Of a stretch of 64,000 bases of DNA, positions 1 through 64,000 are shown piece by piece (position 1 is the stretch's first letter; each line of letters begins with the position of its first letter). The stretch is from NCBI GenBank assembly GCA_001304015.1, contig LJUY01000003.1:62001-126000 (forward strand), given 5' to 3'. Both the position numbers and the translations under genes were made by a program. The notes below the pieces were generated by a model. The model had not been told where the DNA came from, made no database searches, and was given only the letters and a program-made list of their open reading frames with translations. This stretch comes from a candidate division Zixibacteria bacterium SM23_81 (GTDB lineage: Bacteria; SM23-81).

Positions 1-2
1 AG

Positions 3-2525
3 GGAGAAACCGAGGGCTTGCGAGAGGGGGTGAACACTCTGAAAGTCGTCCTCCCCCGAGTCGAATCAGAGTGGGATCACATCTTGTTTGACTGGTTCGA
101 AATTAAGTATTGGCGCGGATATCAGGCCGCGGAGGGAATGCTGCAGTTCTCCAGCCCCGACACCTCAGGGGTAGTTCAGTTTGATCTCCAAGCTTTTTCC
201 GAAGACCAGGTGCTGTTGCTGGATGTGAGCGATCCCTACAGGCCTGTGCGGATCACCGGAGGGTCCGTTCTTCCCCAGGATGCTCACTATTCCCTTCGTT
301 TTCAAGACACTCTATCAACGGCGGACCAAAGGCAATATTTCGCGGCCAATCCCCAAGCCTATATAACGCCTTTTTCTGTCCAGAGACATACCCCAGATAA
401 CCTGCGGGATGTAGCTGCCGATCTGATCATCGTGACGCCCCGGTTTTTCCAGCAGAGCCTGCAACCATTGGCCGCATTGCACCGGGAGGAAGGGTTGAGG
501 GTGGTGGTGGTTACCCTGGAGGACATATACGACGGTTTCGGCTGGGGATTAGAAGATCCCACAGCCATAAGGGATTTTTTATGGTTAGCCTATCACCAGG
601 GGCAGCCGCCTTCTCCCGCTTATGTCTTGTTATTTGGGGACGGCAACTTCGATTATAAAAACAACTCAGGGGCTGGTGGGAATAATTGGATGCCCCCCTT
701 TGAGACGGGCGATCTATGCACCGACGACTGGTTCGTGCGACTGGATGGAGACTACCTGGCCGATGTGATGATCGGGCGCCTGCCAGTGCGTTCCCACGAT
801 GAAGCCGATGTGATGGTGAACAAAATCGTGGATTACGTGAAGCAACCCCTCTTTGGACCCTGGCGGAATCGGATCATGGTCGTCTCCGACGACGAGACCG
901 CCAAGGATGGAAAGGGCAACGAGCTCTTTCATACTTGGGACAGCGAGGATTTGTCCCGAAACTTCATTCCTCCTTCTTATGGCCAGCATAAGGTCTATCT
1001 GATGGAATATCCCATGAGCTGGTCCAACAAGAAACCGGAGGCACAGCAAGCGGTTATCGATGGCTTCAACCAGGGTATGCTGGTCATCAACTGGATCGGA
1101 CACGGAAACTTCGATGTCTGGGCTCACGAAGACGCCTTCCGGAGTTCTAATGATATTCCCAAGCTGACCAATGGAAAGCGCCTACCCCTGGTGTATGCTG
1201 CCTCCTGTGATGTGGGCCGATTTGACCACACCATCAACGAATCAATGGCAGAGGAGCTCCTCAGAGCGAGGGAGAGAGGTGCCATAGCCAGCATCGCAGC
1301 CACCAGGGCTTGTTATGCATCCCCCAATGCGGAGCTTAATAAACAGGTCCTTCGTCGAGCGTTGGGAGATGAGGATCTTACCTTAGGAGAGGCTCTATTT
1401 GGGGCCAAGTTGAGCCGCCCCAATTCTTATAGCAACGATCAGAAATATACCCTTTTTGGAGACCCATGCATGAGGCTGGGAAAGCCAGAATTGGAGAGCC
1501 AAATCGTAAGTATGTCTCGGGATACGCTGAGAGCTTTGGATCGAGTCACAATTCATGGGCAGGTGTTGAGCCAGGGGCTTTCGGATACGACTTTTCAGGG
1601 GATCTTTTCCTTACAGGTGTTCGACTCCGCTCGGCCCACCACTTACGTGACCAAGGTCGGATCCATAGTGAACTACTTGCTGCCCGGCGCCACCATGTTT
1701 CGAGGTGTCTCCACGGTTAGTGATGGCCGTTTCCGGGCCACATTTATCGTGCCGAAGGACATCAGCTACGGGGGGCGAATGGCTCGAATCAGCGCTTACC
1801 TTAACGATCAGAGCAGAGACGGCCTTGCCTTTCGAGATTCCCTGCCCGTTCAGGGCACGGCCACGGTGGTGGCCGACACGCTTGGTCCAACCATCGAGCT
1901 GAGCATCTCCGGTCAGAGATTCGCCCACGGAGATTTTGTCTCTCGGCAGCCAAACATCGTCGCCCGTCTGGAGGATGAGAACGGTATCAACATCACGGGA
2001 GAAGTGGGACATTGGATCGTGCTGGCCGTTGACAGCGATGCCCAACGCATCAACGTCACCGATCAGTTCGACTACGATCCCGGAAGTTACCAGCGGGGAA
2101 TGCTGGAATACACCCTGGAGGGTCTGCAGGCCGGTCAACATACGGTGACCATGAAGGCGTGGGACAATTTTAACAATTTCACCACGGCCGCCATCTCTTT
2201 TGAGGTCACAGAGCAAGATGAACTGTTCCTGCGCCATGTGCTGAACTGCCCCAATCCCTTTAACCCTTCCTCTGAGGATACACGGTTTACTTATGAGCTC
2301 AGCCGCCCGGCGCGCGTGACCATTAAAATCTACACGGTAGCTGGCAGGCTCATCTGCACTCTGCCACAGGGAGAAGTCATGCAGGGGTATAACGAGAGCA
2401 GACCCTGGGATGGGACAGATCAGGATGGGGATCGCGTGGCCAATGGCGTCTATCTGTATAAAATCATTGCCCGTGCCGAGGGCAATCACACCGAGACTTA
2501 CGGAAAGGTGGTGGTTATGCACTAA
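3..2525 (+). CDS. C25 (gingipain/PorU-like) peptidase with C-terminal sorting domain, 5' partial
   Basis: Secreted cysteine peptidase of family C25. Counting from the TTG at 18, the catalytic His lies in INWIGHGNFDVW (about residue 362) and the Cys in VYAASCDVG (about residue 397), the usual C25 dyad. A beta-sandwich region follows, and the last 90 residues form a FlgD-Ig-like/type A sorting domain with the PNP box (NCPNPFNPSS) and a closing GVYLYKI strand. The frame is open to the left edge and no ribosome site precedes the TTG, so the true start is upstream. The family includes gingipains and PorU, the type IX sortase; unlike PorU this protein carries a sorting tail itself, so it may be a secreted protease rather than the sortase. 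The adjacent PorV/PorQ-like genes support export through a type IX-like route (inference). Confidence 0.85.
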   Translation, partial: GETEGLREGVNTLKVVLPRVESEWDHILFDWFEIKYWRGYQAAEGMLQFSSPDTSGVVQFDLQAFSEDQVLLLDVSDPYRPVRITGGSVLPQDAHYSLRFQDTLSTADQRQYFAANPQAYITPFSVQRHTPDNLRDVAADLIIVTPRFFQQSLQPLAALHREEGLRVVVVTLEDIYDGFGWGLEDPTAIRDFLWLAYHQGQPPSPAYVLLFGDGNFDYKNNSGAGGNNWMPPFETGDLCTDDWFVRLDGDYLADVMIGRLPVRSHDEADVMVNKIVDYVKQPLFGPWRNRIMVVSDDETAKDGKGNELFHTWDSEDLSRNFIPPSYGQHKVYLMEYPMSWSNKKPEAQQAVIDGFNQGMLVINWIGHGNFDVWAHEDAFRSSNDIPKLTNGKRLPLVYAASCDVGRFDHTINESMAEELLRARERGAIASIAATRACYASPNAELNKQVLRRALGDEDLTLGEALFGAKLSRPNSYSNDQKYTLFGDPCMRLGKPELESQIVSMSRDTLRALDRVTIHGQVLSQGLSDTTFQGIFSLQVFDSARPTTYVTKVGSIVNYLLPGATMFRGVSTVSDGRFRATFIVPKDISYGGRMARISAYLNDQSRDGLAFRDSLPVQGTATVVADTLGPTIELSISGQRFAHGDFVSRQPNIVARLEDENGINITGEVGHWIVLAVDSDAQRINVTDQFDYDPGSYQRGMLEYTLEGLQAGQHTVTMKAWDNFNNFTTAAISFEVTEQDELFLRHVLNCPNPFNPSSEDTRFTYELSRPARVTIKIYTVAGRLICTLPQGEVMQGYNESRPWDGTDQDGDRVANGVYLYKIIARAEGNHTETYGKVVVMH

Positions 2526-2615
2526 AGGGATTTTACACAGCCCTCAAAGCAGGATGATGATCACAATCTGACAGAAAAGTGTTTTTTTCGTTCACCCTCA
2601 CCGGAGGATAGAAAA

Positions 2616-3581
2616 ATGAGGAAATTTGCCCTTCTCGGCGTGACCCTTGTGATAATTCTCCTGACCGCCTCCCCCAGTTTCGCCGTGAGTCGAGCGGGAG
2701 TGCTGTTTCTGATGATCGCGCCGGGAGCTAGAGCCAGCGGAATGGGAGAATCTTTTGTGGCCGTCGCGGATGATGCCACCGCATCCTATTGGAATCCCGC
2801 TGGCCTTGGCTTTCTGAAGGAAAAAGAGCTGGTACTGATGCACAGCAAGTGGTTTCCCCAATTTGCGGACGATATGTTTTATGAGTTCCTCAGTTACTCC
2901 CACTATATTGAAGGTTGGGGAAGTGTGGGTGGACACATCATCTATCTGACCTACGGTAAGATCCCATACACCTCGGAATTTGGCCCACAAGTGCTGTTTG
3001 ACTTCACCAGCTACGAGATCGCCGGAGCCCTCTCCTATGGTACCGATGTGTCTGATAAGGTCTCTGTAGGAGTCAACATGAAAGGCATCTACAGCAATCT
3101 TGGCCCTGGTCAGAACGTGGAAAAGGGTGATGGCAAAGCCATGAGCTACGCTGTGGATGTGGGTGTTCTGTACAAAGGGCTGTTGCCCAAGCTGAAGGTT
3201 GGGGCCATGGTTCAGAACCTGGGACCGAACATCATGTACATCGACGCTGAGCAATCAAGCCCTCTTCCCCGGAACTTGAAGTGTGGGGCTTCTTATCAAC
3301 TCCTGGATACCCAATACAATGACGTCCTGCTGACCAGCGAGCTAAATGCCAGCCTTGTGGAGGAGGAGTTTCGTGTCAACGGGGGATTCGAATACTGGTA
3401 TGGGACGATTCTTGCTCTCAGAGCTGGATACATCTACGATGATTATGGGGAGATTAAAACGCCCACATTTGGAGCAGGCCTGCAATATAGTCGATACCGC
3501 TTTGATTTCGGGTATATTCCGGAGAAAGAAGGCCATCCCTTAGCCGACACCATGCGCTTTTCTTTGACGGCCAGGTTCTGA
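2616..3581 (+). CDS. PorV/PorQ family outer-membrane protein, copy 1
   Basis: A 321-residue predicted outer-membrane beta-barrel protein. It has a signal peptide (residues 1-23, ending SFA) and the family's conserved start, LFLMIAPGARASGMGE followed by YWNPAGLGF. Family members (PorV/LptO, PorQ, UPF0164) are fatty-acid-transporter-like barrels; PorV shuttles type IX cargo to the attachment complex. A GGAGG ribosome site lies just upstream of ATG 2616. The next gene is a close paralogue, and the pair follows the C25 peptidase, which fits a type IX-like secretion locus. It is not possible to say from sequence alone whether this copy is the PorV or the PorQ equivalent. Confidence 0.8.
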   Translation: MRKFALLGVTLVIILLTASPSFAVSRAGVLFLMIAPGARASGMGESFVAVADDATASYWNPAGLGFLKEKELVLMHSKWFPQFADDMFYEFLSYSHYIEGWGSVGGHIIYLTYGKIPYTSEFGPQVLFDFTSYEIAGALSYGTDVSDKVSVGVNMKGIYSNLGPGQNVEKGDGKAMSYAVDVGVLYKGLLPKLKVGAMVQNLGPNIMYIDAEQSSPLPRNLKCGASYQLLDTQYNDVLLTSELNASLVEEEFRVNGGFEYWYGTILALRAGYIYDDYGEIKTPTFGAGLQYSRYRFDFGYIPEKEGHPLADTMRFSLTARF

Positions 3582-3612
3582 TGAAAAGCTTCCCTCATCG
3601 TAGGGGTGATGC

Positions 3613-4596
3613 ATGAAAAAGAGCCTGCTTTTCACCAGCATCTTCCTGGGGAGTATATTGACGACTACGGCGAGTTTGGCGGTTAGCCAGTCGGGAGTGT
3701 TGTTTCTGATGATCGCGCCGGGCGCCAGAGCCAGCGGAATGGGAGAGGGATTTGTGGCCGTGGCCGATGACGCCACCGCTTCTTATTGGAATCCTGCTGG
3801 TCTCGGTTTTCAGCGGGGAACCGAAGTGGCACTCATGCACAGCAAGTGGTTTCCGGAGTTCACCAGCGACATGTACTACGATTTTGTCTGTTGGTCCTCC
3901 TTTTGGGAGGGAGTGGGAACCCTGGGGGGTCACATCATCTATTTTTCCTATGGCAACATGCCCTTAACCTCAGAATACGGCCCAGATATTCTCAGCTGGC
4001 ACCACAGCTATGAGGTGGCCATGGCCGGCTCTTTCGGAGCACCTGTGTCCCAGCATATTTCCGCCGGTGTGAGTTTGAAGGCCATCTACAGCGATTTAGG
4101 TCCCGGCCAGAATGTGGAGAGGGGAGACGGCAAGGCTATGAGCTATGCCGTAGATGTGGGTATTCTCGCTCGGGATCCCGTTCCTCGGCTGAATTTGGGC
4201 GCTATGGTTCAGAACATCGGACCCGATATCATGTACGTCGATGCCGATCAATCCAGCCCATTACCACGAAACTTGAAGGTGGGAGCCTCCTATCGCCTTT
4301 TCGGCAGCAGCTACAACGAGCTGATGCTGAGCAGTGAGCTGGATCTCAGTCTGGTAAGGGGTTTGGAGAGAGGGGAATGGGAGTGGTGGGGGAATCTGGG
4401 GTCTGAGTATTGGTACGCTCAGCTGCTTGCTCTCAGGGCTGGCTATCTCTACGACAAATATGGGGAAATCAAGACGGCCACATTTGGTGCGGGTCTCAGG
4501 TACAACATCTTTCGCTTCGATTTCGGTTACGTTACGGCCCGAGAAGGGCATCCCTTAGCCGATACGATGCGCTTTTCCCTGGCGGTGAAATTTTGA
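3613..4596 (+). CDS. PorV/PorQ family outer-membrane protein, copy 2
   Basis: A 327-residue paralogue of the preceding gene with the same layout: signal peptide ending SLA at residue 23, then an almost identical LFLMIAPGARASGMGE block, YWNPAGLGF, a LGPGQNVE...GDGKAMSYAVDVG stretch and a matching C-terminal strand (HPLADTMRFSL). The two copies are 31 nt apart in the same orientation, so a tandem duplication is the simple reading. This copy has an extra segment around residues 248-258 (RGEWEWWGN) that the first lacks. Role as for the first copy: fatty-acid-transporter-like barrel, probably serving secretion of the neighbouring sorted proteins. Confidence 0.8.
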   Translation: MKKSLLFTSIFLGSILTTTASLAVSQSGVLFLMIAPGARASGMGEGFVAVADDATASYWNPAGLGFQRGTEVALMHSKWFPEFTSDMYYDFVCWSSFWEGVGTLGGHIIYFSYGNMPLTSEYGPDILSWHHSYEVAMAGSFGAPVSQHISAGVSLKAIYSDLGPGQNVERGDGKAMSYAVDVGILARDPVPRLNLGAMVQNIGPDIMYVDADQSSPLPRNLKVGASYRLFGSSYNELMLSSELDLSLVRGLERGEWEWWGNLGSEYWYAQLLALRAGYLYDKYGEIKTATFGAGLRYNIFRFDFGYVTAREGHPLADTMRFSLAVKF

Positions 4597-4632
4597 TCAG
4601 CTTCAACTCATGAGTTTGGTCAAGAGGAGTTC

Positions 4633-7600
4633 ATGAAAGCCATAAAGATTGTACTTTTCATAGTGAGTTTCTACGCCATGGCGGTTCTTTGCGTCCTTGG
4701 TCCTGAGGCCGAGTCCAGCGGGAACCTCCCAAATCCGACACTTCGATTGATCAGAACTGGTTTTCACCAATCTATTTTGGATCGAAGCGATCCGGTCAGG
4801 GGATTGTCCATCTCCACAGGGGATGTCCCGGATAACGTTCTGGCCATACGGGTTGATTTTCCTGAAGACACCACCTCTACGACTACCGGCACGGGAAAGT
4901 TTGACTTATCCACTGGCTCAGACGAGACCATCAACCCCTCGCCCCACGATCGGCTCTATTTTGAGCGTCAAATGGAGGCTCTGAGGAACTATTACGCGAA
5001 CGTCTCCAGAGGACAACTGGACTTCTCATATCTCATCTATCCCCTTGATGAGCAGGGAGCTTATACCCTGCCCCACGAGATGGCCTATTACTACCCCAAT
5101 ATCACCGAAGAGGAGAACGATCGTCGGCTGGCTGAGTTCTTTCGGGATGCCCTGGAGGCGGCCGATGCCGCAGGCACCATCGATTTTTCGCAATTCGACG
5201 CCGTGGTCATCTTTCACGCTGGAGTCGGGGCGGACATCTCCTTCGCCATAGATGAGACGCCCAACGACATACCCTCGGCCTACATAGATTTGGACTGGCT
5301 GGTCCGATCCCTGGGATCTGAGTATGCTCAGGGTGTGGCGGTGAATGGGGGCAGCCATCATATCCCAGAGGGCTTGTGGATGCCCGAGACGCTCAACCAG
5401 CAGGATATCGAATTTGGCCTCACCGGACCCTTGGCCAAGCTGTTCGGACATCGACTGGGCCTGCCCAATCTTTATAATAGCCTCGATGGCTCTTCGGGCA
5501 TCGGCGCCTGGGGTCTAATGGACCAAGGCTCGGGAAACGAATTGGGGCTGATTCCCCCTCAGCCCTGTGCCTGGTCTCGAGTCTTTCTGGGCTGGGAAGA
5601 GCCCGTGATGGTGCGGGATAGCCTGAGCGTGGCCGTAGAAGCTCTGGTGCTCGGGGGTTCCAATGCCACCATATTGAAAGTTCCCATCAATGCAGAGGAG
5701 TATTTCCTCATCGAGAACCGACAACGAGATGCTCTGGGAGATGGGCTTATGACCCAAGGAGCAGGTGGGGTTCTGCTGGAGGTGGATGAATACGACTGGG
5801 GTATTCCCGGCTCGGGCCTGCTCATCTGGCACGTGGACGAGAAGGTGATCGAGGAACATTATGCCACCAACACCGTCAACGCCGACCCCTATCACCGAGG
5901 AGTGGACCTGGAGGAGGCGGATGGCTTTCAGGACATCGGCTTCATCATCTATGGGGGATTCGTTACCTATGGATCTCCGGAAGATGCCTTCTACCAGGGC
6001 AACAACACGGCCTTCACCCCGAATACCGAGCCCGGCTCCGAGAGCTACAGCGGCGCCGACAGCCACATCTTTGTCACGGAAATCGGTCCCTCGGGTGCCA
6101 CCATGACCTGCGACGTGTCCAACGACATCCACCAGCCTGGCTGGCCCGACTCCGTGGGGGTCTCCCTGGCCGACAATCCGCCCCTGGTGGGGGATCTTGA
6201 TGGCGACGGGGACATAGAGATCGTTGTAAATTCGCTCGATGGTCGAGTTTTCGCCTGGAACCACGACGGGAAGCCTTTTCTGCCTGGGGCAGACAGCTCG
6301 GCTCTGTTCGTCCAGCTGGCGGATTCGGCAGTCGGGAGCGCCGCCTTGGGGAACCTGGATTGGAATCAGGATCTAGGGATGGCTTTGGGAGATGTAACTG
6401 GCAAGGTGCATGCGTGGAACAACCGTGGCGAGGAGATAATTGGCTTTCCGTATAATTTGGATCACCCGATCTCGAGTGCTGCTATTGTCTCACCTATCAT
6501 ACCTACAGGGTTACAATCTGGAATCCTTATATATAGAACTGCAGAGATTGTAGTTGGGACGTCCGATGGTTGGGTATATGGATTGGGTCTTTTTGGATTC
6601 ACACCAGGTATGATGTGGAATCTAGGGACTTTCTGGGAAATAAATCTGGATGATGCGAAGATTAAAGCCCTGGCGATTGCAGAGAATACACCTTGGCCTG
6701 AAACGTATTTGGTGGCCGCCGGGACGGTCGACGGCCATGTGGCTTGGTGGTATCCTTACGCGGAGGGGACCATTGAACCTATGGTCGTACAGACCTCCTC
6801 GGATGTCGTCGGATTGGCCACCGGAGATCTGGATCGGGACAATGAGGTGGAGGTCATCGCTGTCTGCGCCGGGGGAGATGTCTACGCCTGGAACTTGGAT
6901 GGATCACCGCTCTCTGGCTGGCCAGTGGAAACGGGCGGTCCACTCAAGAGCTCTCCGGCACTGGGTGATATCGATGACGATGGCTACCTGGAGGTGGTGG
7001 TCTCCGGCACCGACCAGATCTGGGCCTGGAACTACAACGGCTCGCCACAGACGAATTTTCCCATCTCTCTGGGCACCATGGGAACTTTGAGATCCTCGCC
7101 TGTCCTGGGTGATGTGAACCAAGATGGAGCAGTGGATATCGTGTTGGGCACGCCCCAGGGATTATTGGTGGCCTACGACAGGTTCGGGGGTCCTCTGGAG
7201 GGCTGGCCCCTGGCTTGCGTCGGGGCGGTGGAAGCCTCTCCGACCTTGGCGGATATTGATGGCGATGGGGATATAGAGCTTCTGACCAGCGATGAGGATG
7301 GCTGGATGTACGTTTGGGATTTGGCGGCTGAGCCCGACTCCGCCCAGCTGCCCTGGCCAACCTGGGGGCATGATTTCCGGCACACCGGAGGTTTTCCCAA
7401 CTCCCAGCTTCCGCCTCTACCCCCAGCGGGAGAACTGATGCCCAGAGCCTCGGTGTACAACTACCCTAATCCCACCGAGGGCCAGAACACCACGATACGT
7501 TATACCATCGGCCAGGAGGCCGATGTGAACATACGCATCTACGATCTCTCCGGCGACCTGGTGGCCGAGTTGCCCGGCACCGGGTTCGCCCATACGGAAA

Positions 7601-7716
7601 ATGAGATCGTTTGGGATCTCTCGCAGATAGCCAGCGGAATTTACCTCTGCCGTGTGGAGGCCAAGGGGGCCAGTGGGGGGGAGACGGCCTTTTGCAAAAT
7701 AGCGGTGGTGAAATAA
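4633..7716 (+). CDS. M6-like secreted protein with degenerate zinc site, VCBS/FG-GAP repeats and sorting domain
   Basis: A 1027-residue secreted protein. After a signal peptide (residues 1-24 or so), residues 60-500 resemble the M6 (immune inhibitor A-like) peptidase fold. The family zinc motif, normally HEFGHxLGLPDLYD, reads KLFGHRLGLPNLYN at residues 269-282, so the first His and the catalytic Glu are replaced by Lys and Leu. The downstream GIGAWGLMD block is intact. Residues 510-920 are a beta-propeller of FG-GAP/VCBS repeats (GDLDGDGDIEIV, GDIDDDGYLEVV, ADIDGDGDIELL). The last 85 residues are a PNP-type sorting domain (YNYPNPTEGQNTTIRY). It is probably a catalytically dead surface protein, unless the active site uses other residues. 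Base composition dips at about 6430-6690, inside the propeller. Confidence 0.82.
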   Translation: MKAIKIVLFIVSFYAMAVLCVLGPEAESSGNLPNPTLRLIRTGFHQSILDRSDPVRGLSISTGDVPDNVLAIRVDFPEDTTSTTTGTGKFDLSTGSDETINPSPHDRLYFERQMEALRNYYANVSRGQLDFSYLIYPLDEQGAYTLPHEMAYYYPNITEEENDRRLAEFFRDALEAADAAGTIDFSQFDAVVIFHAGVGADISFAIDETPNDIPSAYIDLDWLVRSLGSEYAQGVAVNGGSHHIPEGLWMPETLNQQDIEFGLTGPLAKLFGHRLGLPNLYNSLDGSSGIGAWGLMDQGSGNELGLIPPQPCAWSRVFLGWEEPVMVRDSLSVAVEALVLGGSNATILKVPINAEEYFLIENRQRDALGDGLMTQGAGGVLLEVDEYDWGIPGSGLLIWHVDEKVIEEHYATNTVNADPYHRGVDLEEADGFQDIGFIIYGGFVTYGSPEDAFYQGNNTAFTPNTEPGSESYSGADSHIFVTEIGPSGATMTCDVSNDIHQPGWPDSVGVSLADNPPLVGDLDGDGDIEIVVNSLDGRVFAWNHDGKPFLPGADSSALFVQLADSAVGSAALGNLDWNQDLGMALGDVTGKVHAWNNRGEEIIGFPYNLDHPISSAAIVSPIIPTGLQSGILIYRTAEIVVGTSDGWVYGLGLFGFTPGMMWNLGTFWEINLDDAKIKALAIAENTPWPETYLVAAGTVDGHVAWWYPYAEGTIEPMVVQTSSDVVGLATGDLDRDNEVEVIAVCAGGDVYAWNLDGSPLSGWPVETGGPLKSSPALGDIDDDGYLEVVVSGTDQIWAWNYNGSPQTNFPISLGTMGTLRSSPVLGDVNQDGAVDIVLGTPQGLLVAYDRFGGPLEGWPLACVGAVEASPTLADIDGDGDIELLTSDEDGWMYVWDLAAEPDSAQLPWPTWGHDFRHTGGFPNSQLPPLPPAGELMPRASVYNYPNPTEGQNTTIRYTIGQEADVNIRIYDLSGDLVAELPGTGFAHTENEIVWDLSQIASGIYLCRVEAKGASGGETAFCKIAVVK

Positions 7717-7744
7717 CGGAGCACATCTCTCAAAGGAGGGCGAG

Positions 7745-8698
7745 ATGAAAGGCAGGTTTGTTCTTTGGTCTTTCGTTCTTGTTTTTGCGGTTTTGGCCTG
7801 GGGCGCTGCGGCCGTGGCGGATGCAGTTCCACAGGAGGAACTGATTCGCAATCATTTTCTCAAGGCGAATGCCTCTCTGCAGGAACTGGCCTTGGGACAA
7901 GGAGATCTTCGAGCTCATGCCCTTGGCCAAGCGCAAGGTCCCATGGAGGGGACATCCGCTGGTGCAACTGGCCTCAAGTCTCCGGGGAAAGCCCTGTTGC
8001 TCTCGGCCGCTGTACCTGGGGCGGGGGAGTTCTATGCTGGAGCGTGGAAGCGGGGCATTGCTTTCTCAGCCCTGGAAGTGGCCTCCTGGACGTGGTATTT
8101 CACCCAGCACAGTGCGGGCAAGGACAAGGAAGACGAGTACGAGGATTTTGCCGACGATGAGTGGTCCAGAGAACAATATCAAGACTGGTACGATCACTGG
8201 GAGGACTGGTACGACGCCCGCAAGGGGGACAACGATCCTCCTTTCGAAAGCATCTTCACGCACGAACTGCCTGGTCAGAAGGATGAGGACTACTACGAGA
8301 TGATTGGGAAATACGACCAGTTTTCCTATGGTTGGATTGGCAATCCCGATGACTACCTGCCCGGCGAATTCGCCCCTAACGACTCTCTCCTGGGCTACGA
8401 TTTCACGGACCAGTATACTACTCGCGACATCTGCCGGGGAGTTGACGCCACGGCCACGGCACATCGAAATAGCTATGTCAACCAGCGAGGCGATGCCAAC
8501 GACCTCCTGAAGCGGGCTACCTGGGGCATCAGCGCCAGCCTGTTTAACCACGTGATCAGCGCTTTGGACGCGGTTGTGGCCGCCAAGGCATACAACAGGA
8601 GGGTTTTGCAGGAGGCCGGGTATCCCCAGCTACGGATGGAATTGGACATGTACGCGGGGGAGGTCATCCCCAAATTCACTCTGACGAAGAGATTTTAG
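7745..8698 (+). CDS. DUF5683-like membrane protein, copy 1
   Basis: A 317-residue protein of unknown function. It has an N-terminal signal sequence (residues 1-27), then the DUF5683-type block SAAVPGAGEFYAGAWKRG at about residues 83-100 and a hydrophobic segment. A strongly acidic, aromatic middle (residues 120-200, rich in Asp, Glu, Tyr and Trp) follows, then a conserved tail (LFNHVISALDAVVAAKAYN). The same PG-x-G-x-FYA start and NH-(L/V)-(L/I)-SA-(V/L)-DA tail occur in the gene at 11781, so the two are paralogues flanking the propeller peptidase. It is probably a membrane- or envelope-bound accessory of the same surface system; no reaction can be assigned. ATG 7745 follows an AAAGGAGGGCGAG ribosome site. 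Confidence 0.6.
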   Translation: MKGRFVLWSFVLVFAVLAWGAAAVADAVPQEELIRNHFLKANASLQELALGQGDLRAHALGQAQGPMEGTSAGATGLKSPGKALLLSAAVPGAGEFYAGAWKRGIAFSALEVASWTWYFTQHSAGKDKEDEYEDFADDEWSREQYQDWYDHWEDWYDARKGDNDPPFESIFTHELPGQKDEDYYEMIGKYDQFSYGWIGNPDDYLPGEFAPNDSLLGYDFTDQYTTRDICRGVDATATAHRNSYVNQRGDANDLLKRATWGISASLFNHVISALDAVVAAKAYNRRVLQEAGYPQLRMELDMYAGEVIPKFTLTKRF

Positions 8699-8736
8699 TG
8701 ACCTTTTTGCATGGCCCAAAAGGGATGAGGCTTCAG

Positions 8737-11700
8737 ATGCGTGTTCTGATTGCATATGCTCTGCTATGCCTGGGTGCCATCATGGCTTCTTCAGGGCTGA
8801 CCTCGGCCTACAACCATCCTGAATTGAAGTGGCGCACCATCGAGGGAGAACACTTTCGGGTTCACTATCACCAGGGTGCCGAGCGGACTGCCCAGTTGGC
8901 ATCACAGATCGCCGAGGAGATCTACGAGCCCATTACCTCCCTTTACGATTATCCTCTGCCAGATGTGGTGGACCTAGTTATCTACGACACCGATGACTAC
9001 TCCAACGGGATGACGTACTACTATGAGAACAAGATCGCCATCTGGGCCAGTCAAATGGATTGGGAACTCAGGGGAACACACAACTGGCTGCGTAATGTCA
9101 TCACGCATGAGTTCACCCACATGGTTAGCCTGCAGGCCGCACGCAAGTTCCCTCGTTGGTTGCCGGCCTTTTATCTTCAGCATGTCGGCTACGAGGAGGA
9201 AAAGAGGCCCGACGTCATCACCGGATATCCCAATGTGCTCATCTCCTACCCCTTACCAGGGACTGTGGTTCCTCTGTGGTTCGCCGAGGGAGTGGCCCAA
9301 TACCAAGCTCCCGCTCTGGAGTATGAAACCTGGGATACGCACCGGGACATGCTTTTGAGGATGGCCGTCTTGGGTGAGCGGTTTCTCGGCTATGACGAGA
9401 TGGGCGGTTTTGGGAAAGACGGGTTGGATAGCGAGTTGGTCTATAATCAAGGATATTCCCTGACCTCTTTCATTGCCGAGAGGTATGGGTCCGAAAAACT
9501 GGAGGATCTGTGTAAGGCCATGCGAACTCCTTGGCGCTACGATTTTGGCTCGGCTGTCAAGAGGGTTATCGGAAAGTCCGAAAATGAGCTTTACGAAGAG
9601 TGGCATGCTCACCTTCTGGAAAGATACCGTCGCCAGCAGGGAGCCGTTGAGGTTAACCTGGCGGCCGGTAGGAAATTAACCCACGAAGGATGGATGAACA
9701 TCCATCCTGCCTGGTCGCCCGACGGAACCAAGCTAGCCTATCTTTCCAACAAGGGCAGCGATTACCAGATTATGAGTCTCTACGTTATGGATGTGGAGAC
9801 TGAACAAGTGGAAAACATGGCTGGAGGCCTCCGCTCAGCGGCATCCTGGTCTCCGGATGGGAAAAAACTGGTCTATTCCAAGCGGGTGGCCCCCAACAAA
9901 TACGGTTCCCACGTCAACGACATCTATCTCTACGATCTTGAGACCGAAAAGGAAAAACGCTTGACCCATGATCTGCGGGCTGCCGAGCCGCGCTGGTCGC
10001 CCGACGGCCAATCTATCTTGGTGGTTCTCAACGATGATGGCACCCACAATCTCGCCCTGCTGGACGCTGAAGGTCAGCTGGTGCGTGCCCTGACAGACAA
10101 CGCGGACGGAACCCAATATTACCGGCCCCGCTGGTCATCCTCAGGAGAGGATATTTTGGTCTGTACCTATCGTGGGGGCTCCAGGGATATTGGCATCATG
10201 AAGGCGGATGGGACTGGCTTCCGCCTCTTGATTCGGGGGCTTGAGGATGAGCGTGATCCCTGCTGGGTCGCTGAGGGCCAAACCGTATGTTTCGCCTGTG
10301 ACCGAAGCGGGATCTTCAATCTCTATGCTTATAATATGGATGCCGGTGGGCTTGTTCAGGTGACCAACGTGGTGGGTGGAGCCTTCAACCCCTCTATTTC
10401 CCCGGATGGAGAGACGATGGCTTACTCGGGATTCTGTGAGGATGGTTATCAGATACACCTGTTGCCTCTGGAGGAAGCCCTGGGGCAGCCAGTGGATATT
10501 CCGCCCATCGTTGACCTGGACCATAATCCCGGTCATGAGGAAAAGACACCCAATATTCAATCTCGCCCGTACAAGTCCATCTTCACCAAAACTTTTTTCC
10601 TGCCCAGATTCGTCGTGGACGACCGGAAGTTTAAGGCGGGCTTGTACCTATCCTCTATGGAGCTGTTGAATAAACAGTCCGTCTTTGCCACGGTTGTGGC
10701 CGGCAAGGGCGTGGATTTCGATCTTTATGCCCAGTATGAGAACCGGATGTTCGCTCCCACCCTCTTCTTTGAAGCCTTTCGGCTTAGGAAGCATGTTCAG
10801 GACAGAATACGGGGCCCGGTGTATATCTCCGGCGTTCCTTATGATACACGGCTACGTTTAGATCTGCGCTATGACCTTACGGAATTCGACCTGGGGATTC
10901 GGTACGCCTGGAGCGAGCCTTTCTCGGTGACCTACCAGAAGGAACTCAGCCTGACTTATATCTTCAGCAAGTACGACGTCTATCTGGAGATTTGGACCCG
11001 GGAGGCAGTTCCAGGCTATGGGCCTGAGGGTTCTTTTATAGGAAAAGATAGCTGGACCTATTTTCGGGGCCACGACCTGTCCCTGCGCTGGGACTACAAA
11101 TCTATCTCCCGAGCCCTTGATGCGGAGATTAATCCCCGAGGGGGTCGTGAGATCCACGCTCGCTACGATCGCATGTTCAACAAGCTCATCAATCCCAATA
11201 CCTTAAGAGAAACAGAATACGGCTTCGTGACGGCATATTACAAGAACTACTACGACCAGCTTCTCCTTGACTGGAAGGAGTACAAAGCCCTTCCCTGGGG
11301 ACGGCATTCTTTGGTTCTACGACTTAAGGGTGGGGTTATTGACCAAGCCGTGGACGATTTTTTCTATCTTCAGTTAGGCAGCCAGGAGGGCCTCCGGGGC
11401 TACTCTTACTATAGCATTGAGGGCAGACGGATCGCATTGGGAAGTATGACATACCGATTTCCCATTTTGAAAGACATCCGCAGACAGCTTTTTCATGTCT
11501 ATTTTAGCAAGCTGTATGGGTCCGTCTTTTTTGAAGCGGGCAAGGCTTGGAATGATGATACCTTTAACCTAGACGGCCTCAAAAGGGATGTCGGAGGAGA
11601 GCTCAGGTTAGACGCCTTTTCCTATTATGCCTTTCCCACCAAGATCAGCTTCCAGGTTGCTTACGGTCTCGACAAAATTGCAGCCATCCAGAATCGCCCA

Positions 11701-11784
11701 GCGGAAAAAGGTGGATGGCGGTTTTATTTCAATCTTCTGTTCACTTTCATTAGCTCTAACGGATATCGCGGAGGGGGCAGATGA
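8737..11784 (+). CDS. HExxH peptidase / WD40-like propeller / Omp85-type barrel fusion
   Basis: A large envelope protein of about 1015 residues. Residues 1-26 are a signal peptide; residues 85-290 form a gluzincin-type peptidase domain with HEFTH (H124, E125, H128) and a downstream Glu in WFAEGVAQY (E184). Residues 310-590 hold a TolB/WD40-like propeller with repeated WSPDG motifs, and the last 380 residues look like a surface-antigen barrel (GLRGYSYYSIEGRR resembles the Omp85 loop-6 motif). The frame is open from a GTG at 8698 that overlaps the previous stop, but the ATG at 8737, preceded by GATGAGG, gives the cleaner signal peptide. It is probably an outer-membrane-anchored periplasmic protease, unusual in combining all three parts. 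Confidence 0.75.
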   Translation: MRVLIAYALLCLGAIMASSGLTSAYNHPELKWRTIEGEHFRVHYHQGAERTAQLASQIAEEIYEPITSLYDYPLPDVVDLVIYDTDDYSNGMTYYYENKIAIWASQMDWELRGTHNWLRNVITHEFTHMVSLQAARKFPRWLPAFYLQHVGYEEEKRPDVITGYPNVLISYPLPGTVVPLWFAEGVAQYQAPALEYETWDTHRDMLLRMAVLGERFLGYDEMGGFGKDGLDSELVYNQGYSLTSFIAERYGSEKLEDLCKAMRTPWRYDFGSAVKRVIGKSENELYEEWHAHLLERYRRQQGAVEVNLAAGRKLTHEGWMNIHPAWSPDGTKLAYLSNKGSDYQIMSLYVMDVETEQVENMAGGLRSAASWSPDGKKLVYSKRVAPNKYGSHVNDIYLYDLETEKEKRLTHDLRAAEPRWSPDGQSILVVLNDDGTHNLALLDAEGQLVRALTDNADGTQYYRPRWSSSGEDILVCTYRGGSRDIGIMKADGTGFRLLIRGLEDERDPCWVAEGQTVCFACDRSGIFNLYAYNMDAGGLVQVTNVVGGAFNPSISPDGETMAYSGFCEDGYQIHLLPLEEALGQPVDIPPIVDLDHNPGHEEKTPNIQSRPYKSIFTKTFFLPRFVVDDRKFKAGLYLSSMELLNKQSVFATVVAGKGVDFDLYAQYENRMFAPTLFFEAFRLRKHVQDRIRGPVYISGVPYDTRLRLDLRYDLTEFDLGIRYAWSEPFSVTYQKELSLTYIFSKYDVYLEIWTREAVPGYGPEGSFIGKDSWTYFRGHDLSLRWDYKSISRALDAEINPRGGREIHARYDRMFNKLINPNTLRETEYGFVTAYYKNYYDQLLLDWKEYKALPWGRHSLVLRLKGGVIDQAVDDFFYLQLGSQEGLRGYSYYSIEGRRIALGSMTYRFPILKDIRRQLFHVYFSKLYGSVFFEAGKAWNDDTFNLDGLKRDVGGELRLDAFSYYAFPTKISFQVAYGLDKIAAIQNRPAEKGGWRFYFNLLFTFISSNGYRGGGR

Positions 11785-12554
11785 GGGCGTGTGCTGGTAT
11801 TTTTTGGATCGCATGGCTTGTCGCCATCCTACTGACCCTATTCACAGCCGTCATAGCTGGGGGCCATACCGGCGAGGTGCCATCTCATCCATCCAACGTC
11901 GCTGGGCATAACATTCTCAGGATGAGCTCCGTGATGGCAGAGGCTGGGGAACCTATTTCAGGACAATCCAATACGAAATCGGTGCCCAAAGCTTTTTTTC
12001 TCTCTCTTCTGGTGCCCGGGACGGGGCAATTTTATGCTCAGGCCCCGGGCCGCGGCCGGGTTTTCTTAGGAACGGAACTGGCTATCCTGGCTGGTTTTTT
12101 GGGCTTTCGCCTGTACAGCGATTGGAAAGAGGAAGACTATCAGCTCCATGCGGCCACACACGCCGGTGTGAACCCCTGGGGCAAATCGAAGAGTTACTTC
12201 GAGGACGTGAGCCTTTTCATGAGCATGGAAGAGTACAACCGTCGACAACTTATAAATTTCCGGGAGGACGCCCAGCTATATTCAGGAGCTGATTTCTGGG
12301 AGTGGGATAGTCAAGCATCGCGCCGGAAATTTGACTCTCTGTATCGGGCCAGCACCAACGCGGAAGACAACTCTATTCTCATGACGGGGGTAGGCCTGCT
12401 CAACCACCTGTTGAGCGCTGTGGACGCTGCCAGGACAGCCAAGGCATACAACAAAAAATATGCCTCCAGCCCATCACCGGTTCAATTCACCTTTAAGGTG
12501 AAGCCGTTTCCGGGATCCTCGATGGTGATGGTTGGACTGAAGAAAAGATTTTGA
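11781..12554 (+). CDS. DUF5683-like membrane protein, copy 2
   Basis: A 257-residue protein of unknown function and paralogue of the gene at 7745. It shows a signal sequence, the block SLLVPGTGQFYAQAPGRGR at about residues 75-93, a following membrane segment (FLGTELAILAGFLGF) and the tail GLLNHLLSAVDAARTAKAYN. The start ATG overlaps the previous stop by 4 nt, so translation is probably coupled to the propeller peptidase. The acidic middle of copy 1 is replaced by a shorter, more mixed stretch. A structural or assembly role in the envelope is likely from context only. Confidence 0.6.
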   Translation: MRACAGIFWIAWLVAILLTLFTAVIAGGHTGEVPSHPSNVAGHNILRMSSVMAEAGEPISGQSNTKSVPKAFFLSLLVPGTGQFYAQAPGRGRVFLGTELAILAGFLGFRLYSDWKEEDYQLHAATHAGVNPWGKSKSYFEDVSLFMSMEEYNRRQLINFREDAQLYSGADFWEWDSQASRRKFDSLYRASTNAEDNSILMTGVGLLNHLLSAVDAARTAKAYNKKYASSPSPVQFTFKVKPFPGSSMVMVGLKKRF

Positions 12555-12685
12555 TTGCAGCTGTCCTTTCTGCCTCTATCGCTCCCCTTCCAACATTTCA
12601 TCTCCATTCCTATCTCTCCACATTCCGGCCCAGAGCGGCTCTGGCGATTTCCCATACGATTCTGTTCTTTGACGGAGAAAAAAAC

Positions 12686-13681
12686 ATGTTTTCCGGTCGA
12701 TTTCGCTCCTCTTTCTGGCGTACAGGATTTTCGGCCCCCTTTGTGCTGTTGATCCTTCTGGTCTTAGACTGCTCCCCAGCCAAATCCCCAGGCAGAGCCC
12801 CATGGTGGCAAAGGGGGCGTTCCGCTCCACCCAAGGCTTTGAAGTTTGTCCGGGCTTTCGGCAGCCACGGCAGCGAGCCTGGTCAATTCCTGAATCCTCA
12901 GGGCATCTCCGTTGATCCTGAGGGAAACATCTATGTGGCGGATACGGGTAATCATCGAGTACAGAAGTTCGATGCCCGCGGTGGTTTCATCGAGGAAATT
13001 GGGGGATTCGGCTGGGGAGAGGCCCAATTCAATCAACCCACAGGTCTGACAGCTCGGGAGGGTTTGAATATCTTCGTGGTGGATTCTCAGAATCGAAGGG
13101 TGCAGCGTTTAGACCGCTCTCTGAACTACCTCTCCATCATACCCTCCTCTCCCAAGGAGGATCAACAGCTCAACCTAGGGTTTTTGTGGGGTATCGAGGT
13201 GGCCTCCACCGGCGAGCTGTTCGTCAGCGATGTGGAAAACGAGCAGCTGATCAAGCTGACCTCCTTCGGCGAGCTGGAGAGATCCTTTGGAGGATTCGAA
13301 TCCGGTCCAGAGCGGTTGCGAGCTCCTGCGGGCTTGACGGTGACTCCCGGGAATGCCGTCTGCGTGGCCGACGTGGCCAACGACCGCATCGTCATCTACG
13401 ATTCCTTTGGGGGATTTTTAGGCACTTTGGGCGAAGGCGTGCTCAAGGAACCCCGGGGCCTGGAAGTCGACAATCAAGGTTTCCTCTTCGTGGTCGACAC
13501 CGGCCATGATCGGATCTGCGTTTTCAGTCCTCAGGGTGAACTGTTGTTCAGCCTGGGAGGCACCGGTGGTGGATTCGGCTCCTTTCAATTACCATCAGAC
13601 CTGGCGGTTTTCGGCACGGCTTGGGTTTGCGTCTTAGACTCCGGCAATGAGCGGATTCAGGTCTTCGAGATCGTGCGCTGA
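12686..13681 (+). CDS. NHL-repeat lipoprotein
   Basis: A 331-residue predicted lipoprotein. The signal peptide ends in a lipobox-like LVLDC (Cys29), and the rest is a six-bladed NHL propeller with repeats such as NPQGISVDPEGNIYVADTG, QPTGLTAREGLNIFVVDSQN and EPRGLEVDNQGFLFVVDTG. NHL propellers usually bind proteins or glycans. The frame is open back to 12551, but ATG 12686 is chosen because it gives a proper lipoprotein signal and has GGAG about 10 nt upstream. It sits between a DUF5683-like gene and a large barrel protein, so an outer-membrane scaffold role is plausible. Confidence 0.75.
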   Translation: MFSGRFRSSFWRTGFSAPFVLLILLVLDCSPAKSPGRAPWWQRGRSAPPKALKFVRAFGSHGSEPGQFLNPQGISVDPEGNIYVADTGNHRVQKFDARGGFIEEIGGFGWGEAQFNQPTGLTAREGLNIFVVDSQNRRVQRLDRSLNYLSIIPSSPKEDQQLNLGFLWGIEVASTGELFVSDVENEQLIKLTSFGELERSFGGFESGPERLRAPAGLTVTPGNAVCVADVANDRIVIYDSFGGFLGTLGEGVLKEPRGLEVDNQGFLFVVDTGHDRICVFSPQGELLFSLGGTGGGFGSFQLPSDLAVFGTAWVCVLDSGNERIQVFEIVR

Positions 13682-13744
13682 GCTGATATGGGAATTCCTC
13701 AGACGGAACAGATGAGAGATCGAATTTCCAGAGGGTAAGTGGGC

Positions 13745-16700
13745 ATGAGAGCTAATGCCCTTAGCCATCTGCTGTCTCTGTTGATGCTTGGAGGGCAGCT
13801 TTTGCTGCCCGCCGGCTTCTGCACCGGGCAGCCAACCCAGGAGGAGTACTATTCCCTTCTGCACAGAACAGTTGTGTTGGAGGCAGATGGCACCGTCGGT
13901 CCCTTCCAGTTGCCAGATCGATTTCTCTTGCCCCGGAGCGAGCAAGTTTGGGTCGATGAGCGACCCTTAGCCGAGCCGCAGGACTATAGCCTGAACTACG
14001 ATCGGGGCCTGCTTACCTTTACGGTGCCACCGCTCCCATCCGCCGTCATCCGCGTGCAGTACGAAAGATTTCCTTTTCCCCTTAAAAACAAATACTTTCA
14101 CCGAGAACAGAAACTCAAGCAGGACGCAGCGCCACTTGTCGTGCCACCGGCTGTCTCTGAGGTCCCGACCGCTGCTTGGGCGTCCGGTCCATCGGCCCTG
14201 AGGGTTGCAGGAAGTAAGACCTTTGCCGTATCTCTGGGGTCGGAGCGCGACTTCTCTCTGGAACAGTCGCTGAGGGTCAACATCTCCGGACAGGTGTCGC
14301 CCGATGTAGAGGTGGTGGCCTTGCTTTCAGATCAAAGCAGTCCGCTTCAGCCTGAGGGAGACACCCAGACTCTGGAGGAAATTGACAAGGTGCTGGTGGA
14401 GATACGTGGGAGCAGAGCGACGGCCACCCTGGGTGATTATGAGATCTCCTATCTGGAGGGAGAGTTCGGACAATTTGACCGGAAGTTGCAAGGGGCTAAG
14501 GGAAATGCAAAAATTTCGGGGGCCGAATTAACCTTGGCTGGGGCCGTCTCTAAAGGGACCTTTCGGACCGTGAATTTTGAGGGCATCGAGGGCAAGCAAG
14601 GCCCTTATCAGTTGACCGATGATCAAGGCGGAACGGATATCATCGTTCTGGCTGGCACCGAGAGGGTTTGGCTGGATGGCGAGAAGCTCATTCGCGGTCA
14701 GAACAACGACTACATCATCGAATACAGTAGCGGGGAGATCACCTTTACAATGCATCGCCTCATCACCGCAGATTCTCGCATTGTCGTGGATTATGAGTAT
14801 TCTGGCCGAAAGTTCAAACGAAGTTTCTACGGAGGACATGGAAGCGTATCTCTGCTGGATCACAAGCTGCAACTGCGAAACATGTTTATCAGGGAGTCTG
14901 ACGATGGGGAGAGCCCCATAGACGTTGCGCTATCGCGCCAGGATCGGGTCATTCTCGCCGAGGCTGGTGATGATCCCAGCTTGGCGTGGAAAGATGGCTG
15001 GGTGCTCGTAGACACCAGCGCGGGAGAGGAGGGAGACTACGTATGGGTGGATTCAACCTATTTTCTGTACGTGGGACCTGACTCAAATGGCATCTACAAC
15101 GTCGCCTTTTCCGATATGGGCTCTGGCAATGGAGAGTATGTTCGTGAGTTTAGCCTGACGGATAATCGCTATTACTACGTCTACAATGGAGATGGCGACA
15201 GGCGGTATCTGCCACGGATCTTTCTGCCTTTGCCGGGTAGCCAGTCTATGATCGACTTGCAGGCCGAATTCCTTCCCCTGTCCACTCTGCAGCTAAGGGC
15301 CGAATTGGGACTCAGCCATAGAGATAACAACACGCTATCGGAGACAGGTGACGGCGATAACGTTGGGCAGGGTCTTGCTTTTGAAGGAAGGCTCGTGGAC
15401 CAGGCCATCAGAGTGGGAGCCCGGGGATTGGGCCGTCTGGATCTGGCTGGCAAGTTTCGCTCCACAGATGATCGCTTTCGATCGCCAGGCCGCACCGAGG
15501 AAGTAGAGTATTATCGTCGTTGGGATCTCGATCGAGAAAGACCCCCAGAAGCTGAAGAAGTGAAGGAGCTTTCTGGCACTTATAGACCCTTCTCGGCGGC
15601 AAAAGTGAGCGTGGAATATGGTCGACTCCGCAGAGGGGATTTTTTCTCCTCCGCTCGTCAGCGATTGAGCTCGGAGGTTGCTCCCCGTTACCTGCCACAA
15701 GTGGCGGTCTACTATGAGGTGATCGAGAGCGAAAGAACTGATACCAGTCTGGCAGCCTCGAGACGGCAGAGTACTACCTGGATTCGACAAGGCTTAACCG
15801 CCCATCAAACCATTTGGCGCTTGAAACCCCTGTTCACATGGGAAAGCGAATCCAGAGAGGCAAAAGAGCTGGATCTTTTAACTTCTGGGGAACGTTACGA
15901 TGAATTTCGTTGGGGGCTTACCACAGTGAACTGGGGAGCTTTCAAGGGCTCTACGGAGATGACCTATCGCCAGGACGACGCCTACCAGGGAGCATGGCTG
16001 AGAAAAAGCCTCGGACGGACCCTGCAGAATCGGTTAGCTTTGCAAAATTGGCGTTCACTGTCCCTTACAGCTGAATACACCCGACGCACCCTGCGCACCA
16101 TGCCTTTTCATGAGGTGGCTGGAGCTTACAGCGAGGTGGATCTCATTCTGACCAAGGCCAGCTACGCTCCCCTAGAAGGTGCCGTGCAGGCTCAGGTGGA
16201 CTACCAAGTCAGCAACTCCCAAAGCAGTCAGAGGCGGAGGATACCAGTGGATGTCGGGGAGGGCAAGGGGGACTATATCCTGGAGGACGGCGAGTATATC
16301 CCCGATCCTGATGGAAACTGGGTTTTCCGAACGGAGACGGTGGGCGATTCCATCCCGGTCACCGATCTGGCAGCTGGTCTCCGTATGCGTCTCACTCCTC
16401 ACCGGGCTATAGGTCAGGAAGCTTCCGGAACACTGGGCTTTCTCCGTCACTTCTCCACCGATACCTACGTCAAGATCGATGAGCAGACTAAAGAGAAGGA
16501 CAAAGTGTCCATCTATCTACTTCGGCTCGACAAATTCCAGCAGGATAGCACCACCATCCGAGGTGAGATCTCCTTTCAGCAGGACCTGTTTCTCTTCCCC
16601 GAGCGGAGGGATATTGGGATTCGTCTTCGTTATCAGACGACAGACCGGGAGAACAACCAGTATGTAAGCGGGGGAGAAGAAAATTTGAGAATCAATCGGT

Positions 16701-17197
16701 CTTTGCGACTCGATCTGGCCCCCAAAAGTCGCCAGATGCTGCGGCTGGAGTATGGGCACGAGAACAAATTTCGGAAAGTGCAGGACGTTCCCAGGAGCCG
16801 GATTCGAGCCGATAACCTCTCCGCAGAAGGGACCTTTCGTCAAGGGCGCAGTCTTGAGCTTTCCTTGGGTCTTCAGCTTCGGAGCGATGGGGATGATGTG
16901 GGCGCAACAAAATCGCGAATGATATCCCTGTTGCCCAAGGCCTCATACTCGTTTTTGGCTCAAGGTCGGTTGAGAACCGAGTTCGAATGGGCCCGTGTAA
17001 GCTCTCAGCCCAAAAACGCGGCCATATCTTGGGAGATGGCTCAGGGCAACAAGGCGGGCGACAACTATCGCTGGAGCCTAGGAGTCGATTACCGAGTCAA
17101 TCAATACATCTCGGCAACGGTGAGCTATTCCTTGCGCTCACAGCCGGAACGCCCCACCCGGCATTTGGGCAGGGCCGAGATGAGTGCTTTTTTCTGA
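13745..17197 (+). CDS. large predicted outer-membrane beta-barrel protein, function unknown
   Basis: About 1150 residues. It begins with a signal peptide (to about residue 28, AGFCTGQ); the remainder is almost wholly alternating beta-strand pattern with many charged and aromatic residues and no obvious enzymatic motif. The region around residues 215-245 (LGDYEISYLEGEFGQFDRK) and two ISGQ/GEITF-type strands recall filamentous or barrel-forming surface proteins of FCB bacteria. I do not recognise a named family. GTG 13739 is possible, but ATG 13745 has better spacing (9 nt) from GAGGG. The next gene, an Omp85 protein, follows within a TGATG junction, so the pair may form an assembly partner and substrate. 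Confidence 0.65.
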   Translation: MRANALSHLLSLLMLGGQLLLPAGFCTGQPTQEEYYSLLHRTVVLEADGTVGPFQLPDRFLLPRSEQVWVDERPLAEPQDYSLNYDRGLLTFTVPPLPSAVIRVQYERFPFPLKNKYFHREQKLKQDAAPLVVPPAVSEVPTAAWASGPSALRVAGSKTFAVSLGSERDFSLEQSLRVNISGQVSPDVEVVALLSDQSSPLQPEGDTQTLEEIDKVLVEIRGSRATATLGDYEISYLEGEFGQFDRKLQGAKGNAKISGAELTLAGAVSKGTFRTVNFEGIEGKQGPYQLTDDQGGTDIIVLAGTERVWLDGEKLIRGQNNDYIIEYSSGEITFTMHRLITADSRIVVDYEYSGRKFKRSFYGGHGSVSLLDHKLQLRNMFIRESDDGESPIDVALSRQDRVILAEAGDDPSLAWKDGWVLVDTSAGEEGDYVWVDSTYFLYVGPDSNGIYNVAFSDMGSGNGEYVREFSLTDNRYYYVYNGDGDRRYLPRIFLPLPGSQSMIDLQAEFLPLSTLQLRAELGLSHRDNNTLSETGDGDNVGQGLAFEGRLVDQAIRVGARGLGRLDLAGKFRSTDDRFRSPGRTEEVEYYRRWDLDRERPPEAEEVKELSGTYRPFSAAKVSVEYGRLRRGDFFSSARQRLSSEVAPRYLPQVAVYYEVIESERTDTSLAASRRQSTTWIRQGLTAHQTIWRLKPLFTWESESREAKELDLLTSGERYDEFRWGLTTVNWGAFKGSTEMTYRQDDAYQGAWLRKSLGRTLQNRLALQNWRSLSLTAEYTRRTLRTMPFHEVAGAYSEVDLILTKASYAPLEGAVQAQVDYQVSNSQSSQRRRIPVDVGEGKGDYILEDGEYIPDPDGNWVFRTETVGDSIPVTDLAAGLRMRLTPHRAIGQEASGTLGFLRHFSTDTYVKIDEQTKEKDKVSIYLLRLDKFQQDSTTIRGEISFQQDLFLFPERRDIGIRLRYQTTDRENNQYVSGGEENLRINRSLRLDLAPKSRQMLRLEYGHENKFRKVQDVPRSRIRADNLSAEGTFRQGRSLELSLGLQLRSDGDDVGATKSRMISLLPKASYSFLAQGRLRTEFEWARVSSQPKNAAISWEMAQGNKAGDNYRWSLGVDYRVNQYISATVSYSLRSQPERPTRHLGRAEMSAFF

Positions 17198-17217
17198 TGG
17201 TTAGGCTGAAGGAGCAA

Positions 17218-18993
17218 ATGGTGGAGAGCTTCAGGTTGAAAATGCTCTGCATTTGTATTGCCTGTCTGCTGAGCTGGTGGGCCGAGGCCGCAGGGCAGGA
17301 TCGACCAGTGGTGCGCAGGATTCACATCCAGGGCCATCGGATCGCCACAACCAGGGCGCTTCTCAAGAAGATGGCCACCAGGGAGGGAAAACCTCTGGAT
17401 CAAATGGTCCTGGAGGCGGATATCCAGACTCTGCTCCAATGGTATCGAGACCAGGGCTATCTCCGGGTTCGCATTTCCCCACCAGGCCTGAATTTGAACC
17501 AGGACTCTTCCCAGGTGGATGTGGTTCTGCCCTTGGATGAAGGTCCTCTTATTCTGATAGGCCAGGTGGAAATGCAGGGCAATCAGCACCTCACCCGAGA
17601 AGACATAGGGAGCCAGATGGATCTGCATCCCGGATCGGTCTTTCAAGGTAATATCCTAGAGGCTGATCTGGAACGTCTGCTGGAGGCCTATGAGAACCAC
17701 GGCTTGCCCTATTGCCAAATTCAGGTGACCGACTTCCAGATCACCCCTGAAGATCGGCTCGACTTTCGGCTAGTAATCGATGAAGGCCCGCAGGTTCGAG
17801 TGCAGTCGGTGGAGCCGGAGGGCAACACCATCACCAGAAATTCTGTGATACGCCGGGAGATGGGGATTAAGGTAGACGACCTCTATAGCCAGCGAGCCAT
17901 AGAGCGGGGACGCAGGAAGCTTCAGCGCCTAGGCTTTTTCCAGGAGGTGGGGGAAGTTCGTCTTGAGGTGGGAAGCCGCCTTGACTTGGTGGTGTTGAGA
18001 GTGCCAGTGGTGGAGGGCCGTTCCAATACCGTCGACGGTGTATTGGGTTATCAGCCGGCCACAGAGGTACGCAAGGGATATTTCACAGGCCTCCTGGATC
18101 TCTCCTTTCGCAATCTCATGGGCACGGGCAGGAAAGTAGAGGCCATGTGGAGCCGTCGGGAGCCGACCTCCTCCCAGCTGCAATTTGGCTATCAGGAGCC
18201 ATGGCCCTTAGGACTTCCTGTGACTGTGGGTGGCTCTATCCAGCAGGTGAACCAGGACTCCTCATATGCCCAAACGAATCTGGAGATTCAGGTTGACTCT
18301 CATCTGGGGGAAAATTTGTCCGGGGGCGTGCTGTTTGGCTGGGAACGAGTTATACCTGACGTGGCCGGCGGCCAGGATCTGTTCAATAGTAGAACCTATT
18401 CCGTCGGCCTTCGTCTGGAGCTGGATGCCAGGGATAATCCATTGGGCCCCAGAAGGGGAGGGCGCTATCAGACGGCCATTCGGCATCGTTTCAAGGAAAA
18501 TCGGTCCGCCGGGAACATCCAGCCGATTCAGAGACGAGTGGAGAGCACCGAGTTCACGGTAGGGCTGGAGCAGTATATGAACCTGCATCGTCGCCATGTG
18601 GTAGCAGCCAGCGTCCATTTGGGCGAGATTCGCAGCGATGAGCAGGTCATCCCGCTCAATGAGCAGTTCAAGCTCGGGGGAGCCAGAACGCTGCGCGGAT
18701 ATCGCGAGGAGCAGTTTCATGGATCCCGGGTCATCTGGACCAATTTGGAATATCGGCTCTTGTACGGACGCCGCTCGTGGAGTTTTTTGTTTCTGGACGC
18801 CGGCCATTATTTCCGTCAGGTACGTGATCCCCTGACTGGGGCCATCGGCGAGGCCAGCGGGGAAAAGGTCGGCTATGGCGTAGGCTTACGCGTAGACTCC
18901 CGACTGGGCATTTTGGGTGTGGACTATGGGCTGGGAGAGGGAGATGGTCTCACAGAGGGCAAGGTTCATTTTGGGGTGCTGAACGAATTCTAA
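17218..18993 (+). CDS. Omp85/BamA-family outer-membrane assembly protein
   Basis: A 591-residue outer-membrane protein of the BamA/TamA superfamily. A signal peptide (residues 1-25) is followed by at least three POTRA domains (strands starting VVRRIHIQGHRI, LILIGQVEMQGNQ and RVQSVEPEGN) and a C-terminal 16-stranded-type barrel. The diagnostic loop-6 motif is visible in GARTLRGYREEQFHG. The family inserts barrel proteins or exports surface proteins. ATG 17197 overlaps the previous stop but lacks a ribosome site; ATG 17218 has AAGGAG 3 nt upstream and is preferred. Three POTRA and short length suggest TamA-like or a specialised paralogue rather than the essential BamA with five. The upstream 1150-residue barrel protein may be its client. 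Confidence 0.85.
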   Translation: MVESFRLKMLCICIACLLSWWAEAAGQDRPVVRRIHIQGHRIATTRALLKKMATREGKPLDQMVLEADIQTLLQWYRDQGYLRVRISPPGLNLNQDSSQVDVVLPLDEGPLILIGQVEMQGNQHLTREDIGSQMDLHPGSVFQGNILEADLERLLEAYENHGLPYCQIQVTDFQITPEDRLDFRLVIDEGPQVRVQSVEPEGNTITRNSVIRREMGIKVDDLYSQRAIERGRRKLQRLGFFQEVGEVRLEVGSRLDLVVLRVPVVEGRSNTVDGVLGYQPATEVRKGYFTGLLDLSFRNLMGTGRKVEAMWSRREPTSSQLQFGYQEPWPLGLPVTVGGSIQQVNQDSSYAQTNLEIQVDSHLGENLSGGVLFGWERVIPDVAGGQDLFNSRTYSVGLRLELDARDNPLGPRRGGRYQTAIRHRFKENRSAGNIQPIQRRVESTEFTVGLEQYMNLHRRHVVAASVHLGEIRSDEQVIPLNEQFKLGGARTLRGYREEQFHGSRVIWTNLEYRLLYGRRSWSFLFLDAGHYFRQVRDPLTGAIGEASGEKVGYGVGLRVDSRLGILGVDYGLGEGDGLTEGKVHFGVLNEF

Positions 18994-19014
18994 ACTCGAG
19001 GGGGGAGATCGCTG

Positions 19015-19854
19015 ATGCGCCCAACGAATCCTTATCTGGAGCTGATCAGACCGCTGAATGTGGTCATCGCTGCTCTCTCCGTCTTTGTGGGAGCTCTGGT
19101 TTCTGCTCCTTTACGGTGGGATTTTCGCGTCTTGTTGGCCTGTCTGGTGGCGGCTTTGATAACTGGCGGAGCGAATGTCCTCAACGACGTCTTCGATGTG
19201 GACATCGATCGGGTCAACAAGCCTCGCAGACCTCTGCCCTCGGGTCGCGTCCATAGAGACCAAGCCACAGTTTTCTCGGTGGCTCTTATGGTGCTGGGTG
19301 TCGCCATCAGCCCTTTTTTGGGTCTCTGGGCTTTTTTCATCGCCCTGCTGGCTGCATCTCTCATGATCTTATACAGCGCTCGCCTCAAGCGAGCTTTGCT
19401 CCTGGGCAATCTGACGGTGGCCCTCGTCGCAGCTTTGGCTTTCCTCTATGGAGGGATCGCCGTGCGCAGGCCAATCGAAGCCCTCGTTCCTGCGGGATTC
19501 GCCTTACTCTTTCACCTGGGACGGGAGATGATCAAAGATGCCCAGGATTACGAGGGGGATCAGGCTATGGGAGCCCGCACATTACCGGCGGTGATCGGCG
19601 TGCCCCGCGCCATCAGATGGGCTGGTCTGGTCTTCAGCCTGTTGATTCTGGCCAGCCCGGTGCCCTTTCTGGTGGGCCACTATTCCTTAGCCTATTTGAT
19701 CGTCGTGGTCTTGGGCGTGGACTTTCCCGTGCTCTATGTGATTTTCTCCTCTAATCGGAATCCCAGCTCCCGTCATCTGGGCCGGTTGAGTTTTTTGCTC
19801 AAATTGGATATGTGGGTGGGATTGGTGGCGATATTGCTGGGGGTTTGGGCTTAA
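19015..19854 (+). CDS. UbiA-family prenyltransferase
   Basis: A 279-residue integral membrane enzyme with about eight or nine hydrophobic segments. The first Asp-rich motif is NDVFDVDID at residues 57-65 and the second KDAQDYEGD at about residues 182-190; both coordinate Mg-diphosphate in the family. The substrate is uncertain: similarity in the motif surroundings is to geranylgeranylglycerol-phosphate geranylgeranyltransferase-type members, which bacteria of this group often carry, but quinone or chlorophyll-type acceptors cannot be excluded. It follows the Omp85 gene by 21 nt and precedes a repeat-rich spacer. Confidence 0.8.
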   Translation: MRPTNPYLELIRPLNVVIAALSVFVGALVSAPLRWDFRVLLACLVAALITGGANVLNDVFDVDIDRVNKPRRPLPSGRVHRDQATVFSVALMVLGVAISPFLGLWAFFIALLAASLMILYSARLKRALLLGNLTVALVAALAFLYGGIAVRRPIEALVPAGFALLFHLGREMIKDAQDYEGDQAMGARTLPAVIGVPRAIRWAGLVFSLLILASPVPFLVGHYSLAYLIVVVLGVDFPVLYVIFSSNRNPSSRHLGRLSFLLKLDMWVGLVAILLGVWA

Positions 19855-20263
19855 TGTAAAACTTCATGTGAATCATAAATCTTATTGAAAATAAAGATTT
19901 TATAAGATTGCAAATTCTTGATGCTGTAAGCAGTGAAAAGTAAGCAGGAGGCAGGAAGCAGCAAGCAGGATTATAGTTTAGAGAGTCTAGAGAACTAGAA
20001 TGCTCGATGAGATCTCTCCTATCTGTCATTCCCGCGGAAGCTTGTTCCCGCGAAGGCGAGGGCGGGAATCTAGGGACTTTATAAGGTCTATTTTCATCCC
20101 TTTATTAGCACTGAGAACCTGCACTTTTCAACCAGGATCCAGCGTCAAGGATCCAGAATCTGTTTTCTTCACGAGTCTCGGGTCTCAAGTCTCTAGTCTC
20201 TGATATCGATTTTCACGATACACGAATCCCGATCCACGATTCACGGTTTTTCAAGGAGCACTC
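19855..20263. repeat. repeat-rich spacer between UbiA gene and dtd
   Basis: No gene seen. From left to right it holds a GCAGGAGGCAGG tract (about 19930-19975, the antisense of the CTGCCTCC module found elsewhere), a CATTCCCGCG...GGCGGGAATC hairpin-type dispersed repeat (about 20030-20075), and a GAGTCTCGGGTCTC / CACGAATCCCGATCC module (about 20170-20250) that is the antisense of tracts at 35265, 40500 and 43915. It ends in AAGGAG, the ribosome site of dtd. Confidence 0.6.
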
Positions 20264-20701
20264 ATGAAAATAGTCGTACAACGAGTCAGCGAGGCAGAGG
20301 TCGCAGTCAGCGGCCAATCAATCGGACGCATCGGAGCTGGTCTGGTCCTCCTGGTGGGCATGGGACACAACGATACTGAACAGCAGGTTCGCTATCTGGG
20401 CGAGAAATGCCTGAACCTGCGCATTTTCGAGGATCAAGAAGGCAAGATGAATCGTTCACTCATGGACGTGGGTGGGGAGATCTTGGCCATCTCTCAGTTC
20501 ACTCTGTATGGAGATACGCGCAAAGGGCGGAGACCCGGTTTCAGCGATGCTGCTCCGCCGGAGAAGGCCGAGCCCCTCTATGAGCGCTTCGTGGAGCTTT
20601 TACGAGCAGCTGGCATCAAGGTGAAGACTGGAAGCTTCGGGGCCCATATGCTGGTGCGGATCCACAACGACGGTCCGGTGACCCTCATCCTGGAGGCGTG
20701 A
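20264..20701 (+). CDS. dtd: D-aminoacyl-tRNA deacylase
   Basis: A 145-residue cytoplasmic proofreading enzyme that hydrolyses D-amino acids (and glycine) mis-attached to tRNA. It has full family length with the two active-site signatures: SQFTLYGD at about residues 77-84 and the cross-subunit NDGPVT near residue 136 (NXGPVT in the family). The start MKIVVQRVSEAEV is typical and has AAGGAG upstream. The downstream maf gene begins within the stop region, so the two are likely co-translated. Confidence 0.95.
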   Translation: MKIVVQRVSEAEVAVSGQSIGRIGAGLVLLVGMGHNDTEQQVRYLGEKCLNLRIFEDQEGKMNRSLMDVGGEILAISQFTLYGDTRKGRRPGFSDAAPPEKAEPLYERFVELLRAAGIKVKTGSFGAHMLVRIHNDGPVTLILEA

Positions 20702-20706
20702 ATTTG

Positions 20707-21294
20707 ATGATCTGGAAACGAGACGATGAGCTGATCTTAGCCTCGGGCTCACCGCGACGGTTCAACCTGCTCAAGCAGGTGGGCATCCCTTTTCGGCAGG
20801 TGGTCAGCGAGATCAGCGAAGACAGGGAGGCCCCGGAAGAACCGCAGGCCCATGTTCTGGAGCTGTCCCGCCGCAAGGCTGAAGATGTGGCTGAAAGGCT
20901 TTCCTCCGGCGTGGTCCTGGGAGCCGACACAGTGGTGGTCCTAGATGGTCACATCCTGGGCAAGCCATCGGATGTCCAGGAGGCCATAGAGATGCTTCGA
21001 CGCCTCAGCAACCGGACCCATCAGGTGTACACCGGCCTGACATTGATAGATGTCGCTGGCGATGTCTCAGCCTCCCGTGTGGAGCGAACCGAGGTGACCT
21101 TTCGGGAGCTATCGGAGGATGAAATCGCTGCGTACGTTTCCACCGGCGAGCCCCTGGACAAGGCCGGAGCCTATGGCATCCAGGGAAAGGGAGCGCTACT
21201 GGTCAGCGCCATCAACGGATGCTACTATAATGTGGTGGGATTACCGTTGGCAAAGCTGATGGAGATGCTTCACCGACTGCAAGCGCAGAAATAG
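20707..21294 (+). CDS. maf: Maf-family nucleoside triphosphate pyrophosphatase
   Basis: A 195-residue house-cleaning enzyme that hydrolyses dTTP/UTP or modified nucleotides to monophosphates. The N-terminal SGSPRR motif (with LILAS before it) binds phosphate, and GADTVVVLDGHILGKP holds the catalytic Asp. GIQGKGALLV matches the late family motif. A GTG at 20698 overlaps the dtd stop, but it would sit 1 nt from the GGAGG; ATG 20707 has about 10 nt spacing and is preferred. It probably forms a two-gene operon with dtd. Confidence 0.93.
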   Translation: MIWKRDDELILASGSPRRFNLLKQVGIPFRQVVSEISEDREAPEEPQAHVLELSRRKAEDVAERLSSGVVLGADTVVVLDGHILGKPSDVQEAIEMLRRLSNRTHQVYTGLTLIDVAGDVSASRVERTEVTFRELSEDEIAAYVSTGEPLDKAGAYGIQGKGALLVSAINGCYYNVVGLPLAKLMEMLHRLQAQK

Positions 21295-21387
21295 GGGCGA
21301 GAAAACTTTAGGTGATATCGGGGATCACTGTACCGGACTCATTAGGTGGCGTCGGGTGGCCTCACCCGATGTCGTGTAAGATAGTTA

Positions 21388-21418
21388 ACCTTGCGAAGGT
21401 TTTAAACCTTCGCAAGGT
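21388..21418. repeat. REP-like palindrome with T-run
   Basis: Fifteen-base arms ACCTTGCGAAGGTTT and AAACCTTCGCAAGGT are complementary around a single central T, followed by ATTTTTT. It could form a terminator hairpin after maf, but the matching element at 21682-21714 (arms AACTTCCCGAAAGTT / AACTTTCGGGAAGTT) has the same architecture with a changed core, so both are more likely members of a dispersed palindromic family. Confidence 0.6.
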
Positions 21419-21426
21419 ATTTTTTC

Positions 21427-21615
21427 GTAGGTTGGGTTGGGGAACGCAACCCAACAATCAAAAATTCTGAATAAACGCCTCTGTGAGAAAACAGCACCAT
21501 GCTCTGCATCAGCCATGGAATACCGTTGAGCTCATCGGTATGAAGATTCGTTTCGACGATGGCATTGAATTTAAGGGAGGGATCGTTGGGTTACGCTGCG
21601 CGTAACCCAACCTAC
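21427..21615. repeat. MITE-like element bounded by GTAGGTTGGGTT inverted repeats
   Basis: Perfect 12-bp terminal inverted repeats (21427-21438 and 21604-21615) enclose 189 nt. Each end also forms its own hairpin: GTTGGGTT/AACCCAAC at the left, and an 11-bp GTTGGGTTACG/CGTAACCCAAC at the right. GTTGGGTT...AACCCAAC elements are scattered widely in bacterial genomes. No coding content. A nearby tandem TA or direct repeat is not clear. Confidence 0.5.
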
Positions 21616-21951
21616 ATCTGCTTTGATGCGTATGAAGCTTGACAGCGGTTTGAAGGCTTCGATAATTCTTTCCCGTATTTTAACTTCCCGAAAGTTTCGA
21701 ACTTTCGGGAAGTTTCCATCTTGTCCAGGTTTCAACTTATCCAACATGCTTTATCAAAGATCCAAACACTGAACCAGGAGAAGGCCAGGGCCGGAGGCGC
21801 AGGAAACCCTCCGGGACAAAAAAGGTATTTTTGCGGTTCTAACAAAACGAGATTCCTGCATTCGCAGGAATGACAAAAAGAAAGACATTGTTTATACGTG
21901 GCGTCTTATAGACTCACCCGACAGCACGAAGAAAACGATGCGGAAATCCCA

Positions 21952-21980
21952 TTGACAAAAAGCAGCCCAGCCGCTATTTT
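21952..21980 (+). promoter_or_regulatory. sigma70-like promoter for uvrB
   Basis: TTGACA at 21952-21957, a 17-nt spacer and TATTTT at 21975-21980. It would give a 5' leader of about 170 nt before uvrB. No TGCNC-N4-GTGCA operator like that of lexA is seen nearby. Confidence 0.55.
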
Positions 21981-22160
21981 TATTGCAGCCGTGAGTAAGA
22001 GACTGTCGGGTATGACACTCGCCAGACCGACAATCTCCGGTCTCCAGTCTCTTCTTATCAGACTTAGCGAAACTCGAGTCTCGAATCTCGTAGCCAGCTT
22101 TCAGCAACGGTTTGTGCTTAGCCAAGATCACCTAACTTAGCATAGGAACGGAATCCCACT

Positions 22161-24143
22161 ATGAGCGATTTCAAACTCGTCTCCGATTACAAGCCCCGCG
22201 GAGATCAGCCCCAGGCCATAGCTGATCTGACGGAGGGCGTCTTGAAGGGCGAGCGTTTTCAGACCCTGTTGGGGGTCACGGGCTCCGGCAAGACCTTCAC
22301 CATGGCCAACGTCATCGCCAACGTGGGGCTGCCCACCCTGATCATCTCCCATAACAAGACCCTGGCCGCTCAGCTTTACGGCGAGTTCAAGGGTTTCTTC
22401 CCCCACAACGCCGTGGAGTACTTCATCAGCTACTATGACTACTATCAGCCAGAGGCTTATATCCCCACCACCGACACTTACATAGAGAAGGACACCTCCG
22501 TCAACGAAGAGATCGATCGGCTCAGGCTTCGGGCCACTAGCTCGTTGCTGGAGCGTCCCGACGTGATCATCGTGGCCAGCGTTTCCTGCATTTACGGATT
22601 GGGATCGCCCAAGGATTATCGGGATTTGCTGGTTTTTCTGGAGGAGGGCCAGCGGATCGAGCGGGACAAAATGTTGCGCATGCTGATCGACATCCATTAC
22701 GCTCGCAATGACATCGCCTTCGAGCGAGGCACCTTTCGGGTGCGCGGCGATGTGGTGGAGATTCGACCGGCCTACGAGGAAACGGTTCTTCGGGTGGAAT
22801 TTTTCGGGGATGAGGTGGAGAAGATGGCCGTGGTGGATCCCGTCTCCGGTCAGGTGCAGGAGCGCAAAAAACGGGTAGCCGTCTATCCGGCAAAGCACTT
22901 TGTGACCACATATCCTCGGATAGAGGAGGCCATCGGGGGAATTGAGGAGGAGTTGAAGGAGCGCTTGGCCTTTTTTCGTTCCCAGGACAAATTGTTGGAG
23001 GCCCAGCGTTTGGAGTCCAGGACCCGTTATGACATCGAGATGATGCGGGAGATCGGCTATTGTGCGGGCATCGAGAACTACTCGCGACATCTCTCGGGGC
23101 GAAAAGCCGGGGAGCGGCCCTCCTGCCTGCTGGATTATTTCCCACAAAAGTTCCTCATGATCGTCGACGAATCCCACGTGACCATCCCTCAGGTTCGGGG
23201 GATGTACGCCGGGGACCGCTCTCGCAAGGAAACCTTGGTGGAACATGGCTTTAGGCTGCCATCGGCTCTGGATAACAGGCCGCTCTTCTTCGAGGAGTTC
23301 CAGGCCATGATCCACCAGTCCATCTTCGTCTCGGCCACTCCCGCGGAGTATGAGCTGGAGAGAAGTTGTGGGGTCGTGGTGGAGCAGATCATCCGGCCCA
23401 CGGGGCTCATGGATCCCAAGATCACCGTAAAGCCCACGGCCGGTCAGATCGACGATCTACTGGAAGAAATTCGCAAGCGTGTAGAGTGCCAGGAACGAGT
23501 GTTGGTCACCACTTTGACCAAACGAATGGCCGAGGATCTGGCCGACTATCTGAGCCAGCTGGACGTGCGGGTCCGTTACCTGCACTCCGAAATCGATGCA
23601 TTGCAGCGGGTAGATATTCTCAGAGACCTCCGCCTAGCAGAATTTGACGTCCTGGTAGGGATCAACTTGCTCCGAGAGGGGCTCGACCTTCCCGAGGTTT
23701 CCCTGGTGGTCATCCTGGACGCCGACAAAGAGGGCTTTCTGCGCTCCGAGCGCTCACTGATCCAGACGGCTGGTCGAGCGGCGCGTAATGTGGGAGGTGA
23801 GGTCATCATGTACGGTGATCAGATCACCGATTCCATGCGTCGGGCCATTATGGAAACAGACCGTCGTAGAAAAATACAGAGCGAATACAATCAAAAACAC
23901 CACATCACCCCACGTTCCATCTACAAGACCATTGATGAGATCTTGAAGACGACTCGCGTGGCCGATTCCCGCTTGGCCTCGACAGGGGTGAAGGATCCCG
24001 CAGCTCCGTATCTGACGGAGATGGACCGAGAAGAACGGCTGGAAGCCTTGGAGAGGGCCATGCACGAGGCAGCGGCCCGCCTTGAGTTCGAGAAGGCTGC
24101 TCAATATCGGGATGAGCTGGAGCGGCTCAAGGCCGAGGGGTAG
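22161..24143 (+). CDS. uvrB: excinuclease ABC subunit B
   Basis: A 660-residue DNA damage recognition helicase of nucleotide excision repair. It hands damaged DNA from UvrA to UvrC. Walker A is GVTGSGKT at residues 38-45; the beta-hairpin used to clamp DNA is present ([12 protein letters not shown] near residue 92); late helicase motifs include [17 protein letters not shown] and QTAGRAARN. The C-terminal UVR domain ([14 protein letters not shown]), which binds UvrC, closes the protein. Length is normal. It stands alone in the + direction after a long repeat spacer with its own promoter. Confidence 0.97.
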
Positions 24144-24159
24144 AATCGCTCGGGGATGA

Positions 24160-24190
24160 GGGGAGGACGGCCGGGAGCCCAGGCTCGCGG
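24160..24190 (+). terminator. possible terminator after uvrB
   Basis: A GC-rich stretch with a short GAGC/GCTC stem is followed by seven T residues at about 24181-24187. The stem is only 4 bp with an imperfect extension, so this is a weak call supported mainly by position and the T-run. Confidence 0.3.
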
Positions 24191-24212
24191 TTTTTTTATG
24201 ACAAAATTGGCG

Positions 24213-24241
24213 TTGACAAGGTCTCAACTTTGTATTACTTT
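24213..24241 (+). promoter_or_regulatory. possible promoter for the GT9 gene pair
   Basis: TTGACA at 24213-24218 with a 17-nt spacer to TACTTT. The -35 is perfect, the -10 poor. It lies 40 nt upstream of the first gene of the next group, just after the T-run that follows uvrB. Confidence 0.35.
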
Positions 24242-24280
24242 TAGATTCGTTCATTTTTAGGCTCTTACATACAGGTTCTC

Positions 24281-24847
24281 ATGATGAGCCTCTTCACACC
24301 AGATAAGTTTCTTATCTCTCTGATGAAACTGTGGCAGAGGGTACAGTTTCGCCCGCCCATGTTTTCAGCCACAGATCTATGGAGGCGAGCTCGGACGGTC
24401 CTGATCTGCTTCCCGGAGGAATATCGGGAGCGCTTGGCCGCCGAACCTGCCGTTCGCAGCATCGTGGAGGCCTTTCCCAAAAAGAGGTTCTTCATTTTGA
24501 CGACCAAGGCGCTTCCCGAACGCTGGTTGAATGTGGAGTTAATCCACCTGAGGGGATCTGATCTGAACATGTTCTCCTTGCCCAATTCCGATTTCATCAG
24601 GTTCATTCAGGACAAAGCCGTCGACGTGGCCGTCGATCTCTGGCCTTCGTTTAATTTGACCAATGCCTCTATCTGTCGACGTAGCGGCGCCGCACTTCGA
24701 GTGGGTTTCGGCGGCGAACACGCAGCGTCTTTTTATAATTTGATGATCGTCCCCAGAGGCCCAGAGGAATCTCTGCCCAGACAGTATGAGGCCATGGCGG
24801 AGACGATTTTGAACCTGGAACGGTCCGAGGCCCAAATTGAGGCCTGA
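24281..24847 (+). CDS. hypothetical protein, GT9 N-domain-like/DUF6913-like
   Basis: A 188-residue protein. The segment around residues 114-140 (VDVAVDLWPSFNLTNASICR, then GAALRVGFGG) resembles the Rossmann-like N-terminal half of family 9 glycosyltransferases or the small DUF6913 proteins, and no C-terminal sugar-nucleotide half is present. It overlaps the following complete GT9 gene by 11 nt, so the pair is probably co-translated. It may be an accessory of LPS-core or glycan synthesis; no catalytic residue can be pointed to. ATG 24284 directly after ATG 24281 is an equal start. Confidence 0.5.
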   Translation: MMSLFTPDKFLISLMKLWQRVQFRPPMFSATDLWRRARTVLICFPEEYRERLAAEPAVRSIVEAFPKKRFFILTTKALPERWLNVELIHLRGSDLNMFSLPNSDFIRFIQDKAVDVAVDLWPSFNLTNASICRRSGAALRVGFGGEHAASFYNLMIVPRGPEESLPRQYEAMAETILNLERSEAQIEA

Positions 24848-25892
24848 TGTCCTCAGGATCCTAGTGATTCGTCTGAGCTCAATGGGCGACATCATTCTGA
24901 CCACCCCGGCTTTGACCGCGCTCAAGGCACACTATCCCCGAGTTCAATTGGATTTTGTGGTCAAGGAGAGATACGCGGAGCTTTTCCAGGGTCACCCTCA
25001 CGTCGACAATCTGTTGCCCCTATCTCAGAGGGATGGTCTTCTCTCTATGGGTTGTCGACTGCGCCGCCAGCACCATCATATCGTTCTGGACCTACACGCC
25101 AATCTCCGAAGCCGAGCTCTGACGGCAATTCTACCTGCTCCCAGGAAATTGCGATATCGCAAAAGGACCATCCGGCGGTGGGCCATGGTTCGCCTGGGAT
25201 ACCGTCCTCAAGAGTCGCCACATGTCGTGGATCTTTATCTGAGAAGTCTGCGGCCCTTGGGGATTGAGCCTTCCGGGCGACGCCCACGATTGTATCTGTT
25301 GGAGAGCGAGCGGGAGTTCCAGAAACAGTTTTATCTTCGACATCGACTGGGCGACGCGAGGCCTGTGGTGGGGCTTCATCCGGGAGCCAGATGGCCCGGC
25401 AAAAGGTGGCCGGAGGAGCGGTTTATCCAACTGGGGCAGCGTTTAAGAGAGGAACGGAGAGCTCAGATTCTGGTCTTCGGCGGGGCCGGGGAGGAAGATC
25501 TTGGTGCTCGGGTGGCTCAGGGGCTAGAGCCGGATGCACCCATGGCCTTAAATCTCACCCTGCGCCAGCTGATGGCCCTAATCTCCGGCTGTGCCCTGTT
25601 TATCACCAACGACTCTGGGCCCATGCATATGGCCACGGCTTTGGAGGTTCCCGTGGTGGCCATTTTCGGACCCACCCAGCCTTCGTTGGGCTTCTGGCCC
25701 CTAGGGGCTGAGGATGCGGTTTTAACTGCCCAGCTTACCTGTAGTCCATGTAGTCTTCATGGGGAGAAACGGTGCCCCCAGGGAAATTGGCTTTGTTTGA
25801 AGCGGATCGGCGTCCAGGATGTCCTTCAGGCCGCCCTGGGGATTTTGGATCGCAGGCGAAAGGCCATCGAGAAGAATAATCGTCCTGTCTAA
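24837..25892 (+). CDS. family 9 glycosyltransferase (ADP-heptose:LPS heptosyltransferase-like)
   Basis: A 351-residue GT-B enzyme of the WaaF/WaaC/RfaF group, which adds heptose from ADP-heptose to the lipid A inner core on the cytoplasmic face. It starts with the typical RILVIRLSSMGDIILTTPAL, has HPGARWPGKRWPEERF in the nucleotide-binding half, and NDSGPMHMATAL plus the Cys-rich CSPCSLHGEKRCPQGN near the end. The only good start in frame is the TTG at 24837; the next, GTG 24864, would cut the first strand. The GmhB-like gene that follows 11 nt later makes a heptose precursor, consistent with an LPS-core role. Confidence 0.85.
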   Translation: MRPDVLRILVIRLSSMGDIILTTPALTALKAHYPRVQLDFVVKERYAELFQGHPHVDNLLPLSQRDGLLSMGCRLRRQHHHIVLDLHANLRSRALTAILPAPRKLRYRKRTIRRWAMVRLGYRPQESPHVVDLYLRSLRPLGIEPSGRRPRLYLLESEREFQKQFYLRHRLGDARPVVGLHPGARWPGKRWPEERFIQLGQRLREERRAQILVFGGAGEEDLGARVAQGLEPDAPMALNLTLRQLMALISGCALFITNDSGPMHMATALEVPVVAIFGPTQPSLGFWPLGAEDAVLTAQLTCSPCSLHGEKRCPQGNWLCLKRIGVQDVLQAALGILDRRRKAIEKNNRPV

Positions 25893-25903
25893 TAGGGGTG
25901 ACC

Positions 25904-26449
25904 ATGTCACACATCGCCGTTTTTCTGGACCGAGATGGCACCATTAACCAAGAAGTACACTATCTTCATAGAGCGGAACAGCTGAAACTTTTAACCGGTG
26001 CGGGCCAAGCCATTCGCAGGCTGAACCAGTTGGGCCTGAAGGTGGTGCTGGCCACCAACCAGTCGGGCGTAGCTCGGGGATACCTCACAGAGGAGGAGCT
26101 GGACCGAATTCACAAGTTGCTGAAGGAAATGCTGGCCGAGCACGGCGCTCATTTGGACGCCGTTTACTATTGCCCAGAGATGCCTGATTCCGGAAGTGCC
26201 TGCCGGAAGCCAGAGATCGGGATGATGGAGCAGGCCGCCCAGGATCTGGACATCGATCTGAGGAGATCCTATATGGTGGGCGATATGGCCATCGATATGG
26301 AGATGGGCCGGCGAGCGGGTGCCAAAACCATTCTTGTCCTCACCGGTTACGGTGAGAAAGCCCGAGCCGAGGGGGTTCAAGCCGATTTCGTGGCCCACGA
26401 CCTGGCCGAGGCCGCCCGGTGGATTGAGCGTGATTTGAAGGGGAGATGA
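25904..26449 (+). CDS. HAD-family GmhB-like D-glycero-D-manno-heptose-1,7-bisphosphate 7-phosphatase
   Basis: A 181-residue cytoplasmic HAD phosphatase. The nucleophile motif is FLDRDGT (D9, D11), motif II lies in ATNQSGVARG, and the late acidic motif in MVGDMAIDM. In GmhB a zinc loop has four ligands in a CPHHP...CxCRKP arrangement; here it reads CPEMPDSGSACRKP, so one His and one Cys appear to be lost and the loop is shortened. The enzyme may still act on heptose bisphosphate or on a related sugar or histidinol phosphate. ATG 25904 is chosen over GTG 25898 because AGGGG sits 5 nt before it. The next gene overlaps by 4 nt. Confidence 0.8.
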   Translation: MSHIAVFLDRDGTINQEVHYLHRAEQLKLLTGAGQAIRRLNQLGLKVVLATNQSGVARGYLTEEELDRIHKLLKEMLAEHGAHLDAVYYCPEMPDSGSACRKPEIGMMEQAAQDLDIDLRRSYMVGDMAIDMEMGRRAGAKTILVLTGYGEKARAEGVQADFVAHDLAEAARWIERDLKGR

Positions 26450-26844
26450 TGCCCGGTAAAGGGTTTTATGGACTGGCCTTGACCCGAGGAGACAAGCTCC
26501 TCATGGGCATCTTGCTAGTTCTCAGCCTGGCCAGCATCGGGGTCGTTCACCGCCTGATGCAGCCAGGATCTGTGGCCGTGGTGGAAGTGGATGGTCACGA
26601 GGTCCACCGTCTTGATCTATCCGTCAACGGCCGGAGAGCCGTGGCCGGTCCCCTAGGCGAGACGATGATTCAAGTGAACGCGGGAAAGGTCCGGGTGGAG
26701 AGCTCTCCATGTCCCCACAGGCTATGTGTCAGGATGGGATGGGTGAAAAGATCCGGGAGCTTGATCGTCTGTGTGCCCAACCGGGTGCTGGTCAGGGTGG
26801 AGGGGGAGAAGAAGAAGGGAGAGCCGGATGCCGTGACGTGGTAA
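26446..26844 (+). CDS. NusG domain II-containing membrane-anchored protein
   Basis: A 132-residue protein with one N-terminal membrane segment (residues 19-37) and a NusG-KOW-II-like domain exposed outside the cytoplasm. The family pattern SSPCPHRLCVRMGWV then GSLIVCVPNRVLV is clear (residues 86-123), with three conserved Cys. Such proteins commonly sit next to a Gx transporter gene, as here (27372), and are of unproven function. Start ATG 26446 overlaps the previous stop. Confidence 0.8.
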   Translation: MMPGKGFYGLALTRGDKLLMGILLVLSLASIGVVHRLMQPGSVAVVEVDGHEVHRLDLSVNGRRAVAGPLGETMIQVNAGKVRVESSPCPHRLCVRMGWVKRSGSLIVCVPNRVLVRVEGEKKKGEPDAVTW

Positions 26845-27371
26845 GCGGGAGTGTCACTTGCCCCCTCTCTGCATTTCTAATCTATTACGATTTGTCAACC
26901 TGAGCACAGCAACGAAAGTACTGGCCGATTCAAATCTTGACGCCAGAGATTCTTCGGTCCTCTTCGCTTCGCTCAGGGCTTCGGCTCACAACGCTCCCTC
27001 AGAATGACAAATAGGGGAATGGTCGATCTATGAAAGCAGGAGGGGAAGAAAAATTAATGGTGAGTCACCTATACGATTCTGTCATTCTGAGCCCTTCGTT
27101 TCACTCAGAGCTTGTCCTGAATGGAATAAAGGAACAGGCTCCGCGAAGAATCTCTGCCAATGGCTTAAAAAAGGCGAAGAAGAAAGGCAGATTCTCCCTC
27201 ACGAAGTTTATCTTGAGCCCTTCACTCCATTCAGAGCTCACCCTAAATGAACTGAAGGGATAAATTCCGACGAAATGTGCCTTAGAATGACCATTTCGTA
27301 AGTTAGTTTGAGATTTCCCGCTTAATTCCCTTGGCGAAAAACGGTTCGCCCCTGGGAAGTTTGAAAATGTC
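26845..27371. repeat. 527-nt spacer with inverted copies of a dispersed repeat
   Basis: No convincing gene. GCCAGAGATTCTTCG (26942-26956) followed by CTCAGAATGACAA (about 26998-27010) is repeated in inverse orientation as GTCATTCTGA (27081-27090) with CGAAGAATCTCTGCC (27144-27158); a third, worn copy begins near 27207. The open frame over 27030-27263 is made entirely of this repeat and is not counted as a gene. Confidence 0.55.
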
Positions 27372-27899
27372 ATGCTCGCTCATACCACAAAACTCGTCCG
27401 CCTCTCCCTTTTGGTCTCCGTGGGTTTGATCCTGTACGTTCTGGAAACTCACATCCCCCAGCCGCTGCCCTGGGCGCGCATCGGGCTGGCCAACATGGCC
27501 ACGCTTATGGCCTTGGTATTGTGGGGATTTTGGGAGGCCTTGGTGGTGGCGCTGGTGCGAACCTTTTTAGGCTCCATCGTCATCGGAACGCTGTTGAGTC
27601 CCGTTTTCCTCTTTGCCCTGTGTGGAGGTCTGGCCAGCCTGGTCTGCATGGGTTTAGCCTATCGATATCTGCGCCCATCGCTTAGCGTTGTGGGGGTGAG
27701 CGTCCTGGGCGCCTTGGCCCATAACCTGACCCAGCTCTTCCTGGCCCATTGGCTCTATATCCAGCGTGGCCAAATCTTCTTCTTGCTACCCTTCCTGCTC
27801 CTGGCCGCGGTTCTCACCGGTTTTTTCGTAGGAGCAGTCGTTTCACTGGCCAGCGCTCGGAGAACCCTGCAGGTCTGGCAAATGGAGACATCGCCGTAG
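27372..27899 (+). CDS. Gx transporter family protein (heptaprenyl diphosphate synthase component I-like)
   Basis: A 175-residue integral membrane protein with about five or six helices. The family signature follows the first helix: PQPLPWARIGLANMATL, then a GGLASL and a late LGALAHNLTQLFLA block. Family members are S-component-like small-molecule transporters; the old name comes from a weak link to heptaprenyl diphosphate synthase. The usual partner, a NusG-domain-II protein, lies upstream across the repeat spacer. Substrate unknown. Confidence 0.8.
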   Translation: MLAHTTKLVRLSLLVSVGLILYVLETHIPQPLPWARIGLANMATLMALVLWGFWEALVVALVRTFLGSIVIGTLLSPVFLFALCGGLASLVCMGLAYRYLRPSLSVVGVSVLGALAHNLTQLFLAHWLYIQRGQIFFLLPFLLLAAVLTGFFVGAVVSLASARRTLQVWQMETSP

Positions 27900-28000
27900 A
27901 GACATCGGTCTGACTGACTCAAGTTTGGTCGAAAAGAGGTTTTCTTGACGGTCAGATGTTATATCTGGCCTTTTTTCAAACGCATGAAGAGATGCATTTG

Positions 28001-29338
28001 ATGAGATCCTTGATCAAGGGCAATTATCGCGAGGTATGGATCCTGGCTTATCCGGCCATTCTGACCATGATGTCCCAGACCATCATGACACTAGTGGATG
28101 CCATGATGGTGGGGCGACTGGGAAAGGTAGAGCTGGGCGCCGTCGGCCTGGCTGGAACTCTGGTGTGGTGCTTTTTCTCCTTTTTCAATGGAACGGTGAG
28201 CAGCGTCAACACCTTCGTGGCCCAGTACTATGGAGCCAAACAGCACTCCAGATGCGGGGTCATCACCTGGCAGGGGATTTACCTGGCCCTGCTCTTTGGG
28301 ATCCTTCTGGCCGTTCTGGGGTATTGGGGCCATGTCTTCTTCGCCCTCATGGGGCCTTCGCCTCAAGTTCGTGAGCTGGGAGCGTCCTATGCCAGAATTC
28401 GGATGTCAGGCGGGGGCTTCTTCGTGGCCTACCTGACCTTATCCTGTTTTTTCCGGGGCATCGGCGACACCAAAACCCCCATGAAGGCGGTTATCGTTGC
28501 CAATGTGATCAACATCGTCTTCGATTACCTATTGATTTTCGGGAAGTTCGGTTTTCCCCGACTGGAGGTGAAGGGTGCCGCCATAGCCACGGTGTTCGCC
28601 AATTTTATAGCCGCAGCGGTTCTGCTGGCTATTTTTATATCCCAGCGCTATTCTCAGCTGTTTGCTTCGCGCCTCAGGTTGCGTTTTCAGTGGAGCGAGA
28701 TGCGACGACTGTTGCGAATCGGCTGCCCCATTGGGGTGCAATACTTCCTGGACATGGGCAGCTTTCTGTTCTTTGCGGCCATTATCGGCAGGATGGGAGA
28801 CGATCCATTGGCCGCCAGTCACATCACCATGCGGCTGCTGCACCTTTCCTTCATGCCGGCCTATGGCATCTCCATCGCCGCCACCTCTCTGGTAGGCCAG
28901 TACATTGGGAGCAAGAGGCCGGAATACGCCATCCTGAGCGGATATACCGCCATAAAGATGGGTCTTTTGTATGCTGTGTTGCTGGCGGTTCTGTTCATCG
29001 CTGTGCCCAAATCTTTGGTGGGCCTGTTTAACAAAAGTACCCAGGTTCTTTACCTGGGGAGCAGAATTCTGCTTTTTGCCGCCCTGTTTCAGGTTTTCGA
29101 CGCAGTGGGCATTATCAGCGCCGGTGGACTCAGGGGAGCGGGGGACACTCGATGGACCATGTTAGTGGGAGTGAGCTATGCATGGCTGCTGTTTGCGCCC
29201 CTGAGCTTTCTTTTCGGCTTAGGCCTGAAGTTGGGAGTTGTGGGAGCCTGGATGGGGGCCACCATTTACATCCTCATTTTCGGCCTAACCCTATTCTGGA
29301 GATTTTGGAGCAAAAGGTGGCTTCAGCTAACGATCTGA
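28001..29338 (+). CDS. MATE family efflux transporter
   Basis: A 445-residue inner-membrane drug/sodium or drug/proton antiporter with twelve predicted helices in two six-helix halves. The N-terminal AYPAILTMMSQTIMTLVDAMMVGRLG and the mid-protein FRGIGDTKTPMKAVIVANV, repeated in the second half as GGLRGAGDTRWTML, are characteristic. The frame is open to 27956; ATG 27992 and 28001 are both possible, and 28001 (MRSLIKGNYREV) is taken as most like family starts. The substrate cannot be told from sequence. Confidence 0.88.
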   Translation: MRSLIKGNYREVWILAYPAILTMMSQTIMTLVDAMMVGRLGKVELGAVGLAGTLVWCFFSFFNGTVSSVNTFVAQYYGAKQHSRCGVITWQGIYLALLFGILLAVLGYWGHVFFALMGPSPQVRELGASYARIRMSGGGFFVAYLTLSCFFRGIGDTKTPMKAVIVANVINIVFDYLLIFGKFGFPRLEVKGAAIATVFANFIAAAVLLAIFISQRYSQLFASRLRLRFQWSEMRRLLRIGCPIGVQYFLDMGSFLFFAAIIGRMGDDPLAASHITMRLLHLSFMPAYGISIAATSLVGQYIGSKRPEYAILSGYTAIKMGLLYAVLLAVLFIAVPKSLVGLFNKSTQVLYLGSRILLFAALFQVFDAVGIISAGGLRGAGDTRWTMLVGVSYAWLLFAPLSFLFGLGLKLGVVGAWMGATIYILIFGLTLFWRFWSKRWLQLTI

Positions 29339-29355
29339 GAACTTCCAGTGAATTC

Positions 29356-31287
29356 ATGACGAAGAGAAGCATTCAGGGGAGGAATCTGGCTTGGAGTGTG
29401 GGCATTTTCTCTATCGCCATGGTCTTGAGGTTCCTGTACCAGTGGGAAATCAAGGATCATCCCCTCTCCCGGCAGCTCTTTCTGGACCCCGCCTTTTACG
29501 ATCGTTGGGCTCGAGCCATCGCGGCTGGAGATTGGCTGGGCCAGGGAGTTTTTTATGCCAATCCCCTGTATCCCTACTTCTTGGCCTTGATCTACCGCTG
29601 CTGTGGATATAGCCTCTTCCTTGTCAAGCTGTTCCAGTCGGTGCTGGGCGGGCTGACCTGTTGGATGATCGCCCTCATCGGACGGCAGATTTTCGATCGG
29701 GCCACAGGCATCCTATCCGGCCTGATGGCTGCGCTTTATGCTCCCTTCATCTTTTACGAGGGAACCCTGACCATCTCCACCTTGGGGATGTTTCTCTCCC
29801 TCCTGACGGTTTTCCTTTTGCTGCGGAGCGCAGAGATTGGTCCCTGGCGATCCTTTGGAGCAGGCGCTGTTTGGGGTCTTCGAGCCCTGGCACGTTTTGA
29901 CCTCACCTTCTTAGCTGCCGCGATCTGGCTTCTTGCCAACAGGGACGAGAGGACCTTCCACCGCAGACTCAAATTGGCTGCGCTTTTTTGTTTGGGGGTA
30001 ACGGTGATCATTCTTCCCGTATCAGCACGGAACTTCTTGGTAGAAGGGAAATTGGTGGCCATCACCGCTCATGGTGGGGAAACTTTCTACGGGGGGAACA
30101 ATCCCTGGGCTTCCGGCAGCTATGCTCCGCCCCCAGGGGTGCGTCCGGGGCCCGAATATGAACATGAGGATTTCCGCAGGTTGGCCAGCGAGAAGTTAGG
30201 TCGTGAGCTGAGCCTGTCCGAATCTTCCTCCTACTGGCTGGACCAGGCCATGGCTTTCATCAGGGATCATCCCGGACGATATGCTCGACTTCAGCTTAAA
30301 AAACTATTGCTTTTCTGGGGACCAGGGGAGATACCCGACAATCGTAACTTTCACTTTTTCAGAAGATTCTCGATAGTTCTGCGGTTGCCCCTGTTGAACT
30401 TCGGAATCCTCTGTCCCGTTGCCCTCTTGGGGCTGCTCTTGGAGCTGAGAAACTGGCGACGATCACTGCTTCTCTATATGCAGATTTTTCTGTCCATGCT
30501 CTCTGTGCTGTTTTTCTTCGTCCTGGCCCGTTATAGATTGCCGACGGTGCCGTTTTTAATGCTATTTGCCGCCTATGCGCTTCACTGGTCCTTTAGGAGC
30601 TGGAGAGATAGGAGATGGAGATTTCTACTAGTCTGTTGGATTCCCACTTGCTCGCTGCTCATATTTTTCGCGCTCCAGACCCGCGGTCTGTCCCAGACGG
30701 GATTCGAGAGCCGTTACGAAACTCTGGGAGTGGCTCTTATACGAGAGGGACGAGTGGATGAGGGCATAAGCGAGTTGGAGAGCGTGATCCGGTTGAATCC
30801 TCGACGCGTCACCACCCACTTCAACTTAGGGGTGGCATACCTGGAGGAGAAGGGCAACTACCGCTTAGCGGCCCAGAAGTTCAAGGAGGTGGTTGGACTT
30901 CAGGACGACTATCCTCAGGCTCACTACATGTTGGCAAAGGCCTATGAGGGAATGAGGCGGACCCAAGAGGCGGCTGAGGAATTTCGCAGGGAACTGGATT
31001 TCTGGCCGGAGGATACCTCGACACGGTTGTCCCTGGGCATGGCCTATGTGAAATTGGAACAGTGGGTTGAAGCGGAGGTACAGTTTCGGAAGCTCATAGA
31101 AAAGGAGCCTGACAAGGTGTTAGGCCATCAACTGTTGGGCAACGTGCTGTATCTTCAGGGGAGACCTAAGGAGGCTGCGGCAAGTTGGGAGAGAGCCGTG
31201 CAGCTGAATCCATCGGATGAGGAGTTGAGAAAGGGCCTGGAGACTTTGAGAGAACGGATGTCTTCTCAAGATGGATCAACCCCTTAG
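29356..31287 (+). CDS. GT39-like membrane glycosyltransferase with C-terminal TPR repeats
   Basis: A 643-residue inner-membrane protein. The first 430 residues hold about eleven hydrophobic segments of the ArnT/PMT (GT39) kind, with a periplasmic acidic loop early on (DPAFYDRWARAI; Asp is the usual catalytic residue) and YPYFLALIY after it. From about residue 445 there are four tetratricopeptide repeats (ALIREGRVDEGISELESVI, FNLGVAYLEEKGNY and so on). It is probably a lipid-linked sugar transferase acting on proteins or glycans, with the TPR part as a binding platform in the cytoplasm or periplasm. The frame runs upstream into the MATE gene; ATG 29356 is the first sensible start. Confidence 0.75.
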   Translation: MTKRSIQGRNLAWSVGIFSIAMVLRFLYQWEIKDHPLSRQLFLDPAFYDRWARAIAAGDWLGQGVFYANPLYPYFLALIYRCCGYSLFLVKLFQSVLGGLTCWMIALIGRQIFDRATGILSGLMAALYAPFIFYEGTLTISTLGMFLSLLTVFLLLRSAEIGPWRSFGAGAVWGLRALARFDLTFLAAAIWLLANRDERTFHRRLKLAALFCLGVTVIILPVSARNFLVEGKLVAITAHGGETFYGGNNPWASGSYAPPPGVRPGPEYEHEDFRRLASEKLGRELSLSESSSYWLDQAMAFIRDHPGRYARLQLKKLLLFWGPGEIPDNRNFHFFRRFSIVLRLPLLNFGILCPVALLGLLLELRNWRRSLLLYMQIFLSMLSVLFFFVLARYRLPTVPFLMLFAAYALHWSFRSWRDRRWRFLLVCWIPTCSLLIFFALQTRGLSQTGFESRYETLGVALIREGRVDEGISELESVIRLNPRRVTTHFNLGVAYLEEKGNYRLAAQKFKEVVGLQDDYPQAHYMLAKAYEGMRRTQEAAEEFRRELDFWPEDTSTRLSLGMAYVKLEQWVEAEVQFRKLIEKEPDKVLGHQLLGNVLYLQGRPKEAAASWERAVQLNPSDEELRKGLETLRERMSSQDGSTP

Positions 31288-31328
31288 GTTCTGTGAGAAA
31301 GATTCATTCACAGGCAAAAATTTTTTTC

Positions 31329-31357
31329 TTGACATTTGCACAAATGTGCAGTAGATT
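31329..31357 (+). promoter_or_regulatory. lexA promoter with embedded self-operator
   Basis: TTGACA (31329-31334), a 17-nt spacer and TAGATT (31352-31357). The spacer contains the perfect-armed palindrome TGCACA-AA-TGTGCA (31337-31350). This fits TGCNC-N4-GTGCA, the LexA box I recall for Fibrobacter succinogenes (from memory, not checked). A repressor bound there would block both promoter elements, the expected layout for LexA autoregulation. Confidence 0.75.
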
Positions 31358-31438
31358 GGGGTGACTCGAGGATATTCATATGACAAAGAGCTTTGGCATT
31401 GGATCTTAGAAGAAACACACTGGGGAGGTGAAATTTTA

Positions 31439-32056
31439 ATGACTGTTACGCTCACAACGAGACAGAAGCAGGCTCTGGATTTCATCGCCGAATCTGCCCG
31501 GGAGAGGGGCTGCCCGCCCACGATCCGGGAGATTGGGGATGCTCTGGGTATCAGTTCCACCAATGGGGTCAGATATGTGCTCGATGCGTTAGTTCGGAAG
31601 GGCCATATCCGGCGTAGGCCCAATATCTCACGGGGAATTGAGCTGGTCACAGGTCATCTACCCAATAATTTAAGAGCGGTCCCTGTGGTGGGACGAGTGG
31701 CTGCCGGGGAGCCCATCCTGGCCCAGGAGAACATCGAGGAGTATTTTTTCTTGGACAGTTCTTTTCTCACCTCCGGAGAGATCTTCGCTTTGCGGGTCAA
31801 GGGGGAGAGCATGATGGACGCCGGCATCTTGGATGGCGATATCGTCTTTGCTCGGCAACAGCCGTCTGCCGAGAGAGGTGACATCGTGGTGGCCATCATC
31901 GGCGAGGAGGCCACGGTAAAACGATTCTATCCCGAGAATGGCCGGGTTCGTCTGGAACCAGCCAACTCGTCTTATGGTCCCATTGTGGTGGACAGTGGCA
32001 CGCCCGGGTTCCATATCGCTGGCAGGGTCGTTGGCTTAATCAGAAGAGTGAAATAA
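31439..32056 (+). CDS. lexA: LexA repressor
   Basis: A 205-residue SOS repressor with autoprotease. The N-terminal winged helix has the typical PPTIREIGDALGISSTNGVR; the cleavage site is Ala89-Gly90 (RVAAGEP), the catalytic Ser124 lies in KGESMMDAG and Lys161 in EEATVKRF. The frame is open upstream to 31361, but ATG 31439 is preceded by GGAGGTG at good spacing and gives the normal LexA start. A LexA-type operator lies in its own promoter. The downstream radical SAM genes follow at 47 nt and may share the SOS control. Confidence 0.96.
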   Translation: MTVTLTTRQKQALDFIAESARERGCPPTIREIGDALGISSTNGVRYVLDALVRKGHIRRRPNISRGIELVTGHLPNNLRAVPVVGRVAAGEPILAQENIEEYFFLDSSFLTSGEIFALRVKGESMMDAGILDGDIVFARQQPSAERGDIVVAIIGEEATVKRFYPENGRVRLEPANSSYGPIVVDSGTPGFHIAGRVVGLIRRVK

Positions 32057-32103
32057 TTACTTATTAATTAAAATATTATAGCATTCACTTAAGAAGTTAG
32101 TTG

Positions 32104-32958
32104 ATGAAGAACTCTCCATATTTACCCGACCATACGGCGAAGAACCCGATTGTACGGGAGATAGAGTGTGTCTCCCTGCTTAACAGATCCCGAATTCCAT
32201 CGGTGGATTATGCTCTCAATCCATACACCGGCTGTGAGCACGGTTGTATCTACTGCTACTCAGATTTCATGAGGCGATTTCGGCGACATGGGGAAGAGTG
32301 GGGCCAGTTTGTGGATGTCAAGGTGAATGCTCCTGGGGTACTGCGTCGGCAGCTATCCCGATCCCAGCCGGGTCTGGTATCTCTCAGCACCGTCACCGAT
32401 CCCTACCAACCTCTGGAGAGACGATATGAGCTGACCAGGGCTTGTCTCCAGGAGCTGATCAAATCTCAATTTCCTGTCTCCATTCTGACCAAATCGGCTC
32501 TGGTGTTGCGCGATTTGGATCTATTGGTGAAGCTGGATGAGGTCGATGTGGGCTTGACCATCACAACCCTGGATGAGGGATTGAGGGAGGATTTTGAACC
32601 CCGGGCTGACTCCATCCAGGAACGTCTTCGCGCCCTGAGGAAGCTATCTGCGGTGGGAGTCCAGACGTGGGTTTTCTTCGGACCGGTTTTGCCTTTTTTC
32701 TCGGATAGACGGGAGATCATCGATGATATGCTGGCCACATTCCGAGACTGTGGCGCCCAGCACGTCCTGGTGGACCGTCTGAATTTCTATCCCCGGGTCT
32801 GGCACCGGATGAGGACAATGCTCATAGAACATTTCCCAGAACAACTAGAATATTATGAAGCAGTTAGAAGAGATATTGAAAGTTATTCCTTAAGCTTAAA
32901 GAGGACTGTTCAGTGGGAGTCGACTCGACAAAGTATGACTTGTGAGATTATCTTCTAG
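32104..32958 (+). CDS. SPL-family radical SAM protein
   Basis: A 284-residue radical SAM protein of the spore photoproduct lyase-like group (COG1533). The 4Fe-4S motif is CEHGCIYC at residues 44-51 (CxxxCxxC), preceded by the group's NPYTG. LVSLSTVTDPYQPLER and SILTKSALVLRDLDLL match group motifs for the barrel. True spore photoproduct lyase repairs a thymine dimer; members next to lexA are suspected repair enzymes but unproven. The TTG at 32101 precedes ATG 32104, which is preferred. The next gene starts 1 nt after its stop. Confidence 0.82.
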   Translation: MKNSPYLPDHTAKNPIVREIECVSLLNRSRIPSVDYALNPYTGCEHGCIYCYSDFMRRFRRHGEEWGQFVDVKVNAPGVLRRQLSRSQPGLVSLSTVTDPYQPLERRYELTRACLQELIKSQFPVSILTKSALVLRDLDLLVKLDEVDVGLTITTLDEGLREDFEPRADSIQERLRALRKLSAVGVQTWVFFGPVLPFFSDRREIIDDMLATFRDCGAQHVLVDRLNFYPRVWHRMRTMLIEHFPEQLEYYEAVRRDIESYSLSLKRTVQWESTRQSMTCEIIF

Positions 32959-32959
32959 A

Positions 32960-33277
32960 ATGAAACGAACTCAAAACCAGTTCTATTCAGATGAAATTCA
33001 GGTCAGCGCGGCTGAGAAGCCTGGAGCTCCAAGTGCTTTCATCTGGCGGGGCAAGGAATATCGCATCCAAGAGATCTGGGGGGAGTGGCCAGATTACAGT
33101 TTCGGCTCGGCACCGAAAGGGCGTTGGTGGCAACGACGGCATCGCACATACTTTCGCGTAGTCACAGACGAGGGGGAGGTCTTCGAGATCTATCTGGACC
33201 GGAGTGGTGGACGCAAAAAGTGGTTTTTGTACCGAAGGCTGAAGACTTCCTCGCGAAGCAAAAATGAAGGGGGATGA
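32960..33277 (+). CDS. DUF6504-like small protein
   Basis: A 105-residue protein with the family's aromatic pattern: PSAFIWRGKEYRIQEIWGEW, then WWQRRHRTYFRVVTDEGEVF and KKWFLYR. In actinobacteria related small proteins lie with dnaE2/imuB translesion genes, so association with LexA is in keeping. The function is unknown. It begins 1 nt after the SPL-like gene and overlaps the next gene by 4 nt, so three radical-SAM-cassette genes appear to be one translation unit. Confidence 0.6.
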   Translation: MKRTQNQFYSDEIQVSAAEKPGAPSAFIWRGKEYRIQEIWGEWPDYSFGSAPKGRWWQRRHRTYFRVVTDEGEVFEIYLDRSGGRKKWFLYRRLKTSSRSKNEGG

Positions 33278-34473
33278 GAGCCAGGTTGGACGCGCTTCAG
33301 AAGATACAAACCCTAGGGGAGTCTGCCCAGTATGATCTGGCCTGCGCCTGCGGAGGCACGGGACGCTCTAGAGGACCATACGGTCGGTGGATCTACCCCA
33401 GCGCCCTGCCCGATGGAAAAAGGGTCTTTTTGTTTAAGGTCCTTCTCTCCAACGTCTGCATCAACGATTGCCAGTACTGTGCCAACCGAGCTCAGCGGCC
33501 CTTCTCCAGAACTTCCTTCGGCGTTGATGAGCTGGCCAACTCGTTCATGCACCTCTGGGCTCAGGGGCGAGTAGGGGGGCTCTTTCTCAGCTCAGGAGTT
33601 ATGCGAGGGGTTGACGTCACAATGGAGCGGATGATAAAAGTGGTGGAGATCCTCAGGCTGAAACATCGTTTTCGGGGATACATCCACTTGAAGATCTTGC
33701 CCGGAGCGCGTTTCAGCTTAGTGGAACGGGCCGTGCAGCTTGCCACCCGGGTGTCGGTAAATCTGGAGGCACCCAATCAAGAGAGGCTCTCCCGCATCGC
33801 TGGAGAAAAGGATTTCAATGAGGATTTGCTGTTGAGAATGAAGTGGGCACAGACCATCATACAAAAGGACTTCGCCGCCACTACCAAGAGCCAAACCACC
33901 CAGTTCGTGGTGGGCGCTGCCGGTGAGTCAGATCAAGAGATCCTGGGGCAAACGGACCGTCTTTACCGGGAGATGGATTTGGCCAGGGTTTACTTCAGTG
34001 CCTTTCAGCCGGTCTCACAGACCCCGCTGGAGGACCAAAGACCCACACCGCCCCTTCGGGAGCATCGCCTCTATCAGGCCGATTCTCTGCTGAGGCGATA
34101 TGGCTTTCATGTCCGGGAGCTGGTCTTCGATGTGCAGGGGAATCTCCCCGCAGCCGCTGATCCCAAGATGATCTGGGCTCGGAGCCACCCCGAACACTTT
34201 CCGGTGGAAGTCAATAAGGCTGACAAGAGTCAACTTCTACGAGTTCCCGGAATCGGGCCCAGATCGGCGAGAAATATCGTGAGTATGCGAACCAAAAACA
34301 AGTTTCTCAGATTAGAGGAGCTTAAGAGTGCTGGAGTTTGGGTCAAGCGGGCGGCCCCTTTTCTCATTGTGAACGGTCGCCGGAAGGCTTCCCTCCAGCG
34401 AGATCTGTTCGACGAGATAAAGCCGACATTAAGCTATTCCTCACCAATCCGGGGCCTTTTCGTCCCCGCGTGA
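33274..34473 (+). CDS. putative DNA modification/repair radical SAM protein with HhH domain
   Basis: A 399-residue protein resembling the TIGR03916 family, usually found with a uracil-DNA-glycosylase-type partner. The cluster motif is VCINDCQYC (C62, C66, C69), two extra Cys lie in DLACACG (C24, C26), and GGLFLSSGVMRGVDVTMERM is a family stretch. Residues 313-340 form a helix-hairpin-helix (LLRVPGIGPRSARNIV), which suggests DNA binding. The expected UDG partner is not in the window. Its start overlaps the DUF6504-like stop. Likely role: repair of a damaged or modified base under LexA control (inference). Confidence 0.82.
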   Translation: MRARLDALQKIQTLGESAQYDLACACGGTGRSRGPYGRWIYPSALPDGKRVFLFKVLLSNVCINDCQYCANRAQRPFSRTSFGVDELANSFMHLWAQGRVGGLFLSSGVMRGVDVTMERMIKVVEILRLKHRFRGYIHLKILPGARFSLVERAVQLATRVSVNLEAPNQERLSRIAGEKDFNEDLLLRMKWAQTIIQKDFAATTKSQTTQFVVGAAGESDQEILGQTDRLYREMDLARVYFSAFQPVSQTPLEDQRPTPPLREHRLYQADSLLRRYGFHVRELVFDVQGNLPAAADPKMIWARSHPEHFPVEVNKADKSQLLRVPGIGPRSARNIVSMRTKNKFLRLEELKSAGVWVKRAAPFLIVNGRRKASLQRDLFDEIKPTLSYSSPIRGLFVPA

Positions 34474-34516
34474 AGCTGGGATCTTTTTCTAGCGGGTATT
34501 TGCTCAGGAGATGCCC

Positions 34517-35245
34517 ATGAACTGTTCTCCTAACTGTCCTCGTTGGTTCGTCGTTTCCATTTTTTTCCTGGTGCTGGGAGGGGTGGTCATGAGCTGTCGG
34601 CAAAACCACCAATACCAGGATCTTCGCAAGCAGATGGTCAAGGGGCAGATTGCCACCAGGGGAGTGGCGGATGAGAACGTCCTGGCGGCCATGCGCAAAG
34701 TTCCTCGCCACGAGTTCGTCCCGGAGGGTCTGCGGCAGGCCGCCTATGATGATCGCCCGCTGCCCATCGGGTCAGGTCAGACCATCTCTCAACCTTACAT
34801 CGTTGCTTTAATGACTGAGGTCTTACGTATCGCCCCAGGTGAGAAGGTGTTGGAGATTGGCACCGGATCGGGATACCAGGCGGCTATTCTGGCGGAGTTA
34901 ACCGATCAGGTGTACACCATCGAGATCTTGGAGGATCTGGGGCATAGGGCCGAGCAGACATTACGACGATTGGGATATTCCCAAGTGGAAGTCAAGATTG
35001 GGGATGGCTATCTGGGATGGGAGGAACACGCCCCATTCGACGCTATCATCGTCACCTGCGCCCCGGATCATATTCCCAAGCCCTTGGTCGATCAGTTGGT
35101 TGAGGGGGGCAGAATGGTCATACCTGTGGGACGAGGGTATGGTCAGGAGCTTTATCTCGTTGAGAAGAAGGAGGGCCAGATCCGCCAGAGAGGCATCATC
35201 CCCGTGCTGTTTGTGCCCATGACCGGGGAGCACACTGAGCCGTGA
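34517..35245 (+). CDS. pcm: protein-L-isoaspartate O-methyltransferase, predicted lipoprotein
   Basis: A 242-residue enzyme that methylates isoaspartyl residues in damaged proteins, starting their repair. The methyltransferase core is standard: RHEFVP, GSGQTISQPYIVALM, then EIGTGSGYQAAIL for SAM binding and VTCAPDHIPKPLVDQL. Unlike cytoplasmic Pcm it has a hydrophobic start (WFVVSIFFLVLGGVVMSC) ending in a loose lipobox at Cys27, so it is probably tethered in the periplasm. SAM is not expected there, which makes the topology odd. ATG 34517 has AGGAG at 6 nt; ATG 34511 would be too close. Confidence 0.85.
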   Translation: MNCSPNCPRWFVVSIFFLVLGGVVMSCRQNHQYQDLRKQMVKGQIATRGVADENVLAAMRKVPRHEFVPEGLRQAAYDDRPLPIGSGQTISQPYIVALMTEVLRIAPGEKVLEIGTGSGYQAAILAELTDQVYTIEILEDLGHRAEQTLRRLGYSQVEVKIGDGYLGWEEHAPFDAIIVTCAPDHIPKPLVDQLVEGGRMVIPVGRGYGQELYLVEKKEGQIRQRGIIPVLFVPMTGEHTEP

Positions 35246-35689
35246 TCGTGCTGCGCGTTGCGTAAAAAACCGAGACTCGAGACTCGTGAAAAGCCGGGAT
35301 TCGGGAACCGGGATCCGTGAAAACCCGAGACTCGAGATTCGAGACTTGAGAAGACCGTAATGCGTAATACGTAAGAGGTTGTATTTCCACTTACACACTT
35401 TTTCGCTTTCACGCGTTCACGGGGTTTGGTTTTTTAGGGGGAAGCAGGGATGTAGGGTCTGCCTCCTGCCTCCTGCTTTATGGGGTGGCTAGGGGAGGGG
35501 ATTGCCATTGCTATTGCCATTGCCACTGGGGAGGAGGCACTGCCTCCTGCTTACTACCTCCTACCACCGTGGTGGTGGAGAAGGGAGGCGGCCCATCGTT
35601 TTCCCTTGACAATCCACGTTGAAGTCCTATATTGACATTAAAAAAGAATATCACTTTGGCCGCGAGCATGGAAATCCATGGGAAGGCCT
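35246..35689. repeat. spacer with modular short-motif tract and promoter
   Basis: No gene seen. From 35265 it runs through GAGACTCG blocks, GGGATTCGGGAACC-type blocks, a GCGTAATACG block, a CTGCCTCC tract (about 35460-35478 and 35540-35560) and CCATTGCCATTG (about 35500-35535). The same modules in other orders occur at 40500 and 43915. The PTS IIA promoter lies at 35606-35633. Confidence 0.6.
35606..35633 (+). promoter_or_regulatory. sigma70-like promoter for PTS IIA gene
   Basis: TTGACA (35606-35611), a 16-nt spacer and TATATT (35628-35633), about 55 nt before the start codon. Confidence 0.6.
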
Positions 35690-36163
35690 ATGACCAATCG
35701 GGAATTTTTAGCTCTCTTTGAGAAGGAGCTTTATATACCGGAGCTTGATGCAGGCAACAAGCAAGAGGTTCTCGAAGAGTTCGTTGAACTGCTCCATAGA
35801 GAGGAGAGGGTTTTCGATAAGGATATTGTTCTGGACATGCTCCTAAAGCGAGAGAACCTCGGCAGCACAGCTTTGGGTAATGGTCTGGCCATTCCTCATG
35901 GACGGACACTGACCACCAGGAAGCTGGTGGTCGCTTTTGGCAAGTGCACCCAGGGATTGGATTTCGACGCCCCCGATGGCAAGCCGGTGCACTTGTTTTT
36001 TTTGATCATCGCACCCTATCGGGAGAAGCAGGACCAGTATCTGCCCACCTTGGGAAAGATCGCGGAGTTCTTTCGCAAGAAAAGACTAAGAGAAAAGGTT
36101 TTGCAGGTATCCAATTTTGAGGAGTTCGTGGATGTCCTCTCCTCAGAAGCAGAGTCCGCGTGA
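35690..36163 (+). CDS. PTS fructose/mannitol-type EIIA domain protein
   Basis: A 157-residue single-domain IIA protein. The phosphoryl-accepting His70 lies in GNGLAIPHGRT, with the usual REN(L)GST before it and HLFFLIIAPY after it. No PTS permease is nearby, so a regulatory role, like PtsN, is more likely than sugar uptake. ATG 35678 is in frame; ATG 35690 (MTNREFLALFEKE) agrees better with the family start and has GGGAAGG upstream. The zinc-ribbon gene begins inside its last codons. Confidence 0.8.
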   Translation: MTNREFLALFEKELYIPELDAGNKQEVLEEFVELLHREERVFDKDIVLDMLLKRENLGSTALGNGLAIPHGRTLTTRKLVVAFGKCTQGLDFDAPDGKPVHLFFLIIAPYREKQDQYLPTLGKIAEFFRKKRLREKVLQVSNFEEFVDVLSSEAESA

Positions 36164-36497
36164 GGACCTTCGTCTGCTGGTGAAACTTCAGGATCTGGAT
36201 TTGATGATCCGGGAGGCTTCTGTTCAGCAGGAGAAGAACCTTGGTTTCAAGATTGAGGGTGTCTCGCGACTTCAAGAAGCCCGTAAGGAGCTCGCCCGAT
36301 CCATAGAGCCAAGATTGCTTAAAAGCTATGAGCGGTTGCAGAGACGCTACGAACGGGCGGTGGTTCCCGTCTATCGAGGCGTCTGCCTGGGCTGTTTCAT
36401 GACCGTTCCCATAGCTCACCACCAGGCTATTAAGAGCCATAAAACAGTGAGAGTTTGTGAAAATTGCGGCAGAATTCTCTGCTGGCTTGGGGATTGA
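36132..36497 (+). CDS. short C4 zinc-ribbon coiled-coil protein
   Basis: A 121-residue protein with a coiled-coil start (residues 12-75) and a C-terminal C4 zinc ribbon (CLGC at 85-88 and CENC at 109-112, around TVPIAHHQAIK). The family (zf-RING_7, CdsZ-like) is usually about twice as long, so the coiled coil is shortened, though the reading frame is clean. The gene overlaps the PTS IIA gene by 32 nt; GGAG lies 7 nt before ATG 36132. Proposed roles in the family include ribosome rescue or peptidoglycan-linked functions, but none can be assigned here. Confidence 0.75.
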   Translation: MSSPQKQSPREDLRLLVKLQDLDLMIREASVQQEKNLGFKIEGVSRLQEARKELARSIEPRLLKSYERLQRRYERAVVPVYRGVCLGCFMTVPIAHHQAIKSHKTVRVCENCGRILCWLGD

Positions 36498-36536
36498 GGA
36501 TGTAGAGGAAAACAAGAGGCTTTAAGTATGACGAAA

Positions 36537-36556
36537 CCCGCTGAAGCGGGCTTTTT
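36537..36556 (+). terminator. rho-independent terminator after zinc-ribbon gene
   Basis: CCCGC stem, TGAA loop, GCGGG stem, then CTTTTT. It ends the PTS IIA-zinc ribbon unit and is 40 nt past the stop. Confidence 0.75.
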
Positions 36557-36924
36557 CATGTGTGGTAGTTAAGGCGAAAATTTATAAGCACTGCATTACA
36601 AGTCCGTTGTTCTTTCTAGCGTAGCTACGAACACTGCTTCTAATACAGGTGGAATAGGGGAGAAGTTCATTTCAAAAGAGACATTGATTGAACAGTAGAG
36701 CAGGGGACTGCGAAGCCCATGAGCTATTAGGACAACTGCTTACCGTTAAGGAAGATATAAATTTCAGACTGAGAATTTCTTCGAATTTGTTTCAAATTAT
36801 AGTCAGAAGGGCGGATGCCAGAGCTTTGGTTCCAGAGGTAATGGAAATGTTTACTCAATCACCCAAGCAGAGAAAGCAACCTCAAAAGTTCAGCACAAAC
36901 TCAAAAGCAGGGTTCGGCGCTGTT
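36557..36924. other. spacer without recognisable gene
   Basis: AT-richer than its flanks. An open frame begins at a TTG at 36688 but has no ribosome site and no family resemblance, so it is not called. The stretch TTCGAATTTGTTTCAAAT near 36780 recurs in similar form near 40260, hinting at a decayed repeat. Confidence 0.4.
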
Positions 36925-39900
36925 CTATTGGCCTGAGCTCAAATTCCGGTCGAACTCACCCACCTTGTTTGATTCCTTCGACTTATTACCAGCCCCATCT
37001 ACAGCCCTGACGGTATAGTAGTAATTGGTACTCACATCACCAGCGGTGCCTATATCCGTATAGGTGGTGTCGGAGGTGTCGTCCAGAGAATAGCCGGAAG
37101 AGGTGGCCTCGGTGTTCCGATAGATCACGTAGCTAGCCACTCCCACATTATCGTAAGGCTCGGTCCAGTGGAGGAAAATATCACCACCGGCCAGTTTGAC
37201 ATCCAGGTCTCCAATGGTTTCCGGCGGTTCTGGTGAGATGAAGTAATTGTCCCCTGAGGTGAAGCCCGATGTGGCGCCATGGTCGTCCACCGCCTGTACA
37301 TGCCAGTAGCAGATCGCGCCCGGGAGCAGGTTCTCATAATCCTCCAGACTGTCCAGTCTCACGTACACCGAAGGATCCTTAACCTCAGTCCCTTCGATGC
37401 CCTCCTGGTGAACCTCGGGACTGGAAAAGCTGCTATCATGGTCGATTTCAAGGGTATAGGTAACCATATTGAAGGGATCCGGATCCTCTACCTCTATCCA
37501 GACCAGCAGGTCATGGGCATCCAGGGAGTCTCCGTTCTCGGGGAGAAGGATCACCGGCACGGGCGGTGGCGTGTTTTCCAAATTGACGAAGAGGACGGCA
37601 AATTCCGGCCGGTCAATAAAGGGATTGCGATTATCCTGTATGGTAAAGACGGTGTTGTTGCGATCGAGTTCCTTTAGGCTGACAGGATCCTCTAGATGCC
37701 ACTCGAAGAGCATCTCGGCCGCCCAAGGGAGAAGCTCAGCACCATCAGTCATGGGGCTGCCGGGCCATCCCGAATCTTCCGTGTAATATCTTGTGGACAT
37801 ATAGAAGTAGGTGCGCGCAAGGTCACCTTTGTACTCGTCGATCGGTTCAAATACAGTCCCCGAATATCCAGGATACGAACAAGAACCCCTCTTGCTACCG
37901 TTGAGCGAGGTCCATTCTGGTGCCGCAACCTCTCCGTACGGATAAACGCCCCGGTTGCCATTGACGTGCGCATCGCACGGATAAAGGGCAAATAGGTCCG
38001 AGTGCATCGGCGACACATCGCCTCCGAACCAGCTCTTGGGCCAGGAGTGCTCACGGGTATAACCATTGCCTTCCTGGCCACCAACTCCACCTTCATCCTC
38101 GCCGAAAGTGTACTCGTAAGGTGGAATACCACCGGGAACATCTGAATAGATGTCCCACACCTTGCCGTTGGGCTTGTCATCGGTAGTATAAAAGGCTGTC
38201 CAAGCATAGTCGTAGCTGTGTACGGTGTGGTCATCGATGATTTGGTGGAGTGCTGCCTTCAGGGAATCCCCTTCCAGCCCTTCAGCGCTGTCATAGTAGC
38301 CCTCGGGAACACCATTATCTACGAAATGGAAGAGGTAGCTAGTCGCCATCGTGGGATTTCCGAAGAGGTCCTCCACACCGTTCACTGTGAGTGTATAGTC
38401 GACCTCCGACATGGATGAGACGGTCAAGATTATCTGGTCGGGGTAATTTCCGTTCCACGAAGCATCAAGAACGGCAAGATCCTCGATGGTGTAATTTGTG
38501 GCCACTTCGGCACTCGTCTCCTCCACCTCCTCGGAGAAGGTGACATAGATCGTCGTTTTGCCCGTGGGGGTGACCAGGAGGATGATTGGCGCAAAGTCGT
38601 CTCCCGCCCACACCACATCGTTCCCGTCCCGCGGCTCGATCATGAAGTGATTGGAGTGATAGGTGACTGGACCGATGATGTCATACGAGCTCCCGAGCGT
38701 CGGTGAGAAATCGTACCCTAGATTGCCCACACGCCCGGCACCGCTGCCGTCGTCTAACTCCCATTCCCCGGATCCTGCATTTGGGTTCGTGCAGGCGGCG
38801 CTATCAATCTCGACCAGAACGCCTTCGTACTCCTCCAAGGATACAGCAGCGGTGGTAATTATAACAGGCTCTGGGATACTCGTGCCTGTTGAACTGTAAA
38901 GAAGCACAGCATCCACGACAAGCGTATTGCCCGCATAACCCTGCTCGGCGCTTTCTGTCACGTAGCCTCTGATCACGGTGGAATCACTCAGTGTGACAGT
39001 ATCTGAACTCTGAACCCATATGCCGTTCCATGGGCCGCTCCCATCCTGTATGACAAAGGAATTATCGAATCGTGCCGTCACGACGCCATGGGTGATGACC
39101 TCCTCGCCATCAAAAGGAGAGTCCGGAGACTCGCCCTGGATCTCATGAATGGTGGCATAATAGGGTAGAGAGTAGCTCTGCAGACCGGTAATGCTCGTGT
39201 CAGGCAGATCGTTTGCTGCCAGGATCTGAAAATAGACGGTCGTCCCCTCGGAGTGAGAGGGGATCGGCGTATCCGTCAGGTAGGTTTCACCCGCTGACGG
39301 TGACATGCCGATCTCATTGGGAAGTGAGGAGTCGGAGACCCCCCAATAGAGCAAGACCGAGGTGATGGTGGCAGTTGAATCGATCACGTCGGCTGTGACA
39401 TCAACCCCCTCGCCGGCCACGGGGAGCTCGGGCACCGTGCTGATACTTGAGATCGTGGGTCCTTGGAGAGGCGGCGCCGCGCTGTGGGACCCGGGGCTCG
39501 CATCCGTTGCCAGCTCCACGGGAGTCGCGGTCCACTCCGAAGGGTTGTAGGTCGAATTCGCAGTGTTGACGTCATAGTTTCGGACGTAATCGGCGTTCTC
39601 GAAGGCGGCCCCGGTGACGACAACGTAGTCGACAGTTTCCCCGATTGGATCGATCAGCTTGGCTCCGTCGCCGACCTTGCCGTTCCAGAGACCGTTGCTG
39701 TTTGACCATGCTTCGTCCGGGAAATCCACAGGGAAGCCTGTGACCGTTGTCGCGTCGCCAGACACGAGGGCCTCGCCAGGATCGATCTGGCCGGAGAGAT
39801 TCCATGTAAAAATGTCCCCGCCGTTGCCCACCGCAACCACCGACCAGCCGGTAAGATCACTCGCGGTACTTGCGGCGTTATAGATCTCGATGAACCGATC

Positions 39901-40023
39901 CGTCGTGTAGTTGAGATGTGGATCACACAGTTCCGATATGAGGATGCTTGACTGGGCCCACACGTGCGATCCCCACAAAAGAGTTAGAGCTACCGCAATC
40001 GGGAGATTGCTTACAACTTTCAT
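36925..40023 (-). CDS. secreted endonuclease I with lamin-tail and Fn3-like domains
   Basis: A 1032-residue secreted protein. The signal peptide ends near WGSHVWAQ, a lamin-tail domain follows (ILISELCDPHLNYTTDRFIE), then OB-fold/Ig-like stretches, and the endonuclease I domain lies in the middle, roughly residues 600-830. The EndA/NucM motif is EHSWPKSWFGG (catalytic His), with AHVNGNRGVYPYG and a later Asn/His segment. The family makes non-specific cuts in DNA with Mg. The C terminus is an Fn3-like module ending NKVGEFDRNLSSGQ, very like the end of the M1 peptidase at 44227. No PNP-type sorting domain is present. ATG 40023 is preferred to TTG 40047 because it leaves a clean signal. Confidence 0.85.
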   Translation of the reverse strand: MKVVSNLPIAVALTLLWGSHVWAQSSILISELCDPHLNYTTDRFIEIYNAASTASDLTGWSVVAVGNGGDIFTWNLSGQIDPGEALVSGDATTVTGFPVDFPDEAWSNSNGLWNGKVGDGAKLIDPIGETVDYVVVTGAAFENADYVRNYDVNTANSTYNPSEWTATPVELATDASPGSHSAAPPLQGPTISSISTVPELPVAGEGVDVTADVIDSTATITSVLLYWGVSDSSLPNEIGMSPSAGETYLTDTPIPSHSEGTTVYFQILAANDLPDTSITGLQSYSLPYYATIHEIQGESPDSPFDGEEVITHGVVTARFDNSFVIQDGSGPWNGIWVQSSDTVTLSDSTVIRGYVTESAEQGYAGNTLVVDAVLLYSSTGTSIPEPVIITTAAVSLEEYEGVLVEIDSAACTNPNAGSGEWELDDGSGAGRVGNLGYDFSPTLGSSYDIIGPVTYHSNHFMIEPRDGNDVVWAGDDFAPIILLVTPTGKTTIYVTFSEEVEETSAEVATNYTIEDLAVLDASWNGNYPDQIILTVSSMSEVDYTLTVNGVEDLFGNPTMATSYLFHFVDNGVPEGYYDSAEGLEGDSLKAALHQIIDDHTVHSYDYAWTAFYTTDDKPNGKVWDIYSDVPGGIPPYEYTFGEDEGGVGGQEGNGYTREHSWPKSWFGGDVSPMHSDLFALYPCDAHVNGNRGVYPYGEVAAPEWTSLNGSKRGSCSYPGYSGTVFEPIDEYKGDLARTYFYMSTRYYTEDSGWPGSPMTDGAELLPWAAEMLFEWHLEDPVSLKELDRNNTVFTIQDNRNPFIDRPEFAVLFVNLENTPPPVPVILLPENGDSLDAHDLLVWIEVEDPDPFNMVTYTLEIDHDSSFSSPEVHQEGIEGTEVKDPSVYVRLDSLEDYENLLPGAICYWHVQAVDDHGATSGFTSGDNYFISPEPPETIGDLDVKLAGGDIFLHWTEPYDNVGVASYVIYRNTEATSSGYSLDDTSDTTYTDIGTAGDVSTNYYYTVRAVDGAGNKSKESNKVGEFDRNLSSGQ

Positions 40024-40067
40024 TCTAGGCTCTCGATTCTTTGACAAGGCGCGTTATCTTGAAACAT

Positions 40068-40095
40068 TTCATAAAACATTTTTAATAGATGACAA
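40068..40095 (-). promoter_or_regulatory. possible promoter for the endonuclease gene
   Basis: On the minus strand TTGTCA (40095-40090), a 16-nt spacer and TATGAA (40073-40068). One base off in the -35 and two in the -10. It lies 45 nt before the start codon. Confidence 0.4.
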
Positions 40096-40195
40096 GTACG
40101 GGACATACACAATACATCGTCTTACAAGCAAAGGATACCACAAATACCCGGATTTGTCAAGAAATTATAGTGGAGCTGTACAATGGCACATTCAT

Positions 40196-40230
40196 AAAAG
40201 GCCCTCTCCGTGAGCTTGGGAGGGCCTTTT
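40196..40230 (-). terminator. strong hairpin with T-run on both strands
   Basis: AAAAGGCCCTC and GAGGGCCTTTT form an 11-bp stem with a roughly 12-nt loop, giving T-runs at both ends. It could stop transcripts from the pckA side before the endonuclease promoter. No + strand gene ends nearby. Confidence 0.55.
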
Positions 40231-40354
40231 ATCTACATCAAATGCAATCCCAAAATTTGTTTCGAATTTGTTTCAATATTTATGGTCAAATATGGCAAAT
40301 TTTGGTTATTTATGGTGCGGTGAGCAATCTCGACAACAGAATATAAAGAAAGGA

Positions 40355-40385
40355 AGTTGCATAAGTTTCAAGGACTTACGCAACT
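40355..40385. repeat. GTTGC-family hairpin, copy 1
   Basis: Arms AGTTGCATAAGT and ACTTACGCAACT form a 12-bp stem with one G-T-type mismatch and the loop TTCAAGG. TCAAGGAC and the CGCAAC arm are shared with the copy at 44153-44192, and the same GTTGC/GCAAC arms recur at 47321-47355. Confidence 0.55.
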
Positions 40386-40390
40386 CCCCT

Positions 40391-40440
40391 GGGAAGGCTT
40401 AAAAGGCCGCTGCTCTACCTAGCTGAGCTACAGGTTCGCA
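40391..40440 (-). pseudogene. tRNA-Lys-like 5' half fragment
   Basis: On the minus strand the D-arm TAGCTCAGCTAGGTAGAGCA is perfect and is followed by an anticodon-like CTTTTAA loop (TTT, Lys). The anticodon stem has only three proper pairs, and no T-arm or acceptor 3' strand follows; the sequence runs instead into a GTTGC-family hairpin. It looks like a broken tRNA or integration-site relic, not a functional tRNA. Confidence 0.5.
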
Positions 40441-40710
40441 ATATTGCCGAAATGGTATATTGAAAAGCCGTCGGGTGAAGCCATCCGACGGCATTGAAAT
40501 CGGGAATCGATATTCGAGACTGGAGACTTGAGATCCGTGTTGCGTAATACGTGATGCGTGAAAATCGGAGACTCGAGACTCGCCAGGGACCTGCCAACTG
40601 CAACTCGTCTTTCACTGCCAACTGCTACTGCTAACTACCAGTTTTTTTGCTGCATACTGCTTACCAGTTTTTCATTGCCATTGCTATTGCCACTCTTCCT
40701 CCTGCTTCAC

Positions 40711-42363
40711 TCACCGCTTCCCATACCTCTTCGGGCCGGCATCGACGACCTCTTGAGGGCATCCACTGGCGAAGAGTTTAAAGTTCTCGATAAACCGTGC
40801 TGCCAAGGCATCATATTTTTTCCAGTACTCCTCTTTATCACCCCAGGAGGTGGATGGCTCCAGGACATCCTCGGGCACATCGGGACAGGAAAGAGGAACT
40901 TCAAAGCCAAACAGCTTATCCTTGCGGTATTTGACCTTATTTAGCTTGCCTTCCAGAGCTGCGTTGAGGAGATTACGGGTATGCCCAATGCTTATGCGTT
41001 TGCCCACTCCGAAACGGCCTCCCACCAAGCCGGTGTTGACCAACCAGCATTGGGATTTATGCTTGAGCATCCTCTGTTTCAGCATCTCGGCGTATTCGAA
41101 GGGGTGCCGCACCATGAACGGAGCGCCAAAGCAGGCACTGAAGGTAATTTCCGGTTCGATGCCCAGCTCGATTTCGGTTCCTGCGATCTTGGAGGTGTAA
41201 CCGCTGATGAAATGATATTGGGCCTGTTCCGGGGTAAGTCGAGCGACGGGGGGCATCACGCCGGATGCATCACAGGTCAGGAAAATGATGTTCTTAGGGT
41301 GAGAAGGAGCCATCTTCTCAGGCACCACATTGGGGATAAACTCCAGGGGATAGGAAGCCCGGGTGTTTTCCGTGAGGATGTCATCATCCAGGTCAATCCT
41401 GCGACTGGCCGGATCATAGATCACATTTTCAAGAATGGTGCCGAATCTTCTCGTGAATGCGTAGATCTGCGGCTCGTGTTCCGCAGAAAGCTGAATGACC
41501 TTGGCATAGCAACCACTTTCGAAGTTGAATATGCCGGCTGAGCTCCACCCATGTTCGTCATCGCCGATCAATCTTCTTTTAGGATCTACCGAGAGGGTGG
41601 TTTTTCCGGTGCCGCTGAGTCCGAAAAAAAGGGCCACATCCCCGGCCTGGCCTAAATTAGCAGAACAATGCATGGGGAGTACATCCTCAAAGGTAAGCAG
41701 GAAATTCAACACGGTGAAGATCGATTTTTTGATTTCGCCGCCGTAGAGGGAATTTGAGATGATGCCCATCCGTTCGGCGAAATTGAGCACTATAGCGGTT
41801 TCAGTTCGAGTGCCATCTATTTTGGGGTCCACTTTGAAGCCGGGTACGCTGATAATCGTAAACTAGGGCACAAAATGCTTGAGCTCATCCTGATCATAGA
41901 TGGTCAGAAACATGTTGCGGGCAAACAAACTCTGCCATGCTTTCTCGGTGATGATGCGCACCCGCAAGCGATATTCGGAATCGGCCCTGGCGTGGCAATC
42001 CTGAATGAAAAATTCTTCGTCCTGGGCAAATGCCTGCACTCGCGCTACAAGTGCTTTGAATTGCTCAACACTGAAAGGACGATTGTACTCACCCCACCAG
42101 ATCTTGTTTTCGGTGGTTTCCTCTCGGATAACGGATTTGTCTGCAGCCGCTCGTGCCGTGTGCTCTCCCGTGTTCACCAAAATGGGCCCTTGATGGACGC
42201 TATGTCCTTCATTGCGGAATACGATTTCCTCGTAAAGCGCAGAGGTTGGTAGATTCCAAAAAGCCCTCTCCAGATGAACCAGGCCGTGATTTTCCAGTCC
42301 GAAGTCTGAGGCTAAATCCAGAGCTTGTTTGGTAGCAGGTGTATCGAATTAAAGATATTTCAT
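40711..42363 (-). pseudogene. pckA: ATP-type phosphoenolpyruvate carboxykinase with two in-frame stops
   Basis: The full 550-codon frame of PEP carboxykinase (ATP), the oxaloacetate-to-PEP step of gluconeogenesis, is conserved. Motifs include HQGPILVNTGEHTARAAADK, FFGLSGTGKTTLSVDPKR (Walker A) and LIGDDEHGW. However, codon 5 (42351-42349) is TAA and codon 167 (41865-41863) is TAG, both in the correct frame with matching residues on either side (MKYL*FDTP and KHFVP*FTII). The family normally has Glu at the second place, so single changes GAA to TAA and GAG to TAG would explain them. No substitute start exists between them. Either a very recent pseudogene or consensus errors in the assembly. 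ATG 42363 overlaps the aminotransferase stop by 4 nt. Confidence 0.85.
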
Positions 42364-43577
42364 GTCCAATCCCTCACCAGCTTGCGATCTCCGATATACA
42401 GCTCGTTGGGAGAATTCAGGTCCAATGCCCATTTCATACGCTCAATACCTTCGGTGATGTCTTTGACCGAGCCGCAATAGCTCAGACGTAAGAAGCCTTC
42501 CATGCCGAACTCAACTCCCGGCACGGCTAAAACCAGAACTTTGTTCAGCAGAAAATCGGCAATTTTGGTCGAATCCTTCCCATAGACGGTGAAGTCCACG
42601 AAACAATAGAAAGTGCCATCGGGTTTTATGACCTTGATCCCGTCGAAGGAGCTGAGATGCTCCATCATGATATTGCGATTCTTCTCTAGGGTCACCCGAA
42701 GATTTTCGACACTGGATTGTGTTCCCATGAGTGCTCCAACGGCAGCTTTTTGAAGCACTATAGAAGGTCCTGAAGTTTGATGCGCTTGAATGTTGGTCAT
42801 TACCTCTATGAGCTTCTTGTTTGCTACCGCCCAACCAATTCTGAAACCGGTCATGGCATATTGCTTGGAGACCCCATTGACGACGATCAGCTTTGAGTTC
42901 TCAGATAAGTTTTTAGCGTATTTATAGCAGTTGATGGGTTTGCGATTATCAAAGACCAACCGGTGGTAGATGTCATCCATGATGAGATACAGATCATGTT
43001 TCTCGCAGAATTCCACCACATCGGCGATGAATTCTTCCGAATACACCGCTCCCGTGGGATTGTTGGGGCTGTTGATGATGATGACTTTGGTATAAGATCC
43101 CACTTTTTCTTCGATATCCTGAATTCTGGGATAGAATGTGCCATCTTTAGGAAGGACCGAAACCGGAATGGCCTGACAGAGCTTGACCATCTCCGGATAG
43201 CTGACCCAATATGGTGCCGGAAAGATGACCTCCTCCTGAGGATTCAAAATAGCTTGCAGGGCCACCATGATAGCCTGTTTGGCACCTCCCGAGGCCATCA
43301 CATTTTCCGGTTCTACCAGGCGGTTATAATACTCCTCCGTGTATCGAATGATGGCCTTCTTCAACGACGGAATGCCATTGGGGGGCGTGTATCTGACTTC
43401 GCCGGTATTCAGATGTTCCATTGCTGCCTTGATGGCCTCAACGGGAACCTTGCTCATGGGTTCGCCACCGCCCAGATGAATGATGGGATCTCCCTTTTCA
43501 CGAAGGATAGCCGCCTTTTCATTGAGCTTCAGGGTGGCTGACGACTTGATTGTTCTGGCAATTTGGCTGATGTTCAT
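42360..43577 (-). CDS. PLP-dependent aspartate aminotransferase-like aminotransferase
   Basis: A 405-residue class I aminotransferase moving amino groups between aspartate (or another amino acid) and 2-oxoglutarate. The pyridoxal lysine is K238 in NGVSKQYAMTGFRIGW, with NSPNNPTGAVY for PLP-Asn and Asp201-Asp202 in the following strand, and a C-terminal GFLRLSYCGS holding the substrate Arg. Oxaloacetate made here would feed the PEP carboxykinase encoded 3', so the two form a sensible gluconeogenic pair; the pckA start overlaps its stop. A TATAAT-like box lies only about 13 nt before ATG, without a clear -35. Confidence 0.9.
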   Translation of the reverse strand: MNISQIARTIKSSATLKLNEKAAILREKGDPIIHLGGGEPMSKVPVEAIKAAMEHLNTGEVRYTPPNGIPSLKKAIIRYTEEYYNRLVEPENVMASGGAKQAIMVALQAILNPQEEVIFPAPYWVSYPEMVKLCQAIPVSVLPKDGTFYPRIQDIEEKVGSYTKVIIINSPNNPTGAVYSEEFIADVVEFCEKHDLYLIMDDIYHRLVFDNRKPINCYKYAKNLSENSKLIVVNGVSKQYAMTGFRIGWAVANKKLIEVMTNIQAHQTSGPSIVLQKAAVGALMGTQSSVENLRVTLEKNRNIMMEHLSSFDGIKVIKPDGTFYCFVDFTVYGKDSTKIADFLLNKVLVLAVPGVEFGMEGFLRLSYCGSVKDITEGIERMKWALDLNSPNELYIGDRKLVRDWT

Positions 43578-44226
43578 CTTTAATCCTTCATTATAAGAAA
43601 CACATTTTTTAATCCAGGTGACTTAAAATAGTAGTAAATCTGGGGAAGAAATCAAGCCTTATCCTCAATAAGGGATGCGATGCGTGAACAGCGCAGGTAC
43701 GTTCTCGTTATTTCCTTAGTCTAACTCGCCTTTTGGATAAAAGCCAAGATGTGCAAAAGAAGCTCAAATTTCGAATCTATAATAGCACAAATCTAAGGAT
43801 TGTCAAGAGAAAATGGGCTAAGAGAAGACAAAGATCACACAAACTCTCCTTACATGAAGAGGGGAGGCAGAATTTTGACCCGAATTATTCGTGAAATTCG
43901 ATTGATCCTTGAAAAGCGGAGACTTGAGATTCGTGAATCGTTAATCGGTAATCGTTGAGCGAGATTCGTTAAAAATAGAGCCTAGAGACTGAGAAGTGGA
44001 GACTCGTGAGAAACATAATGGCAATTGGCAATGGCAGTAGCAATAAAAGCGTAGTAAGCTACCACCGCTGACTATTCTCTTATTGCCATTGCCATCGTCA
44101 TTGCTATTGCCACTTTGTATACAGGGCGTGAGTCTCAAAGATTTAAATACAAAAGGGAGTTGCACAATTCTCAAGGACCCGCGCAACCCCTTCTGATTGA
44201 TCATTAACTCACTTGCGTTTACTTCA
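43578..44226. repeat. 649-nt spacer with modular tracts and hairpin
   Basis: No gene seen. A GAGACTTGAGATTCGTGAATC tract starts near 43915, GAGACTCGTGAG follows near 44000, GGCAATGGCAG at about 44025 and CCATTGCCATCGTC near 44090, then a GTTGC-family hairpin at 44153-44192 beside the end of the M1 peptidase. The left third is AT-rich and plain. Confidence 0.5.
44153..44192. repeat. GTTGC-family hairpin, copy 2
   Basis: AAGGG-A-GTTGC and GCAAC-CCCTT arms around a loop holding TCAAGGACCCG. It matches the copy at 40355-40385 over about 31 positions with few changes. It lies just past the stop of the M1 peptidase gene and could act as its terminator, though the T-run is short. Confidence 0.55.
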
Positions 44227-46299
44227 CTATTCGCCCTTGCTCAAACTCCGGTCGAACTCGCCTACCTGGTTGGATGCGTCAGGTTTGTTGTCCACCCAGT
44301 CCACCGCCTTGACGGTGTAGAAGAAGTTTGTGTTCACATCGCCAGCAGCACCCGGATCGATATAGGTGGTATCGGCAGCGCCAGCCAGGGAGTCGCCAAC
44401 TGAACCCGCTTGTGTGCTCCGATAGACCACGTAACGGACCACGCCCACGTCATCGTCAGCCTGCGTCCACCAGAGGTGCATGTCTCCGGAGGAGCTTTTG
44501 GCCCCGCCCTCCAACTGGATGGCCAGGTCTGCGATGGTTTCTGGCGCCGTGGTATCGCTGACAGTGGTCTCCTGTTTCTCACAGAGCAGCCAGTGGTTGG
44601 GGTCCAGCTGTACATCCAGAGGCTCATCCTGCAGCACGAACTGGAAAAAATCCTGGGCATCGTCCACCGTCACTGTGTCCAAGATGCTCCCCGATGTGGT
44701 GGTAATTCCCAGCTCTACGGGCATATTGAAGATGGGCGCATTCTCCTGTATCTGGCTTATGGCGACATACAGCACATATCCTTTGGCTCCCTGGTTTGCA
44801 TACGACCACAGCAGAGAATACTCCGGAAATCCCTGGTCGTAGATCCACTGGTCGAAAAACCAATCCATATCCTGGCCGCTCTCGGCCTCACAGACCGCCT
44901 GGAAGTCGGCGGTCACGGCGTTGGCATAGGCATAGGTGGTCCCATACGTTCTCAGGATGTCGAAGAAGGTCGAGTCGCCCACCACGAAGCGCAGCATGTG
45001 CAGTACACAGCCGCCCTTCTCATACTCCGTGGGGGAATAGATGTAACCGGGGGGAGGGTCATAGATGGGAAAGCGGTGACCTGTGCTGTTCTCCCAGTTG
45101 GCATAGTAATCCTGCATATCATCCATGTAAATTTGAAGTCCCACTTCACCGTAAAGGTATTGCCACCAAAGGGCCTCGCAATAGGTGGCAAATCCTTCGT
45201 TGAGCCATACATCAGCAAAGTCGTCGTAGGTCACCCAGTCGCCCCACCACATGTGGGACAGCTCGTGAGCCACGACATGCTCCCAGTCCTGATTCCCGGT
45301 GATGGGGAAGCCCCAGGAGACGCAGGTCTGGTGTTCCATGGCTCCGCCCCAGTTGAAGGTGGCCATGGCGTACTTCTCCTCGATAAAGGGGTAGGGGCCG
45401 AACAGGTCGGCATAGCAGGCGATCATGTCGGGCAGGTTGGCGAAATCGGCCACGGCATCCGCGGAATCGCTGGCTGCGACCCAGATAGGAATCTCCATGG
45501 TATCCTGGTCGGTATAGTACCACATGCTAAAGGAGGTGTATTGGGAGATGACCACGCATATCAGGTAGGTGGAGATGGGATAGTCTTCGGACCATTGATA
45601 AATGGCCTTCGATCTTTTCTCATCAAGCTTAGATCCCACCAGCGTTCCGTTGGAGGCCACGATGTAGCCGGCCGGCACGGTGATGTTCAGGTCGGCGGTG
45701 GCCTTGTCGGAGGGATGATCGTAGCACGGGTACCAGCGATAGGCCCCTTCGGGAGCGCCGATGGAGTAGGTTATGCTAGGACTGATGAATAATCCCATTT
45801 GGACGAGGCCGGTGATGGGCCGTCCATGATAATAGACGGCCACCTGAAAGGTATCACCCTGGCTGACGGCTCCTCCCAGATCGACCAGAAGCTCATCGTC
45901 ATCCCGGGTATAGCTTTTTGACTCCCCGTTTACGGTGATGCTGTCGATGGTCATTCTGAAGAATCTCAGGTCAACGGTTGTCAAAGTGTCCGTCTGGCTT
46001 TGGCAGTCGATGAACACGGAGGCCGTCCGCACGGTATCGCCGGGGATGTCGATGTCCATGTTAATCTCATAATGCAACACATCGTAGGAGTGCGGTGTGT
46101 AGGATTTTTCGGCCCGCAGAACGGGCTCCAAGCGCGCCTTGCCCGCGCGCAGCATCTCCCTGTCCTGGGGACGGGGCAGCCTTTTGAGTATCTCAGCCCG
46201 GGAGAGATCCCTTGAGGGCTGATGCATCCTGGCCAGGGATGCCGACTGGCTTAACAAGACAACCACGATGATCACCGCTGACAGAAAACTTCTTTTCAT
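44227..46299 (-). CDS. secreted M1 family metallopeptidase with C-terminal Fn3-like module
   Basis: A 690-residue secreted aminopeptidase-type zinc peptidase. It has a signal peptide (MKRSFLSAVIIVVVLLSQSA), a substrate loop GGAMEHQTC in place of GAMEN, and the zinc motif HELSHMWWGDW (H345, E346, H349) with the third ligand Glu368 in WLNEGFATY. Residues 590-690 form an Fn3-like module (PETIADLAIQLEGG ... ending NQVGEFDRSLSKGE) that is almost the same as the end of the endonuclease at 36925. The mature enzyme probably works at the surface or outside. A good promoter and AGGAG ribosome site precede it. Confidence 0.9.
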   Translation of the reverse strand: MKRSFLSAVIIVVVLLSQSASLARMHQPSRDLSRAEILKRLPRPQDREMLRAGKARLEPVLRAEKSYTPHSYDVLHYEINMDIDIPGDTVRTASVFIDCQSQTDTLTTVDLRFFRMTIDSITVNGESKSYTRDDDELLVDLGGAVSQGDTFQVAVYYHGRPITGLVQMGLFISPSITYSIGAPEGAYRWYPCYDHPSDKATADLNITVPAGYIVASNGTLVGSKLDEKRSKAIYQWSEDYPISTYLICVVISQYTSFSMWYYTDQDTMEIPIWVAASDSADAVADFANLPDMIACYADLFGPYPFIEEKYAMATFNWGGAMEHQTCVSWGFPITGNQDWEHVVAHELSHMWWGDWVTYDDFADVWLNEGFATYCEALWWQYLYGEVGLQIYMDDMQDYYANWENSTGHRFPIYDPPPGYIYSPTEYEKGGCVLHMLRFVVGDSTFFDILRTYGTTYAYANAVTADFQAVCEAESGQDMDWFFDQWIYDQGFPEYSLLWSYANQGAKGYVLYVAISQIQENAPIFNMPVELGITTTSGSILDTVTVDDAQDFFQFVLQDEPLDVQLDPNHWLLCEKQETTVSDTTAPETIADLAIQLEGGAKSSSGDMHLWWTQADDDVGVVRYVVYRSTQAGSVGDSLAGAADTTYIDPGAAGDVNTNFFYTVKAVDWVDNKPDASNQVGEFDRSLSKGE

Positions 46300-46606
46300 G
46301 GGATTTCACTCCTGATTCGTTACTGATGAGGAAGGAAATGCATTGCTAATAATATGATATCATAAATGCTAAATTTTGTCAATCGAAAATATCAAACTCA
46401 TAAGAAGACTTCCACATCTATTGAGGAGGTTTTTTCTACCCGTGCTCTCCCTGGGTGTGATCGCCCATAATGGCTATTTAATACCTTGTTTGTGGATGAC
46501 AACGTCCATCAAGATCACGATATCCGTAAAGAGCGAAAGGAGGAAGTTGGGGAAACGTAACTATAGACATGTAACTATTTAATCAAATGATACTGCCAGG
46601 TTCGCT
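46300..46606. other. spacer with minus-strand promoter for M1 peptidase
   Basis: Apart from the promoter at 46354-46382 I see no conserved feature. AT-rich around 46340-46420. Confidence 0.5.
46354..46382 (-). promoter_or_regulatory. sigma70-like promoter for M1 peptidase
   Basis: On the minus strand TTGACA (46382-46377), a 17-nt spacer and TATCAT (46359-46354), about 55 nt before ATG 46299. Both boxes are near consensus. Confidence 0.65.
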
Positions 46607-47149
46607 TTATTTATGCCCCACCCAAACGGGATGTGCGAAATCTCGATCGTTTTTTTTAGAGATCACATACCCCTCAAGGATGGGCACATTTTCTACATCG
46701 ATAATCCTACCTATGACGAAAATAGCATCCCCCACAATGATGGTTTGTGACATATCACGGATGCCAGTTTCTTTTGGCAAAGGATGATCCAGTAAGAATA
46801 TAAAGCTATTCCCGTAAAATGCAGTTTTGGGATTGCGGAGCTGCCAGGAATAAACAATATCGCCAATTTGAATTTTGTCATCGCTGGTGTTGGCGATATG
46901 ACCACTCCATTTCACCACCTTTCCTCGCACCTTTTCGAAGTCATCAATTGCGTCTTGCCACGTCACCTGAGCATCTATTTGCTTCTTGATCGATTCCACG
47001 AACTCATCATCGCTCAGACTGAGCTTTCCATCACGGATATCTCTGTCAGTTACAGTGCCCACACATCCCAGGATCAACATAGCAATTGCAAAGCACGCAA
47101 CGGCTAATTCAATTCGAAAAAAGTATGTCAGTATCTTCCTCACAACCAT
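46607..47149 (-). CDS. hypothetical lipoprotein
   Basis: A 180-residue predicted lipoprotein: the signal ends in LILGC (Cys29) and the following sequence is soluble. KVVKWSGHIANTSDDKIQI followed by alternating hydrophobic strands resembles a small OB-fold-like barrel, but I do not recognise a family. It lies alone between the M1 peptidase and the cyclophilin. Its own promoter is not obvious. Confidence 0.6.
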   Translation of the reverse strand: MVVRKILTYFFRIELAVACFAIAMLILGCVGTVTDRDIRDGKLSLSDDEFVESIKKQIDAQVTWQDAIDDFEKVRGKVVKWSGHIANTSDDKIQIGDIVYSWQLRNPKTAFYGNSFIFLLDHPLPKETGIRDMSQTIIVGDAIFVIGRIIDVENVPILEGYVISKKNDRDFAHPVWVGHK

Positions 47150-47377
47150 TTGTTTTGTCCATTCTGCGGGAAACTGTTTTACTTAAACCTCTGGCATCTT
47201 GCATCAAGCTTTCTCACCAGTTTCCATAGTCTTAACCCAGTTTCGAGTCTTCACTCATGACCAGCGCTATGACTATCTATGCGAATGATAACACCCGCAA
47301 GGAGCGAGGTCAATAAAAAAAGGGTTGCGCAATGATCAACGAGTTGCACAACCCTCTTTTCATTCTGCCAGCAATCA
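47150..47377. repeat. spacer with GTTGC-family hairpin, copy 3
   Basis: Arms GGGTTGCGCAA and TTGCACAACCC (47322-47332 and 47344-47354) form a stable stem, with A-runs on one side and TCTTTT on the other. It is past the stop of the cyclophilin gene and probably terminates the long Bat operon. Related copies lie at 40355 and 44153. Confidence 0.6.
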
Positions 47378-48007
47378 TTAACGCGTCTCGATACTCACCC
47401 TCTCCATGACGATCTTCTCCAGGGGATTGTCCCTCTTGTCCCGGTTGGCATTGGCGATCTTGTCCACCACGTCCATTCCGTCAATGACTCGGCCGAAGAC
47501 CGTGTACTGGCCGTCCAGATCTGGTCGAGCCTTATGGCAGATGAAAAACTGGCTGCCGGCGCTGTTGGGATCGGGCTTGCGGGCCATAGAGAGAGTGCCG
47601 CGTTTGTGTGGCCGGTCGTTGAACTCCGCGTCGATGGTATACCCGGGACCTCCAGTGCCATCATTGGAGCGGTTGTCATCCCTGGTCAGGGGACAGCCTG
47701 CTTGAATCATGAAGCCGGGGATGACCCGATGGAAATAGATGCCATCGTAATATTCCTCTCGCGCCAGCTTCTTGAAATTGGCCACGTGGTTGGGGGCATC
47801 ATTCTCGAAGAACTCCAGGACGATAGTGCCCAGAGTGGTCTGGATCACGGCTACCTCTTTTCCGTTGCCGGACTCTGGAGCGACTTCCCCTATTGGTTCT
47901 GTCGCCTCTTTCTCGACCTCGACTTTGGCCTCCTCCTTGCGGCAGCCGATCGCGATAAGCAGCGCCACAGCGAGAAAGCCAACAAGCAATGTTTGCCTAT
48001 TGAGCAT
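47378..48007 (-). CDS. cyclophilin-type peptidyl-prolyl isomerase lipoprotein
   Basis: A 209-residue foldase; the signal peptide ends in the lipobox IAIGC (Cys22) and an acidic linker follows. The cyclophilin core is complete: YYDGIYFHRVIPGFMIQAG with the active-site FHR, GTLSMARKPDPNSAGSQFFI, and DGQYTVFGRVIDGMDVV. It likely assists folding of exported proteins in the periplasm. It is the last gene of the Bat operon, 30 nt after batE. Confidence 0.9.
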   Translation of the reverse strand: MLNRQTLLVGFLAVALLIAIGCRKEEAKVEVEKEATEPIGEVAPESGNGKEVAVIQTTLGTIVLEFFENDAPNHVANFKKLAREEYYDGIYFHRVIPGFMIQAGCPLTRDDNRSNDGTGGPGYTIDAEFNDRPHKRGTLSMARKPDPNSAGSQFFICHKARPDLDGQYTVFGRVIDGMDVVDKIANANRDKRDNPLEKIVMERVSIETR

Positions 48008-48037
48008 ACCTGCCTCCCTTTGGTGAAAGAAAAGAGA

Positions 48038-48808
48038 TCAGATGATCTCGGCGATTTCCTGCGGAATCCAGCCGGCTAGGCCGTTGGGCAGAGAGATGAG
48101 ATACCACCCTTCTCTCTGTTGGCGAATCCTGGCTTTCGTTCCCTCGTGAATGGTGAAGATCTTGGTGTATTCATCGCCAGGACCACTTCTGGCATCGGAA
48201 ACGGGATTCAAGATAATAATCCAAGACACCATTTGCTGCCCGTGGATGTTACCCAACAAAGAGGCAACGCCGATAATCAGCATCACACCGGCGATGAAAC
48301 TGGCCAGAAGGAGTCTTTTCCGGGCTACATGGCTTCGCGTCCAGATGGTCACCAACACAAGGGCCGCGGTGATGATGTACAGGAAAAAAGAAACCCGGGT
48401 CAGCTCCGCGATGCTCATGGACCGCGCCGGCCAGGTGAAGACCCCCATGAAACGGGGCGTTTTTTCTGAGGCGATTTTGTCCACGGTCAGCTGGCTGGCT
48501 AGGGCTAGGTTGGCGGCCACATCCTGGTCGCGGGGCAAAAGCCTTTTAGCCCTTTCGTAGAAGAGGATAGCCCGGCCCAGCTGGTTGTCCTTGAAGTAGG
48601 CGTTGCCCAGGTTGTAAAGCACCGCTCCGTTGGTGAATCCCGATTCCAGAATCTTTTCGTAAGTCTTGATAGCCTCTGGGAATTTCCCTTCCCCATAGGC
48701 CTGGTTGGCCTGCTGGTAAAGTCCTGAGGCCGCACTTTGGGCTAGGCTCCACTTGGGAAAGCTGGGGAGCAGAACAAAGGCCAGAGCTACGAGAAGAAAG
48801 TGTTTCAT
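48038..48808 (-). CDS. batE: BatE-like TPR/SH3 protein
   Basis: A 256-residue membrane protein. A signal sequence (to about residue 23) leads to two TPR repeats (GLYQQANQAYGEGKFPEAIKTY... and LGNAYFKDNQLGRAILFY), two membrane helices (residues 140-157 and 167-186) and an SH3b domain at the end (SDARSGPGDEYTKIFTIHEG). This layout is BatE of the Bacteroides aerotolerance group. Function in the Bat complex is unknown; it is usually placed in periplasmic stress tolerance. Confidence 0.82.
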   Translation of the reverse strand: MKHFLLVALAFVLLPSFPKWSLAQSAASGLYQQANQAYGEGKFPEAIKTYEKILESGFTNGAVLYNLGNAYFKDNQLGRAILFYERAKRLLPRDQDVAANLALASQLTVDKIASEKTPRFMGVFTWPARSMSIAELTRVSFFLYIITAALVLVTIWTRSHVARKRLLLASFIAGVMLIIGVASLLGNIHGQQMVSWIIILNPVSDARSGPGDEYTKIFTIHEGTKARIRQQREGWYLISLPNGLAGWIPQEIAEII

Positions 48809-48829
48809 GCTGTCTATCCCTCAGTCGGG

Positions 48830-50740
48830 TCACAAATCCGATTTTTCCAGCCGGGCGAGGAGGTTTCTGACACGCTTTAATATGGTCTCCATGTCGGCCA
48901 GCTGGGCGCTGGCAGGAGCAAAGCGAGAATAATCGCAGGTCTGCGTGAAGTCCAAAATTTCTTCCAGGAGTTGACCCTCCAGCTGGTATTTCTTAAGCTC
49001 ATCCCGGAGCTGCTGCGCGGTGACTCCGCACGCGGAGATGTTGAGCTTGTCCCCCAAATAGTCATATAGGACCTTGGCCACCGCTCCGTAGAATTGGGGT
49101 AAGGATTCAGCTCGCATCAGCTTTTGGGCGGCTCGAAGACCTTGACGGGCCTGTCGATGAGCCCTTCGATAGCGAGCATATCCCGCGTCACGACTGATTC
49201 GATCTCGTCGTCTACGGGCGACGATGGCACAGCAAACGGCCATGAGAGGTACGATCTGCAAGATCCAGAAAAATCGGTTTCGAAAAAGATCGTCTCTTTG
49301 GTTTTTGAGCACCACAGAGCTGGGTTTGATGTAGCGGATGTCCTGGCCGACCACCTTGATTTCCTCTCTGCCTAGGCCCACGACCAGAGGGAATTCACCT
49401 TTCTCGCCGGGAAGAACGTCGATGGCAATGGGCTTGGTGCTGGCGATATGATAAGCTTTACCAGCGGGATCGAAGTAAGGAAGCTTGAGGGATTCGATCC
49501 GGTATTGGCCCTGTTCTTTGGGGATCAAGACATACTGATACGTTTTAGCTCCGCCGATAGCGTTCCCGGCCGGGGAGATATCCTCTTGAACCTCCGGCTC
49601 GAAGGAGGTGAAGTTGTCTAACGCCGGCAGCTGTGGAGGAAGGAGGGTTTTCAGATTGCCCTGCCCACGGACCTCCACGGTCAGCTTCAAAGGCTCGCCC
49701 GCCTTGACCTGGTTCTGGTCCACGCTGGCCTTCAGGGAGAATTGACCCACCGCTCCCGTGAAGGATGGAGGTTTTCCACCCTGGGGCAGGGGCTGGACCA
49801 TAATGGTGGCTGGCTCGCTGGCAATCCTGACCCTCTTTGTGCGGCCCCAGAAGTCGAAGATATCCCGGCTGCGCACCTGCAGGTCACAGAGGAGCTCCAT
49901 CGGTTCAATCTCGATGTCCCCGGAAGTTGTGGGGAACAGAGCCAGTTTTTTCAGCACGGCTACCTGATAGCGCTTGCCACCGATGACCTTTTGCTGGAAA
50001 TTCAAGCGGTCGGCGGCATAAATCTCCTCTGTCCAGAATCCCGTGAAGGTTGGCTGCTGTCCATATTGGACATTAGTCAGGGAGGTTCGATTGTAAAGCG
50101 CATAGGTGACCGTGACTTGCTGGTTCTGAAAGACCTTTCTGCGATCAAACTCGGCCCGCACAAAGAGATCCTGACCCGCTAATTCCTCTGGGACCGATGG
50201 GGCTTGGGGCGTTCGTATCCCCGGAGAACGCCCCTTTTGGCTTTTCCCGGAAACAGAGCCAGCCACCACCTGGATGTCGATGGGCTCAGTCTGGTAGGTT
50301 TGACCCTTGAACTTCAAGGTGGCTGCGCCAATGGTAGTCTTGCCCACATCTAGCGGCCGGAGACTGTAGATGTAATCGATGGTTTTGGAAGAGGTCATCT
50401 TTCCGTTTACGATGGAGAACTGGGATGAGCTGGAGGAATTGGTGCCCACGACTTCAAATTGTTCTAAAGAGGGCAGCTGTGGCTCAGAGATACCTCCCAC
50501 ATCTTTGCCCGAGACTGAGACGGTAAGCGTGAGCGAGTCGTCCAGGCCCACCTGGGTGCGATCCACCGAGGCGGTGAAGGTCAGTTCTGCACCTTGGGTT
50601 CTCACAACAGTGCCCCAGATGGCGCATAGAACCAGGATGAGTGAGAGGATAGTTTTGTGAGTGAAGATATGCGGGAATTCTCCCAAAATAGTCCTATCTC
50701 TGGTGGTCAATACCGGATTTCCTTCTTTCACCAGTCCCAT
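48830..50740 (-). CDS. batD: BatD family protein
   Basis: A 636-residue inner-membrane-anchored protein. A signal/anchor lies at about residues 27-46, then beta-rich repeats (LTFTASVDRTQVGLDDSLTL; later KASVDQNQVKAGEPLKLTVE), a membrane helix near residue 500, and a basic cytoplasmic tail (RRRRDRISRDAGYARYRRAH). This is the BatD layout. It starts inside the end of batC (13-nt overlap). BatD, with the VWA proteins BatA and BatB, forms a complex of unproven biochemical role. Confidence 0.85.
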   Translation of the reverse strand: MGLVKEGNPVLTTRDRTILGEFPHIFTHKTILSLILVLCAIWGTVVRTQGAELTFTASVDRTQVGLDDSLTLTVSVSGKDVGGISEPQLPSLEQFEVVGTNSSSSSQFSIVNGKMTSSKTIDYIYSLRPLDVGKTTIGAATLKFKGQTYQTEPIDIQVVAGSVSGKSQKGRSPGIRTPQAPSVPEELAGQDLFVRAEFDRRKVFQNQQVTVTYALYNRTSLTNVQYGQQPTFTGFWTEEIYAADRLNFQQKVIGGKRYQVAVLKKLALFPTTSGDIEIEPMELLCDLQVRSRDIFDFWGRTKRVRIASEPATIMVQPLPQGGKPPSFTGAVGQFSLKASVDQNQVKAGEPLKLTVEVRGQGNLKTLLPPQLPALDNFTSFEPEVQEDISPAGNAIGGAKTYQYVLIPKEQGQYRIESLKLPYFDPAGKAYHIASTKPIAIDVLPGEKGEFPLVVGLGREEIKVVGQDIRYIKPSSVVLKNQRDDLFRNRFFWILQIVPLMAVCCAIVARRRRDRISRDAGYARYRRAHRQARQGLRAAQKLMRAESLPQFYGAVAKVLYDYLGDKLNISACGVTAQQLRDELKKYQLEGQLLEEILDFTQTCDYSRFAPASAQLADMETILKRVRNLLARLEKSDL

Positions 50741-51564
50741 TCCGTCTTTAAACCCTTTCTTATTTGACCCCGCCGATATTCCTCTTGAGCCTTTTTCTCC
50801 TGCTCTTTCAGGGCGTTAAGCAGCTGGACTGCTTCTTCCTGAGACATCTGCCCCGGCTCTTGAGGCTGAGGTGGAGCTGGTTCCTGATCCTCTTTCTTCT
50901 CCTCCTTCTGGCCTTTCTGTTCCTCCTGGGGCTTTTCCTCCTGCTCCCCTGGTTCCCGCTGCTTCTGGCTCTGCTCCTGTTGTTTTTCTTCTCCATCCTG
51001 CCCTTCTGGCTGCTGCTGGTCCTGTTGATTTTCCTGAGATTCCTGGTCTTGAGATTGCTGGGATTGCTGCTGAGAGTTTTCCGGTAGCTTTTTCTGAATG
51101 AACTCCAGATTATATTTGGCATCCCTATCGTCGGGATTGATTCTCAAGGCGTTCTTGTAGGCCTCTATGGCCTCCTGGAGGTTACCCAGACGATAGTGAA
51201 CATTTCCCATGTTATAATTGGTCATTCCGGCGAGCTGCTTATCCTGGCTCGACAAGACATTTCCATACTCAACCTGGGCTTCTTGCCACTTCTCCTGCTT
51301 GTAAAGAGCGTTCCCGATATTGTAGTGCAAGGGGGAGGACTCTGGATCCTCCAGCTGGGCGTCCCGATACTCTTTGAGAGCCTGCTGGTAGTTTCCCTGG
51401 CCATATTCTTTGTTTCCTTTGCGGACTTTACCAGCCACAGAGCCCCATGCACTGGTGGGTATTGCAGTGAATAGCAGGACCCAGGAGATGGTGACCCAAG
51501 CGCATCCTCTAAGCGGAACATATAACCGAAGCAAAGGGGAGGTTCGCTCAACGGTTCGGCTCAT
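50728..51564 (-). CDS. batC: BatC-like TPR protein
   Basis: A 278-residue protein with a signal sequence and three or four TPR repeats (KGNKEYGQGNYQQALKEY, NIGNALYKQEKWQEAQVEY, NMGNVHYRLGNLQEAIEAY). The last 110 residues are almost entirely Gln, Glu, Lys and Pro: a low-complexity, disordered tail before the final RKGLKTEWDW. Family members have shorter tails. It overlaps batB by 17 nt. Confidence 0.8.
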   Translation of the reverse strand: MSRTVERTSPLLRLYVPLRGCAWVTISWVLLFTAIPTSAWGSVAGKVRKGNKEYGQGNYQQALKEYRDAQLEDPESSPLHYNIGNALYKQEKWQEAQVEYGNVLSSQDKQLAGMTNYNMGNVHYRLGNLQEAIEAYKNALRINPDDRDAKYNLEFIQKKLPENSQQQSQQSQDQESQENQQDQQQPEGQDGEEKQQEQSQKQREPGEQEEKPQEEQKGQKEEKKEDQEPAPPQPQEPGQMSQEEAVQLLNALKEQEKKAQEEYRRGQIRKGLKTEWDW

Positions 51565-52570
51565 CTTTTGATCTCCTTTTCCTGTCGCCTAGGATGATCT
51601 CAGTCATCAGCAGCACAACGCCGGCCAGGACGAAAAACTGATAGCGATCCTCTCGGACGTCGAACTCTTTGGATTTCAATTCTTTTCTCTCCAACTGCGA
51701 GAGGTCCTCCAAAATTCCATCCAGTTCCATCTCGCCCATGGTGGCTCGAAAGTACTTGCCATCAGTCTCTAGAGCAATTTTCTGAAGAGCGGTCTGATCC
51801 AGTTTGGACATCACCGTCTCTCCACGGTGATCTTTTTTATACTCCACAAGCACCCCGAGCTCGTCCCTGATGGGGATGGGCACTCCGCCAGGCGAGCCAA
51901 CACCGATGGTGTAAATGCGAATGCCTTGTTCAGCCGCACTCTTGGCTGCCGCTACAGGATCGGAACGATGGTCCTCTCCGTCGGTGATCAGGATGATCAC
52001 CTTATACTTCCGCTCTTTTTGCTCGAAGACCCCTATGGCTGTCTGGATGGCCTGACCGATGGCCGTTCCCGCTTTGGGTATGGTTTCGAAGTCGATGATG
52101 TCCAAAAACATCTTGGCAGCCCCGTAATCCAATGTCAGGGGACACTGTACGAAGGCGTCGCCGGCAAAGGCCACCAGAGCCACCCGATCACCTTTCAGGC
52201 GATCGATAAGGCTTGAGACCTCGTGTTTGGCCCGCTGCATCCTGTTGGGCTTGATGTCTTCAGCCAGCATGCTGTCGGATGTGTCCATGACGATGGCGAT
52301 GTCCATCCCTTTTCTCCTCATCATGCGCAACTTCTTGCCGTATTGCGGACGCGCCAAGGCCAGCACCGTTGCCAAAACGGCCAGGATCACCAGACCAGCT
52401 TTAATGGCCTGCTTGCGGTGACTGACGGAGTCGGTCAGACGGTGGGATAGGATTGGATGGACGAAGGTGGACAAGGCTTTCTGTTTTCGTCGAAAGGCCA
52501 CGATCAGGAAGATGATCAGAATGGGGATGAGCCAGAGGAGAGAGAGCATTTGGGAATGGGCGAAATGCAT
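51548..52570 (-). CDS. batB: BatB-like VWA membrane protein
   Basis: A 340-residue inner-membrane protein. Two helices at the N terminus (residues 8-23 and 57-75) are followed by a von Willebrand A domain with a full MIDAS (DTSDSMLAED, then TDGEDH), and a C-terminal helix. VWA domains bind partner proteins through a metal ion. It lies 12 nt from batA, and both share ALARPQ before the VWA domain. Confidence 0.86.
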   Translation of the reverse strand: MHFAHSQMLSLLWLIPILIIFLIVAFRRKQKALSTFVHPILSHRLTDSVSHRKQAIKAGLVILAVLATVLALARPQYGKKLRMMRRKGMDIAIVMDTSDSMLAEDIKPNRMQRAKHEVSSLIDRLKGDRVALVAFAGDAFVQCPLTLDYGAAKMFLDIIDFETIPKAGTAIGQAIQTAIGVFEQKERKYKVIILITDGEDHRSDPVAAAKSAAEQGIRIYTIGVGSPGGVPIPIRDELGVLVEYKKDHRGETVMSKLDQTALQKIALETDGKYFRATMGEMELDGILEDLSQLERKELKSKEFDVREDRYQFFVLAGVVLLMTEIILGDRKRRSKDEPNR

Positions 52571-52582
52571 CGGTCTTGTTCC

Positions 52583-53572
52583 TCAGGGAATTTTCCGGAA
52601 TCGGGTATGGGCCAGGATGACCTCCATCATCAGCAGGACAAAGGCAGGCATGAGAGCGATATGAAACTTTTCGGAGTATTCCACATACTCTTTAGTCTTT
52701 ACCTGGGTCTTTTCCAGCTGGTCAATCTCAGCGTAGATCTGGCCGAGCTTTTCGGCGTTCGTGGCTCGAAAGTACTGGCCGCCTGTGATGCTGGCGATCT
52801 CCATCAGGGTCTGCTCGTCGATCTCCACCGGCATCTGCACGTAGCGTTTTCCGAAGATGTGATCTTCAACGGGGTAGGGGGCGGTGCCCTTTGTCCCGGC
52901 ACCGATGGCGTAGATCTTGATGCTCAGAGCCTCAGCCATGCGGGCGGCGGTGATGGGGTCAATCTGCCCTCGGTTGTTGATCCCATCGGTGAGCAAGATA
53001 ATCACCTTGCTCTTGGCCGATGAGTCCTGCAGCCGGTTGATGCTGGTTCCAAGGGCCATGCCAATAGCCGTGCCATCCTCGATCATGCCAATGTGGATGC
53101 GATCCAGGAGTGCCAGCAGGATGTCTTGGTCCAGGGTCAAAGGACACTGGGTGAAACTCTGGCCGGCGAAAACAACCATGCCCATGCGATCATTTTTTCG
53201 ACCTGAGATGAACTGAGCCGCAGCCTCTTTGGCCACATGCAGCCGGTTTTTCGGTTTGAAATCTTCGGCTTTCATGCTGCCGGAAACGTCCAAACAGAGG
53301 ATAATGTCGATTCCCTCGGTGAGGATCTCCTCGCTGTGGCGGCCCGATTGGGGTCTGGCCAGGGCTAAGATGAATAGAAAGAGTGCCAGTGCTCTCAGAA
53401 TTATCGGCACCAAATGCAGGTGTGGGGGCCGAGAGCGCTGGGCTGACCTTACCAGGCTCAGATCCGAGTAAATGAGGCTGCTCCTGCGTCTTTTTCTGCG
53501 GCTCAGGGTCCACCAGATGATACCGGGTATCATCAGCAACAGCAACAGATAGTATGGGTGAGCTAGGCGCAC
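52583..53572 (-). CDS. batA: BatA-like VWA membrane protein
   Basis: A 329-residue paralogue of batB with the same topology. The MIDAS is DVSGSMKAED, with LTDGINNRG as the later metal loop and VVFAGQSFTQCPLTLDQ in between. It lies 9 nt after the BatD-like gene and 12 nt before batB. Complex partners are expected to be BatB and BatD. Confidence 0.87.
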   Translation of the reverse strand: MRLAHPYYLLLLLMIPGIIWWTLSRRKRRRSSLIYSDLSLVRSAQRSRPPHLHLVPIILRALALFLFILALARPQSGRHSEEILTEGIDIILCLDVSGSMKAEDFKPKNRLHVAKEAAAQFISGRKNDRMGMVVFAGQSFTQCPLTLDQDILLALLDRIHIGMIEDGTAIGMALGTSINRLQDSSAKSKVIILLTDGINNRGQIDPITAARMAEALSIKIYAIGAGTKGTAPYPVEDHIFGKRYVQMPVEIDEQTLMEIASITGGQYFRATNAEKLGQIYAEIDQLEKTQVKTKEYVEYSEKFHIALMPAFVLLMMEVILAHTRFRKIP

Positions 53573-53581
53573 CTTGTGACC

Positions 53582-54592
53582 TCACTCTCGGTCTGAAAGG
53601 GGTTTCGCCAGAACTGCCTCTGAGGGGGTGACAACAGGCTCCTCTCTGGTGGACAAGACCAATTGTCTGGCATCTTCCAAGGCGCCGTCTATTCGATCTG
53701 GCAGGGGGATATGTTTCGCGAATTTCACCAAATCGCACTCCTGGAAAAAGGGCTTGAAGATCCCCACATCTTCTTCGGAAAGAGAGGCTTGCTCCATAGC
53801 CGAGACGAGCTCAGCGGTGGTCAGCTCCATGGTTTGAAGGCGGTATCTCCGGCCGATGTATCGTTTGATCGCCTCGGAGATCTCCGTATAAAACTGTTTG
53901 ATCAACCCCCTCTGGATCAAATTCAGAGAGGCGATGCGATCCAGCTCTTCTAGGGCAATCTCATGGGCTGGCCGTGGAGGACCCTGGTACTCGATGGTGC
54001 TCAGAGCTTGGCGTAACCTGCGTTTGCGAAGATATAGAAGTAGGGCCGTGCCAACGGCAAGCAAGATGAGGCCCCCTATGAGCCAGGATAGAAAAGGACG
54101 CGCTCCGGGCAGTTTCACCGGGGGCTTGATATCCTTAATATCCCCGTTCTGGTCGGGATTGAGGCTGGCCACGGCGATGGGCATCCTCGACGTGCTCAGG
54201 GTGTCGATGTGGCCAGAAGAGTCCACAGCGACGATCTCCACCGCAGGAATGTCCAGCTCACCTGTCTGAAAGGTGGTCAGCAACAAGCGGATTTCGCTCT
54301 GAAGCTGGCCGTCTTGCAGCTCCTCCTGGGGCATCACCTGATAGTCGCGGACCTCGAATGCGCCCAGATTGGTCCCCGGCGGAGTGGCCTGAAAGGTCAC
54401 TTCTGGAGCATGGATGACGGTGAGCGTGTAGGTGATCACGTCTCCTATATGGACTGTATCCGGGTCCACGGAGGCTTGGATGGAGATCTCGTCTTTTTGA
54501 GCCCAGCTCGGGAAGGATAGAATCACCAGAATGAGTCCCAAAGCACCGAGGTTCCACTGAGACAATCGGTGTATCTGGAAGTGCCCTTTCAT
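53582..54592 (-). CDS. BatD-like membrane protein (second copy in operon)
   Basis: A 336-residue protein with a signal peptide (ending FPSWAQ), a beta-rich domain (IQASVDPDTVHIGDVITYTL), one membrane helix (residues 169-188) and a basic, helical cytoplasmic part. The first domain resembles the opening repeat of BatD at 48830, and the tail (FYTEISEAIKRYIGRRYRLQ) resembles the DUF4381-type region common in Bat loci. It overlaps the DUF4340 stop by 4 nt. A short second BatD-like member is common in this neighbourhood of the FCB group. Confidence 0.7.
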   Translation of the reverse strand: MKGHFQIHRLSQWNLGALGLILVILSFPSWAQKDEISIQASVDPDTVHIGDVITYTLTVIHAPEVTFQATPPGTNLGAFEVRDYQVMPQEELQDGQLQSEIRLLLTTFQTGELDIPAVEIVAVDSSGHIDTLSTSRMPIAVASLNPDQNGDIKDIKPPVKLPGARPFLSWLIGGLILLAVGTALLLYLRKRRLRQALSTIEYQGPPRPAHEIALEELDRIASLNLIQRGLIKQFYTEISEAIKRYIGRRYRLQTMELTTAELVSAMEQASLSEEDVGIFKPFFQECDLVKFAKHIPLPDRIDGALEDARQLVLSTREEPVVTPSEAVLAKPLSDRE

Positions 54593-55941
54593 TCCACTGG
54601 CGCCTCTAGCTCTACCAGGTCCTTTAATTCGGGAGACAATGTGGCCACAATCCTCTCGGCCACCAGAGCGATGGGGGCTCCGGTTTCATCGCAGGCATAG
54701 ACCTGCTCTCGCTCGTCTTTGCCGATGCGCAGAGCCGCCAGATCACTACCCTGACTTTTGAGAATTGCCTCAAAGCGTGGCTTGGAGAGGCCATATCTGG
54801 CCAGATCGCGGGGATCCTCCTCCACGAAGCTTTCTGCCTTAATGCTGGATAAGGAGGACAAGATGCTCTCCACCTTCCAAGTCTTGGCGGCCGAGGATTC
54901 CGGGGCGACCATCTGCCATTGGCCAGAAGTATCTTTCGTGCAGATAATGGTCTGATCGAGAGACCTTAATTCTAGCCGATCTACTTCATCCCTATCGAAC
55001 TGCAGCACCTGCTTGTTTCGTAGTTCGAAGGCGCTTTTATCCAGGTCTTGGACAAGATTGGATGGGATTAAAAAAACAGGACTTCGAGATTGGTCTTGCG
55101 CATACCGCTGTTCCTCTTTCTCCTTGCCGATGAGGAGTTTTTTCTGAGCCGCATCGGCCCCCAGAGTGAGGGTGATGGTCAATGCAGGCTTATGCAGCCC
55201 GTATTCGGTAAGACTTCCCGGTTGTTCCTCAACGAAAGACTCAACCCTGGCGCCCTTCAGCCGACGCAGCAGCGCCTCGATGCTCGAGTCGTCACCCCGA
55301 GTCTGGAAGGGTTTTTCCATTGTCCACCCTTCCGGGGATCTACGGACTTTGGTGATCTCACCACCTCTTTGTAGTTCCAGCTCGTTGACCTGCGAGTCTT
55401 CAAAGAAGAGCACTCGCCTGTCTCGCAGATCGAACAGGTCTTTCTGAGCCTGCGTCAACAGGGCAACCTGTGTCAGAAAGATTCGCTCCTCTGGGTCCCT
55501 TTGAGAATAGACAAAGGAACGAGTTGGATTTCGGTCACCCAACCGGAGGCTTTCCCGGAGGCCGCCTGCGTATTCCAGTTCCACGGTCACCTGGGGAGAT
55601 TGCAGACCGAAATCAGACAAATTGTCAGCAGTTTCGGCCACCACACGCTCGATCTGAGCCCTCTCTAGGTTATCGATGATCCCTTGAATGGCGGATTCAT
55701 CCGCCCGTGCCCGCACAGGATGGATGATCTGCCAGCCGTCTTGGGCCCTTTGGAAGGAGATGATTTCCTCAGGGCGTTTTAGGACCAGCTGTTGCACATC
55801 CTCCTTGTCGAAGATAAGCACCTTCTTGGCCATTTCCGCTGTTTGTTCCCGTTTCGCTCCACCCTTGATCTCATAGATGTACACAAAGGCGGCCAGGGTC
55901 ATCAGCACCAATGTCCATATGATCGTGCCCTTAAACCTCAT
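54589..55941 (-). CDS. DUF4340 domain protein with three internal repeats
   Basis: A 450-residue protein with one N-terminal helix (residues 7-25). The periplasmic part has three repeats, each with a strand pair, then a GW or GQW turn (DGWQIIHP, EGWTMEKP, GQWQMVAP) and an amphipathic helix ending in a VE-SF or IERVV block, roughly residues 45-100, 186-240 and 315-375. DUF4340 is found between GldG-like and BatD-like genes. Function unknown; likely a partner of the ABC module. Confidence 0.78.
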   Translation of the reverse strand: MRFKGTIIWTLVLMTLAAFVYIYEIKGGAKREQTAEMAKKVLIFDKEDVQQLVLKRPEEIISFQRAQDGWQIIHPVRARADESAIQGIIDNLERAQIERVVAETADNLSDFGLQSPQVTVELEYAGGLRESLRLGDRNPTRSFVYSQRDPEERIFLTQVALLTQAQKDLFDLRDRRVLFFEDSQVNELELQRGGEITKVRRSPEGWTMEKPFQTRGDDSSIEALLRRLKGARVESFVEEQPGSLTEYGLHKPALTITLTLGADAAQKKLLIGKEKEEQRYAQDQSRSPVFLIPSNLVQDLDKSAFELRNKQVLQFDRDEVDRLELRSLDQTIICTKDTSGQWQMVAPESSAAKTWKVESILSSLSSIKAESFVEEDPRDLARYGLSKPRFEAILKSQGSDLAALRIGKDEREQVYACDETGAPIALVAERIVATLSPELKDLVELEAPVE

Positions 55942-55968
55942 ACCGTGACCCTCCCTCTCTATGGGTTT

Positions 55969-57315
55969 TCATCTGCGGCGCAACCACACCATGGTGCCCA
56001 GGACTAAAACGGCCAGGGGCATCAGGATCACGGAGATGTAGAAGATCATCTTGGACTGTCGGGGTGTCAGGCTCACCCGGCGATCTTCCACATCCTTGGG
56101 ACGTATGGAGATGAGGTCCTCCTCCTCGGCTAGCCAGCTGATGGCGTTCATAAACAGATCGCCATTGCCGGAGAACGTGAAATAGGCGTTGCTGGCGAAA
56201 TCGGAGTCTCCCAAAACCACCAGCCTAGTTTTGCCCTGGGAGACAGTGGTGTCCGCAATCTCCTCCTGATCGACCACGGCGGCGATGGTAACCGGTCCTT
56301 CCAGATCCTTGTCTTGGTCGAACAGAACCTTGCTGCTCGACAGCTCCGTTTCTCCCCAACTGTTAGGGCCGGTTTTCAAGAGGGATTGGACCTGCATTCC
56401 CTCTGGGGGAGAGGAACTTGGGGTAATGGAGCGAGCCATGGGAAAGAAGGTCATGATGTTGAACTTCTCGGTAATAGCGTGAGGTTCATAGCTGGTGACC
56501 AGCGGCATGGCGGGACCGGTACCGAAGAGGCGGCCCACTCCGCTGGCATCGATGACCAAATTTTGGCCTACGTTCAGACCCCATTTAGCCAGAAATGAAC
56601 TCAGGTGCGCCGCCGGCGAAGGATCGACCATGGCCAACAGTTTTCCCCCCCGACCCAGATACGCTTCCATAGATTCCAATTCCCCGGGGAGGGGCTCTTT
56701 CTGCGGCCCCGCTATCAGCAGGACGGCACAATCCTGCGGTACCTCTTCCTGGAGGGCCAGCACGAGTTCTTTGACCTGATAGTTCTCGTTTTCCAGCGCT
56801 TCCTTGGCCACGCTAAAGCCCGTGGGTTCGGCGGAATCGATCATCTTTTCTCCATGGCCTTGCAAGACGTAGATCACTTTTTTGCCCTCGCGGGTGACTT
56901 TGAGAATGGCGTTGGTAAGATCTTGCTCCAGGATGGTGTCGATCTTCTCCTCTTTATCCCCGCTTTCGACCACAATTGTTCCGTATTGGGTGATGCCATA
57001 GCGTTTGGTGATGCCCGGCTCCTTGTCGGGATCGATGAACCGGAAGATCACATGTTTGCTCCCATAAGTATATTCGGAGAGGAGGTCACGGAGAAGTTTG
57101 TTTTCGCCCTTGAAGAATGCGCTGACGGTGACGTCCCGTTGTAAGCTCTTCAGAAGCTTAACGGTGTGATCGGAGAGGCTGAAGCGATTGCCTGCAGTGG
57201 TGTCGAATCGGCCATGATGGCGGTTTCCCAAAAAGTTGAACAGGATCAACAACGCCAGGACGATGAGGACCATGGCCAGGGCATTGAGCCCAAATTTGGT
57301 GGATCGTTTCTTCAT
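55969..57315 (-). CDS. GldG-family ABC auxiliary protein
   Basis: A 448-residue protein with an N-terminal helix (residues 10-27), a large periplasmic part with the GldG/DUF4350-like pattern (GRFDTTAGNRFSLSDHTVKL, IDPDKEPGITKRYGI, VIYVLQGHGEKMI) and a C-terminal helix. GldG works with the ATPase GldA and permease GldF in gliding and secretion, or in a related unknown ABC complex. The frame opens at 57354, but ATG 57315 has AGGAG 4 nt before it. Confidence 0.8.
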   Translation of the reverse strand: MKKRSTKFGLNALAMVLIVLALLILFNFLGNRHHGRFDTTAGNRFSLSDHTVKLLKSLQRDVTVSAFFKGENKLLRDLLSEYTYGSKHVIFRFIDPDKEPGITKRYGITQYGTIVVESGDKEEKIDTILEQDLTNAILKVTREGKKVIYVLQGHGEKMIDSAEPTGFSVAKEALENENYQVKELVLALQEEVPQDCAVLLIAGPQKEPLPGELESMEAYLGRGGKLLAMVDPSPAAHLSSFLAKWGLNVGQNLVIDASGVGRLFGTGPAMPLVTSYEPHAITEKFNIMTFFPMARSITPSSSPPEGMQVQSLLKTGPNSWGETELSSSKVLFDQDKDLEGPVTIAAVVDQEEIADTTVSQGKTRLVVLGDSDFASNAYFTFSGNGDLFMNAISWLAEEEDLISIRPKDVEDRRVSLTPRQSKMIFYISVILMPLAVLVLGTMVWLRRR

Positions 57316-57387
57316 GGTTCTCCTTAATCCCGTTTGAGAATTGGGCATTTTCATGCTCCTTTAAGGTTTTTCCTCTCTCGGTCATGC

Positions 57388-58167
57388 TTATCTCCAGCGG
57401 CTGGATTCCAATGAACGATACGTCAAGTAGAGACCGAAGAAGATAAAGCTGAGGTAGAAGACGATATCCCTAGTGTCGATGACGCCCTTGGCGAAATCGT
57501 CGAAGTGCTCAAATATGGAAAGATAGGACAAGATTCTGCCCAGGCCCGGACCGACGAAATTCGACAGCCACCCGATAGCCCAAAGGAGAAGAAAAACGCC
57601 AAATCCGATGACGGCGGCGATGATCTGATTCTCAGTAAGGGTGGAGATCAGTAGACCCAACGACAGAAAACCAGCTCCCATGAGCAGGACGCCCATATAG
57701 CCGGCTATGACTGGTCCCACTTCCGGATTGCCATAGAGGAAGAAAAAGGCCTGATGCACCATGGTGAGCAGGATCATGATCACGTACAGGGCCAGGGCGG
57801 CTAGATACTTGCCCAGAATGGTCTCCACTTTGGTGATGGGCGAGGTGTACAGCAGCTCGATGGTGCCGGAGCTTTTCTCCTCGGAGAAGAGCCTCATGGT
57901 GATCATGGGCAGCATGAAGATCAGGATAACGCTGAGGTTCTGGAACAGGGGACGGATGGCCAGCTCGTTGACGTTCAACTTGGGCATGGGCATTCGGTAC
58001 ATCTGGGCCTGAAAGGCAGCCCTCATGGAGAAGTCCACGAAACTGGAGAGAATGCCATAGAAGAAGTACCCGGAGATGAGCAAAAAGACGACCATGACTG
58101 CGTAGGCGATGGGAGAGGTGAAGTAGGTGCGCATCTCTTTCTGGAATAGGGCCGATACATTTTTCAT
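57388..58167 (-). CDS. ABC transporter permease (GldF-like)
   Basis: A 259-residue integral membrane protein with six helices. SALFQKEMRTYFTSPIAYAVM and the conserved EEKSSGTIELLYTSPI are typical of ABC-2 permeases of the GldF/NosY kind. It overlaps the ATPase gene stop by 4 nt (ATGA), so translation is coupled. Upstream in-frame sequence to 58257 is inside the ATPase gene and not used. Confidence 0.86.
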   Translation of the reverse strand: MKNVSALFQKEMRTYFTSPIAYAVMVVFLLISGYFFYGILSSFVDFSMRAAFQAQMYRMPMPKLNVNELAIRPLFQNLSVILIFMLPMITMRLFSEEKSSGTIELLYTSPITKVETILGKYLAALALYVIMILLTMVHQAFFFLYGNPEVGPVIAGYMGVLLMGAGFLSLGLLISTLTENQIIAAVIGFGVFLLLWAIGWLSNFVGPGLGRILSYLSIFEHFDDFAKGVIDTRDIVFYLSFIFFGLYLTYRSLESSRWR

Positions 58168-59117
58168 CGCGCGTCTACCTCCTCCTCTTTGGTGGTGAGA
58201 TGCAGGAAGATCTCCTCCAAGCTCATGCCCACAGGCCGCATCTCCAGAAGGCCCCATCCCCCGCGAATAATGGTCGCGGCAAGCTCCTTTCGAACGTCTC
58301 TGTTTAGTTCACTTTCCACGAGGAAGCCGCTTCGCCCCTGTCGAGTGCTGCCCTCCAGAGTGACCTGGGTGATGCCTGCCAGATTCTCGATCTTCTGCGC
58401 CACCTCTTGAGCTGGTCCCTCCACATCCAGGAACAGCCTTTCGGCGCCCTTCAGTTGGCTGGTGAGATTCTCGGGGGTGTCTTCGGCTACCACCAGGCCC
58501 TCGTTGATGATTACCACGCGTTGGCAGACCTGACTTACCTCAGGCAGGATGTGAGAACTCAGGATAACGGTGTGTTTGCCGCCCAGATTCTTGACCAGCT
58601 CTCGAACCTCGATGATCTGTTTGGGGTCCAAGCCGATGGTGGGCTCATCCAGGATGATGATCTCGGGATCATGAACCAAAGCCTGGGCCAGGCCCACTCG
58701 CTGCTTATATCCCTTGGAAAGCTTCCCTATCAATGTGTCTCTCACGTCTTCGATGTGACATAAGTCCGTGATCTCCTGAACCTTTTTCTTTCTGTCATAA
58801 CCATCTACGCCCTTGATTTTAGAGACGAAATCCAAATATTGGGTGACGGTCATGTCGTTGTAAAGAGGTGGATTCTCTGGAAGATAGCCGATACGACGGC
58901 GGACTTCCAGAGAGTCCTCGAAGACATCGAATCCCGCCACCCGAGCCGAGCCCTCTGTGGCCGGCATGTAGCAGGTCAGAATCCGTATGGTGGTGGTCTT
59001 ACCGGCGGCGTTGGGGCCCAGCAACCCGAGTATTTCTCCCTTTTGCACCCGGAAGGTGACCTGAGATATGGCCATCTTGGGACCGTAATACTTGGTGAGA
59101 CCTTTTACCTCAATCAA
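58164..59117 (-). CDS. ABC transporter ATP-binding protein (GldA-like)
   Basis: A 317-residue ATPase. Walker A is LLGPNAAGKTTT, the signature LSKGYKQRVGLAQAL and Walker B IIILDEPT. The first Walker A Gly-Ser pair is Asn-Ala in place of Gly-Ser, as in many ABC-2 members. With the permease and GldG-like protein it forms an ABC-2 module. The extra C-terminal 90 residues are also usual for GldA/NosF-type subunits. Confidence 0.9.
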   Translation of the reverse strand: MIEVKGLTKYYGPKMAISQVTFRVQKGEILGLLGPNAAGKTTTIRILTCYMPATEGSARVAGFDVFEDSLEVRRRIGYLPENPPLYNDMTVTQYLDFVSKIKGVDGYDRKKKVQEITDLCHIEDVRDTLIGKLSKGYKQRVGLAQALVHDPEIIILDEPTIGLDPKQIIEVRELVKNLGGKHTVILSSHILPEVSQVCQRVVIINEGLVVAEDTPENLTSQLKGAERLFLDVEGPAQEVAQKIENLAGITQVTLEGSTRQGRSGFLVESELNRDVRKELAATIIRGGWGLLEMRPVGMSLEEIFLHLTTKEEEVDAR

Positions 59118-59146
59118 TATTGTTCCTCCTTGTTTTAGTCAGCTTG

Positions 59147-60034
59147 TTATCTGAATTTCTTGGCCCGCATCTTGAAAAACTGTATCAGCGGAGCTAAATA
59201 GGGCTCTTCTGTCATGTCCAGAGTAATGGTCACCGAGTCCACGTTCATAGCAGCAAACCGCCTGGTTCTCTCTTCGGCCAACTGAGAAGTCATCGTGGCG
59301 AAGCTCTGGCGGAAGGAACGGTCCGAAGTATCCTGCAGGATCTGTTCCCCCGTTTCGGCATCTTCTAATTCCAGGTATCCCACTTCGGGCAGCGACAGTT
59401 CCCGTGGGTCGGTGATGAGAATGGCCGCCAGATCATGGCGTTTGTTGACCACTCGCAGGGCACGCTCATACCCGCTGCTTAAAAAATCGGAGATCAGAAA
59501 AACCACAGCTTTTCGCCGAGTAAGCCTGTTGAGATACTCCAAGGCGGCGGCGATGTCAGTGCCCCGACTTTGAGGACGACAATAGAGGAGCTCTCGAATG
59601 ACTCTCAGGACATGCTTGCTGCCCTTTTTGGGAGCCACGAATCTCTCCACTTGGTCGGTGAAGATAATCAGACCTACTCGGTCGTTGTTCTTGATGGCCG
59701 AAAAGGCTAAAAGGGCACAGATTTCGGCGGCGATTTCCCTTTTTGTCTTACGGCAGGTTCCGAATTCACCCGAAGCGCTGGCGTCTACCATGAGCATCAC
59801 CGTCAGCTCTCGCTCCTCCACAAATTTCTTGACGAAGGGGCGGCCCATGCGAGCAGTGACATTCCAGTCGATGGTACGAACGCTATCGCCTCGTTGGTAC
59901 TCACGAACCTCAGAGAACTCCATGCCGCGTCCTTTAAACACGCTATGGTATTCGCCGGAGAAGACATCGTTGACCAAATTTCTGGTTTGGATCTCGATAC
60001 GACGGATTTTCTTTAAGATCTCCTTGGGCAACAT
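59147..60034 (-). CDS. DUF58 domain protein
   Basis: A 295-residue cytoplasmic protein with the DUF58/VWA-like core. GRGMEFSEVREYQRGDSVR, then DWNVTARMGRPFVKKF, matches the family. A MIDAS-like DASASGEFG occurs at about residues 88-96. DUF58 proteins are paired with MoxR ATPases and Bat proteins. It lies 1 nt after moxR. Confidence 0.9.
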   Translation of the reverse strand: MLPKEILKKIRRIEIQTRNLVNDVFSGEYHSVFKGRGMEFSEVREYQRGDSVRTIDWNVTARMGRPFVKKFVEERELTVMLMVDASASGEFGTCRKTKREIAAEICALLAFSAIKNNDRVGLIIFTDQVERFVAPKKGSKHVLRVIRELLYCRPQSRGTDIAAALEYLNRLTRRKAVVFLISDFLSSGYERALRVVNKRHDLAAILITDPRELSLPEVGYLELEDAETGEQILQDTSDRSFRQSFATMTSQLAEERTRRFAAMNVDSVTITLDMTEEPYLAPLIQFFKMRAKKFR

Positions 60035-60035
60035 C

Positions 60036-61025
60036 TCAGGGAACCTCTATCTTGTCCAGGATCTTCTGCACCACCTGTTCCGAAGTGATCTCCTCTGCCT
60101 CCGCCTCGTAGGTGATGATAATCCGATGACGTAATATATCCATGGCGATGGATTTGACATCTTCCGGGGTCACGTATCCCCGACGACGCAAGAGGGCATG
60201 AGCCCGGGAGGCGATGGTCAGATAAATAGAAGCTCGTGGGGAAGCCCCATACTCGATAAGACCGCTAAGTTCATCCAGCCCATATTCCTCTGGGCGGCGA
60301 GAGGCGAAGACGATGTCCACGATATAGTTCTTGATTTTTTCGTCCACATAAATCTCATTGACCAGAGCGCGCGCGGCGAGGATTTGGTCGGGGGCAATCG
60401 CCGGTTGAGCCACGGGCACCTGCCCTGTGGTCATCCGATCCATAATCTCCCGTTCCTCTTTTTTATCTGGGTAGGTGATGTGCAGCTTTAACATAAATCG
60501 GTCTACCTGCGCTTCGGGAAGGGGATAGGTGCCCTCCTGTTCGATGGGGTTTTGGGTGGCCATCACCAAAAAGGGCTCGTCTAAGGGGTAAGAGTGATCC
60601 CCGATGGTCACTTGGCGCTCCTGCATGGCCTCCAGAAGGGCGCTCTGGACTTTCGCCGGAGCTCGGTTAATCTCGTCTGCCAGAATCAGATTGGCAAAGA
60701 TAGGTCCTTTTTTAGGAAGGAATTCTCCTGTCTTTTGGTTGTAGATCATGGTGCCCAAAAGGTCGGCGGGAAGCAAATCCGGCGTGAACTGGAGACGCCG
60801 GAATGAGGTCTGGATTGTATCGGCCAAGGTTTTGACAGCCATGGTTTTGGCCAGACCGGGAACTCCCTCTAGAAGAATGTGGCCATTGGCCAGCAGGCCT
60901 ATAAGCAGCCTTTCCACCATGTACTGTTGCCCGACGATCACCTTGCGGATCTCAGCCAGAATTCCGTCCACAAAGGCGCTCTCGGCCTTGATTTTCTCGT
61001 TGAGTGCCAAGATATCCTGGTGCAT
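60036..61025 (-). CDS. MoxR family AAA ATPase
   Basis: A 329-residue chaperone-like AAA+ ATPase, family MoxR. Walker A is EGVPGLAKT, Walker B LILADEINRAP, with the sensor ATQNPIEQEGTYPLPEAQ and Arg finger region DRFMLKL. MoxR proteins mature or regulate the VWA-domain partners coded in the same operon. First gene of the Bat operon; a GAGAGGAAA ribosome site lies just before its ATG. Confidence 0.93.
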   Translation of the reverse strand: MHQDILALNEKIKAESAFVDGILAEIRKVIVGQQYMVERLLIGLLANGHILLEGVPGLAKTMAVKTLADTIQTSFRRLQFTPDLLPADLLGTMIYNQKTGEFLPKKGPIFANLILADEINRAPAKVQSALLEAMQERQVTIGDHSYPLDEPFLVMATQNPIEQEGTYPLPEAQVDRFMLKLHITYPDKKEEREIMDRMTTGQVPVAQPAIAPDQILAARALVNEIYVDEKIKNYIVDIVFASRRPEEYGLDELSGLIEYGASPRASIYLTIASRAHALLRRRGYVTPEDVKSIAMDILRHRIIITYEAEAEEITSEQVVQKILDKIEVP

Positions 61026-61451
61026 TTTCCTCTCCTCTGCTGCAATGAACTGATTATCTCATAGCATGGCGATCGAATCTTTTTTTTTGACGCCAGTCAT
61101 GCTCCGTGCGTTGCCTGAAATTTCTCGAGGGTTTGGGAAAAGGCGGGGTGGAACAGTAGATATTAGACAAGAGCATGTTCTCAGGAGGTGGCGCCCCTTT
61201 TGAACAGTCTTGTTGCGGAAATTTCACCAGAAATGTGCAATCCGTAAAAAGTTCTTCGATAATGACTTATACTTGCATGGATTTAAGCAAGGAGATTTTA
61301 AATAAATACATACATTTAGCTCCAAAATCAAGGACTTTTTGGAATTCTGCCAGATACATGACTTCTTTCCGAAAAGACTTGACATTTCCCTACTTTTTTA
61401 ATAATATAAAAATAGATATGCTTCCGTATTCCACAAGGAGGTTTTGAACCC
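61026..61451. other. divergent spacer between Bat operon and Rrf2 gene
   Basis: No gene: the open frame over 61175-61447 runs through the Rrf2 promoter and its ribosome site and has no homology. No clear minus-strand promoter for moxR could be found. AT-rich in its right half. Confidence 0.5.
61379..61407 (+). promoter_or_regulatory. sigma70-like promoter for Rrf2 regulator
   Basis: TTGACA (61379-61384), a 17-nt spacer and TAATAT (61402-61407), followed by an AAGGAGG ribosome site and ATG 61452. The leader is only about 35 nt. Confidence 0.7.
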
Positions 61452-61886
61452 ATGCGTTTATCAACTCGGGGAAGATATGCCGCCAGGGCTATGTACGAGC
61501 TCGCTCTACATCGCCAAAACGGGCCGGTTTCGCTGCGCACCATTTCGGCCAGACAGGAGATTTCGGAGAAGTACTTGGAACAGCTTTTTCTCAAACTGAG
61601 AAGAAAGGGTCTTATCCGGAGCGTGCGGGGACCTGGAGGTGGCTATCTCCTGGGTAAAGATGCCGGGAAGATCACATTGGGAGAGATTCTAAAGGCCGTG
61701 GAGGGACCTCTTATGCCAGTTTTCTGCATCGACGATCCCCCGGGCAAGAGGTGCCATCGATCTGAGGATTGCAGGATGCGCGAATTCTGGCAGGAGCTGG
61801 GGCGAAAGATTTTGGAATGCTTAGATTCCCAAACTCTTGAGGACCTGTGTTGCCAATCGGGCAACGCCTGTGCTAAAGAAAGTTAG
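61452..61886 (+). CDS. Rrf2-family transcriptional regulator
   Basis: A 144-residue winged-helix regulator with an N-terminal helix-turn-helix (MRLSTRGRYAARAMYEL, EISEKYLEQLFLKLRRKGLI, then RGPGGGYLL). Three Cys, C92, C101 and C107, sit in VFCIDDPPGKRCHRSEDCR, an arrangement like the Fe-S-binding loop of IscR, but spaced C-x8-C-x5-C rather than C-x5-C-x5-C. It is followed by the Fe-S enzyme gene nadA at a distance of 69 nt to the chosen start, so Fe-S-sensitive control is possible. Its own promoter is strong and it may regulate itself. Confidence 0.9.
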   Translation: MRLSTRGRYAARAMYELALHRQNGPVSLRTISARQEISEKYLEQLFLKLRRKGLIRSVRGPGGGYLLGKDAGKITLGEILKAVEGPLMPVFCIDDPPGKRCHRSEDCRMREFWQELGRKILECLDSQTLEDLCCQSGNACAKES

Positions 61887-61955
61887 CCTGATCCTGTGAT
61901 CTTCATTTCTGCTTTCTTTTCCAGAATCCAGATGAACTTTAAGAGGCTTGCCTTG

Positions 61956-62876
61956 ATGTCCAGCCATGAGATCGTGCGACAGATCGCCCACTGGAAGGAA
62001 AAAAGAGGGGCTGTGATTCTGGCCCATAACTATCAGCCTGGCGAGATTCAGGACATCGCCGATTTCCTAGGCGATTCCCTGGCTCTCAGCCGTCAGGCAG
62101 CCGAGGAACCAGCCCAGGTTATCGTCTTCTGTGGGGTCCGATTCATGGCCGAGAGCGCTAAGATCCTCTCCCCAGACAAAACGGTTTTGCTTCCCAGAAG
62201 AGACGTAGGCTGCCCTCTGGCAGACACCATCACCGCTGACCAGGTGCGTCAGCTGAAAGAAGCTCACCCCCAAGCGGCCGTGGTCTGTTACGTCAACTCA
62301 TCGGCGGAAGTTAAGGCAGAAAGCGATGTCTGTTGCACTTCCTCTAATGCCCTCCAAGTGGTGGATGGGGTGGAGGCGCAGGAAATCATCTTCGTTCCCG
62401 ATAAAAACTTGGGACACTATGTCTCTCGATTCACCAAGAAAAAGGTGATTATCTGGGACGGATTCTGCTACGTCCATCACAGGATTCGAGCCGAAGAACT
62501 TCAACGGGCGAAGAAGGCTCATCCCCAGGCAGTAGTCCTGGTTCATCCTGAGTGTCGTCCAGAAGTCATCGACCTGGCGGACCACGTCTTGAGCACCGAC
62601 GGAATGCTCCGGTTTGCTCAGGGCTCCGAGGTGGGGGAATTCATTATCGGAACTGAGGTTGGGCTTATTTATCGCCTGCAAAAGGAAAATCCGGGCCAAA
62701 GATTCTTCGCGGCGGGAAATGCGATGGTATGCGTCAACATGAAGAAGATACATCTGGAAGATGTGCTGTTATCTCTGCAACGGGACCAATTTTCCATCAC
62801 TATCTCAGAAGAAATTCGCACGCGAGCACAGGCGGCCCTTAGCCGCATGCTGCAGTACGTTACTCCTCAGGTGTAG
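61956..62876 (+). CDS. nadA: quinolinate synthase
   Basis: A 306-residue oxygen-sensitive enzyme that joins iminoaspartate and dihydroxyacetone phosphate into quinolinate, the first ring step of NAD synthesis. Motifs: ILAHNYQPGEIQDIADFLGD, CYVNSSAEVKA, DVCCTSSNA, HPEC and CVNMKKI. Probable Fe-S ligands are Cys111, Cys200 and Cys259. nadB and nadC are not in the window. The frame is open to 61896; ATG 61956 has AGAGG at 9 nt and gives a normal start (MSSHEIVRQIAHWKEK). larE follows 5 nt after its stop. Confidence 0.93.
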   Translation: MSSHEIVRQIAHWKEKRGAVILAHNYQPGEIQDIADFLGDSLALSRQAAEEPAQVIVFCGVRFMAESAKILSPDKTVLLPRRDVGCPLADTITADQVRQLKEAHPQAAVVCYVNSSAEVKAESDVCCTSSNALQVVDGVEAQEIIFVPDKNLGHYVSRFTKKKVIIWDGFCYVHHRIRAEELQRAKKAHPQAVVLVHPECRPEVIDLADHVLSTDGMLRFAQGSEVGEFIIGTEVGLIYRLQKENPGQRFFAAGNAMVCVNMKKIHLEDVLLSLQRDQFSITISEEIRTRAQAALSRMLQYVTPQV

Positions 62877-62881
62877 CCGAG

Positions 62882-63700
62882 ATGCTCGAGAATAAGTTAA
62901 CACAATTGCAAGCCAATCTGCGGGAGATGGGAAGCGTGCTCATCGCTTTCTCCGGTGGGGTGGACAGCACATTCTTGGTGCGTGTGGCCCATGATGTGTT
63001 GACAGATCGAGTCATGGCGGTGACGGCCACCTCTCCCACCTATTCAGCCTCAGAAGTTCGTGAAGCCAAGCGATTGGCCGCGCAGCTGGGCGTCCGGCAT
63101 CAGTTTATACAGAGCGACGAGTTCAGGGACGATCAATTTGTGCGTAACGACCCCAGACGTTGCTACTATTGCAAACGCAGTCTGTTCGCCAAGCTCATGC
63201 AGCTGGCCCGTGATCAAGGTCTCCGCCAGGTGCTGGATGGCTCCAATCTCGATGATCTGCGCGACTATAGACCAGGGGCTCAGGCTCTTCAAGAATTGGG
63301 TATCAGAAGTCCCCTGCAGGAGGTGGGTTTCACCAAGGAAGATGTACGCCGACTCAGCCGTCAGATGGGACTGGACACATGGAGAAAGCCGAGTCTGGCC
63401 TGCTTGGCCTCCCGGATTCCATACGGCACACCTCTTCGGGAGCGGGATCTAAGAATGGTGGAGGGAGCCGAGGAAGTACTCAAGGAGGTGGGGTGTACGC
63501 AGTCACGAGTCCGTCATCATGGGAACCTGGCCAGAATTGAGGTGGGAGAGGGGGATATGGAAAGGGTTCTGGCGCATCGAGAGAGGATTGCCACGGCCCT
63601 CAAAGAGTTGGGATACATGTATGTGGCCCTAGACCTGGAGGGCTATCGCGTAGGCAGCTTGAACGAGGTTTTCATCGATGAAAAGGGGAAAAAACCTTAG
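62882..63700 (+). CDS. larE: LarE-type ATP-dependent sulfur transferase
   Basis: A 272-residue PP-loop protein. The ATP motif is AFSGGVDSTFLVRVA, followed by NDPRRCYYCKRSLF, and the family's catalytic Cys lies in KPSLACLASRIPYG. LarE supplies sulfur to the nickel-pincer nucleotide cofactor of lactate racemase and relatives. Partners larB and larC are not in the window, so the role here may also be in another sulfur transfer. Sacrificial (one Cys) or Fe-S (three Cys) mode is not resolved by sequence alone. Confidence 0.9.
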   Translation: MLENKLTQLQANLREMGSVLIAFSGGVDSTFLVRVAHDVLTDRVMAVTATSPTYSASEVREAKRLAAQLGVRHQFIQSDEFRDDQFVRNDPRRCYYCKRSLFAKLMQLARDQGLRQVLDGSNLDDLRDYRPGAQALQELGIRSPLQEVGFTKEDVRRLSRQMGLDTWRKPSLACLASRIPYGTPLRERDLRMVEGAEEVLKEVGCTQSRVRHHGNLARIEVGEGDMERVLAHRERIATALKELGYMYVALDLEGYRVGSLNEVFIDEKGKKP

Positions 63701-63721
63701 TCTGAAGCCTATTGCTGGATG

Positions 63722-63745
63722 GCGGCCCGAAAGGGCCGCTTTTTT
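63722..63745. terminator. bidirectional terminator between larE and thiD
   Basis: A 7-bp GCGGCCC/GGGCCGC stem with a GAAA tetraloop and six T residues at 63740-63745. It lies 22 nt past the larE stop and meets the stop of the converging thiD gene. Confidence 0.85.
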
Positions 63746-64000
63746 ATAGGTTGGCCGGAGGTTTGACCATATGATTCAAGGGCCCATATCCGTGGCCTAA
63801 AGGCAAGCTCTCACGGATGGCTCGAGTTACGTATTCCTTGGCCGCCGCCACCGAGTCGGTCACAGAAAGCCCCCTGGCCAAGCACGCAGCGATGGCCGCC
63901 GAGAAGGTACAGCCGGTTCCATGGGTGTGCTGAGTCTCAATTCTCTGAGACTTAAATTCGGTGTAGGATTTACCATCATAGAGAATGTCCAGGGCTGACC
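63744..64000 (-). CDS. thiD: hydroxymethylpyrimidine/phosphomethylpyrimidine kinase, partial
   Basis: The last 85 codons or so of a thiamine-pathway kinase that phosphorylates the pyrimidine moiety. The diagnostic HTHGTGCTFSAAIAA is complete, followed by AAKEYVTRAIRESLPLGHG. The gene runs off the right edge; the visible part ends in PPANL at 63744. Its terminal stop overlaps the T-run of the terminator shared with larE. Confidence 0.92.
   Translation of the reverse strand, partial: SALDILYDGKSYTEFKSQRIETQHTHGTGCTFSAAIAACLARGLSVTDSVAAAKEYVTRAIRESLPLGHGYGPLNHMVKPPANL

Follow-up and report, generated by a model that had tools for sequence, protein, structure and literature searches.

Descriptions of the type IX secretion system (T9SS) come mainly from Bacteroidota and include a GldLM motor. 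Its outer-membrane translocon, SprA/Sov, is a 36-strand barrel (PMC10994853; PDB 6h3i, 8gl6, and 8gl8), and in Porphyromonas gingivalis the surface attachment complex consists of PorU, PorV, PorQ, and PorZ (PMC7463736). For the candidate phyla studied here, a literature search gave no usable report of a T9SS. We analyzed a stretch of 64,000 nucleotides (G000:C79:62001-126000, hereafter the window) from a genome of 3.07 Mb in 99 contigs that is 92.6% complete (G000). Its phylum is represented by four genomes in our comparison, including a same-family relative (G003) and a member of a second family (G001); one same-family relative is deposited as Candidatus Zixiibacteriota CSMAG_1598. We also used a Flavobacteriales genome (G013), whose phylum supplied a sample of 296 genomes. 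The cluster at the start of the window probably represents the surface sorting and attachment part of a T9SS combined with a second large outer-membrane barrel that has its own assembly factor. What is new is a variant of T9SS gene organization with an undescribed barrel family, not a new type of secretion.

The operon and its sortase genes

Ten genes run in one direction from before base 1 to position 18993, and a UbiA-family gene follows 22 nt further as the eleventh in the row:

1–2525, + strand: PorU, the T9SS sortase, with a C25 fold and a C-terminal sorting-type domain (NF033707; 6za2)
2616–3581, + strand: PorV/PorQ-family barrel, copy a (NF033709, 252 bits)
3613–4596, + strand: PorV/PorQ-family barrel, copy b (NF033709, 247 bits)
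4633–7716, + strand: M6-like protein that has lost HExxH, with an FG-GAP propeller and a type A sorting tail (NF052323; Por_Secre_tail)
7745–8698, + strand: DUF5683-like protein a (PF18935, 21.8 bits, cut-off of 26.7 not reached)
8698–11784, + strand: MA-clan metallopeptidase (HEFTH intact) fused to a TolB-like propeller and an Omp85-like barrel
11781–12554, + strand: DUF5683-like protein b (PF18935, 23.4 bits, under the cut-off)
12683–13681, + strand: NHL-propeller protein, probable lipoprotein (NHL, 118 bits; frame open from TTG 12551)
13745–17197, + strand: giant outer-membrane barrel of an unnamed family related to SprA (start at GTG 13739 or ATG 13745)
17197–18993, + strand: Omp85 protein with three POTRA repeats (PF07244, 118 bits in 3 stretches; PF01103, 77.5 bits)
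19015–19854, + strand: UbiA-family prenyltransferase, adjoining the operon only in G000 and G003 among the loci seen

The shared direction and tight spacing of the ten genes, as given in a preliminary description of this DNA, were confirmed, while its overlap sites, gaps, and the starts of the NHL and Omp85 genes required correction. True overlaps occur at three junctions (TAG/GTG at 8698, 4 nt at 11781–11784, and TGATG at 17197), and the intergenic gaps measure ~20–90 nt, except for ~130 nt preceding the NHL gene. An overlap at 12551 is probably false, because homology begins at about residue 35 of that frame, making ATG 12683 the likely start; likewise, the Omp85 gene probably starts at ATG 17197 rather than 16987. 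The upstream flank carries a geranylgeranyl reductase gene and genes that, from our own reading of the sequences, we take to be recG and an ftsZ/mur cluster. The UbiA-family gene at the other end is probably not part of the system.

The PorU frame extends ~1620 nt upstream of the window, whose edge cuts the gene. Its product scores 752 bits against the NCBIfam PorU model NF033707 (cut-off 420) and matches the structure of P. gingivalis PorU (6za2) with an E-value of 1.4e-71, aligning the GHG and CD motifs that provide the catalytic His and Cys. On these sequence matches, the C25 gene is PorU, a core T9SS gene with both catalytic residues kept. The view that the window holds no canonical T9SS gene thus stands for gldKLMN and sprA, but not for PorU. 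Two further large C25 proteins encoded elsewhere in the genome (G000:C9:103809-108044 and G000:C38:1523-3736) score ~270–280 bits against the PorU model, under the cut-off, and are possible PorU2-type sortases or C25 cargo.

Both PorV/PorQ-family barrels exceed the cut-off of 90 bits of their family model. Copy a reaches 186 bits with the PorV equivalog model (cut-off 250) and 85 bits with the PorQ model (cut-off 220), and both copies are nearer in sequence to PorV than to PorQ. The M6-like protein has NF052323, the T9SS-dependent M6-like inactivated metalloproteases, as its best-matching family, which it resembles in its sorting tail (Por_Secre_tail, 34.8 bits, cut-off 23) and in the loss of HExxH. 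It departs from that family in scoring 537 bits, under the cut-off of 600 (564 bits for the G001 relative), and in having relatives, in Candidatus Eisenbacteria and at a further locus, L043, that keep HExxH intact (AHEFGH, AHEMGH); in the window's phylum, the motif is lost. The simplest reading of these motifs is a once-active peptidase that lost its activity and kept its place. Matches of the M6-like protein to solved structures covered propeller repeats only and were set aside.

The operon thus resembles the P. gingivalis attachment complex in encoding a PorU with catalytic residues, PorV-family barrels, and a surface protein with a propeller and a sorting-type C-terminal domain. It differs in having a second PorV-type copy and the M6-like/FG-GAP protein where PorQ and PorZ would be, and in encoding a giant barrel and an Omp85 protein in the same operon. 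If the biochemistry known from Bacteroidota applies here, cargo proteins bearing a C-terminal sorting domain would be exported through SprA in complex with PorV, and PorU would cut off this domain and link them to a lipid at the cell surface. The M6-like propeller protein and the second PorV may take the places of PorZ and PorQ, respectively, which is put forward as an analogy only, because no protein of the operon exceeds the cut-off of the PorQ model (best score 85 bits) or that of the PorZ model (28.8 bits, C-terminal domain only, cut-off 260). In G001, a PorV gene (L031:10293-12560, − strand) contains an in-frame insertion of ~420 residues behind residue 66. The insertion is made up of Reg_prop propeller repeats and a LysM domain and weakly resembles PorZ, which hints at joint action of propeller and PorV.

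Gene order in other phyla

The prediction of synteny in relatives was borne out. All ten genes, the UbiA-family gene, and the flanks are collinear in G003 at ~65–80% protein identity. Two Candidatus Eisenbacteria genomes have eight genes in the same order (PorU, PorV, M6, DUF5683, DUF5683, NHL, giant barrel, and Omp85), with no match at these loci for the peptidase–propeller–barrel protein or a second PorV. Shorter rows occur at L043 (M6, DUF5683, NHL, barrel, and Omp85) and L054 (DUF5683 genes, NHL, barrel, and Omp85), and DUF5683-like gene a is kept in G003, G001, and L051, gene b being likewise conserved. The eight ordered genes of Eisenbacteria are ~25–41% identical to their counterparts across phyla, and judged from these comparisons, their shared order is not a matter of chance.

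The second family of the window's phylum arranges the genes differently. One G001 locus holds PorU, one PorV, the M6-like gene, the peptidase–propeller–barrel gene, and the two DUF5683-like genes, with ~4 kb separating PorU and PorV; another holds the NHL, giant barrel, and Omp85 genes. Because of this split, we rejected the ten genes as one indivisible system in favor of two modules. The initial proposal of a single surface system therefore survives as a T9SS-linked surface module that comes in two parts.

A more conservative explanation is that an uncultured FCB bacterium simply has an ordinary row of T9SS genes beside unrelated outer-membrane genes, with nothing new. PorU, PorV, and the M6-like protein do belong to named families, and NHL and Omp85 proteins are common, which would suit such a row. 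The eight-gene order kept between phyla at such low identity already weakens this explanation, and we consider it very unlikely given that the barrel family, unnamed in Pfam and NCBIfam, is nevertheless widespread (see below).

Family and predicted fold of the giant barrel

The preliminary description listed the large barrel, but missed its kinship to SprA and that it is the most unusual part of the cluster. The protein consists of 1152 residues and belongs to no family named in Pfam or NCBIfam. Among the NCBIfam models, SprA (TIGR04189) comes closest, at 25.9 bits over 52 residues (cut-off 200); SprA_N (PF14349) gave no match in it, and a comparison with PDB sequences returned nothing believable. 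A scan of GTDB genomes identified 20 barrel loci from KSB1, Zixiibacteriota, Cloacimonadota, WOR-3, Marinimicrobia, Eisenbacteria, Gemmatimonadetes, Flavobacteriales, and others. Searches of 20 family members against Pfam and NCBIfam yielded weak matches only, SprA being among them for 10 of the 20 by NCBIfam. The N-terminal part contains a small domain twice (alignment score 84, where 500 shuffles reached at most 36), and the second copy matches SprA over 83 residues with 96.7% probability.

AlphaFold predicts the same elements in the same order for the window barrel (pLDDT 80.1) and for a second member sharing ~23% identity with it (pLDDT 72.2), with ~36–39 barrel strands in both by our own count from DSSP. 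SprA is the top PDB match, and SprA entries occupy Foldseek ranks 1–4 for both members. Using VIA-align 2, SprA aligned over 651–692 residues with Z-scores of 14–18, whereas the other barrels listed had similar Z-scores over at most ~480 residues. The TM-scores of the models to SprA are low, 0.21–0.26, and we therefore claim relatedness of fold and not close similarity. The predicted fold of the giant barrel comes nearest to that of SprA. The resemblance lies in the Foldseek match over the whole barrel, the common 83-residue domain, and the similar predicted number of strands. The giant barrel differs in giving no SprA_N match and in being about half as long as SprA/Sov, which has ~2000–2400 residues.

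The Omp85 protein encoded next to the barrel combines POTRA repeats and an Omp85 barrel, as in BamA and TamA. It differs from BamA in its size of 598 residues, its three POTRA repeats, and a score of 193 bits with TIGR03303 (cut-off 297), and its gene differs from those of both BamA and TamA in being tied to one barrel gene.

The barrel in relation to SprA and to the motor

Seventeen of the 18 barrel-bearing genomes tested contain SprA, and in these the giant barrel is encoded separately, in addition to a full-length SprA. In the phylum of G013, 228 of the 296 genomes have SprA and 175 have a strong full-length barrel match; the two occur together in 174 of the 175 barrel-positive genomes, and the barrel is found in one of the 68 genomes lacking SprA (Fisher p = 1.6e-31, uncorrected for phylogeny). 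Put the other way, 76% of SprA-positive genomes have the barrel (174/228) and 54 have SprA without a strong barrel match.

These counts bear on whether the giant barrel might take over from SprA as an alternative translocon for part of the cargo. Its SprA-like predicted fold and strand number, with most inserted domains of SprA missing, and the PorV copies encoded with it here would be in keeping with such a role. SprA is, however, retained in nearly all barrel-bearing genomes and occurs without the barrel in the 54 genomes above, so the barrel does not replace it; no link to cargo is known either, and we regard an alternative translocon as unlikely. In three loci, T9SS cargo genes lie next to the barrel gene, but because they are common they were discounted as evidence. 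L055 and L056 have C25 proteins close to the barrel, which were considered as PorU and did not exceed the cut-off.

Among the 20 GTDB loci, the NHL gene lies directly upstream of the barrel in 11 and the Omp85 gene downstream in 10. A further set of 20 loci, from the phylum of G013, has neither PorU nor PorV beside the barrel, and NHL is upstream in two. This pattern might point to the barrel, NHL lipoprotein, and Omp85 protein forming a general module for outer-membrane biogenesis or lipid transport that merely sits beside sortase genes: NHL–barrel pairs, with or without Omp85, also occur away from PorU in the second family, KSB1, and Marinimicrobia, and LptD, another large barrel, is among the Foldseek matches. 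A general module is nonetheless improbable in our judgment, given the near-exclusive co-occurrence of the barrel with SprA, the repeated linkage of PorU, PorV, or M6-like genes to it in distant genomes, and SprA being the best Foldseek match for both members. In three loci of the same phylum (L128, L129, and L131), the barrel occupies a fixed place just downstream of two genes, which we take from our own sequence reading to be acetyltransferase-like and aspartate-kinase-like, a position unlike that in the T9SS-linked loci.

Linkage, predicted fold, and co-occurrence together favor a role of the barrel as a conduit. In such a scheme, the Omp85 protein would insert the 36–39-strand barrel, the NHL lipoprotein would bind to it, and the barrel would open a second wide route by which cargo or lipid anchor reaches the sortase site; these are the weakest steps of the proposal. 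The link between barrel and sortase can be indirect, since the barrel lies apart from PorU in the second family and has no PorU or PorV neighbor in the 20 loci from the phylum of G013.

Of gldK-N and sprA, which the preliminary description proposed to look for elsewhere in the genome, sprA was found on a separate contig (PF14349, 114 bits, in a 1962-residue frame at C94), and 77 Por_Secre_tail matches are spread across the genome. GldL, GldM, and GldN were not detected over cut-off in G000 or its relatives by the profile searches on which all our statements of absence rest. The same GldL and GldN models score 222 and 236 bits in G013, which alone among the 18 barrel-bearing genomes has GldL over cut-off. 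Two sub-cut-off GldM matches (TIGR03517 and PF12081), in frames of 187–189 residues of the second family, were not believed. The locus can accordingly be called a T9SS-linked variant, as first suggested, in that it departs from the Bacteroidia pattern, with sprA present and GldL, GldM, and GldN undetected. It is not a separate system, because the T9SS ordinarily includes PorU, PorV, and SprA, and proteins of this M6-like kind already have an NCBIfam name.

Within the phylum of G013, GldL was matched in 70 of the 228 SprA-positive genomes and in none of the other 158, a pattern that fits both loss and insensitivity of the model. A T9SS with no recognizable motor may thus be common outside the studied lineages. 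The barrel does not follow the motor, since it is similarly present in SprA genomes with GldL (53 of 70) and without (121 of 158). The conserved order of the sortase module among FCB candidate phyla, where SprA, PorU, and PorV occur and the motor proteins were not detected, raises the question of what powers export there. We tentatively suggest, with more doubt than for the reading of the cluster as a whole, that the widespread barrel family, whose barrels are predicted to equal SprA in size, with its dedicated Omp85 protein and NHL lipoprotein in FCB candidate phyla, could be a missing T9SS component, a second conduit serving the sortase, in SprA- and PorU-containing systems that may run without the GldLM motor. 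If the barrel is a part of the T9SS, it has gone unnoticed in a group that has been studied well.

Two minor observations concern other genes in and around the window. The UbiA-family protein is near archaeal-type GGGP geranylgeranyltransferases (248 and 215 bits, under the cut-offs), and the geranylgeranyl reductase family protein on the other flank of the operon (L009:14548-15633; C79:58548-59633) scores 235 bits, over its cut-off. Going by these matches, the two genes may take part in archaeal-type ether lipid synthesis, which has been reported for FCB bacteria (PMC7852524). Farther downstream, positions 36925–40047 (− strand) of the window encode a protein of 1040 residues that combines a lamin-tail domain and endonuclease I, possibly a secreted nuclease.
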